Part shown: positions 1 to 41,814 of the stretch, piece by piece
Numbering within the stretch: the first letter of the stretch is position 1
Layout of the letters: every line of letters begins with the position of its first letter
Origin: a virus
IMG/VR virus record: IMGVR_UViG_3300009086_000035
Span: 1 to 41,814 of that record
Direction: 5' to 3' (one strand)
Length of the DNA stretch: 41,814 nt
Notes under the pieces: generated by a model
The model's database searches: none
What the model saw: only the letters and a program-made list of their open reading frames with translations
What the model was told of the DNA's origin: nothing
Translations under genes and position numbers: made by a program

Positions 1-42
1 GATAGTATCGACGAAGGCGCTTGTTTAGCGTGTGAGGGTTAA
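1..42 (+). CDS. nrdA: Ribonucleotide reductase large subunit, C-terminal end (partial)
   Basis: Only the last 13 codons are in the window. They read DSIDEGACLACEG and stop at TAA (40-42). The C-x-x-C pair close to the C-terminus matches the flexible tail of class I NrdA, which relays electrons from thioredoxin or glutaredoxin to the active site. The next two genes are a thioredoxin-like protein and NrdB, which supports the identification. The stop is followed after one base by the next start (TAAGATG), so the genes are probably translationally coupled. With so little sequence the call rests on the motif and the neighbours. Confidence 0.65.
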   Translation, partial: DSIDEGACLACEG

Positions 43-43
43 G

Positions 44-286
44 ATGAAAATACTAAAATTTAGTGCTGATTGGTGTGGGCCTTGCAAGATGTTACAGAAA
101 ACTCTTGATGATATGGTTCTACCCTACCCAGTAGAAAGTGTAGATATAGATAAACAACCAGATCTAGCTGGTGAGTTTGGGATAAGGGGAGTACCTACTA
201 TGGTACTTATTACAAGCGAAGGAGTAGAACAGGGACGTCTAGTAGGCGGTAAAAGTAAGGCCGATATAATGGAGTGGCTATCATGA
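44..286 (+). CDS. Thioredoxin/glutaredoxin-like protein
   Basis: An 80-residue small thioredoxin-fold protein. It has the classical WCGPC active site at residues 10-14, a cis-proline in GVPT (Pro51), and an alternation of beta strands and helices that fits a compact thioredoxin. The likely role is a disulfide reductase that recycles the cysteine pair at the C-terminus of the upstream NrdA. The ATG at 44 was chosen over an in-frame GTG at 32 because GAGGG (34-38) lies 5 nt upstream of it and the GTG would overlap the NrdA tail. The gene ends in an ATGA overlap with nrdB. No signal peptide is seen, so it acts in the cytoplasm. Confidence 0.88.
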   Translation: MKILKFSADWCGPCKMLQKTLDDMVLPYPVESVDIDKQPDLAGEFGIRGVPTMVLITSEGVEQGRLVGGKSKADIMEWLS

Positions 287-1245
287 GTAATTTATTAGAA
301 GAAAGAGAGTATTATAAACCTTTTAACTATCCGTGGGCTTTTGAACATTATAAGTCTCAACAACATATGCATTGGTTACCGGATGAAGTAAACCTAGCAG
401 ATGATTTGAAAGATTTTCGTGAAAATCTTAGTGAAGGTAATAAATCTTTGCTAGCAAATATCTTTCGTTTCTTTACGCAAGCAGATGTTGACGTATGCTG
501 TGGTTATGCTACACACTATTTGCCGACATTTAAACAACCTGAAGTACGTATGATGTTATCTGCATTTGCAGCAATGGAAGCAGTACACCAGGAAGCATAC
601 TCATTACTACTAGAAACACTTGGTTTCGGTGATGATGAGTACCAAAAGTTTATGGAACACAAAGCTATGATGGATAAGCACGAACATCTTAGCAACTTTG
701 GTATGAGTAGTAAAATGGATATTGCAAAAACAATGGCTATCTATTCAGGCTTTACCGAAGGAGTACAATTGTTTAGTAGTTTTGCTATTCTATTAAACTT
801 TCCACGACATAACTTGATGAAAGGTATGGGTCAAATTGTTACTTGGTCTGTGCGAGATGAAAGTCTCCACGTTGAAGGCATGAGTCAATTATTCCGTACA
901 TATATTCAAGAGAATCCAGAGCTATGGAATGATGATCTAAAGTATGAAATATATTGTGCTGCAGAGCGTTCCGTAGAGCTAGAAGATGCTTTTATTGACT
1001 TGTGTTTTGAAGGTGCTGATGTGCCTGATCTTACACCAGAAGATGTAAAGCTGTATATTCGATACATCGCAGATCGAAGACTATTAGGACTAGGTTTGAA
1101 AAAGATTTTTGGTAGTGATAAAAATCCTTTAGATTGGCTAGACTATATGTTAAACGGCGTAGAACACGCTAACTTTTTTGAAAACAGAGCCACTGAGTAC
1201 TCAAAAGCGAGTACAACCGGAAATTGGCAAGATATATTTAAATAG
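283..1245 (+). CDS. nrdB: Class I ribonucleotide reductase small subunit
   Basis: A 320-residue NrdB, which supplies the diiron-tyrosyl radical for reduction of ribonucleotides to deoxyribonucleotides. All expected metal ligands can be placed by spacing: Asp68, Glu99, His102, Glu159, Glu193 and His196. The radical tyrosine is Tyr106 in the E-x2-H-x3-Y motif. The C-terminal tail, ending in GNWQDIFK, is the usual NrdA-binding tail. The true start is the ATG at 283, which overlaps the thioredoxin stop as ATGA; a GTG at 274 would add three residues without a reason. The length is somewhat shorter than cellular class Ia proteins, as is usual for phage versions. It supplies dNTPs for phage DNA synthesis. 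Confidence 0.95.
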   Translation: MSNLLEEREYYKPFNYPWAFEHYKSQQHMHWLPDEVNLADDLKDFRENLSEGNKSLLANIFRFFTQADVDVCCGYATHYLPTFKQPEVRMMLSAFAAMEAVHQEAYSLLLETLGFGDDEYQKFMEHKAMMDKHEHLSNFGMSSKMDIAKTMAIYSGFTEGVQLFSSFAILLNFPRHNLMKGMGQIVTWSVRDESLHVEGMSQLFRTYIQENPELWNDDLKYEIYCAAERSVELEDAFIDLCFEGADVPDLTPEDVKLYIRYIADRRLLGLGLKKIFGSDKNPLDWLDYMLNGVEHANFFENRATEYSKASTTGNWQDIFK

Positions 1246-1255
1246 GAATATAAAA

Positions 1256-1492
1256 ATGACAGAAGAAACACAAGAAACACAAGCAGATACTTTGCGTTTT
1301 AACGGAGAAGAGTACGCAATAGCAGATCTTAGTGATAAAGCAAAATATTTTGCGTCTCAAATACAGGATTTACAGGCTCAGTCAAATGCTCAAAAAGCTA
1401 AGATTGACCAAATTGAAATGGCTGTAAGAGGCTTCTCTGATTTACTAACTGAAGAGCTTGCTCCGAAGGAAGAAGAAACTTCAGAAGAGTAA
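1256..1492 (+). CDS. Small acidic protein, resembles DUF6447-type phage proteins
   Basis: A 78-residue protein. After a low-complexity acidic start rich in Glu, Thr and Gln, it has a core of the form FNGEEYAIADLSDKAK followed by a helical stretch (about 30-65) and an acidic end. The core pattern (short beta hairpin with an NG-x-EY motif, then Ser/Asp-Leu-Ser, then a long amphipathic helix) resembles the small DUF6447-like proteins common in marine phages; the function of those is unknown. The ATG at 1256 follows nrdB by 10 nt with AGGAA as a possible ribosome binding site. It is the last gene of the rightward transcript and is followed at once by a terminator. Confidence 0.7.
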   Translation: MTEETQETQADTLRFNGEEYAIADLSDKAKYFASQIQDLQAQSNAQKAKIDQIEMAVRGFSDLLTEELAPKEEETSEE

Positions 1493-1493
1493 T

Positions 1494-1518
1494 AAAAAGG
1501 GGCGAAAGCCCCTTTTTT
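1494..1518. terminator. Bidirectional intrinsic terminator between convergent operons
   Basis: The stem GGGGC (1499-1503), loop GAAA and GCCCC (1508-1512) are flanked by five A on the left and six T on the right. Both strands therefore have a GC hairpin followed by a U tract. It lies exactly where the rightward nrd transcript meets the leftward structural transcript, and the last codon of the leftward gene lies inside the T tract. Confidence 0.93.
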
Positions 1519-1843
1519 ATAAATCCCAAGGATTAGCTTTCATAACTTGAGGATTTCTTTCTGCTTCAAGCCCTTCTTCTAAAAGCTCATTTACATATCG
1601 TTCTTGTGCCTCATCCATAGATGCTTGTACCCATTCTATAACCTGAGATTCTGTTAATTCGGTATAAGAGGTAAAGCTTGTTGTATGTAAAGATGTAAAA
1701 GGAGTTGATCCGCAGAAGCGAGATCTCACACCATCATCAGCTATAGCTATTTTATTCCAATGTACAAGCGTCACAGAATCTGTATTTGACCCCTCGGTTC
1801 TTGTCTCTAAGTTTGTTATCTCCCAAACATATGTGGTGCTCAT
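1517..1843 (-). CDS. Small conserved phage protein (DUF7936-like)
   Basis: A 108-residue protein starting MSTTYVWEI. The pattern of an N-terminal beta segment (YVWEITNLET), a central TPFTSLHTTSFTSYTELTESQV segment (read in two parts) and a C-terminal amphipathic helix resembles small proteins annotated DUF7936 that often sit next to tail fibre genes in marine phages. Function is unknown; a virion or fibre-associated role is only a guess from position. The ATG at 1843 is preferred over an upstream TTG at 1870 because GGAG lies 7 nt before it and the TTG would overlap the fibre gene. One base separates it from the stop of the upstream fibre gene, so translation is probably coupled. Confidence 0.75.
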   Translation of the reverse strand: MSTTYVWEITNLETRTEGSNTDSVTLVHWNKIAIADDGVRSRFCGSTPFTSLHTTSFTSYTELTESQVIEWVQASMDEAQERYVNELLEEGLEAERNPQVMKANPWDL

Positions 1844-1844
1844 T

Positions 1845-3260
1845 TTATTTCTCCAATAATTTATGTACAAGCTCTTTCAGCTCATCTATTTGTTTTTGTT
1901 GATCTTTTATTGTTTCTATTAAGTACCCTGATAAGTTACCATAGGCAACAGACTTATATTCTCCTTCATTTACTACTAACTCTGGAGCAACTTTTTCTAA
2001 CTCTTGTGCAATTACACCAGAACCCTTCTTACCGTCTTTTATAAACTCAACTCCTCGCATTTCTAATGTTTTGCCTGGATCAAGAGTTTTAATATCTGAT
2101 TTTAATCTTTCGTCAGAGTAAGCAGTCACATTTCCTGAAGCTGTAAAGTCTCCAGTACTTCTTTGAAACGTAAATCTAACATTAGTACTGCTCGAGTCTA
2201 CCATAATAAAATTATTTACGGTGCTTTCAAGTTCCATATACATCTGGTTGCCGTTTCCATTATAGTACATTTTAACGTCGTCAGAAGTACCAAATCTTAA
2301 ATAATCAAAATCCTTTAAATCCACATAACCTGAAATATTTAGACCATATATATTAGCAGTATACAGATTTGCTTGATACCACTGTTTCGAGCCGGTTCCT
2401 AAGTAACCTCTATAATTAGCGTAGGGTAGTACTTGTGGGTAAGTATTACTCGCAGAACCTAACTCGACATGACCTTCCGCTTTCAAAGACATACTAGTAG
2501 AATTACCCGTACTTGGCTGCATGTAATAACCGCTATTCTCCCTATCTTGAAAGAAATCGGCAATTACTTTTAAATTAGAAGTGTTGTCTAGAGTAAGAGC
2601 TGTAAAAGCATAGCTGCTTGAGGGTGTAGAACTAAGAGCACCTTTTGTCATTACTCCAAAAGCATAACTCGTGAGTCGAACTCCCTCAGAAAATGTTAAA
2701 CTACTGGCTTGCTGACCTAGATCTTCTAGTTTCATTTTAAATATGGGACTGTCTGTGCGTTCAGAGACATCGTTAGCTGTAAAACGTACCTCGTTAGGTA
2801 GCTTTAAATAACCAGTACTACTAGTGTTTATATTTATTTGATTTGTACTGCTGTTACCCAGGGTTATACCAGTAGCCGTACTCGCTCCCAAAGCTAAAAA
2901 ATTATTAGTATCTAGGATAAGATTTGTGGCTGCGTTCAGGCTCATTCCTGAACCGGTTCCAATAGTAATTCTTGCCCCATTGCCGTCAATGTAGCTTCCG
3001 GTTAAATAAGGGTCTGCAAAGTCTAGATTAAAATTACTTTGACTGCCTTTATCTAAAGTTAGTGTTCTTTTGCTAGTACCACCAGAGCCACTATCAACAG
3101 TCGGATGGAAGGTACAGATATTTTCTGTACCAGAAACGTCTTTTTTGATGAACATAAGACCGTCATTGGTGTTGATAGCCATTTCGCCAAGTGCGAGATC
3201 ACCTGTAGCAGGAACGTTCCCCCCGGTGGAGGAACGCTTTAATTTGATTGTCTGTGCCAT
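1845..3260 (-). CDS. Tail fibre protein with C-terminal S74 intramolecular chaperone
   Basis: A 471-residue fibre protein. Residues 1-45 form an attachment-type module (MAQTIKLKRSS, then LALGEMAINTNDG). The middle is a beta-rich shaft low in Cys and Trp. The last 90 residues are a Peptidase S74 chaperone domain: it begins at Ser382 in SDERLK, continues with GVIAQELEKVAPELV, and ends in a coiled coil. In this family the domain drives trimerisation and is then cleaved off before the conserved serine. A very strong AGGAGG ribosome binding site precedes ATG 3260. The protein is probably a receptor-binding or side fibre of the tail tip. It shares its N-terminal pattern with the next fibre gene upstream. 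Confidence 0.9.
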   Translation of the reverse strand: MAQTIKLKRSSTGGNVPATGDLALGEMAINTNDGLMFIKKDVSGTENICTFHPTVDSGSGGTSKRTLTLDKGSQSNFNLDFADPYLTGSYIDGNGARITIGTGSGMSLNAATNLILDTNNFLALGASTATGITLGNSSTNQININTSSTGYLKLPNEVRFTANDVSERTDSPIFKMKLEDLGQQASSLTFSEGVRLTSYAFGVMTKGALSSTPSSSYAFTALTLDNTSNLKVIADFFQDRENSGYYMQPSTGNSTSMSLKAEGHVELGSASNTYPQVLPYANYRGYLGTGSKQWYQANLYTANIYGLNISGYVDLKDFDYLRFGTSDDVKMYYNGNGNQMYMELESTVNNFIMVDSSSTNVRFTFQRSTGDFTASGNVTAYSDERLKSDIKTLDPGKTLEMRGVEFIKDGKKGSGVIAQELEKVAPELVVNEGEYKSVAYGNLSGYLIETIKDQQKQIDELKELVHKLLEK

Positions 3261-3308
3261 ATGGCCTCCTATTGCTCGCGTATATACGCTAGGGTTGTTT
3301 TAATTTTA

Positions 3309-4778
3309 TTAGAAGCTGCCGCCTTCTATAGTGCTTGACCAACTTACTAAACCATTTTCATCTATTTTTAGGGATGCTGTAACGCCAGTTCCCAAACTAG
3401 GGTCTACTAGTCTAGTGTAGCCTGCATTGCCTGCCGCACCTATAAGTAGATCGCCTTTTGCTGTAGCTGTAATACCTTTGATACGTAAATTATCACTGTC
3501 AATTTCTAAAGTAATGTTATCATCGTTTACATTTAAAGTATTTCCCGACTTGCTTAAACCATCACCTGCTGTAATCTGACCTGCTCCAGAGAATTGCGCA
3601 AAAGCAATATCTGTGGTACCTATAGTAATTGTACCATTAGTAGTTACAACATAACCATTATCCCCATTTGCAGTACCTTCTTCAACAAATACAAACATTC
3701 CTGGAGTAATTTCACCAGTGGCACTTGCATCATCAGATCTAGCAGGGCTTGCTCCAGCAACATAGATACCGTTTTGTGAAGCATCAGTTTGAGATTTTAC
3801 AAGAACTCTATCTCCGTCTGCTAACGTAACTCCGTCTACTGTATCGCCTACGTTTAGACCACTCGCAATAGTAATATTTCCAGTAGTTGCAACTCTAACA
3901 GAATCTTTAATATCAAGAGCTTGTTTTACAGCATCTACATAAGCTTTATTCGCAGCATCGGTACTGGCAGTAGGAGTTGCTACACTTGTAATTCTTTTAC
4001 TTGAAACATCTACTGTACCTGCACCATGGGGCACTAAAGTTATAGACGTATCAGTTGCAGCAGCAGTTATACTAGATCCATCAATGGTTAGATCATCAAT
4101 AACTACTGATTCAAGCCCTGCAAGAGTAGTAGAGGAGCCACCAAGAGTGACCTCTGTATTACCAATAGTAACCGAAGCGTTTGCAAGATCAGAGTTACTT
4201 ATAGCGGCGAAAGAAGCTGCTGCACCATCACCACCAGATTTTAAGAACTGCCCAGAAGTACCTGCTGAAGTAGGTAAAGAGTATGCAGTACCTATATTAA
4301 GAGGTTTATTTACTATTACTTTTTCAGCAGTGTTTTGAGTATCGAAAGTAAGATAATTACTACTACCTTCAGTGATTGTAAGTGCTGTGGCACTGTTATC
4401 AATTATTGCAATTTCTGTGGCTTGAGTAGCAACACTGATTTGACCATCAATATCTAATACACCACCACTATGAGGAGTAAGTTGGATATTTCCCGAACCT
4501 GCTGTAATCGAGTTTGCCCCGATTGTTAAATTTGTTGTAAGTAATTGATCTATCTTACTATTTGCGTCTACAACGATTGCAGAACTAGCAGTAAGAGTAC
4601 CTGCAGTATGATCCAGCATGTCTACATACAACTTGCCGCCTATTGCAGTCACCGCAGAATCTGCTGGTGCACCAATAAATAGCTTATCACTACTATCAGA
4701 ATAAGCTAATTCCCCTTTAGCAAGGGCGCTAGGTGCTGCTGTACCTACACTACGTTTGATTTGAATTGTTTGAGCCAT
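3309..4778 (-). CDS. Tail fibre/tail-tip structural protein
   Basis: A 489-residue beta-rich protein. The N-terminus (MAQTIQIKRSV, then LAKGELAYSDSSDKLFIG) is the same kind of attachment module as in the S74 fibre. The C-terminal half contains a module known from many phage and prophage fibres, with ALDIKDSVRVATTGNI, GDRVLVKSQTDASQNGIYV and a segment like FVFVEEGT-x-NGDNGYV. An STDAANKAYVDA motif, also typical of fibres, precedes it. No S74 domain is present. GGAG precedes ATG 4778. It is probably a trimeric component of the tail tip; the receptor is unknown. Confidence 0.8.
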   Translation of the reverse strand: MAQTIQIKRSVGTAAPSALAKGELAYSDSSDKLFIGAPADSAVTAIGGKLYVDMLDHTAGTLTASSAIVVDANSKIDQLLTTNLTIGANSITAGSGNIQLTPHSGGVLDIDGQISVATQATEIAIIDNSATALTITEGSSNYLTFDTQNTAEKVIVNKPLNIGTAYSLPTSAGTSGQFLKSGGDGAAASFAAISNSDLANASVTIGNTEVTLGGSSTTLAGLESVVIDDLTIDGSSITAAATDTSITLVPHGAGTVDVSSKRITSVATPTASTDAANKAYVDAVKQALDIKDSVRVATTGNITIASGLNVGDTVDGVTLADGDRVLVKSQTDASQNGIYVAGASPARSDDASATGEITPGMFVFVEEGTANGDNGYVVTTNGTITIGTTDIAFAQFSGAGQITAGDGLSKSGNTLNVNDDNITLEIDSDNLRIKGITATAKGDLLIGAAGNAGYTRLVDPSLGTGVTASLKIDENGLVSWSSTIEGGSF

Positions 4779-4802
4779 TTTTAAAGTCTCCGGTTTCTAG
4801 CC

Positions 4803-5261
4803 TTAAAAGGCTCCTGCGTCAATATTGTCAGAGTCATCAGATTCGTTGCCTACCATTATAGGAACCCACTGGAATGTACCTGTGCTTATTTCGCGATATA
4901 CATAAAGTTGATTATCATTTGTGTCATACCAAACATCCCCTTCTTCTACATTGCTTCCTGTGGGTGCTTCGTCTTGACGAAAATCTTGTCCTGCAAGCTG
5001 CTCTAAAGCAGATTGCAAGTTTGTTGCTGTGATAGTACCTGTAGGTGATACAGATACTTGAGTCGCTGTGGGTGCGGTACTAATCGCCATACCCTTTGCT
5101 TCTACAGTTACTACTGTTGGATTGATGTCTATACTTATAGCATCTCCTTCCACGACGACAGAGGTATCACTTGGCACTACATTGATACTGACGTTAGATT
5201 CTGTTAGAGCAACCTCAGTAACATCTGTTGAGATAGCAATATTAGTGCCATCGTTGCTCAT
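4803..5261 (-). CDS. Small beta-rich tail fibre-associated protein
   Basis: A 152-residue protein. The first 80 residues are a series of short Val/Ile/Thr/Ser-rich beta repeats (for example VSINVVPSDTSVVVEG). The second half contains a module with EGDVWYDTNDNQLYVY and WVPI, a motif seen in many phage fibre trunk proteins. It contains no cysteine. The start overlaps the preceding stop as TAATG, with AGGAGG 10 nt upstream. Position among fibre genes supports a role as fibre connector or tail-tip subunit, but no precise function can be assigned. Confidence 0.72.
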   Translation of the reverse strand: MSNDGTNIAISTDVTEVALTESNVSINVVPSDTSVVVEGDAISIDINPTVVTVEAKGMAISTAPTATQVSVSPTGTITATNLQSALEQLAGQDFRQDEAPTGSNVEEGDVWYDTNDNQLYVYREISTGTFQWVPIMVGNESDDSDNIDAGAF

Positions 5262-5599
5262 TACCTAGTAACCTCCTGGGTCATAGTAGCTGTACCAAAT
5301 AAAAGACGACTAACATAGTCATCGTTTGCTGTAAATATTTCTAAGTCATAATGATAAGTACCTGCTGCGATTGCGGCAGATGCACTATTTGTAAGAGACA
5401 TTGTTATTTTTCCATTAGAAGGAGTAGGTATTAAACAAGTAAAGGAACCAGTTACCGAACTAGAAGTTTTACTAGGTCTCATTTGCGCTCTTGCCGAATA
5501 TCCTGTTAGATTCTTTACTGTGTTATTTTCGGACACAGTAAACTCTACCGCGTAATCGGAACCTTGATCTATAACTAAGTCGTAACGGGCTGCTGCCAT
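5261..5599 (-). CDS. Small phage structural protein, BppU-N/Ig-like fold suspected
   Basis: A 112-residue protein with an all-beta pattern: YDLVIDQGSDYAVEFTV at the start, then LTGYSARAQMR, and a C-terminal half with AAGTYHYDLEIF and RLLFG. This combination (an N-terminal DQG-type strand, an LTGY-x-ARMQIR-like strand, and an AGTY-x-YDLE strand) is recurrent in small structural proteins of tailed phages and resembles N-terminal domains of upper baseplate proteins. It is the first gene of the short fibre block and lies directly behind a consensus promoter. GGAGG (5607-5611) precedes ATG 5599. Confidence 0.7.
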   Translation of the reverse strand: MAAARYDLVIDQGSDYAVEFTVSENNTVKNLTGYSARAQMRPSKTSSSVTGSFTCLIPTPSNGKITMSLTNSASAAIAAGTYHYDLEIFTANDDYVSRLLFGTATMTQEVTR

Positions 5600-5619
5600 T
5601 TGTTTTCCTCCATTTGAGA

Positions 5620-5659
5620 ATTATATCTAACTTGACATACAATGTCAAGAATTATTTTT
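5620..5659 (-). promoter_or_regulatory. Consensus late promoter P1 for the small fibre genes
   Basis: On the - strand: AAAAATA (5659-5653), 4 nt, TTGACA (5648-5643), exactly 17 nt, TATAAT (5625-5620). It lies just after the stop of the 2439-aa fibre gene. The predicted start at about 5613 leaves only about 14 nt of leader, so the ribosome binding site GGAGG begins almost at the 5' end. An 8-bp inverted repeat (5631-5649) overlaps the -35 box. Confidence 0.92.
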
Positions 5660-5665
5660 TTAATG

Positions 5666-8600
5666 TTAAGAAATATTTCCTAAGATTACCCTTTCATTTC
5701 CGCTTGAATCTAATACTTTAATAGTATCATTTACAAATTCTATTCGTCCACCAGTTGTTGCACTTCTTATATTTAATTTTCCTTGATCTTGGTCAAAGAA
5801 CATATGAGCTCCTGAAGGATCTCCAACAAAGAAGTCACCGTCGCTATTAAGAAGAGCACCCTTGCCTCCAGATAAAGTAGTGCCATTAATTGCAGGAACA
5901 GTGCCGCTTGCAACTCGAACAGTTCTTGCAAGTACAGAGGTGGCATTTAGTACATTAGTATCAATATTTTCCGCACTGATTGTAGTTATTTCAGCATATT
6001 CAGCAAAAATATTCTCAATCGTAGCATTTGTAGCATATATGTTACAAGCAAATAAGTCTTCAGCACCTCCGCCTGATTCAAGAGCCATGTGAGGATTTCT
6101 CACATAAACACTTTCTCCTGCATACCCTGAAAAGTTAAGAACATTTATAGAAGCCCAGCCATCATTAACAGGTTCATAGGCTACAGTATACGTTTTCCAA
6201 GCAGTAGTTATAGAGCTGTTTTCATGCCAGTTTCTTTTATTGTCCTCATCAGCATTGGCATTTGTTGCTTGAACTTCCGCATGACTGGTACTATGCCCTA
6301 CACTAGTTTTTCCATCGGGAAGAGTCGCTGCTTGATAATGGTAAACTCTAAGGTATAGCCCATTGCTATCTGCCACATCCCCTTTTACTTGTATCGAAAC
6401 TCTATATGTTTGACCGCCCTTAACTTTCATAGCTCGGTAGCTTGCACCAATCTCGGTATCAGCACTTCCTAAAGTTCTGTCGGTTATTTCTACTGCTCTC
6501 TCCTGGGCATTATATCGTATTGTATCTAGGTTAGTATTACTATATGCAGGTAGCCACCCCATTGAAAGTGCTAACTGTCTTTCGGTAATTATTTGATCCC
6601 AGGCACTCCACGTGGTATTGTTTTCCATTCTATAGAAAAGCTCTGGTTTATAAGTATCAAAACCTAGCTGACTTCCATAATTATTATTGGCGTCGTAAAG
6701 TCTGTGATGAAGAATAGAGGACCAGTTAGCACTTGTACCAAATCTATTGCTTGCATCATCGTCTGAGTAAAAGCCACTTTTTGAAACGCTATTCCAGTCT
6801 GTTACAGTCTTTTCATTGGTACCGCTACTATTGCTTCCATATATAATTCTGCTTGATTGTATACCATCAACCATGTCAGCGTCAAGTCCTGAGCCTGCTC
6901 CATCTGTCCTGCTTGTCCATACTTCTCGCCATCCCGGACTGTAGCCAGAGCCTTGATCGTTGTATATGAACACACCCCCTGCACTGTCTCCGGTATTGGG
7001 AGCGATTACAAGAGAGGTTATATTTCCTCGTGTACTATCACTTGAGTTATCTGTCCAATTAAGCCATGAAGTACCTGCGAGCTCGGTGAGTCCCCCACCG
7101 TCAGATAGATTATCATTTCCTGCGTAGTCCCACGAAGTTTTAAATGAAGATAGCTTATAATCAAAAACATCCAAACCTTCTATCTCGGTAAAGAGTTCAG
7201 CAGTAGTTATGCTACTACCAGAACCATCGTTTAATGTGGGGTTACCTACAGCGACAAAGTCTACATCTCTCCAGGGAACGTTTACAACACCTTGCCCGTT
7301 TGAGTTTAGCTGTAGCCCGTAAGTTCTGCCTGCTACATTACTGACAGCGGCTGCAGCTTGAGCTTGTTCTGTGTCGCTCCACAACTCTATTGCGCCTTTA
7401 TTGGCTGCTGTTGCTTCAGGGAGTCGAACACTATTAACAGTACCAGCATTTAAGTTGGTAGCATTTCTATAGTATGCTTTATCTTGAGAGTCTAAAGTAG
7501 CTGCGTTAATACCTGTCGAAGCAGTTGTGAGAACAGTGTCTCCTCCTGATTTAATGGTAGCGGCAACCATACTTCCATTAACTTTTCTTCTAAATACAAA
7601 CTGTCCACCGTCTCCATCATTATCATTATCAATATCAAAGTATAGTGACCCATCATCCATGTGTAGATCTGTAATATCATCACCATCTGTAGAATTGGCA
7701 TTTCTTCTTATTCTTAGTTTTCCGCCACCTGTTCCAGATAATACACTAAGACCTGCATCTGCTTTAATAATTTGACTTGCTTGAACAGTTGAGCCAGTTA
7801 CTGTAAGTTTAACATTAGCATTGTGCGCTCCTCCAACACCGAATTTAATGGTTCCAGCAGCATTTGAGTTTGTAATATATACAGGAGCAGAACGATTACC
7901 TATAACACCAAAACCGGAAAGCACTAAATCATCGGCATCGTAGGTACTATTTGTACCCGTTCCTGCAATTTCAAGAACTCCGGTCATTCTATCTCCGGCT
8001 TTTTCTACGTGTCCAACACCCGAATAGGTATAAGCGGAGTCCCAGTTTGCATCTTTTCTTGTACCTGCACCAGTACCAGAGGCAGGTTTAGAATAGATAC
8101 CTTCATTATACATCAACTTACCGTCAGCAAGAATAGTAGTTGTATTTTGATTACTGCCTAGAACAAACGAGGCATCACTACCATAAGAACTGGCGTTGGC
8201 ATGGTAGAACCCTAGAGTACCGAACTGGTTGTAATCACTCGTACCATTGACCAGGCTACTAAACTTAATGCTACAATCACCGGCATTTGTAGCAGACTTT
8301 AAGAAAAGCTGAGGGCCATTAACTGTAATATCAAGAGCACCCGTCATACTACCACCAGCTTTTGGTAACTTAGTACCTATACTAGTTGTAATTGTGGTAC
8401 TAAAACTTGCGTCATCTCCGAGAGCAGCTGCTAGTTCGTTAAGAGTGTTTAAGGCTCCGGGAGCAGAATCAACAAGATTACTAACTGCAGTATCGACGTA
8501 GCTTTCGGTTGCGTGTCCTGCTTGTGAGTAAGTATATGCATCATTCCAGTTTGATACATTAGCATCTGAGGCTCCTGTAATTGTACCACCGATAAAATTA

Positions 8601-11600
8601 CCACTACCATTAATACCTTTTGTTGTGTCATCAACAAAGAAACCACTATCAGCCCTTATATATCTAGGTGTATAGATATTTTTGGCGGTCACTTGATTTA
8701 TTCGTAGCCATGTATCGTCTTGAGAACCTATCTCACCTATTCTAGTAGTGCCGTTATAGAATTGTATGTGATCCGATAGGTTATTATCCGCTTTCTTTAT
8801 AAGAATTCGGGCATTTGAGCTACCATCGCCTACATTTATATCTCCCGAAGTCGTAGCGGACGCAACAGTAAGATTCCTACTAGAGTCAATTACTGTTGTA
8901 GTACCTACTTGATAACCTGAGTCTGCTTTAATAAAACCTGCAAGATAAACATCTTTCCACTTATTATTGCTCCACCCTAAACTAATATCACTGCTATGAG
9001 CAGTTGAAGTCATACTGGTAGGATGAATACATCTATAGGCAGAATTTGGTTGAAATAGTAATCCTGCTTCATCCTGCCCTATTGATGAGCTTGCTATATC
9101 TATATTTCCAGCTTTTAAAGATCCTGGAAAGGTTACTTTTTTATTCTCATCTACACCATATATTGTTTGTTTGCCTGCTGGATACCCGCCCCATATTTGC
9201 ATACGATATAAAGCAATATCTCTATCAGTATAGTCACCTGTGGACCAAGTAGGCTCAAAATCAATTCGTATTTTACTATACCGAGTAGAAGACGTTGGGT
9301 GAAATGCAATCGTGTCAAAAGGTAGGTACAAATGCCCTGGCCAAGACGACACTGTTGTATTACTTGTTGTATGGGTTGTCCAGCCATTTGCATTATGATA
9401 CTTACTAGTTTTTACAGTTGTACTGTGAGACTGACTGCTCCAGTACATATATAAAGCATTCAAATATACATAGTCGCCGTCATTTTCTAGTTCTATTCTA
9501 AAATGAGGAGTGTCATTAGGAATAATTACCGAAGAATTATTGTCTCCTCCCAAGAATTTTTTCTTATTATCATCAGAGAAAGAAGTATACTCAGTATAGT
9601 TTGTACCGTCTGTAGAAGTAAAAAACTTTAGTTTGGTTATATCATAGAAAGCAGTTTTATTATTAAACTGTTCCTGAAACAAAGCCATTTCTGTAATCGA
9701 AGGTGTGCCTAAATTATTACTAGGAACTCCATGAGTGCGTTGGTTTATTCTGAAATAACTGTCGGAAACATCTGAACGAAGAAAGTTTGCACCTTCTATT
9801 CCATCAACAGTGTCTGCATCTAATCCGCTACCCGTACCATCATTTCCAGCAGTCCACACCTTGCTGTTATTTACTCGCAGTTCTGTAGCATTTGCAATAT
9901 TTACAATATTGTCGTTGGCGTCATCTATTACATATAAGGATACATTATTTCCAGCACCATTTGTACCATCCCATATTATACCCTCTCCAGGATCATTGAT
10001 AGTAATTTGATTAACACCGCTAATATTATAGTTATTACCGAATATTCCTCCATTATCATGACCACCAACGTTTATTCCTTTGTCGAAAGTAATTCTTTCT
10101 GCGGCTGTGTCTGCGACATCACTTCTTAGATACTTATTATCTGTTTGTGTGGTTATATCAAAAGAAGTAAGATAACCTCCCTGCGAGTGATCTCCCCACC
10201 CATACGCCGTATCATAGTTACTTTTATTAGTTGCTGTGAGATCTCCACGATGCCATACTTTCTGCCAATCCGTTCCGTTATGAACATGAATCGCATTAGT
10301 GCTAGATTGACTATTTCCTGCAGAAGTAATTCTTATATTATCTTTTAGCCCGGTACTAGAGTTGGAACTGAAGTAATAATATCCTGTGTATGCCCCATGA
10401 TAGAATCTAGTATACTGTTGACCGCTGTAAGTGTGGCTTGCAAAAGTCAGAGTGTTTGCTGATAATTGTGTAGTATAATCGTCGTTTCCAGCAGTACCAG
10501 TATAAGAATCTAGTGTAAGAGATCCAGTAAGAGTACCACCCGTTAGAGGCAAGTGTCCTACTTGCGAATAAGTATATGCAGTATCCCAGTTTGAATCATC
10601 ATAACCACTTGCTGTAATTGTACCCGTAATAGTAAGATTTTGACTGCTATCTATAATGATACTATTTCCTTTCTTCAAAGAAGTACCATACTCTATACTA
10701 CCAGTATTTTTTATGTTTCCTGATACTGTAAGTTTTTCTTCAGGAGTGTTATCTCCAATACCTAAATTGTGTCCGATGAAACTTACTACATCCGCATCTG
10801 AATCTGTTAGATAAAGTCCATAGGCATTTGTAGGAAACTTACTTCCCGTACCAGAAGCAATTTGATAATCACCATAGAATAAGTAACTGTTACTTGTAGT
10901 ATACTTACCAATAGAATTATCATCAAAAACTGCACCAACTACATAAGCATTTGCAGGTGCATAAGACTGGCCGTTACTGGGGGCTTCATAGTTAATTTCT
11001 GATCGCATTCCCCAAAGAGTTTGGACATTATTACTACCAGTTTCACTATCTAAATTTGCAGATATATCTCCGCCCATCATTACGGTATCGCCACCGCTGC
11101 CGGTGCCTCTGCCGTATGCTATACCTCTTATGCCTTTAACATTGGTTGTTCGAGCGGTTCCACTTTCGTCCGCAATAGCTATACCATCTACACCTATAAG
11201 ATTATCGTTAGTCCCTGCAGAGTTTTCTGCCTCTGCTCTACCATATATTGCTTTTGTTGTTGCTTCTCCCTGGTTCCGGGCATCTACATATATACCATAG
11301 TTTATAAAATCATTGGCACCATTTCCACCACTAGCAGAAGAATCTAGATCAACATATAGGGCTGTATGTATTCTGTCGGCTGTAAGACTATCGCTACCGC
11401 TAGGGGTTGATCGAATATAGACATGGTTATAGGGAGTATTCCCTGCAGTATCTCCTGTTTCGGTAAACTGTATGCCGTTAGTTGCAGTAGACTCAATATC
11501 TAAATCTTTACCAGTAATTTTACCGTCGGTCTGAAAGTCTACAAGACCTGTGCCTCCATTGTCGTCCGAACTATATTTTACTCCATAATCTGCTACGTGT

Positions 11601-12985
11601 ACAAGGCTTGCCCCGGAGTAAGCTGTAGCTGTTGGAGCCATTGTCACAGTTTGACTACCTAGAGGTAAGACTTCTACATCAATAGCTGTATTTGTTGTCC
11701 CATTATGTTTTATACTTACATCAAAATCATCATTGTCATCACTGACAACTTTAATAGTAAGTACAGTATAGAATCCAGAAGTTGTTTTAACAATTATATC
11801 TTCACTATGATTTACCAAAATCTCTGCAGTAACATTTACTACTACATTGTCAGAAGTGCCTCTAAAAGTAGCTTTTACTGCTGCAGCTAGTCTATCTCCT
11901 TCAACCCTAAAAGCTCGAACATATGATCCGGCATTTACATTACTAACTGTTGCTTTCTTAACAGTGGCATAAGAATCATCAAGAGTAGTACTAAAGTCGG
12001 AGATTTTTAGGTATCTACCATCAAGACTTACGGTTTCAGTCCCTGTTTGCTTAGAGGCTGTAAGAGTACCCTCTGAAAAAGATAGATCAGTGAGGTGGTT
12101 ACTATATGCAGTATTCCAGTTACTATCGTTATAACCACTACCAGAAAGGGTGCCTGTGGCAGAAAGGTTTCCAGAAGCAGTTATATTTGCTATACTTAAA
12201 TCTCCTGTAGCAGTAATTCCTCCTGATACAGTAAGTTTACTTGTAATACTTGCAGGAGTTGAGTAGCCAATACCAACATTTCCTGTTTCTAGTACTGTAA
12301 AGGCTTCGCCTACTCCACTCGCTCCACCTGCCCAAAGTCTCCAACGATCTGAATCAAATCTTAAGGTGGCGCAAGCAGCATTTCCATATTCCAGAGCTTG
12401 ACCTATATCATCTGTCTCATTAAGATTACCTAAACTATGCCCTACTACTTCCAAGCTAGAATACACTTGTAGATTGTCATCAATTTTAACCGAACCACTT
12501 CCAGATTTAAGCGTAAGTTGGTAGTTTGATGCTGTTTCTACAAGACCGCTAGTATGAAGCTTTAATACATCTGCATCATTTGTTCCATGAATACTAACAT
12601 AGTCTCCTGCAGAGTTATCATCAGAAGGAACTAAGTGAAGCACTCCTTCGTTTGCATCATCACCGCTACGAGTTTCGTGCATGATATACCCAGGATCATT
12701 AGACCCTGAAGTAGCATAGAAGTATATATAGGATTTATCTGTATTTCCAGCAAAAGTATCGGCAATAGTAGTTGTATTACCTTCGGTATATAATTTAAAG
12801 TAGTTATTAGTACTAGTATCAATTATAAGTTCGCCAGTGAGAGTGCCGCCCGATAAAGGTAAATGATCCACCTGTGAGTAGTCATACGCACTTTTCCAGT
12901 TCGCAGACGTACCATGACTGGGAGTAGTAATTGTACTGCCAGTATCAAGACCATTCTTTACTTTAAAGTTTTTATCGTTTGCCAC
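5666..12985 (-). CDS. Giant tail fibre protein (2439 aa)
   Basis: The N-terminus NFKVKNGLDTGS is a typical fibre attachment sequence. About five copies of a module like NWxxAYxYSQVGH-LPL-GGTLTG punctuate the shaft, near residues 28, 285, 800, 1485 and 1650. Around residues 1490-1535 is a VDSAP-x-ALNTLNELAAALGDD module also present in the 4330-aa protein. Near residues 2130-2290 is a segment resembling a carbohydrate-binding jelly roll (QTYRVSIQVKGD). The C-terminus (INGTTLSGGKGALLN, GDFFVGD, then FDQDQGKLNI) resembles the end of some central tail-fibre proteins. GGGGAG lies 9 nt upstream of ATG 12985. It is probably a long receptor-binding fibre; trimerisation is inferred from the repeat type. 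Confidence 0.85.
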   Translation of the reverse strand: MANDKNFKVKNGLDTGSTITTPSHGTSANWKSAYDYSQVDHLPLSGGTLTGELIIDTSTNNYFKLYTEGNTTTIADTFAGNTDKSYIYFYATSGSNDPGYIMHETRSGDDANEGVLHLVPSDDNSAGDYVSIHGTNDADVLKLHTSGLVETASNYQLTLKSGSGSVKIDDNLQVYSSLEVVGHSLGNLNETDDIGQALEYGNAACATLRFDSDRWRLWAGGASGVGEAFTVLETGNVGIGYSTPASITSKLTVSGGITATGDLSIANITASGNLSATGTLSGSGYNDSNWNTAYSNHLTDLSFSEGTLTASKQTGTETVSLDGRYLKISDFSTTLDDSYATVKKATVSNVNAGSYVRAFRVEGDRLAAAVKATFRGTSDNVVVNVTAEILVNHSEDIIVKTTSGFYTVLTIKVVSDDNDDFDVSIKHNGTTNTAIDVEVLPLGSQTVTMAPTATAYSGASLVHVADYGVKYSSDDNGGTGLVDFQTDGKITGKDLDIESTATNGIQFTETGDTAGNTPYNHVYIRSTPSGSDSLTADRIHTALYVDLDSSASGGNGANDFINYGIYVDARNQGEATTKAIYGRAEAENSAGTNDNLIGVDGIAIADESGTARTTNVKGIRGIAYGRGTGSGGDTVMMGGDISANLDSETGSNNVQTLWGMRSEINYEAPSNGQSYAPANAYVVGAVFDDNSIGKYTTSNSYLFYGDYQIASGTGSKFPTNAYGLYLTDSDADVVSFIGHNLGIGDNTPEEKLTVSGNIKNTGSIEYGTSLKKGNSIIIDSSQNLTITGTITASGYDDSNWDTAYTYSQVGHLPLTGGTLTGSLTLDSYTGTAGNDDYTTQLSANTLTFASHTYSGQQYTRFYHGAYTGYYYFSSNSSTGLKDNIRITSAGNSQSSTNAIHVHNGTDWQKVWHRGDLTATNKSNYDTAYGWGDHSQGGYLTSFDITTQTDNKYLRSDVADTAAERITFDKGINVGGHDNGGIFGNNYNISGVNQITINDPGEGIIWDGTNGAGNNVSLYVIDDANDNIVNIANATELRVNNSKVWTAGNDGTGSGLDADTVDGIEGANFLRSDVSDSYFRINQRTHGVPSNNLGTPSITEMALFQEQFNNKTAFYDITKLKFFTSTDGTNYTEYTSFSDDNKKKFLGGDNNSSVIIPNDTPHFRIELENDGDYVYLNALYMYWSSQSHSTTVKTSKYHNANGWTTHTTSNTTVSSWPGHLYLPFDTIAFHPTSSTRYSKIRIDFEPTWSTGDYTDRDIALYRMQIWGGYPAGKQTIYGVDENKKVTFPGSLKAGNIDIASSSIGQDEAGLLFQPNSAYRCIHPTSMTSTAHSSDISLGWSNNKWKDVYLAGFIKADSGYQVGTTTVIDSSRNLTVASATTSGDINVGDGSSNARILIKKADNNLSDHIQFYNGTTRIGEIGSQDDTWLRINQVTAKNIYTPRYIRADSGFFVDDTTKGINGSGNFIGGTITGASDANVSNWNDAYTYSQAGHATESYVDTAVSNLVDSAPGALNTLNELAAALGDDASFSTTITTSIGTKLPKAGGSMTGALDITVNGPQLFLKSATNAGDCSIKFSSLVNGTSDYNQFGTLGFYHANASSYGSDASFVLGSNQNTTTILADGKLMYNEGIYSKPASGTGAGTRKDANWDSAYTYSGVGHVEKAGDRMTGVLEIAGTGTNSTYDADDLVLSGFGVIGNRSAPVYITNSNAAGTIKFGVGGAHNANVKLTVTGSTVQASQIIKADAGLSVLSGTGGGKLRIRRNANSTDGDDITDLHMDDGSLYFDIDNDNDGDGGQFVFRRKVNGSMVAATIKSGGDTVLTTASTGINAATLDSQDKAYYRNATNLNAGTVNSVRLPEATAANKGAIELWSDTEQAQAAAAVSNVAGRTYGLQLNSNGQGVVNVPWRDVDFVAVGNPTLNDGSGSSITTAELFTEIEGLDVFDYKLSSFKTSWDYAGNDNLSDGGGLTELAGTSWLNWTDNSSDSTRGNITSLVIAPNTGDSAGGVFIYNDQGSGYSPGWREVWTSRTDGAGSGLDADMVDGIQSSRIIYGSNSSGTNEKTVTDWNSVSKSGFYSDDDASNRFGTSANWSSILHHRLYDANNNYGSQLGFDTYKPELFYRMENNTTWSAWDQIITERQLALSMGWLPAYSNTNLDTIRYNAQERAVEITDRTLGSADTEIGASYRAMKVKGGQTYRVSIQVKGDVADSNGLYLRVYHYQAATLPDGKTSVGHSTSHAEVQATNANADEDNKRNWHENSSITTAWKTYTVAYEPVNDGWASINVLNFSGYAGESVYVRNPHMALESGGGAEDLFACNIYATNATIENIFAEYAEITTISAENIDTNVLNATSVLARTVRVASGTVPAINGTTLSGGKGALLNSDGDFFVGDPSGAHMFFDQDQGKLNIRSATTGGRIEFVNDTIKVLDSSGNERVILGNIS

Positions 12986-13009
12986 GGTTCACATCTCCCC
13001 AAATGGCTT

Positions 13010-13026
13010 GCCCCCATTGCGGGGGC
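13010..13026 (-). promoter_or_regulatory. GC hairpin in the leader of the 2439-aa fibre gene
   Basis: A perfect 6-bp inverted repeat GCCCCC - 5 nt - GGGGGC sits between promoter P2 and the ribosome binding site of the 2439-aa gene, in an AT-rich context. It has no U tract in the - strand direction, so it is not a standard terminator. It could stabilise the messenger or modulate initiation: the GCCCCC arm could also pair with the GGGGAG ribosome binding site at 12995-13000. Confidence 0.6.
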
Positions 13027-13046
13027 GGAATTTGAATTTGGTATTA

Positions 13047-13086
13047 ATTATATGATATTAAAGATACTTTGTCAAGGTTTATTTTT
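13047..13086 (-). promoter_or_regulatory. Consensus late promoter P2 for the 2439-aa fibre gene
   Basis: On the - strand: AAAAATA (13086-13080), 4 nt, TTGACA (13075-13070), 17 nt, TATAAT (13052-13047). The predicted start near 13040 gives a leader of about 55 nt containing the GC hairpin. It begins right after the stop of the 4330-aa gene. Confidence 0.93.
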
Positions 13087-13091
13087 GCTAC

Positions 13092-16000
13092 CTATACTGT
13101 AACGCAGTGTCTTGCTACTTTCACCGTTGCTGCGCTTGCAGAAGACATTGTAACTTTAAGTTCTACATTATTTCCGTTGATTGCAGTCTGCAGCGTTCCT
13201 AGTACCCCATTTGTTTCAATTTTTGCAAACTCTGTGGCTGATGCAGTGGTTCCGTTATGAAGAACAAGTACTTCCGACACTTGATAGTTAGTACCTTGAG
13301 TAATCTGTACTGTATACTTTGCACTTCTAAAAGATGCTTTTGCAAAACTATCTACCACAGTTGCAGAAGTTGAAGATACTGCAGTAGTGGCTGTTGTAAC
13401 ATCTAAGTCTCCTACTGATAACGATGAACCTACAGAAGCTACATCATCTGTTTTCTGTATATCTATAGCCTGTATTACCGTTTCTCCAGATCCTTGATGA
13501 TTTGTAACAAGGACAAAGTCAAAGTATTTACCTTCTGGATCAAATTTACTATCATCTCCACCAGTTGTAGGAACATTATAACCTTTAACAGTACCTTCAA
13601 AAGTATAGGTTTGACCAGCAGTAAGAGATACGTTTTCAGCGAGTGCATAGTTATAACTATTAGCATTATCAGTAGCTAAATTTGCAAAATCTTCATCTAA
13701 AGTTTTTACACCTGCATAGAATTTCCCTGAACCACTATCTGTTGATATCTGCTTTACTCGAACTTTGAGTCTGTAAGTTGCTTCGGGATCAATAGGCATT
13801 TTAACATTTACAGTACCAGTTACCGCACTAGTATGGTCTATGCTTAAACCTTTATGAGTGGCACTGTAAGCGACGGTTCCAGCTCCCGTATCCAATAAAT
13901 CACTCCAGTTATTATTGCCTACAGAGAACGATTTAGAAGTATTGGCTTTTGTAATCTTTCTGCCGCCTATATTTAAGGACTTAACATTATATAGATTTTT
14001 AGTATTAAAATTAATGTTTGAGTTGCCTGAACTAATTGATAGCTCATTACCGCCATCATTTGTAATATTTCCTCTGGCACGAATACTACCTGTGAAGTAC
14101 GCACCTTGACTTGAGGAAACAAACAGATAGTTATCTGGAATAATTACTTCACCAGCATCTCTTATTCTCAAAAGATCTGAGCCACTACTATCCTCAACTC
14201 GGAAAGCTATCTTTGCATCATCACTATCTGAAGTCTCACCCTTAACATGAAGTCTTGCACTAGGGCTATCAGTACCTATACCTACACGCCCTGTATCTCC
14301 TTTCACAGTCATACGTCGAGTGTCGTTTGCATAAACTACCACATCTCTGCTACTTCCGTAACCTCGTATATTGAAATCATCATTTTGAGTATCAATCCAA
14401 GCTACGTCTGCACCGTTATTATCTAATAGTATGATTCTGTGATCATCGTTATCAGAAGTATCTTTTAGAGTTAAGTACGGACTGTCTCTATCTATTCTAA
14501 GATTTCTATTGAACAACCACCCTGTGGAAGCGTGTTCATAAGTAAGAGAAGCATCTGCACCATCAACAGTAATCCCCGATCCATTTGCTGCTGCGGAATC
14601 TGCCGCCCCTTTAGCAACAGTAATATTTAAATCATCAACATCAAGAGTAGTAGAGTTAATCGTAGTGCTTGTACCGTCAACTTGCAAGTTACCCGCAATA
14701 ACTAGAGTACCATTATTATTTCCATGATCTCCATTTGCGTCAGCAGGATCAATAGTAAAGTTCTGCGGTCCTTTTAAAGTACCGGTCATAACTATATCTG
14801 ACTGAGTACCTAAGGTTAGACTGTTATATACTCCAGAAACCGCTCCTGAGAAGCTAGTAGAGGTATTCAGGTAGTATGTAGCATTTTGTCCATCTAACTG
14901 AGAGGCATTACCTCCGTCGGCTGTTGCTGTAAATCCTGTACTATCAAACGCTGTAAGAGGAACATTTCCTGCTTGAACCTTTTTCTGATTACCTGCATCT
15001 AATACTACAAATAAATCTGTAGACTCCATATCATCAGTGGTTTCAGTAAGTTCTGTTAAATCAACATTAAATTGTGTCGTACTTAAATCAAGTAGGGCAC
15101 CTGCAGTATATTCAGTATTGTTATCACTCCAGGGAACATTTACATATGCTTTTTCACTATCAAGCTGTACAGGGTAGTTTTTATCTGTTTGAGTATAGCC
15201 AATCTTAATACCACCAAGCGCACCGCTTGTAGCTGCAGGAAGGGTATAATTGTTCGCATTCGTATCTATAGTATCAAGTTTAGTACCATCAGTAGCAATA
15301 TCACGACCATCTACAGTACCAGATACAACAATATTACCAGTTACGCTTACGCCTCCAGAAGTTGTGGCTAATTTTGCTCCGTTATCATAAAGAAGTGTTA
15401 CCGCTCCGTTCTGACTAGCGGTAATCATATCCTCATCCATTGCTACATTTCTCAATGCAAAAACATCTGTAGCTAGAATTAATTTTCCTGTACCATTATC
15501 TTTAATAACACTATTACTTGCGTCATGGTATATTTGTAAATCTTCTGAATTACCGAATGTAGCCTTATAAGTATCTTTAAAGTCAAAGTCCCCATAGATA
15601 GCATTAGCTCGGAAACGATCAGGCCAATAAGATCGATTAGTATTGTAGTTGTATGCCCATAAATGATTAATCCGAACAGCAGTTCCTGCAAAATTAGTAA
15701 GAGTATATCGTACATGACTAGTGTTTGTACCACCCGAACTAAAGTACACATGATGATTCATTAAACCGCTATTTGTTATATTTAATCTTTCAGTGAAGGT
15801 AGATCCATCAGTAGAAGTTTCAATTTTTACATCTTTTGCTCTCCAACTCTCTCCACCGAACTGTATACCTGCATGAGATCCATGAGTAAGACCACAGTCT
15901 GAAATTGTAATTACAACAGTATCTGTATTTGAAGTACTAGTCTGTCCAGAATTAGCACCTGATTGGAAAGGACTTCCTCCTAAGTCTATAGACGTACCGT

Positions 16001-19000
16001 TCTTTGTGGAAGTAACAGTTAAACGTTTGTTTGCACCCGCTATATTATTATATGAAACTCCAGGAATATATACACCATCGGAAACATTTTCCGAGCTAGT
16101 ATCAAGCACAAATCCACCCATTTGAAGCAGTCTATTTGTCGCAATGTGACCTTTAAAAGTTTCCGTACCTAAAGTTAGTTTATTTGAGGCGCTGCTTGCT
16201 CGAGATAGAGTAAGATCTTGGTTATAAGAAGAAAGAGTACCAGAACCAGAAACAACAGTTTTATTAAAGTAGAAGCTACCTCTATCTGTTTGGATATGTG
16301 CCCATGAACTATTTTCAGAGCCTACAGAGACCCAACCAGTAGGAGTAGTAATCTTCAGTTGACCCGTTGCTCCACCCTGAGATAGATCCGTATTTGTGTC
16401 TGTAATATAAACATTTCCACCCGCTACTGTTAAATCACCTGTAGTATTAACATTACCTGTTGATGACACAGTCATAGCTGTACCGTCTACACTATTAGCA
16501 AATTCAAAACCGTAACCAGTTAAACCAGTGGTTGCTTTCCAAGTACCTCCATAGTTACGGAATGCGGAAGTATAACCAGTATATACATTCCCATTTGATG
16601 TAATACCCGCATTATTAAAATAAGCTATTCGAGTACCGTCTACTAATACATTAAGATTGTCATTGTCTCCATTTGCGGTTGCGGATAAGCCTGTATCTGT
16701 TCTTCCTGTAAACGCTATAGAAGGTGCTGATGTTGTCCCTTGAGGGAAGTAAGCATTGCCCGCAAAAGTAGCATTTGCACTTGTATCAATACTTAATTGA
16801 TTTGTACCGTCTTTTTGAATTGCGAACTCATTTGCACCACTGCCATCAAAATCTCTATTCAATCGGAAGTAGTGATCCCCGTTTCCGTCAGAATCTTGTA
16901 TAGCAGTAATCGAGTTTACAGTATCTGTTACATGCAAGTCTAGAGACTGATTCGCTGTGCGTCCTACCATGAAAGTACCGGTGCCTTGCGTTGTAAGTAC
17001 TCGCAAGTCTCTATTCATGTTCCAACTATCATCAGTGTTAGTATAAGTAAAGGTAGCATTTGCACCGTCAACAGTTAAACCTGCTCCATTAGCCGCAGCT
17101 GCATCTGCCGCACCACTTGCTACAGTAATGTTAAGATCATCGACATCAAGAGTGGTAGAGTTGATAGTAGTAGTTGTACCATCAACTTGTAAATTACCTG
17201 CGATAACAACAGTACCAGTATTGTCACCATGAGTAGCAGGATCAATAGTAAAGCTAGCCGGGCCTTTAAGAGTCCCAGTCATTGTAATATCGTTGATATT
17301 TTGTATATTCGGAGTTCCGCTATTTCTATCAAGCCAAGTAACCCAACCATTACCAGCTGAATTCAGAACTTGAATAGCTTTACGATGTTTAATATCACCA
17401 TGTGTTTCTAGGAATCCATCCGCTCTAAGCTGGTATAAATCTCTTGCTGACATGTCACCGGCATTATTTATACGAGTAGTAGCATTAATAATAACATCGC
17501 CATTTGCAATATTAAGACTTCCTTGATTTAGTGTTACTCTGCTATTTGCAATAGACGTATTTGCTACAGGATTAACACTAAATATTGTTGAATCATCTGC
17601 ATTTCTTACTTGTAAACTATTATTATCTTTCGCATCAAAAATGAAGGAATTATCATAATATGAAAATCTTGTAGCATCTCCACCTATTTTACTAAGCTCT
17701 GAGTTAGTGCCTGTTCCTGCATGTTTCAATACTAGAGCTTTTGTATTATTTAATTCTATGTTTGCAGAGTGAGTTTTAACACCTGATACTGTTTGAGCAC
17801 CTGTAGTAGTTAATACTGTACTATCAATAGAAAACTGAGTATTGGTCAAATCTAAACCAGTACCTGCTGTAAAGGTAGTGTCTTGGGTTGTTATAGTAAG
17901 AGTATCATTTGCGTCATCTTCTGTAAGAGTAACATTTGTACCCGCTGTCAGCATTGCTACTGTAACATCACGAATATCTTCATCAGTTCTTTGAGTATTG
18001 TTAAAGCTAGAGTCAATGGTGAGTGTGTCTGCACTATCATCTTCAGTAAGTGTAATATTATTTCCGCCGCTTAACATAGCAACAACTACATCACGAATAT
18101 CTTCATCACTTCGTTGAGTATTTGGAGTACCAGCAATAGTTACAGTATCTGCCGCATCACTTTTAGTTACTGTAATATTGTCCCCCGCCGTAAGCATTGC
18201 AGCAGAAACATCTCTAATTTCTTCATCTGTTCTAAGAGCCGAAGAAATAGTTACAGTATTTGCATCATCGTCTTTAGCTACTGTAACATTTGTACCTGCT
18301 GTAATAATACTAGCTGCAACATCTCTAATCTCTTCATCAGTTCTAGGAGTTACGGTGGTTGCTACAGTAAGAGTGTCTGCACCATCATCTTCTGTGAGGG
18401 TAATACCTGTGCCTGCGGTAAGCATTGAAACAGTAACATCACGAATATCTTCATCACTTCGTTGAGTATTTGGAGTACCAGCAATAGTTACAGTATCTGC
18501 ATTATCATCTTTTGTTACCGTAATATTTGAGCCGCCTGTAATCATTGCTGCAGAAACGTCTCTAATTTCTTCGTCAGTTCTTGCAGTTACACTATTTGTT
18601 ACCGTAAGTGTATCATTTGCATCGTTTTCAGTAAGAGTGATACCTGTACCTGCCGTAAGCATTGCTACCGTAACATCACGAATATCTTCATCCGTTCTTT
18701 GCGTGTTTGGAGTACCTGTAATTGCTAATGTATCATTTGCATCATCATGAGAAACACTAATATTAGTATGAGTAGCTCCTGTAATTAATGCAGCTGCTAC
18801 ATCCCTAATCTCTTCGTCTGTTCTTTGAGTGTTTGGAGTACCTGTAATGGTTACAGTATTTGCAGCATCATCGTTAACTACTGTAATATTGCTCCCTGCG
18901 GTAATCATACCAGCTGCCAGATCGCGAATAGCCTCATTACTTGGTCCATTTATAGTAAGAGTAGTTGCATTAGTTCTTACAACCCCAACATTTGTACCTC

Positions 19001-22000
19001 CTACAAGCTCTACATCATCATTAGTAGCGTTTGAACCTGCTAGTCGTATTTTTGTGGTGCTTTCTGGCACAGTTAAATCGTAGGTAGTGTTAGGCACAGT
19101 AACAGATTCATTGGTTCCATCACCTTTTGTTAGTGTTACTATTGAATTTTCTATACTTAGAGCATTGGAAGTAGCAAGTGCTTGTGCGGAACTAGTTTGA
19201 ACTCTATTTCCAAGTGCATTAGAGGTAGTAGTTGCAAAATTAGCATCATCCCCTAAAGCCGCGGCTAGTTCATTAAGAGTATCTAAAGCTGCTGGAGCGG
19301 AGTCAACTATACCCGAAACCTGAGTATCTACATAAGTTTTTGTAGCAATAGTCGTGGTATCTACAGTAATTGCGGAAGTATTAACATCTTCTCCCTCTGA
19401 ATTAGTCTCCGTGGTAACAGCTAAGTTTAGCCCTGTTGAAATATTTATTGCCTGACTAGCTGCAGACTCTTGTGTTCCATCTTCTTGCATGATGATACCA
19501 GCAATGGCATCAATCTGAGAATCCTCATCAATTAATACACTATTTAAGGATACACCCGAAATAGTTAAATCGGTACCATCCCAAATAATATATTTATTAG
19601 CATCACCAAATACGAACTTACCATAGTTTAGATCAATAAATGCACCGTTCTCAGACCCGGTAGGAGCATTATCTGCATCAGCAATAGGATTACTAACGTT
19701 AGCTTTAAGAGTACCTGCTGTAATGTCTCCAAGATCAGCACTAACCGCCGCTACATTAGTTACATTTATAGCACTAGCATCTACTGAGTTAGCTGATATA
19801 GCATTTGCGGTTACCGCATTTGCAGCAAGAATATTTGCATTCACCGCGTTAGATTCTATCAAAGTAGCATTTACAGCATTTGCTTCAATAAAGTTAGCAT
19901 TAATTAAAGAAGCATTTATCATACCAGAAATTACAGAGTTAGCAGTAATTTGTGCAGAGGTAATAGAGTTCGCCGCTAGTTCATTGGTGGTAATAGCATT
20001 TGCTCCAATATGATCTGACGTAATAGTAGAAGCACTAATTAAGCTAGATACGATAGAGTTAGATGTTATTTTATCTGCAGTAATAGCATTTGCCGCAATG
20101 TGATTAGACTCAATAGTTTGTGCATTAATAAGAGTGGATACTATTGAGTTAGCTGTAATTTTATCAGAGGTAATAGAGTTTGCCGCAATATGATTAGACT
20201 CAATACTCTGTGCATTGATAAGAGTAGAAACGATAGAGTTAGATGTTATTTTATCTGCAGTAATAGCATTTGCAGCCAAAGTATTTGTAGTTACAGACCC
20301 TGCAGCTAAGTGACCTGTTTGAATCTTCTCAGCCGTCATTAGAGTAGATACAATAGAGTTTGCAGTAATATGATCTGCAGTTACATTGTTTGCTGCTATT
20401 TTATTTGTTGTTACAGAGCCTGCTGATAATTCAGTGGACGTAATCGTTTCTGCTAATATAGAATTTGCATTTACAGAGTCTGATGCTAAAGAGTCTGCAT
20501 TTACTGCATCTGTTGCAATTTGATCATTTTGTACAGCATTGTCTGCAATTTGATCATTTTGTACAGCATTGTCTGCAATTTGATCATTTTGTACAGCATT
20601 ATCTGCAATTTGATCATTTTGTACAGAATTGTCACCCAACTGATCATTACCAACAGTATTATCAATAATTATTGAGCCATCTTGATTTTGCTCTACTTTG
20701 TACCAGTTGGTTCCATCGTAAATAAATAAAACTACTGCTGTAGCATTTGTTTCAGTTCCTGTAAAGAAGTAAGCCATATCTTTAGGTATAGCATCACCAG
20801 GTCTATTTGTCCAGCTTGCATCCCAAGCAGCGTCCGCAGTAGCATTATTAGTGGGTAGACTGCTAACAGGTACATAATACTCGCCTGCCCCTCTATTACC
20901 TGTTTGACCGACTTTTGTACCTGTAAATACTTCGGAGTCTGTGTATGTTTCTGTAAACGACGTAAATGTTTCCGTAACTTCACAAGTAATTTTTTCTGGC
21001 AAATCACTTATATTATTCGGAGGAGTATATGTTAAAGTTTGAGAGGTTTCACCGTTAATCGTAGTACCATCTTTTTTCCAGACATAGGCTAAAGTAGAAT
21101 CAGAATGTGCTCTCGACAGCATTGTTGCAGTCAAAGTAGAGGTAGCAGGTGTGCCACTTTCTATTCCAGTACCATCTTTCTCATATGTAAATACTTTTAC
21201 GCTTGCATCTATTCTTGTAAGACCTACTCTAGTCGCTTTAGCAGTTGCTGCAAAACCTTGTGTACCACTATAACCACTTACTGACGCATTAGGCCAGAAG
21301 TTGGAAGGTATTTTTCTATATGCAGAACCTGCTATATTAAAGGCGGGCTGGTCTGTTATATTTCTAAACCAGTAGTAATAAGTAGCATTACTTGCTCCGA
21401 TTCCTGAGTATACAGATTCTTTAAATAAACCATCTTTCTGTGTAGAGACTAAAATAGTATTTGTAGCTTTACCTGAACCAGATCCTGAATCATTACAGAA
21501 AAATACTTCCCCCACTGTATTTAAAGCAGCACCTATTAAGGTAAAATCTGTAGTACCTAATTCCGTAATTCTATACTCATGTCCAGGCACAAAACTACCT
21601 GCAGATACTTCATTGTTTAAACTATTTACATTACTACGCCAAATTTCTGTTACTGTTGTACTCTTAGTTACTCCTGCTTGTTGTGCAAATGCTAAAGTAA
21701 TTTCTCCAGCTCTTTCAGCACCTACTTGAGCTGCTCCTGAAATAGTAGGAGTATCTGGATAGTTTTTATTAGAGCCCGCACTTGGATCTATTCTGTCGTC
21801 AGAACTTGGTTCGGTTATGGTATAGATCTCATCGCTGTGCTCTTCTGCCGTAACTGTTGTCTCTCCATTTACTTTAAACTGTAGAGACGTAATTCTGAAG
21901 TTTTTGGAGTCAAAATTAAACGGAGAGTACGTTATCTCTATAATACTACCTGCTGTTAGCAGTCTACCTTTCGGTCCAATAGTAAATTGAATTTTTAGCC

Positions 22001-25000
22001 CATAACGAGATTTTCTCAACATCTGCTCTACTTGCATACGAGCATTGAAATAGTTTGTTACACCAGGAAGCCTCGAGCTACCTTTTTTGGGTATTCCTTT
22101 ATCTTGTTTTAAGTATGATGAATCAAAGAAAGAAACAGTTCTGCCTTCAAAATTATTATGTGGATCTATAATAGTTGCGGACATGAAGTTTTTACTTTGC
22201 TTCAATCCTCCATCATTAAGACGAATGCCTCCAATAATATCCTCTTCACCAATTTGCTCTAAATTATCTACAGCTGTTTTTCTGCCCGCTATTCTTAGAG
22301 CATATTTACCTGCAGTATAAGTTAATATACCGTTAAACTGCTGTGCCATTTGAATTATATTATCAAACAGAGGCTGAGCAGTGTCTATAACTTGGTTCAT
22401 TTGATGGCGAGTACAGTTTCGTTGCTGTCTATCATTCCATCCAACATATTTCCAATATTTTACTTCCGAGGCATCGTATAGACTATATCCACTATATCTA
22501 AAGTCTAAATTAACAGGGTCGAAATTTTTAATAATGGGGTTACCGTTACCAGAGCTGAAAGTGTGCTCCAATGAGATACTGTTGTTAGATCCTACCTGAC
22601 CAAGAACAGGGCCAGAGGTTGCCATAGTTGGCAAAGTTTCCACCTGGAAATTATATACATCACTGCTTCGTACATAATATTCACCATTGTAGTAGAACAT
22701 ATGATTAGTCGCTTCTCTCCCTTGACCTGCTCTTTGTATCAACTGTCCTATACAATCTTTAAAGGTTACAACCTTATACTCTGTACTAGAGTCGCCCGTT
22801 ACTACAGTATTACTTATACTATCTATTGTCCCTCTCCAGATAAGGGGCTGAGTACTAGAGCTACTATTGGTTCTATTTACTGCAGGGAATTCAAATTTTT
22901 CTCCTGCGGATAAAGCATTTCCTACTGTTTTTGCTACGACGACAGATACTGTTGATCTCTCGTCGCAAAGTTTAGCAGCTGTAAGGAAAGAATCTAGATC
23001 GATTTCGTCTTCCAGAGATAGTCCTTTACCATAGCGCTCGCTCGTCATATAATCTAATAGTTGCAGGGCAGGATTAGTAGAAGGTCTTACATCTACTGCT
23101 TTAGAAATACTAACATTATCACCTGCTTGGGGTAGTTGGTAAGTAGGCACAGGACGATCAAAATATACAATTTTATTTGTACCGTCATACTTTTCTACTT
23201 TTCTTGTAACCGTCCACTGATATCCAGTAGACGCAGTAGTTTGATAACTTACCGTGCTTCCTTTGTAAAAATCATCAGCACCACTTGCACCAGAACTGCT
23301 GATTGCGATTGCATTTGTTACTTCAACATGGTGCCAGGTTGAAAAAGTTTTCAAACGTGTATACTGCTCTTGGAATAAACCCTGAAAAGTAATTTTTGGT
23401 TGGGTATATTGAAGTGAATTCCCTGCCAGCTCAACATGGGTAGTAGAAGTTATGGGAATTAGTGAAGATTCTACAGACACAACTTCTTCTGGTTTATTAT
23501 TTACAGATCTTTTAATAAAGAAACGAAGATCTGCATCATCGCCAGTTATAACTGTTGCATCTAAGGCGGTTGCTTTTCCGTAGTCTCTAGTAGTTGATCC
23601 ACTTCCCATTGTGTTTTCTTTTCTAATATCGAAACGTAGTTCACCCCCACCACTATTATAGCGTTGAGTGCCTCTGTGGTATGTTATTCCATTAGATGTG
23701 TATTCATCTTCGCCCTGTAGACCTATGTTATTATATACTTCTTCACCAGCATAATATAGTGTATGTCTATATTGACCGTTACCAAGAGATCTCTCTTTCC
23801 AATAGTGCTCAACATTAGTACTTGTACTGTATTTCCAACCAAGTACAATACTTGTAGGTCTATAGGTGGAAAAACCTCCTGTAATTATATGCTCATTTTG
23901 ATCTTCTTCTAGCCTACAGCCGAGCTTTTCTCTAACTGTTCCTACAAACTGAGTCTTTTTATTAAGTTCCATGTGGTAGGTATAATATCCGCCGCTTCCA
24001 TCGGATCTTCTAATCTGGAACTGATCAGGGGTTGAGGAACTAATTGGGTTACCCTCAAACTTAAAGCGATACACGTTTGCTTTAAAGTGTGGCTCATACT
24101 CTAAAAACCTCTCTGTGATAACCACATTTTGGTGAAGTACGGAACTACCATTCATAATATCTACTACATCGCCTGGTTCGAAGCGATACGCCTGAGTAGC
24201 AGTATGAGTATAGGTAGTAATAACATTATTATTATCATCTACTCTATTTTTGGACGGGCCATAGCTATCATCATAGTTATGACAGTCTATGAGTTTACCT
24301 TTTACGATGTAATTAAGTCTGGGTACTTGTGACTCACCTAATGGAAGTTTGAACTTTAATGCTGCATACGCCGTATCTAAAAGTCTGTGGTGACCTCCCC
24401 AGTAATCCCACTTAGTTCCGTCAAAATAGTGATTTCCTATTTTATAACCGTTTTCAGTACCTTGTATAAGTAGTTCACTTGCCGTTTGATTTGGTTTTCC
24501 TAATTGAAATTGACCATCTAATTCGGTGCCTTCCCTCCAGTGTATATATTCACTATGTTGTACGCCTGTTGCTGATGACGAAGCTTCCACACCATTTGTT
24601 GCGCCTGACTGATTAGGAAATCCTGTAGGTACTTGAATATCTTTATATACGTTTCGGTAACTTTTACCAACCCTTTTTACACCGGCCTTAATGGTTACGG
24701 TTTCCATCTCGTCGCCTATAGTTTTTTCAAGAACATCTCCTCGTGCCTTGTTACCGTTACAGCTTATTTCTACCGCATCAGCATCATATCCAGTACCTGA
24801 TGTATTCCTAATATCAAAATCAATTTTATCAATACATATAGTCGGAGTTTCGTCTAGTAAAATATCTAAAACACCTGCGATCTCTCCTTCACAAAAAACC
24901 TCTGCCTTATATACTAAAGCGGAAGTGCTGTCGTCTGTATCTACAAATACAGGGATAGGTTTTATTTTTCTTACACCATAAACAACCGGTATGTGTTTTG

Positions 25001-26084
25001 CTTGAGTATGAAAATCAAGTACACTGGTCTGTTCTCTAATAGTTTCTACTTCTCGTAGTCTTTTACCTCCGAACCAGCCTCCATTTATATCGACTTGTTT
25101 ATAAGATTTTTCAATAGTATCATATTTAACAGCAATATTAAAAGCAGAGTTGGCGTGTAAAAACCCTAAATCTTCTGAATAATCATCTCTAGTAATAACT
25201 GTAGTATCACTTAGCCCACCGGCTGTCAAACCTCGATGAGATGCATCATCCGTTAAGCGACCCGATACTTGTAGGAAGTCTCCCCAATGACTAGTAAGAG
25301 TCCACGTAATTTTTGAGTTTGAAACATTTTCATCTACAGAACCATTAGTTACAATACCTTTAAAAAGTATATAAGGTTCTCCAATTATTTGTCTTGTTTC
25401 AGGATTGATATGAGCACTGTATATTGTAACATCTCTGTTCAAGTAGTTTACATATCCAGCAAGTTTAGAGGTTAGTAAAGAGGTTAAGTGTTCCGAGGAC
25501 ATAGTAACATTACTAAATACTTTACTAGAGCCTGCTGTTCCTAGTATTGAGGCAGAATCTGCCTCAAAAGATATTTGTAACCCATTATCAGATATTGCAG
25601 TAATTCTTATATCTACTGTTTTAGTAGTGCTTTCTGTATATGTTAAACTTATAATATCATTTACAGAAAAACCAGATTCTGCCCAACTATCTCCTGGGGA
25701 AGTTATTGTAACTGTTCCGGTTGTATTGCCTGAGTTATAAGCAACGGTTGTTTTTAAACTTTGAAAGTGCACTCCAAGATATGCGCCATCTAATGTTATT
25801 TTCATAGTGGAGGCTTTTGCTTTTATAGCCTCATTAGTATTACCTACAGACAAAAGACTGTTTGGTAGGTAAGTTACACTATCGTACTCTAATTCATAAG
25901 GATTATCTGTTATATACACATAATCGTTTACACTTCTTTCCCTTCTTTCAAAGTTTTCATTTGATAGAGTATTTGCTCTTTCAAATTTAATTAAATGAGC
26001 ATACGCATACGCATCTCCATTTGTAAGAGAGCTTACTAAGGCCGTTTGTTTGGTATTGTCGCTGGATAATTTTCTAATTGTCAT
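13092..26084 (-). CDS. Giant tail hub/central fibre protein (4330 aa)
   Basis: A 13-kb single open frame. Residues 1-340 resemble gpL/DUF2163-type tail-tip domains. About 360-1410 resembles the lambda gpJ-type hub: HIPVVYGVRKI near 363, LLDYMTSERYGKGLSLEDEI near 1010, and VEQMLRKSRYGLKIQF near 1350. Then comes an FN3-like region (about 1440-1570) interrupted by a small inserted domain, an Ig-like region, a decapeptide repeat (1807-1856), an ITADKI/NSIVSTLINAQ-type repeat shaft (to about 2120), nine RTDEEIRD repeats (about 2380-2735), two copies of a GNLQVDG module (from 2931 and 3762), and a beta-rich end. It follows the tape measure and a distal-tail-like protein, as gpJ does. The start overlaps the preceding stop (TAATG). 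It probably forms a trimeric hub that opens the tail and extends into a central fibre. Confidence 0.88.
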   Translation of the reverse strand: MTIRKLSSDNTKQTALVSSLTNGDAYAYAHLIKFERANTLSNENFERRERSVNDYVYITDNPYELEYDSVTYLPNSLLSVGNTNEAIKAKASTMKITLDGAYLGVHFQSLKTTVAYNSGNTTGTVTITSPGDSWAESGFSVNDIISLTYTESTTKTVDIRITAISDNGLQISFEADSASILGTAGSSKVFSNVTMSSEHLTSLLTSKLAGYVNYLNRDVTIYSAHINPETRQIIGEPYILFKGIVTNGSVDENVSNSKITWTLTSHWGDFLQVSGRLTDDASHRGLTAGGLSDTTVITRDDYSEDLGFLHANSAFNIAVKYDTIEKSYKQVDINGGWFGGKRLREVETIREQTSVLDFHTQAKHIPVVYGVRKIKPIPVFVDTDDSTSALVYKAEVFCEGEIAGVLDILLDETPTICIDKIDFDIRNTSGTGYDADAVEISCNGNKARGDVLEKTIGDEMETVTIKAGVKRVGKSYRNVYKDIQVPTGFPNQSGATNGVEASSSATGVQHSEYIHWREGTELDGQFQLGKPNQTASELLIQGTENGYKIGNHYFDGTKWDYWGGHHRLLDTAYAALKFKLPLGESQVPRLNYIVKGKLIDCHNYDDSYGPSKNRVDDNNNVITTYTHTATQAYRFEPGDVVDIMNGSSVLHQNVVITERFLEYEPHFKANVYRFKFEGNPISSSTPDQFQIRRSDGSGGYYTYHMELNKKTQFVGTVREKLGCRLEEDQNEHIITGGFSTYRPTSIVLGWKYSTSTNVEHYWKERSLGNGQYRHTLYYAGEEVYNNIGLQGEDEYTSNGITYHRGTQRYNSGGGELRFDIRKENTMGSGSTTRDYGKATALDATVITGDDADLRFFIKRSVNNKPEEVVSVESSLIPITSTTHVELAGNSLQYTQPKITFQGLFQEQYTRLKTFSTWHHVEVTNAIAISSSGASGADDFYKGSTVSYQTTASTGYQWTVTRKVEKYDGTNKIVYFDRPVPTYQLPQAGDNVSISKAVDVRPSTNPALQLLDYMTSERYGKGLSLEDEIDLDSFLTAAKLCDERSTVSVVVAKTVGNALSAGEKFEFPAVNRTNSSSSTQPLIWRGTIDSISNTVVTGDSSTEYKVVTFKDCIGQLIQRAGQGREATNHMFYYNGEYYVRSSDVYNFQVETLPTMATSGPVLGQVGSNNSISLEHTFSSGNGNPIIKNFDPVNLDFRYSGYSLYDASEVKYWKYVGWNDRQQRNCTRHQMNQVIDTAQPLFDNIIQMAQQFNGILTYTAGKYALRIAGRKTAVDNLEQIGEEDIIGGIRLNDGGLKQSKNFMSATIIDPHNNFEGRTVSFFDSSYLKQDKGIPKKGSSRLPGVTNYFNARMQVEQMLRKSRYGLKIQFTIGPKGRLLTAGSIIEITYSPFNFDSKNFRITSLQFKVNGETTVTAEEHSDEIYTITEPSSDDRIDPSAGSNKNYPDTPTISGAAQVGAERAGEITLAFAQQAGVTKSTTVTEIWRSNVNSLNNEVSAGSFVPGHEYRITELGTTDFTLIGAALNTVGEVFFCNDSGSGSGKATNTILVSTQKDGLFKESVYSGIGASNATYYYWFRNITDQPAFNIAGSAYRKIPSNFWPNASVSGYSGTQGFAATAKATRVGLTRIDASVKVFTYEKDGTGIESGTPATSTLTATMLSRAHSDSTLAYVWKKDGTTINGETSQTLTYTPPNNISDLPEKITCEVTETFTSFTETYTDSEVFTGTKVGQTGNRGAGEYYVPVSSLPTNNATADAAWDASWTNRPGDAIPKDMAYFFTGTETNATAVVLFIYDGTNWYKVEQNQDGSIIIDNTVGNDQLGDNSVQNDQIADNAVQNDQIADNAVQNDQIADNAVQNDQIATDAVNADSLASDSVNANSILAETITSTELSAGSVTTNKIAANNVTADHITANSIVSTLMTAEKIQTGHLAAGSVTTNTLAANAITADKITSNSIVSTLINAQSIESNHIAANSITSDKITANSIVSTLINAQTIESNHIAANAITADKITSNSIVSSLISASTITSDHIGANAITTNELAANSITSAQITANSVISGMINASLINANFIEANAVNATLIESNAVNANILAANAVTANAISANSVDASAINVTNVAAVSADLGDITAGTLKANVSNPIADADNAPTGSENGAFIDLNYGKFVFGDANKYIIWDGTDLTISGVSLNSVLIDEDSQIDAIAGIIMQEDGTQESAASQAINISTGLNLAVTTETNSEGEDVNTSAITVDTTTIATKTYVDTQVSGIVDSAPAALDTLNELAAALGDDANFATTTSNALGNRVQTSSAQALATSNALSIENSIVTLTKGDGTNESVTVPNTTYDLTVPESTTKIRLAGSNATNDDVELVGGTNVGVVRTNATTLTINGPSNEAIRDLAAGMITAGSNITVVNDDAANTVTITGTPNTQRTDEEIRDVAAALITGATHTNISVSHDDANDTLAITGTPNTQRTDEDIRDVTVAMLTAGTGITLTENDANDTLTVTNSVTARTDEEIRDVSAAMITGGSNITVTKDDNADTVTIAGTPNTQRSDEDIRDVTVSMLTAGTGITLTEDDGADTLTVATTVTPRTDEEIRDVAASIITAGTNVTVAKDDDANTVTISSALRTDEEIRDVSAAMLTAGDNITVTKSDAADTVTIAGTPNTQRSDEDIRDVVVAMLSGGNNITLTEDDSADTLTIDSSFNNTQRTDEDIRDVTVAMLTAGTNVTLTEDDANDTLTITTQDTTFTAGTGLDLTNTQFSIDSTVLTTTGAQTVSGVKTHSANIELNNTKALVLKHAGTGTNSELSKIGGDATRFSYYDNSFIFDAKDNNSLQVRNADDSTIFSVNPVANTSIANSRVTLNQGSLNIANGDVIINATTRINNAGDMSARDLYQLRADGFLETHGDIKHRKAIQVLNSAGNGWVTWLDRNSGTPNIQNINDITMTGTLKGPASFTIDPATHGDNTGTVVIAGNLQVDGTTTTINSTTLDVDDLNITVASGAADAAAANGAGLTVDGANATFTYTNTDDSWNMNRDLRVLTTQGTGTFMVGRTANQSLDLHVTDTVNSITAIQDSDGNGDHYFRLNRDFDGSGANEFAIQKDGTNQLSIDTSANATFAGNAYFPQGTTSAPSIAFTGRTDTGLSATANGDNDNLNVLVDGTRIAYFNNAGITSNGNVYTGYTSAFRNYGGTWKATTGLTGYGFEFANSVDGTAMTVSSTGNVNTTGDLTVAGGNVYITDTNTDLSQGGATGQLKITTPTGWVSVGSENSSWAHIQTDRGSFYFNKTVVSGSGTLSSYNQDLTLSRASSASNKLTLGTETFKGHIATNRLLQMGGFVLDTSSENVSDGVYIPGVSYNNIAGANKRLTVTSTKNGTSIDLGGSPFQSGANSGQTSTSNTDTVVITISDCGLTHGSHAGIQFGGESWRAKDVKIETSTDGSTFTERLNITNSGLMNHHVYFSSGGTNTSHVRYTLTNFAGTAVRINHLWAYNYNTNRSYWPDRFRANAIYGDFDFKDTYKATFGNSEDLQIYHDASNSVIKDNGTGKLILATDVFALRNVAMDEDMITASQNGAVTLLYDNGAKLATTSGGVSVTGNIVVSGTVDGRDIATDGTKLDTIDTNANNYTLPAATSGALGGIKIGYTQTDKNYPVQLDSEKAYVNVPWSDNNTEYTAGALLDLSTTQFNVDLTELTETTDDMESTDLFVVLDAGNQKKVQAGNVPLTAFDSTGFTATADGGNASQLDGQNATYYLNTSTSFSGAVSGVYNSLTLGTQSDIVMTGTLKGPQNFTIDPADANGDHGNNNGTLVIAGNLQVDGTSTTINSTTLDVDDLNITVAKGAADSAAANGSGITVDGADASLTYEHASTGWLFNRNLRIDRDSPYLTLKDTSDNDDHRIILLDNNGADVAWIDTQNDDFNIRGYGSSRDVVVYANDTRRMTVKGDTGRVGIGTDSPSARLHVKGETSDSDDAKIAFRVEDSSGSDLLRIRDAGEVIIPDNYLFVSSSQGAYFTGSIRARGNITNDGGNELSISSGNSNINFNTKNLYNVKSLNIGGRKITKANTSKSFSVGNNNWSDLLDTGAGTVAYSATHKGLSIDHTSAVTGTVNVKMPIDPEATYRLKVRVKQISTDSGSGKFYAGVKTLDEDFANLATDNANSYNYALAENVSLTAGQTYTFEGTVKGYNVPTTGGDDSKFDPEGKYFDFVLVTNHQGSGETVIQAIDIQKTDDVASVGSSLSVGDLDVTTATTAVSSTSATVVDSFAKASFRSAKYTVQITQGTNYQVSEVLVLHNGTTASATEFAKIETNGVLGTLQTAINGNNVELKVTMSSASAATVKVARHCVTV
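14518..14799 (-). repeat. GNLQVDG fibre module, second copy
   Basis: About 94 residues running from a MTGTLKGP motif, through FTIDPA, GTLVIAGNLQVDG and NSTTLDVDDLNITVAKGAAD, to GITVDGADASLTYEH. It is a close paralogue of the module at 17020-17292 in the same gene and of a type common in marine phage fibres. This copy has a short DANGDHGNN insertion. Confidence 0.8.
17020..17292 (-). repeat. GNLQVDG fibre module, first copy
   Basis: The N-terminal-side copy of the module in the 4330-aa protein. It has MTGTLKGPASFTIDPA, then VVIAGNLQVDGTTTTINS, then DDLNITVASGAADAAAANG. It is separated from the second copy by about 740 residues of unrelated fibre sequence. Confidence 0.8.
17885..18950 (-). repeat. 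Nine tandem ~40-residue RTDEEIRD repeats
   Basis: Nine units of 111-125 bp inside the 4330-aa gene, each of the form RTDE(E/D)IRDV, then AMLTAG-x-NITVT, then DDANDTLTI. The unit nearest the N-terminus (GPSNEAIRDL) is degenerate. Units fall into two subtypes: one with EEIRDVSAAM and TVTKDD, the other with EDIRDVTVAM and TLTEDD. Such repeats are known from shafts of phage fibres. Confidence 0.9.
19720..20510 (-). repeat. ITADKI / NSIVSTLINAQ shaft repeats
   Basis: A long run of 10- and 15-residue repeats in the 4330-aa protein, built from ANAITADKI, SNSIVSTLINAQ and ESNHIAAN-type segments and then ANAVNA-type segments. The hydrophobic spacing (Ile/Val/Leu every few residues between Asn, Ser, Thr and Ala) suggests a beta-helical or trimeric fibre shaft. 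Some units are almost identical at DNA level, for example near 20045-20095 and 20225-20275. Confidence 0.85.
20515..20664 (-). repeat. 30-bp tandem repeat encoding a VQNDQIADNA decapeptide
   Basis: Five units of exactly 30 bp. The first two units (20515-20544 and 20545-20574) are identical, the third and fourth differ by only a few bases and the last is diverged. Each encodes one decapeptide of the fibre shaft. The DNA identity points to recent expansion by slippage or recombination. Confidence 0.92.
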
Positions 26085-26818
26085 TATAGTTGGGCCTCTT
26101 CTAAGCTCAATGAAAAGCTGTATAAATTGTCTGTATTTAGACTGTATTCTTGTGTATTATTTCTTTGTACTACTCTCATTTTTGGATCATCAAATACAAG
26201 TTCTGTTCCGTTTGCAACCGCTTTCTGTAGAGGAGGCATAAAATGCATTCTAACTTGGTTTGATCCTGGAGGAGTTGTGTTTGTTTCATATAGAGAAGGC
26301 GTCTCTACTTTTGTAACCTGATATATTTTTGTATGAGTAGCTAGATCAACAGTAAACATATCTCCAGGCTTAGGAGTACCATCGCTACTTATCGCATAAC
26401 CACTTGCTCCAATTAGTATATTAGTTACCCCTGCAGATGCTGCCGCTTGTAAACTCATATTATTCTCATTGCTGTCTGCTACATAAGTTGCGAACGAAGA
26501 GTTTCTCGGAGCTTTGTACTGTGGCAAAGAAATATAGAAAGGTTTCATCTGACCTCTTCGTTCCATAAGAAAGCTATGTAATGGCTGAAACTCGTCTCTC
26601 GTCATAGGGTTATATGAAATTGATACTTTCCAAGTATGTGCGCCCTGTGCTCTAGCATAAAGTTTTCCCGAATTCGTGCGACTTTTTATAAGAGGCTGTT
26701 CAGAAGTAACTTTTACACTTTTATATCCTTGTCCTCCGCCTGAGTTATTCAGTTCTCCAGCATCCCCAATTTTATAATCGGGATTTGGTAAAATATTTAA
26801 AAAACTTATTGTAGCCAT
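26084..26818 (-). CDS. Distal tail-like protein
   Basis: A 244-residue protein between the tape measure and the giant hub, the position of Dit or gpM in other siphoviruses. The N-terminus starts MATISFLNILPNPDYKIG. Residues about 50-95 (ARAQGAHTWKVSISYNPMT, then FLMERRGQ) show a beta barrel-like pattern with an RDEFQPLHSF helix typical of tail-tip barrel proteins. A second beta domain (about 130-215) follows. Start and stop overlap the neighbours as TAATG on both sides. The role inferred is a ring that joins the tail tube to the hub. Family membership is not certain from sequence alone. Confidence 0.6.
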   Translation of the reverse strand: MATISFLNILPNPDYKIGDAGELNNSGGGQGYKSVKVTSEQPLIKSRTNSGKLYARAQGAHTWKVSISYNPMTRDEFQPLHSFLMERRGQMKPFYISLPQYKAPRNSSFATYVADSNENNMSLQAAASAGVTNILIGASGYAISSDGTPKPGDMFTVDLATHTKIYQVTKVETPSLYETNTTPPGSNQVRMHFMPPLQKAVANGTELVFDDPKMRVVQRNNTQEYSLNTDNLYSFSLSLEEAQL

Positions 26819-29800
26819 TAGTATGTCATCTCCTCAACGTCTTCTAAGAAGAGTTCTCCGTTCTCGTTTGCGGCTTCTTTAATCATTCCTATTATACTTC
26901 CTCGTTGTTCTAATAACATCTCTTCCATGCCTCTAGAATCTACTGCGCTAATATTAAAGCTAACATTAGTAGGTGCCGAAGCGGTAATATCTTCAGTTTG
27001 TCCTGCAGGGATTATATCTCCTGGTTGTTGTGGCATAAAGAGTTCAGGCCCTTGTTCACCTACTATGAAGCCTGTTGGTCCTCCTTCTGCTCTATGTTTA
27101 TATCCTGTGAAAGCAGGTTTAAAGTCGGTAGCACCAGAGCCTGTACCCATAGAACCTCTAGAATATGCTAGTTCTCCTGATGCGTTATTTCCTCTTGCTA
27201 AGTCTACTTTTGCATCTCTTTTTCCTGATGATGCTTTTTCCGGAATACTTGCTGAAGGAGCAGAAGCACTACCTCCTTGATATTTTTGTGACGAAATAAT
27301 AGCTAATTGAGCCGCACCTAATATACCTGTTGCTACAGCCATTGGTATATTTTTGTCTGACATATACTCCATAATACCCGCAGCGGTATTAATTACAGTT
27401 TGAGCCATTTGCATAGCTTTCTTACGCTTAAATGCTTTTCTCTGCTCTGCTTCTTTCTTTTTCTCTAGTGCTTTTAGTTTAGCAACACTTTCTGCTGATT
27501 TTCCGTCTCTACGTTTTTCGGCTTCAATCTCTTGATCTATTCTGGCAATCTTCATTTTTGAGTTGCCTTCCATCATGGAAGAAAGACCGGAAATCATAGC
27601 ACCTGCTCTTTCCATTGAATCAGCTTCTTTATCAAAGGCTTCGGACATAACTAAAGCACCATTCAATACCTGACTTGCTCCTTCACCTTCAGGGCCTAAG
27701 AGTGCCATCTCAGTTGCCGTAGCTGAGATAAGACCTTTTAATGTACTAAGCTTATTTACTGCCCCATCTACTCCGTTACCTTCACTATCTTCTGAGGTTA
27801 TGGTTTTTCCAGAATCTCCGCCTAAACCATTCTCTACTGTTGAGCTCGTAGCATTTCCTACTTGATTTGCTTGACTAATCGTATCGATTGTTGCATCAGT
27901 TCCTGGAGATACTGTAGATGAAACTGATGTAGCTCCTTCTCCAGTACTTACTTCTGCACCAAGTTTATCTGCGATTGCTTTCAGTATCATATTCGTATCG
28001 GCACTGCCTTGTTTAATACTATCTGCTACTATTTTTTCACCTTCTGTTATTGCTCCGGTTCCTACCTTACCGATATCTTGATCCTCTGCAGTTCTTGTTC
28101 CTCTAAGGTTAGCGAGAAGGCCTTTCATACCTCCAGCCCTTCCAGCTTTCTCTGCGGCATTGCTTCTCTCAGCATTGACAGTTTCCAGAGCAAGAGTTTT
28201 TTCCATTTTTGCTGTCTTAATCTTCATCTCATTTGCTTGCTTTGTTAGATTAAGTGACTGTTGTGCGGCATTTAAAGCGGCTGCTTCGTTAGCATCGATA
28301 CCACCGCCTGAAGCTGCCATCTCTGCTTTTAATAGATCAAACTTAGCCTGCATTAAAGCCTCTTCCGCTTTAACTGTTGCAACTTTTAAGTTATACTCCA
28401 TCTTAGCTAACTGTTCTCTACGTTGTCTGCTTTCTTCTGCATTCTTTTCTGCTTGCACTAAGCTCTTAGGCTGTCCATCAGCGCCTGTATTGCGAAGAGT
28501 AGCTAGCTTATCTGTTATGTCTGACTGCTTTGACATTTCTCCAAAGACGCCTTTTTGAAGTCCAAGAATAGATTTTGCATGCTCCAACCTTTTTTGATCA
28601 ATTTGCTCTAGCTCTACTGTTCTTAATTTTTGAACATCTAAAGTTGCTGCTTCTTCATTTAAAATAAGTAGCTGTTCTTTTTTCGTTAGTAGAGCATTAC
28701 GCATTGCTTGCTCATATACACCACTTTCGTTATTGAGACTGTTTATAACAGCATCTAGCTCTGTAGTATCTATCTGCTTTTCTCCGGCATCCTTTCTTTT
28801 CTGATTGATTAAATCAATCTCTGCTTTAAGTACCGCCATGCGAGCTTTTGTAACTGCCCTTTCTATAGTTGCACCTGCAACTTTAGAATTATATTCTTGT
28901 TGTATTATTGTTATTCTACGAGCTCTAGAGTCTTTGTCAAGTTTTATAGAGGCTATCTGGGAAGGAGTCAGGCCACTGGCTTGTCCTGAAGCTCTATTCG
29001 CTGCTCGCATCTCCAACTTAGCAATGCTTTCAGTAACTTTCTGAAACTTTTTAGCTTCTGAAATTTGCTTTTTAAGATTGTCAAGAACAGCTTTTTCTGC
29101 TTTAGCATTTTCTTGAACAGCAGCTAGTACTGTCTTTTTAAGCTGTACTTGAGCTTCTAATTCATCCGTTTTTTCTGCTTCCAGTCTTGTGTTTTGCATG
29201 GTTAAGACTGCATTTTGATTTTGTAAGGTCTGTAACTGTTTTGCTTCGTCTACTGACAGCTTTCGTCCAAGTTTTTCAGCATCTAATCCTGAAATAATTT
29301 TATTATTGAATCTAATTTGATTACTATTCAATTCCATTTGTGCTGCTTTTTGAGCATTGTGAGCATTTATCTGTGCCTGTGCAGACACCTGAGTATTTGC
29401 AGCAAGTGCTTTTTGAAGCTGGGTTTCTTCTTTTGCCATCTCTAAAAGATGTTTTTTATCAACCTGTCTTTGCTGTTCAAGGGCAAACAAATCCTGGGCT
29501 GTTTTTAGTTGAGGAAGCATGGCTTCGGCAATAACATCTTGTTGTTCTTTACCTGCTTTCATTTCAGCTTTCAAAATAGCAATCGATGCGTCTATTCTCT
29601 TTTTGTTTTTTCCCTCGGATCTGCCACTTAGTCCTGCTTTTCTTTCTGTTAGCTCGGCAATCTTATTTTGTGTATCTTTGTTTGCTTTTTCTATAGCTTT
29701 TAATTCACGATGCTCTTTTGAAACATCAAATATTCTAGCTTGGTCTGCATTTAAGCTTTCTGATAAAATTGCACCGAGATTTCCCTCTTCTTTGACTGTA

Positions 29801-31968
29801 GGAATTATTTCAACGGTGACACCATCTGCACCTACAGTGAATAATTCACTATTTAAATTTTTCAAAGATCCCAGTACTTCATCTACACTTGTTTTTATTC
29901 TACCAGCATTTATAAAGTCTGCAATAGCTTCTTGTCCTGCTTTTGCAGTTTCAGCAATACTTCTCATAGTTTTTGCTACATTGAGTTGTGAGTTTATAAA
30001 CTGGTCTACAGCAATTTTTGCTCTTCTCGTATCCCCACTATATTTGTCTTTTGCAAGTCCTGCAATCGTTGTAGCTCCAAGCTCTTCTTGCATGGCATTT
30101 TTCAAAACAGAGCTTTTTGCAATAAAACCATCTAAAGCATCTACTTGATCATCAATAGTATTGCCGTTTCTTTTACCTGCGGCATCTAATTCATTATACT
30201 TGCCTACAAAAGTAGATAGTGTATTAGATAAAGCAGTGTATGCTCCGCTCATTCCAATTATCTTACCTGCTTGACCTTGAAAAGCTGCATCAACTTCCGT
30301 TAAATTACCTGCAAGCTCTTTTTGAACCTCTGCCAATGCTTTTGATTTTTCTTCATACTGTTTTTGTGCGTCCGACTTAAACAAGTTGATAAGAAATTTA
30401 ACGCCGTCTGCTAACATTTGGAATGCCAGGAGAGCCATGCCCACAATACCCATCATTCTCATTATTGCTGCACCTGCGGTCTTAGCTGCCATGCTTAGAC
30501 CTTGTATAGCAATACTCGCCATCTGAGTGGCTCTAGTATATCCTTTTGTTGTAGCTGAAGTTTGTACAAGAGCCGCCATTTGGAATCTTAACATACGTCT
30601 TGTATTTTTAAGTGCTACACCAAACTTTCCTTCTTGTATTGCGGCGATAGCTTTAGATTGTGCAAAACCCGCAGCTGACTTTCTTCCTTGTATTTGAGAC
30701 TGGTTAAGTCTTTTAATAATGTTATTAGATGTTGCTATTCTTTGATTATATTGTTGCTGGCTGATTCCTTGTAGTTTTACTTCTTGCCCACTAGTCTTGC
30801 TTACTTTTGCTAAAACTTTTTCTTGGTTTTTTCTTTTATTAAGTAGTCCTAAGTTTACTTTTTGGGAACGAGCCTGACCGTCTAATGCTTCTCTATATTC
30901 CCTACTTGAAACACTATTATCGTCCATTGACTTAACAACATTATCAAGACTTTTAGAAGAACGATTTAATCCTGTTAATTGACTAAGTCTTGCTTTATTT
31001 TGTGCCTGAGTAGCTTTTGCTAAAGAATGTGTTTTGGTTGTCATTTCGCCAAGACTACCTAAAACTACTTGAGATATTGTTGAACCAAATGCAGCTATAA
31101 TACCTAATAATGCTGTTGGTTTTTCTGAAAGGTATCCTACTATCCCTGCAAGACCTTCTGCAATACCACCTATACCACTTTTTGCTAGGTTTTGCAAGGC
31201 AGCTGCTAGTTTGTCATACGGATTTACATCAACATCTCCAAGCGCACCAAATTTTGCCTCACCTTCGGCAAGAGTAGCGTTTAAGAATGCTTGACGTTTT
31301 TCAAAGTTTGTAAGCTCGCTCGCAGTTTTACCTATACTGTCTGCATAGGTTTTTGAGGCTTCATCGAGCCGAACCATGATACCCAATTCATCCAAGAGCT
31401 CTGGTTCTAGTTTTGTGACACCTCGAGTGAGGCGGTTTATAGAATCTTGTACATCTCGTCCAAGTGCGGTTGCGGCTTTCTTAGCAACTTGACCAAAACG
31501 ATCAATAGCGCTAGGATCAATACCTGCGCTAGTAATAAGAGCTACAGAACGCATCGCCTCTTCTAGACTGATTGCGTTCCCTGTAGCTTCTACTAGTCCT
31601 CGTGAAAGGGAGTGCATGGCTACACCAGTAGCCTGACCCATAGCTAAAAGTCCTGATTCTAGCTGATTTGCACGTGCGGCTCTGGAAAGGGCTCCGAAGC
31701 CTGCTGTTAATGCGAATATGTTAGCGGCAAGACCGGCATAAGCAGCTACCAGACCATTGCTTCCCCCAAGATTTTGTTGCATCTTAGAGAAAGCTTTAGT
31801 ACTGTTAGACGTGGCTCCTGCCACACCTTTTTGTTTACGATTATAGCTATCTGCAGCTGCTCCAGCTTTTTTAGTACTTGCTGCTGCTTTTTCTGCATCC
31901 TGACTAATCTGCTTTAACTTGCCGTCTTCCGTAACCTTAAACGTAAGAGTAACTGTATTATTTGCCAC
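26818..31968 (-). CDS. Tail tape measure protein
   Basis: A 1716-residue protein. The N-terminal 240 residues match the tape measure pattern (KLKQISQDAEKAAA, Gly/Ala-rich LAANIFALTAGFGALSRAA, then ITSAGIDPSAIDRFG). Hydrophobic, possibly membrane-spanning stretches lie at about 75-95, 283-307 and 500-525. Long coiled coils (about 770-1400) follow, and the C-terminus has a QGPELFMPQQPGD segment. The start codon is GTG at 31968, overlapping the chaperone stop (TAGTG). Using the usual 0.15 nm per residue, the tail would be about 250 nm long. It sets tail length and probably enters the host envelope at infection. Confidence 0.95.
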   Translation of the reverse strand: MANNTVTLTFKVTEDGKLKQISQDAEKAAASTKKAGAAADSYNRKQKGVAGATSNSTKAFSKMQQNLGGSNGLVAAYAGLAANIFALTAGFGALSRAARANQLESGLLAMGQATGVAMHSLSRGLVEATGNAISLEEAMRSVALITSAGIDPSAIDRFGQVAKKAATALGRDVQDSINRLTRGVTKLEPELLDELGIMVRLDEASKTYADSIGKTASELTNFEKRQAFLNATLAEGEAKFGALGDVDVNPYDKLAAALQNLAKSGIGGIAEGLAGIVGYLSEKPTALLGIIAAFGSTISQVVLGSLGEMTTKTHSLAKATQAQNKARLSQLTGLNRSSKSLDNVVKSMDDNSVSSREYREALDGQARSQKVNLGLLNKRKNQEKVLAKVSKTSGQEVKLQGISQQQYNQRIATSNNIIKRLNQSQIQGRKSAAGFAQSKAIAAIQEGKFGVALKNTRRMLRFQMAALVQTSATTKGYTRATQMASIAIQGLSMAAKTAGAAIMRMMGIVGMALLAFQMLADGVKFLINLFKSDAQKQYEEKSKALAEVQKELAGNLTEVDAAFQGQAGKIIGMSGAYTALSNTLSTFVGKYNELDAAGKRNGNTIDDQVDALDGFIAKSSVLKNAMQEELGATTIAGLAKDKYSGDTRRAKIAVDQFINSQLNVAKTMRSIAETAKAGQEAIADFINAGRIKTSVDEVLGSLKNLNSELFTVGADGVTVEIIPTVKEEGNLGAILSESLNADQARIFDVSKEHRELKAIEKANKDTQNKIAELTERKAGLSGRSEGKNKKRIDASIAILKAEMKAGKEQQDVIAEAMLPQLKTAQDLFALEQQRQVDKKHLLEMAKEETQLQKALAANTQVSAQAQINAHNAQKAAQMELNSNQIRFNNKIISGLDAEKLGRKLSVDEAKQLQTLQNQNAVLTMQNTRLEAEKTDELEAQVQLKKTVLAAVQENAKAEKAVLDNLKKQISEAKKFQKVTESIAKLEMRAANRASGQASGLTPSQIASIKLDKDSRARRITIIQQEYNSKVAGATIERAVTKARMAVLKAEIDLINQKRKDAGEKQIDTTELDAVINSLNNESGVYEQAMRNALLTKKEQLLILNEEAATLDVQKLRTVELEQIDQKRLEHAKSILGLQKGVFGEMSKQSDITDKLATLRNTGADGQPKSLVQAEKNAEESRQRREQLAKMEYNLKVATVKAEEALMQAKFDLLKAEMAASGGGIDANEAAALNAAQQSLNLTKQANEMKIKTAKMEKTLALETVNAERSNAAEKAGRAGGMKGLLANLRGTRTAEDQDIGKVGTGAITEGEKIVADSIKQGSADTNMILKAIADKLGAEVSTGEGATSVSSTVSPGTDATIDTISQANQVGNATSSTVENGLGGDSGKTITSEDSEGNGVDGAVNKLSTLKGLISATATEMALLGPEGEGASQVLNGALVMSEAFDKEADSMERAGAMISGLSSMMEGNSKMKIARIDQEIEAEKRRDGKSAESVAKLKALEKKKEAEQRKAFKRKKAMQMAQTVINTAAGIMEYMSDKNIPMAVATGILGAAQLAIISSQKYQGGSASAPSASIPEKASSGKRDAKVDLARGNNASGELAYSRGSMGTGSGATDFKPAFTGYKHRAEGGPTGFIVGEQGPELFMPQQPGDIIPAGQTEDITASAPTNVSFNISAVDSRGMEEMLLEQRGSIIGMIKEAANENGELFLEDVEEMTY

Positions 31969-32366
31969 TATTTTTTTCTCTTTAGCTTATCTCTCTCCCT
32001 TTTGATTGCTTCTTGAGAGTGTTTGACAGCTCTTGACTCTAAATAAGTCATAATTTCTAAGAATAATTCAGTATCTGCTATATCGTATATCTCTATAAAA
32101 TGTTTTAGATTAGTATAGTCTTTCCCTATAAAACCAATCTCAGGATACACTCTATCCCCTAACATATTAAAAGTATTCATTGCATTTATAACTAATTCCG
32201 GAAAATCTTCAAGATCTGGAGGGCACTCCTTTGGATCAGGTTCTCTTCCGAGTTGTTCACACATAGAGAGATATTTATCTCTCGTCATTTTGGCTTCACT
32301 ATTCTTGAAGTACTTTTCCAGTCTTTCCAGCAGGGCTTCCTTTTGTTCCTGTACGAAAGTTATCAA
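31968..32366 (-). CDS. Tail assembly chaperone, frameshifted C-terminal part (gpT-like)
   Basis: This frame has no good start of its own: it opens at ATA, the first ATG (32288) lacks a ribosome binding site, and the frame is open from 32384, inside the upstream gene. It encodes MTRDKYLSMCEQLGREPDP, a PPDLEDFPELVINAMN segment, GDRVYPEIGFIGKDYTNL and a basic end rich in Lys and Arg. This resembles the T-domain that binds the tape measure in lambda-type tail assembly. It lies directly before the tape measure gene. The most likely product is a fusion to the upstream gene by programmed frameshift, about 259 residues long. The relation of the frames requires a +1 or -2 shift. Confidence 0.8.
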   Translation of the reverse strand: MITFVQEQKEALLERLEKYFKNSEAKMTRDKYLSMCEQLGREPDPKECPPDLEDFPELVINAMNTFNMLGDRVYPEIGFIGKDYTNLKHFIEIYDIADTELFLEIMTYLESRAVKHSQEAIKRERDKLKRKK

Positions 32367-32748
32367 GGTCGAATACCACCTCGTTTAGCCAAGTATCAAA
32401 CTCTGTTGAAGAGCTTACTAATACTTCTGCATTTTCTGGTGTGTATTCTAATTCTTCTGAAGGGTCTTTTTCGCCCATATCAATAAGTAGTAAAGTTTCT
32501 AGATATTCTAAGGTTAACCCTTTCCAACCTTTTACCACTGCTTTGGTGAATTCATTGATAAATTTATCTTCATCCAAAGACTCCATTACCTGTCTTGTTT
32601 TTCTGTCAAATTTCTGACCTGTGCATTTCTTTCTTAAAGAGGTTAGCTCTTTTCGTGAAAGATTTGCTACTTCTATTGAAAATCCTGATAGACCAGGAAA
32701 ATCAATCCAAACCGACTTAGTGTCGATCATTAACTTCTTAAGTTCCAT
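32299..32748 (-). CDS. Tail assembly chaperone (gpG-like)
   Basis: A 149-residue protein. It is mainly helical after a short N-terminal beta segment (TKSVWIDFPGLSGFSIEVAN, with the pattern of a small beta domain), followed by SRKELTSLRKKC and an acidic C-terminal half with LETLLLIDMGEKDPSEEL. Position after the tail tube genes and before the tape measure, and the out-of-frame overlap with the next frame (32299-32384), match the G / GT pair of lambda-like phages. AGGAG lies 5 nt before ATG 32748. These chaperones coat the tape measure during tail assembly and are absent from the mature tail. Confidence 0.82.
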   Translation of the reverse strand: MELKKLMIDTKSVWIDFPGLSGFSIEVANLSRKELTSLRKKCTGQKFDRKTRQVMESLDEDKFINEFTKAVVKGWKGLTLEYLETLLLIDMGEKDPSEELEYTPENAEVLVSSSTEFDTWLNEVVFDLDNFRTGTKGSPAGKTGKVLQE

Positions 32749-32762
32749 TGTAACTCCTAACG

Positions 32763-33689
32763 TTATTTATTGTATGTGATAGTTGTAGATAGCGCCTGAT
32801 TGCTAGTATTTCTCCACTCATAATTTTGTAAAAATACATCGCTAACTGCTGATCGATTTGTAAATGAGCTGGTCGGCATATCAATATCTACTCCATGAAA
32901 AGATCCATTTATAACTTCTCCTACTCTTATTCGGAGAGAAATGGACTCGTTAAACTGATATAATTGCTGATTGTTGGTATCGCACAAATATCGTGTAATG
33001 TTTCCTGCCAAAGACTTTTTACTAACAGTAAATTTTTTAGGGAAGATTGCTGTAGAAGCACCGATAACATTTATGGCATCATCTATTGTTGCATTTTCTG
33101 TCCATCTTATACTGTTTTGTAATTCTGCCTTTATAGCAACTATCTCAGTTGAGATATCCAAATTATTACCACCTAACTGTACCAATACCTGCTCATTCAT
33201 CAATATCTTTCTATTAGAATTGACGCTTGCACTAGACCCAGGGATAAGTGCATCAGATGTGATGGTACTTGTTACCCTGGAGAGCTTTGAGGCGGTTCCA
33301 GAAACTGTTAAGCTCAGGGGTTTGGATCGCTCAATCCCGTACGTCCCATTTGCAATAACACAATCTTTCAGATAAAACCTATCAAGCTCAGTTGATATAT
33401 ACAAATCAAATACTCCACAGCTAATTAATTTATCATGTACTATTGCTGTTGTATTATATGAAGTATTATCTTCGTAAAAAAATACCGAAAATTTAAAGTT
33501 TGCAGGATTAGCTTTTTTGATTGTTGATCTATCAAAAAAATCATTCTGTGCATGCAACGTTTTAACAGCTTTCGGCTTATCTGTAAATGTTTGACTAAAT
33601 GACAGATCAGGCCCAACCTCCAACTTATATTTGGTGCCGCTTACTACCAAATATACTTTGGCTTCCTGTTTAATGTTATAATTAGCCAT
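32763..33689 (-). CDS. Second tail-tube-like protein
   Basis: A 308-residue protein whose start (IKQEAKVYLVVSGTKYKLEV, then DLSFSQTF) follows the same pattern as the tail tube protein encoded just upstream (EVEVYVKYDTDYWKVPV, then GFSFSQST). The rest is beta-rich: an SLTVSGTASKLSRV segment, a central helical IVAIKAELQNSIRW segment, and a C-terminal barrel with SISLRIRVGEV. GGAG precedes ATG 33689. It may be a minor tube or tail-tip ring subunit, or a specialised paralogue of the tube protein. The paralogy is seen as pattern, not proven by alignment. Confidence 0.6.
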   Translation of the reverse strand: MANYNIKQEAKVYLVVSGTKYKLEVGPDLSFSQTFTDKPKAVKTLHAQNDFFDRSTIKKANPANFKFSVFFYEDNTSYNTTAIVHDKLISCGVFDLYISTELDRFYLKDCVIANGTYGIERSKPLSLTVSGTASKLSRVTSTITSDALIPGSSASVNSNRKILMNEQVLVQLGGNNLDISTEIVAIKAELQNSIRWTENATIDDAINVIGASTAIFPKKFTVSKKSLAGNITRYLCDTNNQQLYQFNESISLRIRVGEVINGSFHGVDIDMPTSSFTNRSAVSDVFLQNYEWRNTSNQALSTTITYNK

Positions 33690-33704
33690 AAATCTCCAGA
33701 TAAT

Positions 33705-33732
33705 AAAAAAGGGGTCTGAAAAAGACCCCTTT
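33705..33732 (-). terminator. Intrinsic terminator between the two tail-tube-like genes
   Basis: Inverted repeat AAAGGGGTC (33732-33724 on the - strand) - 7 nt loop - GACCCCTTT, with T6 and more T following in the - strand direction. It lies 15 nt upstream of the next start and about 15 nt after the predicted start of transcription from promoter P3. Confidence 0.9.
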
Positions 33733-33752
33733 CTTAACTTTTTCTATCTCAT

Positions 33753-33792
33753 ATTATAGTGCAAAGGACCATAAATGTCAAGAAATATTTTT
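33753..33792 (-). promoter_or_regulatory. Consensus late promoter P3, upstream of a terminator
   Basis: On the - strand: AAAAATA (33792-33786), 4 nt, TTGACA (33781-33776), 17 nt, TATAAT (33758-33753). Transcription would start near 33746 and meet the terminator at 33732-33705 within about 40 nt. It follows directly after the stop of the tail tube gene. Confidence 0.92.
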
Positions 33793-33799
33793 CAGTATG

Positions 33800-34936
33800 T
33801 TATGCACCTACATATAGAACTTCTAACTCGTCAGTAGCGCCGATATCTGTTGGTAGTGCGTGGAAGTTAACTTCAACACCTACAACATCTTCAACATTAT
33901 GAGAAGGAACTTCTAAGTGACATTGGTTCATATCAAACTCTACTCGTGGAGTAGATGATGCCCCGCCTACTTGGAATAGTAGAGCAAATTTATTCTTAAC
34001 TGCACCTTGCGAACCAAGTAGATCTTCAATAAGATCAGCACTTGAGGCTGTGTTATGATCTAAGTAACAAGTAAAGCTACCTGATACAGTACGACCTCCA
34101 AGAGTGTGTCCTAAAGGCTTATTAACTTGACCTAAGCTGGCAGGAGTTACATATTCTACGTTATTAGTAATAGTAATGCTTCCACCTGTAAGTACTAGAT
34201 TATAAGATGCTGCAATATCTCCGCCCATCGCTGAAGCTACAGTAAGCTGGGTCAAACGGTTACGAATAAAGCTACCGGTATTTTGAATCTCAGCATCAGT
34301 GACTTCCATTGTTGCACTACCGATAGCAGTAACAGTACTGCCTGCGGCTTCACTTAATGATTTTGCAGAACCTGACCAGTTAAGAGTAGTAATACCATCA
34401 ATATCAAACTCAGCAGCACACTCATTAACAGTAGCATCACCAAGCTCATACCAAATATCGGTATTACCGCCATCAGCAGCATCATTACCCGGGAATTTAA
34501 ACCAGATTGTAGCTGAAGGAGCAGTTAGTACGTTTGATTTGTTAAACTTAACTTTAGCACCGGCATCACCTTGCTCGATAGAATCGGCTTGGGTAAATTT
34601 GTTACTAGTACTATTATAAGCAGTATGAGGTGTTTGGTTAAGCATAGCCCACATAACTTCTTCAATCATGTGATGCTCGTCAGTCTCACTAACAACTCTT
34701 TTGAAAGGTCTAGCATAAGTAGAGAAACTCCACTCTGCAGGAGCCATAGAATCGTTAAACATTAAACGACCACGACGGCTAGCATTACTACCGTTTGCCA
34801 TCTCTTTAACAGCTACCTCTGCTGTATTTGTTGATTGCGAGAAGCTGAAGCCGTCAAGTACAGGAACTTTCCAATAATCCGTATCGTACTTAACATAGAC
34901 CTCTACCTCGCGACTTAAATGTAAAGAATTTGCCAT
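33800..34936 (-). CDS. Major tail tube protein
   Basis: A 378-residue protein starting MANSLHLSREVEVYVKYD. The N-terminal part (to about 110) and C-terminal part (GGRTVSGSFTCYLD, LLFQVGGASSTPRVEFDMNQ, then VEVNFHALP) have the beta-barrel signatures of tail tube proteins. A central Ser/Thr/Ala-rich segment may be an inserted Ig-like domain. AGGAG lies 7 nt before ATG 34936. Position between the tail terminator and the chaperones fits. A strong terminator follows, fitting high expression. It builds the hexameric rings of the tail tube. Confidence 0.8.
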   Translation of the reverse strand: MANSLHLSREVEVYVKYDTDYWKVPVLDGFSFSQSTNTAEVAVKEMANGSNASRRGRLMFNDSMAPAEWSFSTYARPFKRVVSETDEHHMIEEVMWAMLNQTPHTAYNSTSNKFTQADSIEQGDAGAKVKFNKSNVLTAPSATIWFKFPGNDAADGGNTDIWYELGDATVNECAAEFDIDGITTLNWSGSAKSLSEAAGSTVTAIGSATMEVTDAEIQNTGSFIRNRLTQLTVASAMGGDIAASYNLVLTGGSITITNNVEYVTPASLGQVNKPLGHTLGGRTVSGSFTCYLDHNTASSADLIEDLLGSQGAVKNKFALLFQVGGASSTPRVEFDMNQCHLEVPSHNVEDVVGVEVNFHALPTDIGATDELEVLYVGA

Positions 34937-34998
34937 AGTTTATCTCCTATGTATCTTGAAAAGACTTGGACGTGAACTTTTGTTCGTGCCAGTATTTT
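34937..34998. other. 62-nt leader before the tail tube gene
   Basis: This gap contains a strong AGGAG ribosome binding site (34944-34948) but no TTGACA/TATAAT pair and no clear terminator. It is one of the few late-region gaps of this size without the shared promoter. Confidence 0.5.
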
Positions 34999-35451
34999 CT
35001 AGTATCGAACCTCTATTGTCATCTCACCTACGCCTAAAGGTTCTAGTACACCTTCGTCAGTATCAATACCAACAACTGTGATTTGTTGAGTGTATTGGGT
35101 CGTACCAGTACGATCCGTATACGCTAATCTCGAATTATCTTCCAATACAGTCTCTACATCTTCTAGTAGCTCATCGAGAGCTAGTACAGAGTCTTCGTCC
35201 TGTACATAACAACGAAGAGTTACTGAAAGGAATCTATCCTTATATCCTCCACCCTGATATTCTCTGGTTTCGGAACCTGCATTTAGGTGAACGGCGGGAA
35301 ACTCCTCCACTTCATCCCAAAATTTTAAACGAGGAGAGACATTTTCATTTAAATCTGTTAAAAAGTGTCCTGCCCCATTAATTGTTTTTAGCTTGTCAAC
35401 AAGACCATTTACAATACCTAAACGTCGTGTTGTATAGTCTCTTGTTGCCAT
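34999..35451 (-). CDS. Tail terminator/tail completion-like protein
   Basis: A 150-residue protein. The helical N-terminus (RLGIVNGLVDKLKTING), the central beta segment EEFPAVHLNAGSETREYQGG and FLSVTLRCYVQDED, the helix ALDELLEDVETVLED and the C-terminal beta hairpin GVGEMTIEVRY are the order seen in tail terminators of the gpU type. The position between the neck protein and the tail tube is the usual place. The start overlaps the preceding stop (TAATG), with GGAG 6 nt upstream. It caps the finished tail and joins it to the head. Confidence 0.72.
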   Translation of the reverse strand: MATRDYTTRRLGIVNGLVDKLKTINGAGHFLTDLNENVSPRLKFWDEVEEFPAVHLNAGSETREYQGGGYKDRFLSVTLRCYVQDEDSVLALDELLEDVETVLEDNSRLAYTDRTGTTQYTQQITVVGIDTDEGVLEPLGVGEMTIEVRY

Positions 35452-36869
35452 TATATTCTCCTAGTAAAGAATCTGCCTATTGCCATATCTTTGGCTACTT
35501 CTCGTATAGATCTATCAATTAACTCTCTTGGATCTCTGTTTCCATCTGCCCAAGGCTCTTTTCCTGCTCCCTCTTCAAACACTTGATAAGGGTTCTTTCT
35601 ATAAGTATATCCAAAACTTGGAAATCCTTTAGGAGTCTGAGTTACATCTACAACTTCTACACTATCTGCGAATCTTCCTGATCTATTTACAAGTCCGGGA
35701 GACTTCATATTTTTTCTTACTGTTTCTGGTAATCTCTGGTTTAACATAGTTAGTAGTTGTAAGGGTTGAGAAGCTATAGACTCTTTTTGTTTTCGTCTTT
35801 TTAATCCAGCTACTCCTGCTACTTTTACTGCTTGCTTCCTTCTTCCTGCTGATTGTCCAGAACTTTTATTCTTCTTAGTTACAGTTTTCTTACTGTGTTT
35901 AATTTTTGTATTTTGAGTTTTAACTCTAGCTTTTTTAACTTTCTTAAATGGATCAGTTGCTTTTTTAGCTAACTCTTTTCGTTGTATTGTAGAAAAACTA
36001 TCTGATCCTTGTAAATCTTCTGCCATAAACTTAATCATTTCAGGGTTATTGATTAGTTCATCCATTCTCTTTTTAGCTGCTGCTACTTGTGCTCTTATTG
36101 CCTTACCGTCAAAATCATTGCCCCCTCTACCGATAAGAGAGATTGAAAAAGTTTTATCATTAGTATTTCTCATAAAACTTAAATCAATTCCCAGTTTTTG
36201 TAAGTCACTCAGTAGCTGTGCCTCTATTAATTGTTCTTTTGGGTTATTTTTATTAAACACTAAATTTGCGTGTTTATCGAAAAACTCCCTGGTCATTGTT
36301 TCAACAATACCTTCACCCTCTGCGTGACCGGATTGTCCCATTTGACCTTTTGACAGTCTTTGACCCCGTTTAAAAGATAGGTCAAACTTTTCTCTGCCTT
36401 TTGTCCCTTTTGCAAATATATCTCTTACACCAAAAAAGAATCTTCTATAAGACTCTCCATAGACTTGCTTTATTTTATCAAAAACGTCTGCTTGTCCTTG
36501 AGCCCAATTATTTGGACATTTTCCAGTTCGTATATCTGTTGTGAATACAAAACTAAAATTTTTATCATTGCCCGATAGTCTGGTTATACCGCTTTTTGTT
36601 TTTGCTTTTTCGTTTAAGGCGGATAACTCTTTATATAATTCTTTTGTAAAAATATTTGCCAGTCTTACTAAGTTATCTGATCTTTTCTTGCTTATTCTTA
36701 TACCACGAGTACGTAACTCTTTTAACATTTCCAGTATAAAAACTTCTTCTTCATATCCAAAAGTATGAGTATTTAAGTTATACTCTAATCTCTTCTCTTG
36801 GGCTATATCAGGTGCCGATAGGTCTTTATTCAATTCTTCTAAAAACCTTAGTAGACTCTGAGTACTCAT
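35451..36869 (-). CDS. Long neck protein with HK97 gp10-like C-terminus
   Basis: A 472-residue protein. The C-terminal about 110 residues (LLTMLNQRLPETVRKNMKSP, NRSGRFADSVEVVDV, FPSFGYTYRKNPYQVFEEG, then DPRELIDRSIREVAKD) match the pattern of gp10-like head-tail completion proteins, normally 120-160 residues long. The N-terminal 300 residues are not recognised: mostly helical, with one FSFVFTTDIRTGKCPNNWAQ segment. A strongly basic linker (about 305-362) joins the two. The start overlaps the preceding stop (TAATG). The extension makes it about three times the usual size. Confidence 0.65.
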   Translation of the reverse strand: MSTQSLLRFLEELNKDLSAPDIAQEKRLEYNLNTHTFGYEEEVFILEMLKELRTRGIRISKKRSDNLVRLANIFTKELYKELSALNEKAKTKSGITRLSGNDKNFSFVFTTDIRTGKCPNNWAQGQADVFDKIKQVYGESYRRFFFGVRDIFAKGTKGREKFDLSFKRGQRLSKGQMGQSGHAEGEGIVETMTREFFDKHANLVFNKNNPKEQLIEAQLLSDLQKLGIDLSFMRNTNDKTFSISLIGRGGNDFDGKAIRAQVAAAKKRMDELINNPEMIKFMAEDLQGSDSFSTIQRKELAKKATDPFKKVKKARVKTQNTKIKHSKKTVTKKNKSSGQSAGRRKQAVKVAGVAGLKRRKQKESIASQPLQLLTMLNQRLPETVRKNMKSPGLVNRSGRFADSVEVVDVTQTPKGFPSFGYTYRKNPYQVFEEGAGKEPWADGNRDPRELIDRSIREVAKDMAIGRFFTRRI

Positions 36870-37453
36870 TAGAAGTTTTTATATAAATCCAAGACTCTTT
36901 TAATATGGTCAGGGAACGCTACGTTATCTCTTTGACTTGAAGAAGCATTATTCTGAATGCTTGCACCTGCTATTGTTTGACGAGCTTTGTGCTCATCTTT
37001 ATGATAGTAAGTAATCAAATCAATAACCGCTAGTTTTAAATCTTCAGGACAATTTTCATACCCTGCTGTATAAGTGATTTTTACAGATCCTGGGCCGGTA
37101 GGCCAATTCACTGCTGTGCCACTTTTATTCACTCTGTAAACAGTATCGGTTGATTTATCTAGGAACCACTCTGTTGCAGGGAGAGTTTTGTAGGAAGCAC
37201 TATAGCTATCTCTATACTGTACAGTAGTGATAGCATTTGCAGGGCTTTCTGTAAGCTGAACAAGGTTAGTGCCCCAGTTAATTGTAAACTCTTCCGCTTT
37301 AGCGGAGCTATAATAATCTACTATACTATTTCCACAATAAGTTTTTACTAATTGACTCACGGAAGTTACCAAAGCTGTCAGACGAGTATCATCAGTAGTT
37401 TTCTGAATATTCTCTGAGTCTTTGTAGTCTGCAAGTGTTATTAAATTTGCCAT
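36869..37453 (-). CDS. Head-tail connector (gp6-like adaptor)
   Basis: A 194-residue protein starting MANLITLADYKDSENIQ. The helical N-terminus (DTRLTALVTSVSQLVKTYCG), the beta segment with QLTESPANAITTVQYRDSYS and the following VKITYTAGYE plus ENCPEDLKLAVIDLITYYHKD are the typical order of HK97 gp6-type connectors that bind below the portal. It is the first gene after the capsid terminator. The ribosome binding site is weak. It acts as a ring that extends the DNA channel of the portal. Confidence 0.85.
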   Translation of the reverse strand: MANLITLADYKDSENIQKTTDDTRLTALVTSVSQLVKTYCGNSIVDYYSSAKAEEFTINWGTNLVQLTESPANAITTVQYRDSYSASYKTLPATEWFLDKSTDTVYRVNKSGTAVNWPTGPGSVKITYTAGYENCPEDLKLAVIDLITYYHKDEHKARQTIAGASIQNNASSSQRDNVAFPDHIKRVLDLYKNF

Positions 37454-37473
37454 AATTCTATAAGTCCATTAGT

Positions 37474-37507
37474 AAAAACTTGGGGGAGGCGAACCTCCCC
37501 GAAGTTT
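37474..37507 (-). terminator. Strong intrinsic terminator after the capsid gene
   Basis: The hairpin arms GGGGAGG / CCTCCCC (37500-37494 and 37489-37483) close over a TTCG loop on the - strand, a very stable tetraloop. The stem is extended by AAACTT/AAGTTT across one mismatch, and a T tract follows in the - strand direction. It sits 17 nt after the capsid stop codon. Confidence 0.95.
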
Positions 37508-37523
37508 AAAAGTATTACTACTA

Positions 37524-39563
37524 TTAAGAGTTGTCTGGGTACATCAAACGCTGTGCCGAAGCATTTGCGCTAACTAGACGGTTGAAGCCAACTGATTGAC
37601 TTGCAACAAGGTTAGTGCGTTGGTTAAGAACTGAGTACTCAGTCTCGAAGTTTACACCACCAAGACGTGGACGTACAAAGTTAGAAGTATTAACCATAAT
37701 ACCAGCAATGCCGCTTGCAGCTTTAGACACTAAGCGATCAGAAACGATAACTTTAACGCCGAAGATGCTACCCACTTCACCAGTTAGTTTAGTAGCGAAA
37801 TCACTACCAACTTCTGAGATATCAGTGAAGCCGTCTGTGTGAATGATGCTGTAGTAAGCATCTGGAGCAATAATAATAGCCAAGTCATTAGTGTCCTGAC
37901 CATATGCACCCATACCTGAACGTAGACCTGCTAACTGAACCGGAGTTGGGTATGCGTTACCCGCATTGTTCGCAGCATCAAATGTAGCTGTTGAGGTAGA
38001 CCCGCCATCTGCTGCGATAGCAGAACCTGAGTTCTGAGCACCAGCAGTACCCACTAGACCGTGAGAGCTGTAACCAGCTGCGCCATAAAGAATTGACTTA
38101 TCAACCGCTGATGCGTGAGCCTTAGCAAGCTGCTTAGTAATCTGAGGTAGTAATGATACAACAAGTTGCTCATCAGTATCGTTAAGAACATAAGTACCTG
38201 CGATCAAACGGAAAGCTGATACTGTAACGTCTTCTACGTCATAGCCTTGGCCACTTGCTGCAGTATCGCCAGCGTTTACTAGTTGATTAGTGTCGGTTAG
38301 ACCACCAGTTCCAAAAGTTGCTTCTTTAGGAGTTCTAGTGATTGGCAAAGTAGTTTTTGCAGAAGTTACAGCAAGCTCTGGGAACAAACCACCCAACTGC
38401 TGAGCATAACCTACTTCGTCAATAAACTGCTGAGAAACAACAGTGTTTAAGCTACCTACATTCTCAGCAACAGCACCTGTTTTTTCCATGATGCTACGAC
38501 CGAAATCAGTATCATAACCTTTACCAGTAATAGCGCCAAGAATGCGAGCATTCAAGAAGTCTTTACCGAACTTACTTAAGTCAGCTTTTTCTGAACGATC
38601 TGAGAAAGATTTTTTGCTTTCCTGCATCGCTTTGATTTCTGCTTTCTTCTCTTCAAGTTCGCTACGGAAAGTTTCCATAACTTCTGTTAGAGATGCGTCT
38701 TTTTCAGACATTTTTGCTTCAACGTCTGCCATAAGTTTTTCAACACCTGATTCAACACCAGAGTTTACTACACTTTTAATTGATTCTGCTTCTAAAGCTT
38801 TCGCTTCAGATGCTTCTTGAGCTGCTTTAGCTTGTGCTTCTTCAGCTGCTTTTTGCTCGGCTTGCTTCATAGCAATCTTAGCAGCAGTATCTTCTGCTAC
38901 TTGTTTTGCGAAAGCTTCCAAGTCGATGTCTTTATTATCCATCTTGATCTCCTGATCTGCGGATATATCATCCGCGCTTTTCGGTGTGTGGTCACTAGCT
39001 ATATTTGAAGAAGTATCTTCGTCCTTAGCCAGAGACTGACCGGCTAGATCTACACGATTTGTGAAAGTTTTTTTGAATTCATTATACTCTTCATCAGAGT
39101 CAAATGACTTCGCGAGCGAAAAAGTAGCTGATTGATTGCATGGTACAGATACTACCGATACCTCAAACAGCTCAGCGTCCTTAATCATTAGTCCGTCGGT
39201 TTCCTTTAAGTAATCAGCGTCCTTGACTCGAAAACCAACAGAAAAGGCTCCAAGAACACCGTCTTTAACAAGTTGTGCAACATTAGCAGGCGCCGCCTTA
39301 CTAATCTTACATTCTAACTCTAGTCCATTTGGTCCAGCTTTCAGACCTGTGGCTCTACCAATTGGCTTATCATAATCGTGATTAAATAAGATAATTGGAT
39401 TTTTTTCAAAATTTGCAAGTCCACCTTTTGTCCAAGCCTCAGCAGAGATTGAGTCACCCGCGCGATCAAAATCAGCTGTACTTGCCATACCACGAATCAT
39501 TACTGATCCATCATCTGCTTCCGCAGCTTTAAAAGTAGAGGTTAAATTAAATAGTTTATTCAT
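37524..39563 (-). CDS. Prohead protease-scaffold-major capsid protein fusion
   Basis: A 679-residue fusion. Residues 1-154 are an HK97-type (S78) prohead protease with His62 (FNHDYDKPIG), Ser108 (GAFSVGF) and Glu134 (ELFEVSVVSVP) as the likely catalytic residues. After a linker, residues 208-330 form an Ala/Glu/Lys-rich coiled coil, a delta/scaffold domain. The rest is an HK97-fold major capsid protein, with GGLFPELAVTSAKTTLPITR, VTVSAFRLIAGTYVLND and QRTNLVASQSVGFNRLV. In HK97 protease and capsid are separate genes. An internal ribosome binding site and ATG at residue 208 would give a free 472-residue scaffold-capsid protein. A very strong terminator follows. Confidence 0.92.
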   Translation of the reverse strand: MNKLFNLTSTFKAAEADDGSVMIRGMASTADFDRAGDSISAEAWTKGGLANFEKNPIILFNHDYDKPIGRATGLKAGPNGLELECKISKAAPANVAQLVKDGVLGAFSVGFRVKDADYLKETDGLMIKDAELFEVSVVSVPCNQSATFSLAKSFDSDEEYNEFKKTFTNRVDLAGQSLAKDEDTSSNIASDHTPKSADDISADQEIKMDNKDIDLEAFAKQVAEDTAAKIAMKQAEQKAAEEAQAKAAQEASEAKALEAESIKSVVNSGVESGVEKLMADVEAKMSEKDASLTEVMETFRSELEEKKAEIKAMQESKKSFSDRSEKADLSKFGKDFLNARILGAITGKGYDTDFGRSIMEKTGAVAENVGSLNTVVSQQFIDEVGYAQQLGGLFPELAVTSAKTTLPITRTPKEATFGTGGLTDTNQLVNAGDTAASGQGYDVEDVTVSAFRLIAGTYVLNDTDEQLVVSLLPQITKQLAKAHASAVDKSILYGAAGYSSHGLVGTAGAQNSGSAIAADGGSTSTATFDAANNAGNAYPTPVQLAGLRSGMGAYGQDTNDLAIIIAPDAYYSIIHTDGFTDISEVGSDFATKLTGEVGSIFGVKVIVSDRLVSKAASGIAGIMVNTSNFVRPRLGGVNFETEYSVLNQRTNLVASQSVGFNRLVSANASAQRLMYPDNS
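38940..38953 (-). promoter_or_regulatory. Internal ribosome binding site and start for the free capsid protein
   Basis: AGGAG (38953-38949) lies 6 nt before an in-frame ATG (38942-38940) that begins MDNKDIDLEAF, exactly where the scaffold-capsid half begins. Both the spacing and position fit translation of unfused capsid protein from the same messenger. Confidence 0.75.
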
Positions 39564-39565
39564 AA

Positions 39566-39889
39566 CTATTTTCCTTTCTTAACTGCTGATTTCGCAGCAG
39601 GCTTAGCCGCAGCTTTTGGCTTTGGTGTAGCTTTTGGCTTTGGTGTAGCTTTTGGAGCTGGCTTTGCTTTACTTTCTGCCATCTCCATTAAATCTGGGTG
39701 AGATACTTTTAGAGATGCTACCAAGCTCCCCCAGTTTTTAAATATTTTCTTAAAAGTAGCATGAGTACTCATATGCTCCATTGGATAATGTAACAGAGTT
39801 TTTGCATCTGTAATTTTATCCAGTCCGTGTTCCGCTAAAAGCATTGCTACTTCTTGTCGTATTTTTCTTTTTCTCGTAGGTGTAATCAT
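39566..39889 (-). CDS. Small head-region protein with basic Lys/Ala/Pro tail
   Basis: A 107-residue protein of unknown function. Residues 1-70 look like a small helical domain (RKIRQEVAMLLAEHGL, TLLHYPMEHM, then FKKIFKNWGSL). The last 35 residues are a Lys-Ala-Pro tail of PKATPKPKATPKPKAA type, encoded by an 18-bp direct repeat at 39611-39646, and resemble the tail of histone H1-like proteins. It lies between portal and capsid genes and overlaps the portal stop by ATGA. Its charge suggests binding to nucleic acid or an acidic partner. No known head protein could be recognised. Confidence 0.65.
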   Translation of the reverse strand: MITPTRKRKIRQEVAMLLAEHGLDKITDAKTLLHYPMEHMSTHATFKKIFKNWGSLVASLKVSHPDLMEMAESKAKPAPKATPKPKATPKPKAAAKPAAKSAVKKGK

Positions 39890-41070
39890 TCTTCCTCTTC
39901 CTCTACCGGGCGTCCGCCCTCTTCTGGATTTGCTGCTGAACCGGCAATGTTTGCAGGTACGCGTATATCTTCTGCCTCTTCTCTAGGGTCATAACCCAAC
40001 GACTCTCTTGCTTCATTCGGGCTAATAATCCCACCATTTACTAAAGAAGAATAGTAAGAAGCTGCATCTCTCAATTCTGGTTGAAGTGCTGGGATGTCTG
40101 TAATATCTTCTTTAATACCAAAACCAAAGTATCTCTCAATAGAGTGGTTTAGTTTTTGTACTATAGGTAAAACTGCTTCTAAGTAGTATAATCTCATATT
40201 TGGTCTCAAGTTTGCATTGTTTCCTGAGTCCAATAAGATAGGGGGTATACCTAGTGATTTCAAAATAACCTTTTCGTTCTCTAATATGGAGTTTTGAAAA
40301 TCTAAATCTTTAAAATTAGTATCTGAAATACTGTCTACTTCTAAACCGCCATCTAAAATTAACGGTCTACGTCCGCCAGTATCAGGACGATAACGTGACT
40401 GCCACGATACCATCATACGTTCTTTAATTTTTTCAGAAAGAGTGTTAGGAGATTTAAGTACAAGTCCTGGAACTGCTCCGTTCTGAAAAAAGTTATCCTG
40501 AAAGTTTCGCATTTGATATATAAGTCTCATTGTGCGAACTGCAGGTCTTAATCGTGAAACTCCTCTGTATAGGGAGTGAAACGAATTTTCTTTTACATGA
40601 ATAATTTCTTGCGGTAAATAATCAATGTCCTGATATGTGTACTTCTCAACGTAAGTCTTTTTATCTGCATGAATAGTAACTTTATCCGCAGGAAGGTGGT
40701 ACATATGTGCACCGTCAAAGTAAATAAAGATATTTCCATCTAGTAGATAGTCTGTAATAAGGTTTCTTCGGAAGGAGCTAACATCTTGATAAGGGTTTGG
40801 TTGATGATTAAGTAAGTTTTCAACCCTAGCTCTTTTTACACCTTTAACAACTCCGTCATTCTTATAATCTCTTTGTACAATCGTTGGTATTGCTGCAACG
40901 TCATCTACGAGCATATTTACACCACGATTTACAATTTCTAATTCTTCATAGTACTTTTCATAGCTAAATACCGGCTCTCTAGAACCCGCTGTCTCATTGC
41001 CCATATATTGTTGAGCAGGATTCAACTTCTCTTCGACAGGTTTTTTACTAAAAGGATTATACCAAGCCAT
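39886..41070 (-). CDS. Portal protein (HK97 family)
   Basis: A 394-residue portal. The pattern YYEELEIVNRGVNMLVDDVA, then LLDGNIFIYFDG, SLYRGVSRLRPAV, LGIPPILLDSGNNAN and a C-terminal EARESLGYDPREE is typical of HK97-type portals, and the length is near the usual value. It forms the dodecameric ring through which DNA enters and leaves the capsid. An acidic tail (EEGGRPVEEEEE) ends it. The start overlaps the HNH gene by 14 nt and lacks a strong ribosome binding site, so translation is probably coupled. Confidence 0.95.
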   Translation of the reverse strand: MAWYNPFSKKPVEEKLNPAQQYMGNETAGSREPVFSYEKYYEELEIVNRGVNMLVDDVAAIPTIVQRDYKNDGVVKGVKRARVENLLNHQPNPYQDVSSFRRNLITDYLLDGNIFIYFDGAHMYHLPADKVTIHADKKTYVEKYTYQDIDYLPQEIIHVKENSFHSLYRGVSRLRPAVRTMRLIYQMRNFQDNFFQNGAVPGLVLKSPNTLSEKIKERMMVSWQSRYRPDTGGRRPLILDGGLEVDSISDTNFKDLDFQNSILENEKVILKSLGIPPILLDSGNNANLRPNMRLYYLEAVLPIVQKLNHSIERYFGFGIKEDITDIPALQPELRDAASYYSSLVNGGIISPNEARESLGYDPREEAEDIRVPANIAGSAANPEEGGRPVEEEEE

Positions 41071-41422
41071 GTTTTTCTCTTTGAATCTTTACCCAACGCA
41101 TCTGCTTTGTAGCTGTAGTCAGTGCTGGATCTTTACCGTAAATTGAATGAAGTTTCAAATGATGAGTATGACACAAAGTAGATGTGTGTTCATATAGCTC
41201 AGCATGATGCTCTTCTATAAAATCATCCCGAAGTGCTTGAATGTACTCGGGATTGTGATTGTTATCTTTTATCCATTTGTTTAACAATGGTGTGAGACTG
41301 TAAAAGTGGTGAAAGTCTAACTGCTCTGTTGCACCACAAATCTCGCAAGAGGAACCCTTCTCATACTTGGATTTTGCCTTATCTCGTACATACTTTACAA
41401 TGTCACGTTTTAACTTAGGCAT
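41057..41422 (-). CDS. HNH endonuclease of the packaging module
   Basis: A 121-residue HNH nuclease. Zinc ligands are Cys26-x2-Cys29 (SSCEICG) and Cys84-x2-His87 (TLCHTHH). The His pair His38-His39 in LDFHHF starts the catalytic motif, and His88 or His92 is a likely further ligand. Small HNH proteins encoded beside the terminase are needed for DNA packaging in HK97-like phages, so this is probably a packaging cofactor rather than a homing nuclease. It is the first gene after promoter P4 and lies between terL and the portal gene. The start at 41422 has GAGG close upstream. Confidence 0.87.
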   Translation of the reverse strand: MPKLKRDIVKYVRDKAKSKYEKGSSCEICGATEQLDFHHFYSLTPLLNKWIKDNNHNPEYIQALRDDFIEEHHAELYEHTSTLCHTHHLKLHSIYGKDPALTTATKQMRWVKIQREKHGLV

Positions 41423-41455
41423 TTTCCTCTGGTTCCTTTATTTTTCATTTAAAGA

Positions 41456-41495
41456 ATTATATCTAGTTTAAGCTAACTTGTCAATAACTATTTTT
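41456..41495 (-). promoter_or_regulatory. Consensus late promoter P4 for the head genes
   Basis: On the - strand: AAAAATA (41495-41489), 4 nt, TTGACA (41484-41479), 17 nt, TATAAT (41461-41456). Transcription would start near 41449, giving a leader of about 27 nt before the HNH gene. The promoter begins right after the terL stop. Confidence 0.93.
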
Positions 41496-41507
41496 AAGCT
41501 GGTATCA

Positions 41508-41814
41508 TTAAAAGGATACATTTGAGATTTGAAATGAGTATAATCCGTAGCGCAACGCATCTGCCATGTGAGACGCCATGTTGTGTTTAGGTTTTTCTTT
41601 CATTAGATTTGGATTTGGGTCCCACTGATATGCATCAAGGCAGGATAAAGATTGTTGTGCTTCTTGATCAACAAACAGTGTGTCGTTCTCGATAATTCCT
41701 GATACATGTCCAATTCCGTCAAGTACGGACTTCTTAGCGTTGATGGTGGAAATATCGTAGTTCTGCGCGAAATCAAAGCGTGTTTGTTGAGCGGCTGAAT
41801 CAATATAAATGAAA
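41508..41814 (-). CDS. terL: Terminase large subunit, C-terminal end (partial)
   Basis: An open frame that enters from the right edge of the window and ends at TAA (41510-41508), encoding 101 residues and lacking its own start in the window. The sequence contains YIDSAAQQTRFDFAQ, ISTINAKKSVLDGIGHVSG, DAYQWDPNPNL and HNMASHMADALRYGLYSF. The Asp of MADALRY is a nuclease metal ligand of TerL, and the KSVLDGIG and WDPN motifs are usual in the same domain. TerL is the ATP-driven packaging motor and cuts the concatemer. The position before HNH and portal is as expected. Confidence 0.92.
   Translation of the reverse strand, partial: FIYIDSAAQQTRFDFAQNYDISTINAKKSVLDGIGHVSGIIENDTLFVDQEAQQSLSCLDAYQWDPNPNLMKEKPKHNMASHMADALRYGLYSFQISNVSF

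Follow-up and report, generated by a model that had tools for sequence, protein, structure and literature searches.

Four gaps between the late genes of an uncultured T5-like phage carry promoter-like sites, in which the same two hexamers stand at the same spacing behind the same A-rich box, raising the question of what these sites are, which polymerase would read them, and whether they mark the genes behind them as late. The window analysed here, a stretch of 41,814 nucleotides representing a 41.8-kb IMG/VR record, was assigned to the late half of such a phage through protein families and tblastn comparison with T5. The T5 gene order is kept (portal, protease/major head protein, connectors, major tail protein, tape measure, distal tail protein, and fibres), and the nearest deposited relatives are T5-like phages at 30–40% amino-acid identity. 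No nucleotide relatives of the late block were detected among deposited phages at megablast sensitivity. At the left end, an nrdB-like gene (ribonucleotide reductase small subunit, 274–1245, + strand) runs opposite to the late genes.

A pattern search of the window returned AAAAATA-N4-TTGACA-N17-TATAAT four times on the − strand with zero mismatches. The sequence-only reading had listed four perfect-hexamer sites with a box at fixed distance, and its coordinates and strand proved exact. Promoter 1 (41456–41495; box 41489–41495, −35 41479–41484, −10 41456–41461, predicted start near 41449) lies upstream of a T5.153-like gene (41057–41422, −), the first gene after it and preceded by an AGAGGA Shine-Dalgarno sequence, followed by the portal gene (phrog_12, 39886–41070, −; E 2.5e-65, 38% to the T5 portal), the protease/major head protein gene, and further genes as far as that of the major tail protein (phrog_3575, 33800–34936, −; E 9.6e-49). 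The latter is directly upstream of promoter 2 (33753–33792; box 33786–33792, −35 33776–33781, −10 33753–33758, predicted start near 33746), which separates it from a baseplate/tail tube gene recognized by protein-family match (phrog_3889, 32763–33689, −). Promoter 3 (13047–13086; box 13080–13086, −35 13070–13075, −10 13047–13052, predicted start near 13040) sits between a gene for a 4330-aa J-like protein and a 2439-aa fibre gene (5666–12985, −), which it would drive and after whose stop codon comes promoter 4 (5620–5659; box 5653–5659, −35 5643–5648, −10 5620–5625, predicted start near 5613), upstream of an L-shaped-fibre-assembly-like gene (5261–5599, gene-family match). Genes on the same − strand thus flank each of the four sites, and the promoters are intergenic and co-directional. 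The J-like central fibre protein (13092–26084) is encoded by a gene whose T5 counterpart, D16 (pb3), measures only 2850 bases.

Low-GC sequence favours words of this kind, and the four sites could in principle have arisen by chance or through the spread of a mobile repeat. Dinucleotide shuffles (n = 100) gave a mean of 0.05 matches, and 0/100 contained four. In the window, no further match to the 40-nt pattern was found at up to three mismatches, and no position besides these four came within one mismatch of TTGACA-N17-TATAAT. The sequence shared among the four sites is confined to the promoter elements, with none outside them, contrary to what a mobile repeat would leave. Together with the strand bias and the conservation over hundreds of distinct sites described below, these results refute both origins, to which we give practically no credence. 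The word AAAAATA by itself occurs often in the window (27 copies observed, 20.5 expected), so that the signal is its register to the −35 hexamer and not the word; the box as a free-standing motif was rejected on the same count.

The pattern was then sought in 103 related late loci picked by similarity of portal, major tail, and tape measure proteins, not by the box. Hexamers with at most one mismatch at the 17-nt spacer occurred at 102 distinct sense sites versus a single antisense site, and spacers of other lengths yielded 1–13 sense sites each. AAAAA(A/T)A stood exactly 4 nt upstream of the −35 hexamer in 94 of the 102. In a non-redundant set, for which perfect sites were thinned to less than 60% identity (n = 34), the box was present at the 4-nt offset in 20 and at any other offset in 0–3. 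At position −41 the non-redundant set has T in 74% of sites and A in the other 26%, and the box is therefore written AAAAAWA. The thinned-set consensus gave no clear signal in the distal region from −59 to −47. A homologous site for promoter 1 is present in 33 distinct related sequences; promoter 3 has one in G003 (L117), which reads TATACT and is followed by a leader like that of the window, and promoter 4 has them in relatives G001, G003, G004, and G009. The sequence-only reading would have been refuted by relatives that keep the hexamers and lose the box or its spacing; it passed this sequence-based test, as hexamers, spacer, and box register are kept together in relatives. Its statement that the bases between the elements differ among the four sites needs refinement, since the 4-nt gap is itself constrained across relatives, mostly to [A/G]TTC, giving the block consensus AAAAATARTTC-TTGACA.

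We consider it highly probable that the four sites are T5-type σ70 promoters with a proximal UP-like A-tract, read by the host RNA polymerase. The early as well as the late genes of T5 use the host σ70 polymerase (PMC7472727). By this mechanism, the host polymerase with its housekeeping σ would bind TTGACA and TATAAT, and one α C-terminal domain would hold the minor groove of AAAAAWA, the α and σ preferences of the host being assumed. Strong initiation would be expected about 7 nt after TATAAT, and the four promoters would give the late region separate transcripts for head, tail, fibre, and distal fibre. The proposal of the sequence-only reading that these are strong σ70-type promoters with an UP-like A-tract is supported by the hexamers, 17-nt spacer, and box register retained in relatives and with the similar placement of the A-tract in T5.

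The conservation of T−41, A−40, T−38, T−37, and C−36 exceeds that of a generic A-tract, and the T at −41 and the TT at −38/−37 are stricter than a plain A-tract needs, leaving room for an extra reader. AAAAATARTTC might accordingly be bound by an activator of phage origin that contacts the polymerase beside −35, and polymerase-associated proteins are indeed encoded by T5-like phages (PMC7472727). However, the box abuts the −35 hexamer where a proximal UP subsite would be, has no inverted-repeat symmetry, and is found about as often at early promoters, some of which presumably fire before much phage protein is present. Perfect hexamers need no activator, and most T5 promoters carry an A-tract that lies in nearly this register but differs in its exact sequence. 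An activator site appears improbable to us.

The σ70 promoters with their UP-like box are not a property of late genes alone. Long relatives have such promoters on the opposite strand ahead of early genes, and the same hexamers and box were found in the D2, D3, ligA, ligB, primase, and D11 regions of these phages. In 79 early loci, picked by D10 helicase similarity so that the box played no part in the choice, AAAAATA stands at 4 nt in 66 of the 85 sense promoters, and on this count the box as a late marker, defining a late-specific promoter class, was rejected. The sequence-only reading had held that box and perfect hexamers set the late promoters apart and that late genes compete by promoter strength for the unmodified host polymerase. 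In its favour, AAAAAWA is slightly commoner at late sites (94/102 versus 68/85 early; 23/31 versus 7/13 in thinned sets). Against it, early promoters of the same phages share the hexamers and mostly the box too, and look equally strong, so that a difference in strength does not account for the timing. Moreover, D5, which late transcription requires according to a note in the T5 record, has a conserved homologue, at about 50% identity, in both relatives whose contigs reach that region. We hold a late class defined by box, hexamers, and strength to be very unlikely.

Early and late promoters do differ at other positions. Early promoters have G at −13 in 95% and A at −6 in 86%, whereas late promoters are mixed at −13 and have T (55%) or A (32%) at −6; these percentages include related sequences, and the thinned sets (13 early, 31 late) show the same trend in small numbers. 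T5 early and late promoters have been reported to differ mainly in the discriminator (PMC7472727), and the −13/discriminator split seen here parallels that difference.

Of the four promoters, promoter 2 alone has a terminator within about 40 nt, a point against the reading of the four sites as strong σ70 promoters. The intrinsic terminator (33705–33729, −; GGGGTCT-TTTTC-AGACCCC-TTTTTT; fold z-score −4.9) lies just downstream of the promoter, about 25–50 nt on within 33705–33752, and ahead of the baseplate/tail tube gene. An automatic terminator scan had named the other strand only, although a U-tract is present on the − strand too. In the window and the related post-major-tail-protein sites of this form, the terminator starts 20–24 nt after TATAAT, the stem reaching to 39–42. 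It occupies this fixed distance in 22/22 related sites, versus 2/395 other promoter-like sites and 2/740 shuffles; the 22 are the post-major-tail-protein sites of this form, other ATG-initial sites having a different leader and many of them lying at other genes. The stem has undergone compensatory changes (GGGGTCT/AGACCCC, GGGGCTC/GAGCCCC, GGGGTGA/TCACCCC, GGGGCCT/GGGCCCC), and the promoter 2 leader, ATAGAAAA, is nearly invariant among related sites.

Given the adjacent terminator, transcripts from promoter 2 should mostly end near +40 unless antitermination or read-through intervenes, and a terminated RNA of about 40 nt is predicted. The terminator either ends the major-tail mRNA only, or gates the tail genes, or yields a short RNA. 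By analogy with the lambdoid PR'-tR' layout, promoter 2 and its terminator might form a gated late promoter, stopping near +40 until antitermination, or a source of a short regulatory RNA; this would be an addition to the σ70 reading for one site, not an exclusive alternative to it. The fixed distance, the compensatory stem changes, and the nearly invariant leader argue for such a role, but the terminator may merely close the abundant major-tail mRNA, and only one of four sites is concerned. We regard gating as possible, though doubtful.

The leader of promoter 3 also contains a hairpin, GCCCCC-GCAAT-GGGGGC (13010–13026, −), within its predicted 5' UTR and lacking a U-tract; when the leader was folded whole, the hairpin was not significant (z-score −0.6). 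At the same position G003 has AACCC-TGCAAA-GGGGTT, suggesting covariation. Ahead of T5.153, many relatives have an ATG about 7 nt after TATAAT (window 41438–41448) that opens a reading frame, MKNK..., out of the T5.153 frame. A leader peptide there is doubtful, because some relatives have ATA instead of ATG.

Relatives whose sequences extend past the position of the window's end, beyond which this gene lies, provide a further late promoter. Their T5.156 homologue is the terminase small subunit (terS; phrog_3802, E 5e-36), and its start codon follows TATAAT by 7 nt in 19/21 and by 6 nt in 2/21 distinct starts. None of the 21 has a Shine-Dalgarno sequence ahead of terS, and an in-frame stop precedes the start in most. 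Examples with a perfect TATAAT are L056:4897-5358, L002:434, L017:5451, and L070:5570; of these, L002 has a portal identical to that of the window. Since the start codon lies at or within 1–2 nt of the predicted transcript start and a Shine-Dalgarno sequence is lacking, the terS mRNA should be leaderless, and terS is a predicted leaderless late gene. A search of the literature on leaderless phage late genes and on T5-like transcript maps found nothing directly relevant.

What, then, would separate early from late? With hexamers and box common to early and late promoters, the decision does not reside in the box, and on the sequences compared here late timing must come from elsewhere than box or hexamers. 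The choice would most likely be made by the discriminator and the initial transcribed region, acting with phage factors such as a D5-like protein and polymerase-binding proteins. In T5, a phage protein that binds the polymerase alters the balance of early and late transcription (PMC7472727). A homologue of gpT5.026 was not found in the long related contigs, which are incomplete. In a tentative synthesis, possible but less likely than not, the marine T5-like clade would use one near-ideal core and proximal UP module common to early and late genes, the temporal class would be encoded by the discriminator and the bases transcribed first (early G-TATAAT-AT; late TATAAT-TCT, -TTG, or -ATG), and the promoter-terminator gate and leaderless terS would add further late controls. 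The early-to-late switch of T5 with one host polymerase has been described as unknown (PMC7472727). Across hundreds of natural promoters in this clade, hexamers, spacer, and UP-like box are nearly constant and the differences fall mainly at −13, in the discriminator, and in the first transcribed bases, so that the location of the early/late class signal is narrowed to about 10 swappable bases, which usefully limits the possible answers to the early/late question in T5.

The pattern extends beyond these loci. Among the first 120 loci listed in an IMG/VR exact-pattern scan, 96 had T5-like genes, early and late. In bacterial genomes, matches fell mostly in low-GC Firmicutes, which indicates a generic strong-promoter architecture not unique to these phages; within the sequences scanned, it is unusually dense in this marine T5-like phage group. 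Only three clearly T5-like contigs appeared in the bacterial-genome scan, in MAGs labelled Bacteroidetes, Halieaceae, and Gammaproteobacteria. The exact pattern on T5-like contigs L301 (Halieaceae MAG) and L362 (Gammaproteobacteria MAG) is a weak hint of a marine gammaproteobacterial host; MAG binning is too weak a guide for a host to be named. A third promoter type, with the GC-rich discriminator TATAATCGGCGC, was seen near a dmp-like gene in G004 (L113), G005 (L115), and G009 (L120). This discriminator recalls those of rRNA promoters, and the promoter type contains GGCGC, near the T5 nick consensus as given in the T5 record. The label "pre-early" was not adopted for these CGGCGC promoters, the dmp-like gene being the only such neighbour, with no A1 nearby.

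Among known systems, the proximal subsite of UP elements resembles the box in being an A-tract immediately next to −35. Its selected consensus is AAAAAARNR; the remaining A positions and R−39 of the box fit, and the T at −41 departs. With T there in about 75–80% the box is not a continuous A-tract, and binding by the host α is putative. A proximal subsite alone can function at Mu Pm (PMC4390567), which the present sites resemble in lacking any sign of a distal subsite between −59 and −47, and T5 N25 has been described with an UP element (PMC12464699). Promoter 2 invites a different comparison. The lambdoid PR'-tR' unit is a strong σ70 promoter in the late region with an intrinsic terminator at once after it; promoter 2 likewise has a conserved intrinsic terminator at short distance, but it is one of four late promoters only, and its phage is T5-like, not lambdoid.

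The closest likeness is to the σ70 promoters of T5 itself (P-N25, P-H207, late P-J5, P-G25), with which the present sites share phage gene order, the 17-nt spacer, and an A-tract that adjoins the −35 hexamer on its upstream side in most early and late promoters. In the aligned T5 annotated promoters (n = 45, AY543070), A occupies −45 to −42 in 78–89%, the spacer is mostly 17, and in most the A-tract is in the same register to within about 1 bp (T5 −45 to −41; here −46 to −42 plus A−40). The fine sequence differs, the T5 −35 being mostly TTGCTT or TTGCTA and its box AAAAATTYA, in contrast to TTGACA and AAAAATARTTC here, although late PJ5 has TTGACA like these sites, with AAAAA at −46 ahead. The arrangement differs as well: annotated PJ5 lies before the tail gene and PG25 comes after its terminator, whereas the promoter-terminator pair here is found behind the major tail protein gene. 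With T5 promoters of like A-tract and spacer on record, the kind of promoter found at the four sites is one already known.

Follow-up and report, generated by a model that had tools for sequence, protein, structure and literature searches.

A promoter reading into a terminator behind the major tail protein gene of a distant T5 relative: a probable leaky attenuator cassette

Between the two tail-tube genes of a phage distantly related to T5, a perfect sigma-70 promoter, P3, reads directly into an intrinsic terminator. From comparison of the sequence with its relatives, the most likely function of this pair, to which we give a probability of about 0.6, is that of a leaky cassette of promoter and attenuator behind the major tail protein gene. 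Most of the tail-tube mRNA arriving from upstream would end at the hairpin, and P3 would start a fresh RNA for the baseplate tube, chaperone, tape measure and distal tail genes; this RNA would meet the same terminator, and only part of it would get through. The transcribed leader motif GAAAAAG would pair with CUUUUUC in the hairpin before the closing arm GACCCC emerges, and the resulting short-lived leader hairpin would compete with the terminator and keep termination partial. The net result would be an abundance of tail-tube protein and a scarcity of assembly proteins. A T5-like phage has to produce tail-tube subunits in much larger numbers than tape-measure or baseplate proteins; to our knowledge, the tuning of late genes in these phages is little understood.

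The window, that is, the whole stretch of 41,814 nucleotides analysed here, comprises positions 1 to 41,814 of IMG/VR virus record IMGVR_UViG_3300009086_000035, and the features of the cassette are collected in Table 1. Judged by its genes, the window comes from the virion-gene region of a distant T5 relative: the virion genes lie on the minus strand, their order (portal, head protein, adaptors, tail terminator, major tail protein, baseplate tube, chaperones) matches the family models, and the major tail protein is about 30% identical to its Demerecviridae counterparts. The original prediction placed the promoter and terminator between two tail-tube-like genes, and profile matches on both sides, to PHROG 3575 and PHROG 3889, agree with this. 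Past the downstream gene lie tail assembly chaperones and a probable tape measure gene, as judged from PHROG 3889, 313 and 3914 and from the gene order of relatives. The 110-nt intergenic stretch is identical in three other, independent contigs and has homologues in dozens more, which rules out an assembly artefact. Further along the minus strand, one open reading frame of 4330 residues (13092-26084) lies between a distal tail gene and a gene for a protein of 2439 aa.

Table 1. Features of the promoter-terminator cassette and its flanking genes, in window coordinates
Feature	Position	Strand	Basis or remark
Upstream gene, major tail protein (tail tube)	33800..34936	-	PHROG 3575, E 1e-48
A-rich upstream element AAAAATATTTC ahead of the -35 box	33782..33793	-	AAAAATA-n-TTC pattern
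-35 box TTGACA	33776..33781	-	Perfect consensus
Spacer, 17 nt	33759..33775	-	GGT(C) conserved near -24 to -21
-10 box TATAAT	33753..33758	-	Perfect consensus
Leader GAAAAAG at the predicted RNA 5' end	33738..33744	-	7-bp match to 33724-33718 (CUUUUUC)
Terminator hairpin GGGGUCU-UUUUC-AGACCCC	33711..33729	-	Sequence, folding; contains CUUUUUC 33724-33718
T6 tract, predicted 3' end	33705..33710	-	Sequence
Ribosome-binding site CTGGAGA of the baseplate tail tube gene	33695..33701	-	Sequence; many relatives have [C/T]GGAGA
Downstream gene, baseplate tail tube protein, ATG 33689	32763..33689	-	PHROG 3889

P3 (minus strand, 33781-33753) agrees with the sigma-70 consensus at 12/12 positions of its two boxes, and transcription is predicted to start at 33747-33744, in line with the start near 33746 that had been proposed. 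Perfect promoters are very rare by chance, with 0.013 expected per simulated window versus four observed (41484, 33781, 13075 and 5648), all on the minus, coding strand. The AAAAATA-n-TTC pattern stands ahead of TTGAC in nearly all relatives' cassettes and in the window's other perfect promoters. Two of these other promoters have features of their own. At 5648-5620 (minus strand), an inverted repeat with an operator-like look, CTTGACATTGTATGTCAAG, is made up of the -35 box and the spacer; at 13075-13008 (minus strand), the leader that runs from the promoter to the 2439-aa gene contains a strong hairpin, CCGCCCCCGCAATGGGGGC, which has no T tract and is more like a 5' stabiliser.

The terminator hairpin begins about 17 nt past the likely P3 start. 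With its GC-rich stem, short loop and T tract, the site at 33729-33705 has every element of an intrinsic terminator and is one of only two strong terminators that a strict rule finds in the window; its RNA folds with -19.6 kcal/mol versus -11.1 +/- 2.6 for shuffled sequences. The parts, their strand and their order, a promoter running into a T6 terminator before the next gene, are therefore as originally described, and the predicted P3 run-off ending at the T tract is about 42 nt long. Relief of an attenuator by translation, which had also been suggested, is unlikely because there is no space for an open leader frame between the start at 33746 and the hairpin at 33729. A search of the cassette against Rfam 15 gave best matches far below the gathering scores and assigned no family, so that a known RNA family at a curated score is ruled out. 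Elsewhere in the window, a hairpin GGGGAGG-UUCG-CCUCCCC with a T5 tract lies 3' of the capsid gene without a promoter (37500-37470, minus strand), and a strong terminator for both strands (1517-1494) lies between the converging virion genes and plus-strand genes.

To compare the arrangement with that of relatives, we searched with a profile of the major tail protein, which gave 80 loci of 39-61% identity, and sorted them into promoter-then-terminator (PT), terminator-then-promoter (TP) and hairpin alone (T-only). The raw locus counts were 51 PT, 20 TP, eight hairpin only, two with none and one promoter only. The single 'promoter only' locus arose from a wrongly placed start codon. Of the two 'none' loci, one has its cassette one gene further, behind an apparent second copy of the tail-protein gene; in L270 the cassette stands behind the gene that follows the tail-protein match and that looks like such a second copy. 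After dereplication and correction by hand, with the classes of L247 and L270 set manually, 67 rows remained: 44 PT, 16 TP, six T-only and one undetermined. The cassette is also present in three contigs that are recorded as bacterial or archaeal (one PT, two TP). The PT cassette, found in 44 of the 67 relatives, always follows the major tail protein gene and precedes the chaperone/tape-measure block, which lies behind the cassette site in every case, with or without an intervening baseplate-tube gene. This comparison had been named as a check, and the order of promoter and terminator proved to be conserved across a large group of marine T5-like phages, which argues that it is no accident. Promoter and hairpin also go together when promoters are collected by a pattern without any hairpin requirement, since 50 of 53 distinct promoters have a hairpin directly downstream and two of the remaining three are cut by contig ends. 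A chance origin of the cassette is ruled out by this pairing, the low expected promoter number and the conservation of the cassette. The named T5-like phages My1, D239, JSF12, AG74 and T5 were considered as further carriers and rejected, their gap at this place being -1 to 14 nt, and a DNA search of phage records gave none that matches the entire cassette.

The reverse order, a terminator ahead of the promoter, had been called the simple arrangement, and it is precisely what occupies the same site in 16 of the 67 relatives. In a tree built from the major tail protein, the TP label changes at least five times and the PT-with-leader label at least six times on well-supported branches, and the sister pairs L215/L218 and L237/L275 differ in class. 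The order has been switched repeatedly. If PT and TP are interchangeable, the PT promoter must supply RNA to the downstream genes, and its terminator would have to be passed at least partly.

The strength of the U-tracts is graded in the same sense. The score falls from 4.55 in TP cassettes to 3.67 or 3.87 in PT cassettes, depending on which of two ways is used to set the start of the tail, and to 1.48 in hairpin-only cassettes; each step has p of about 1e-4 when rows are treated as independent, related though the phages are. TP terminators, which no transcription needs to cross, have the strongest U-tracts, and hairpin-only terminators, which all downstream transcription must cross, have the weakest. 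U-tract strength therefore drops as the need for read-through rises, in agreement with partial passage of the PT terminator. Together with the exchange of order, these weaker U-tracts make leaky termination that lowers the downstream tail and chaperone genes the best fit of the three options originally offered. The T6 tract of the window is strong, so that termination may be nearly complete in the window itself.

A further feature of the PT cassettes is a match between the transcribed leader and the hairpin. Besides the GAAAAAG/CUUUUUC pair of the window, a second allele combines the leader GAAAAUC with GAUUUUC or near forms, and the complementarity is kept. Including L224, whose leader is AGGAAAAAG, 35 PT rows bear a leader, and about nine PT relatives are without a matching one. 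Over 39 distinct pairs, leaders fold with their cognate arm at a mean of -3.56 kcal/mol versus -2.37 with the arm of the other allele, and only 1 of 2000 permutations was equally good, related sequences being treated as independent. When the leaders alone were shuffled, the mean was -1.90 versus -3.40 for the real ones, a comparison in which shuffled A-rich leaders of the CUUUUUC allele often come nearly equal to the real ones. Folding of the growing window RNA gives a leader-loop hairpin of -4.4 kcal/mol at 30-34 nt, which the terminator replaces at 36 nt; the transient hairpin is weak compared with the terminator (-11 to -19). RNA polymerase holds 12-14 nt of RNA inside, and at the switch it would therefore stand about on the T tract, which makes it plausible that the leader-loop hairpin acts as a competing antiterminator.

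Could the terminator instead be overcome by a dedicated factor, as at lambda pR'-tR'? P3 would then be always on and blocked at the terminator until a phage protein bound the spacer, loaded onto RNA polymerase and turned the tail genes on late. The order of the parts is the same as in pR'-tR', and the spacer class co-occurs with the hairpin. The PT spacer is conserved, with GGT at -24 to -22 and AC at -14 and -13 by position counts over 60 promoters, a set partly chosen with a GGT-containing pattern but matched by an unselected intergenic set. In the phage 21 Q binding element two C:G pairs are important (PMC6606751), and most relatives have C at the corresponding positions, -21 and -13, which is a lead. 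The window, however, has CAC at -15 to -13 rather than the GAC of most relatives. Nor is there a clear -10-like pause element; the early transcribed TAGAAA, compared by eye with TATAAT, is alike at 4/6 positions and misses the final T. Searches for a Q gene in the relatives' long contigs gave no match to PF06530 or PF03589 (at most 12 long fragment contigs, with both positive controls detected), whereas a PF06323 search of long contigs, in which the positive control was silent too, carries no information. Moreover, other orthologous promoters in these phages carry conserved spacers of their own. The promoter at 41484 (minus strand), before the HNH-like and portal genes, has the spacer AGTCACCCTAAAGCCGA and near forms, unlike that of the cassette, and spacers of this type occur at L281, L287, L288, L293, L301, L306, L323, L343 and L344. 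As this orthologous HNH/portal promoter is also conserved in its spacer, spacer conservation alone proves no regulator site. We thus regard factor-controlled antitermination as unlikely. A dedicated antitermination switch in the wider sense, for the tail-assembly genes of marine T5-like phages and operated either by a new spacer-reading factor or by leader-loop pairing, is possible though doubtful; if it existed, it would decide whether a polymerase started at P3 enters the tape-measure operon.

The pattern of conservation raises another alternative, namely that the cassette serves mainly as a site of gene exchange and is kept alike by recombination, in the manner of the promoter early stem-loops (PeSLs), in which promoter and terminator form one composite motif and which are described in T4-like phages (cited in PMC4503421 and PMC3950731). 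Among PT relatives, the cassette is 78% identical versus 63% for the end of the upstream gene and 62% for the start of the next one. Between the window and L004, identity peaks in the cassette (97% at the upstream gene end, 100% in the cassette, 66-71% over most of the next gene), and in several pairs cassettes of 92-94% identity stand between flanks of 55-65%. Cassette order and the downstream gene are, in addition, mosaic on the tree. Taken by itself, this conservation fits selection as well as shuffling. The matched allele differences of leader and loop, however, are not explained by recombination alone, and one copy per genome at a fixed place is unlike PeSL-rich regions. Exchange as the main role is, in our judgement, quite improbable, and it would be compatible with an attenuator role in any case.

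The original prediction also offered a short RNA of about 40 nt. If the terminated RNA of about 42 nt were itself the product, it might be a small regulatory RNA acting in trans, and IsrK of prophage Gifsy-1 offers a precedent in which one promoter yields two functional products, a short RNA ending at the terminator and an mRNA made by read-through (PMC4825925). The strong promoter, the complete hairpin and the T6 tract of the window would suit such an RNA, as would the conserved 5' leader. The leader is nevertheless very short, the cassette finds no Rfam match at the gathering score, and PT cassettes swap with TP cassettes, which would yield no such RNA. Because several homologous cassettes (among them L209, L266 and L268) have U-tracts that are too poor to release the RNA efficiently, it is very unlikely that a small RNA is the main product. 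Least probable of all is that the hairpin merely stabilises the 5' end of the downstream mRNA and terminates upstream transcription, with high read-through and no regulation: it does lie near the RNA 5' end, many relatives have weak U-tracts and the leader of the 13075 promoter also has a hairpin without a T tract, but the matched leader/loop alleles and the graded U-tracts would be left unexplained.

The leaky promoter-attenuator cassette is thus the reading we prefer. Its natural variant series, with two orders, graded terminators and a matched leader, lets the logic of a promoter and terminator placed together be tested directly.

We also asked whether promoter-then-terminator matches across viral contigs share this design, and mostly they do not, the window hairpin being transcribed whole. 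The viral contigs (L007-L072) hold 42 distinct cases of a perfect promoter followed by CCCCTTTTTT. The 5' arm of the hairpin starts 0-3 nt past the -10 box in 35 of them, and in 27 an ATG comes within a few bases after the T tract. Here the promoter's own RNA should miss most of the 5' arm and escape, and only transcripts arriving from upstream would be stopped by the terminator. This design, with the hairpin touching the -10 box, is present in many marine phage contigs and is possibly PeSL-like.

Several known systems resemble parts of the cassette. Lambda pR'-tR' likewise has a promoter directly before a terminator ahead of late genes, and a conserved spacer; it differs in that here no Q family was found in the searches above, no clear pause element is present and no regulator gene is adjacent. 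IsrK is a longer regulatory RNA that controls an antirepressor, as opposed to the few leader bases that precede structural genes in the window. In T7, the terminator T-phi after gene 10 is leaky, and genes 11 and 12 depend entirely on read-through (PMC5592923), so that there too a leaky terminator after the gene of an abundant virion protein holds later genes low. In T5, a terminator is annotated behind the major head gene, and its counterpart in the window lies at 37500. Neither T-phi nor the T5 head-gene terminator has a close promoter reading into it, and T7 uses its own polymerase. Like the PeSLs, the window cassette has a sigma-70-type promoter directly before a stem-loop terminator and lies intergenically between modules; it may also be associated with shuffling, although selection could equally make a cassette more alike than both its flanks. 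PeSLs are early promoters present in many copies per genome of T4-like myoviruses. The window cassette lies among virion genes of T5-like siphoviruses, at a fixed site after the major tail gene and as a single copy, with no further copy in the window, the relatives' loci or the other promoters of long contigs; moreover, its transcribed leader matches the loop, and relatives show the reversed order. On our reading, cassettes of the promoter-stem-loop kind, described in T4-like phages, would be present in a further large group of phages as well. PeSL cassettes, leaky terminators behind virion genes as in T7 and a promoter, terminator and read-through that yield two RNAs as in IsrK are already known; what seems to be new is that the cassette keeps to a single fixed site, that its order can be exchanged and goes with a graded strength of the terminator, and that its leader matches the loop.
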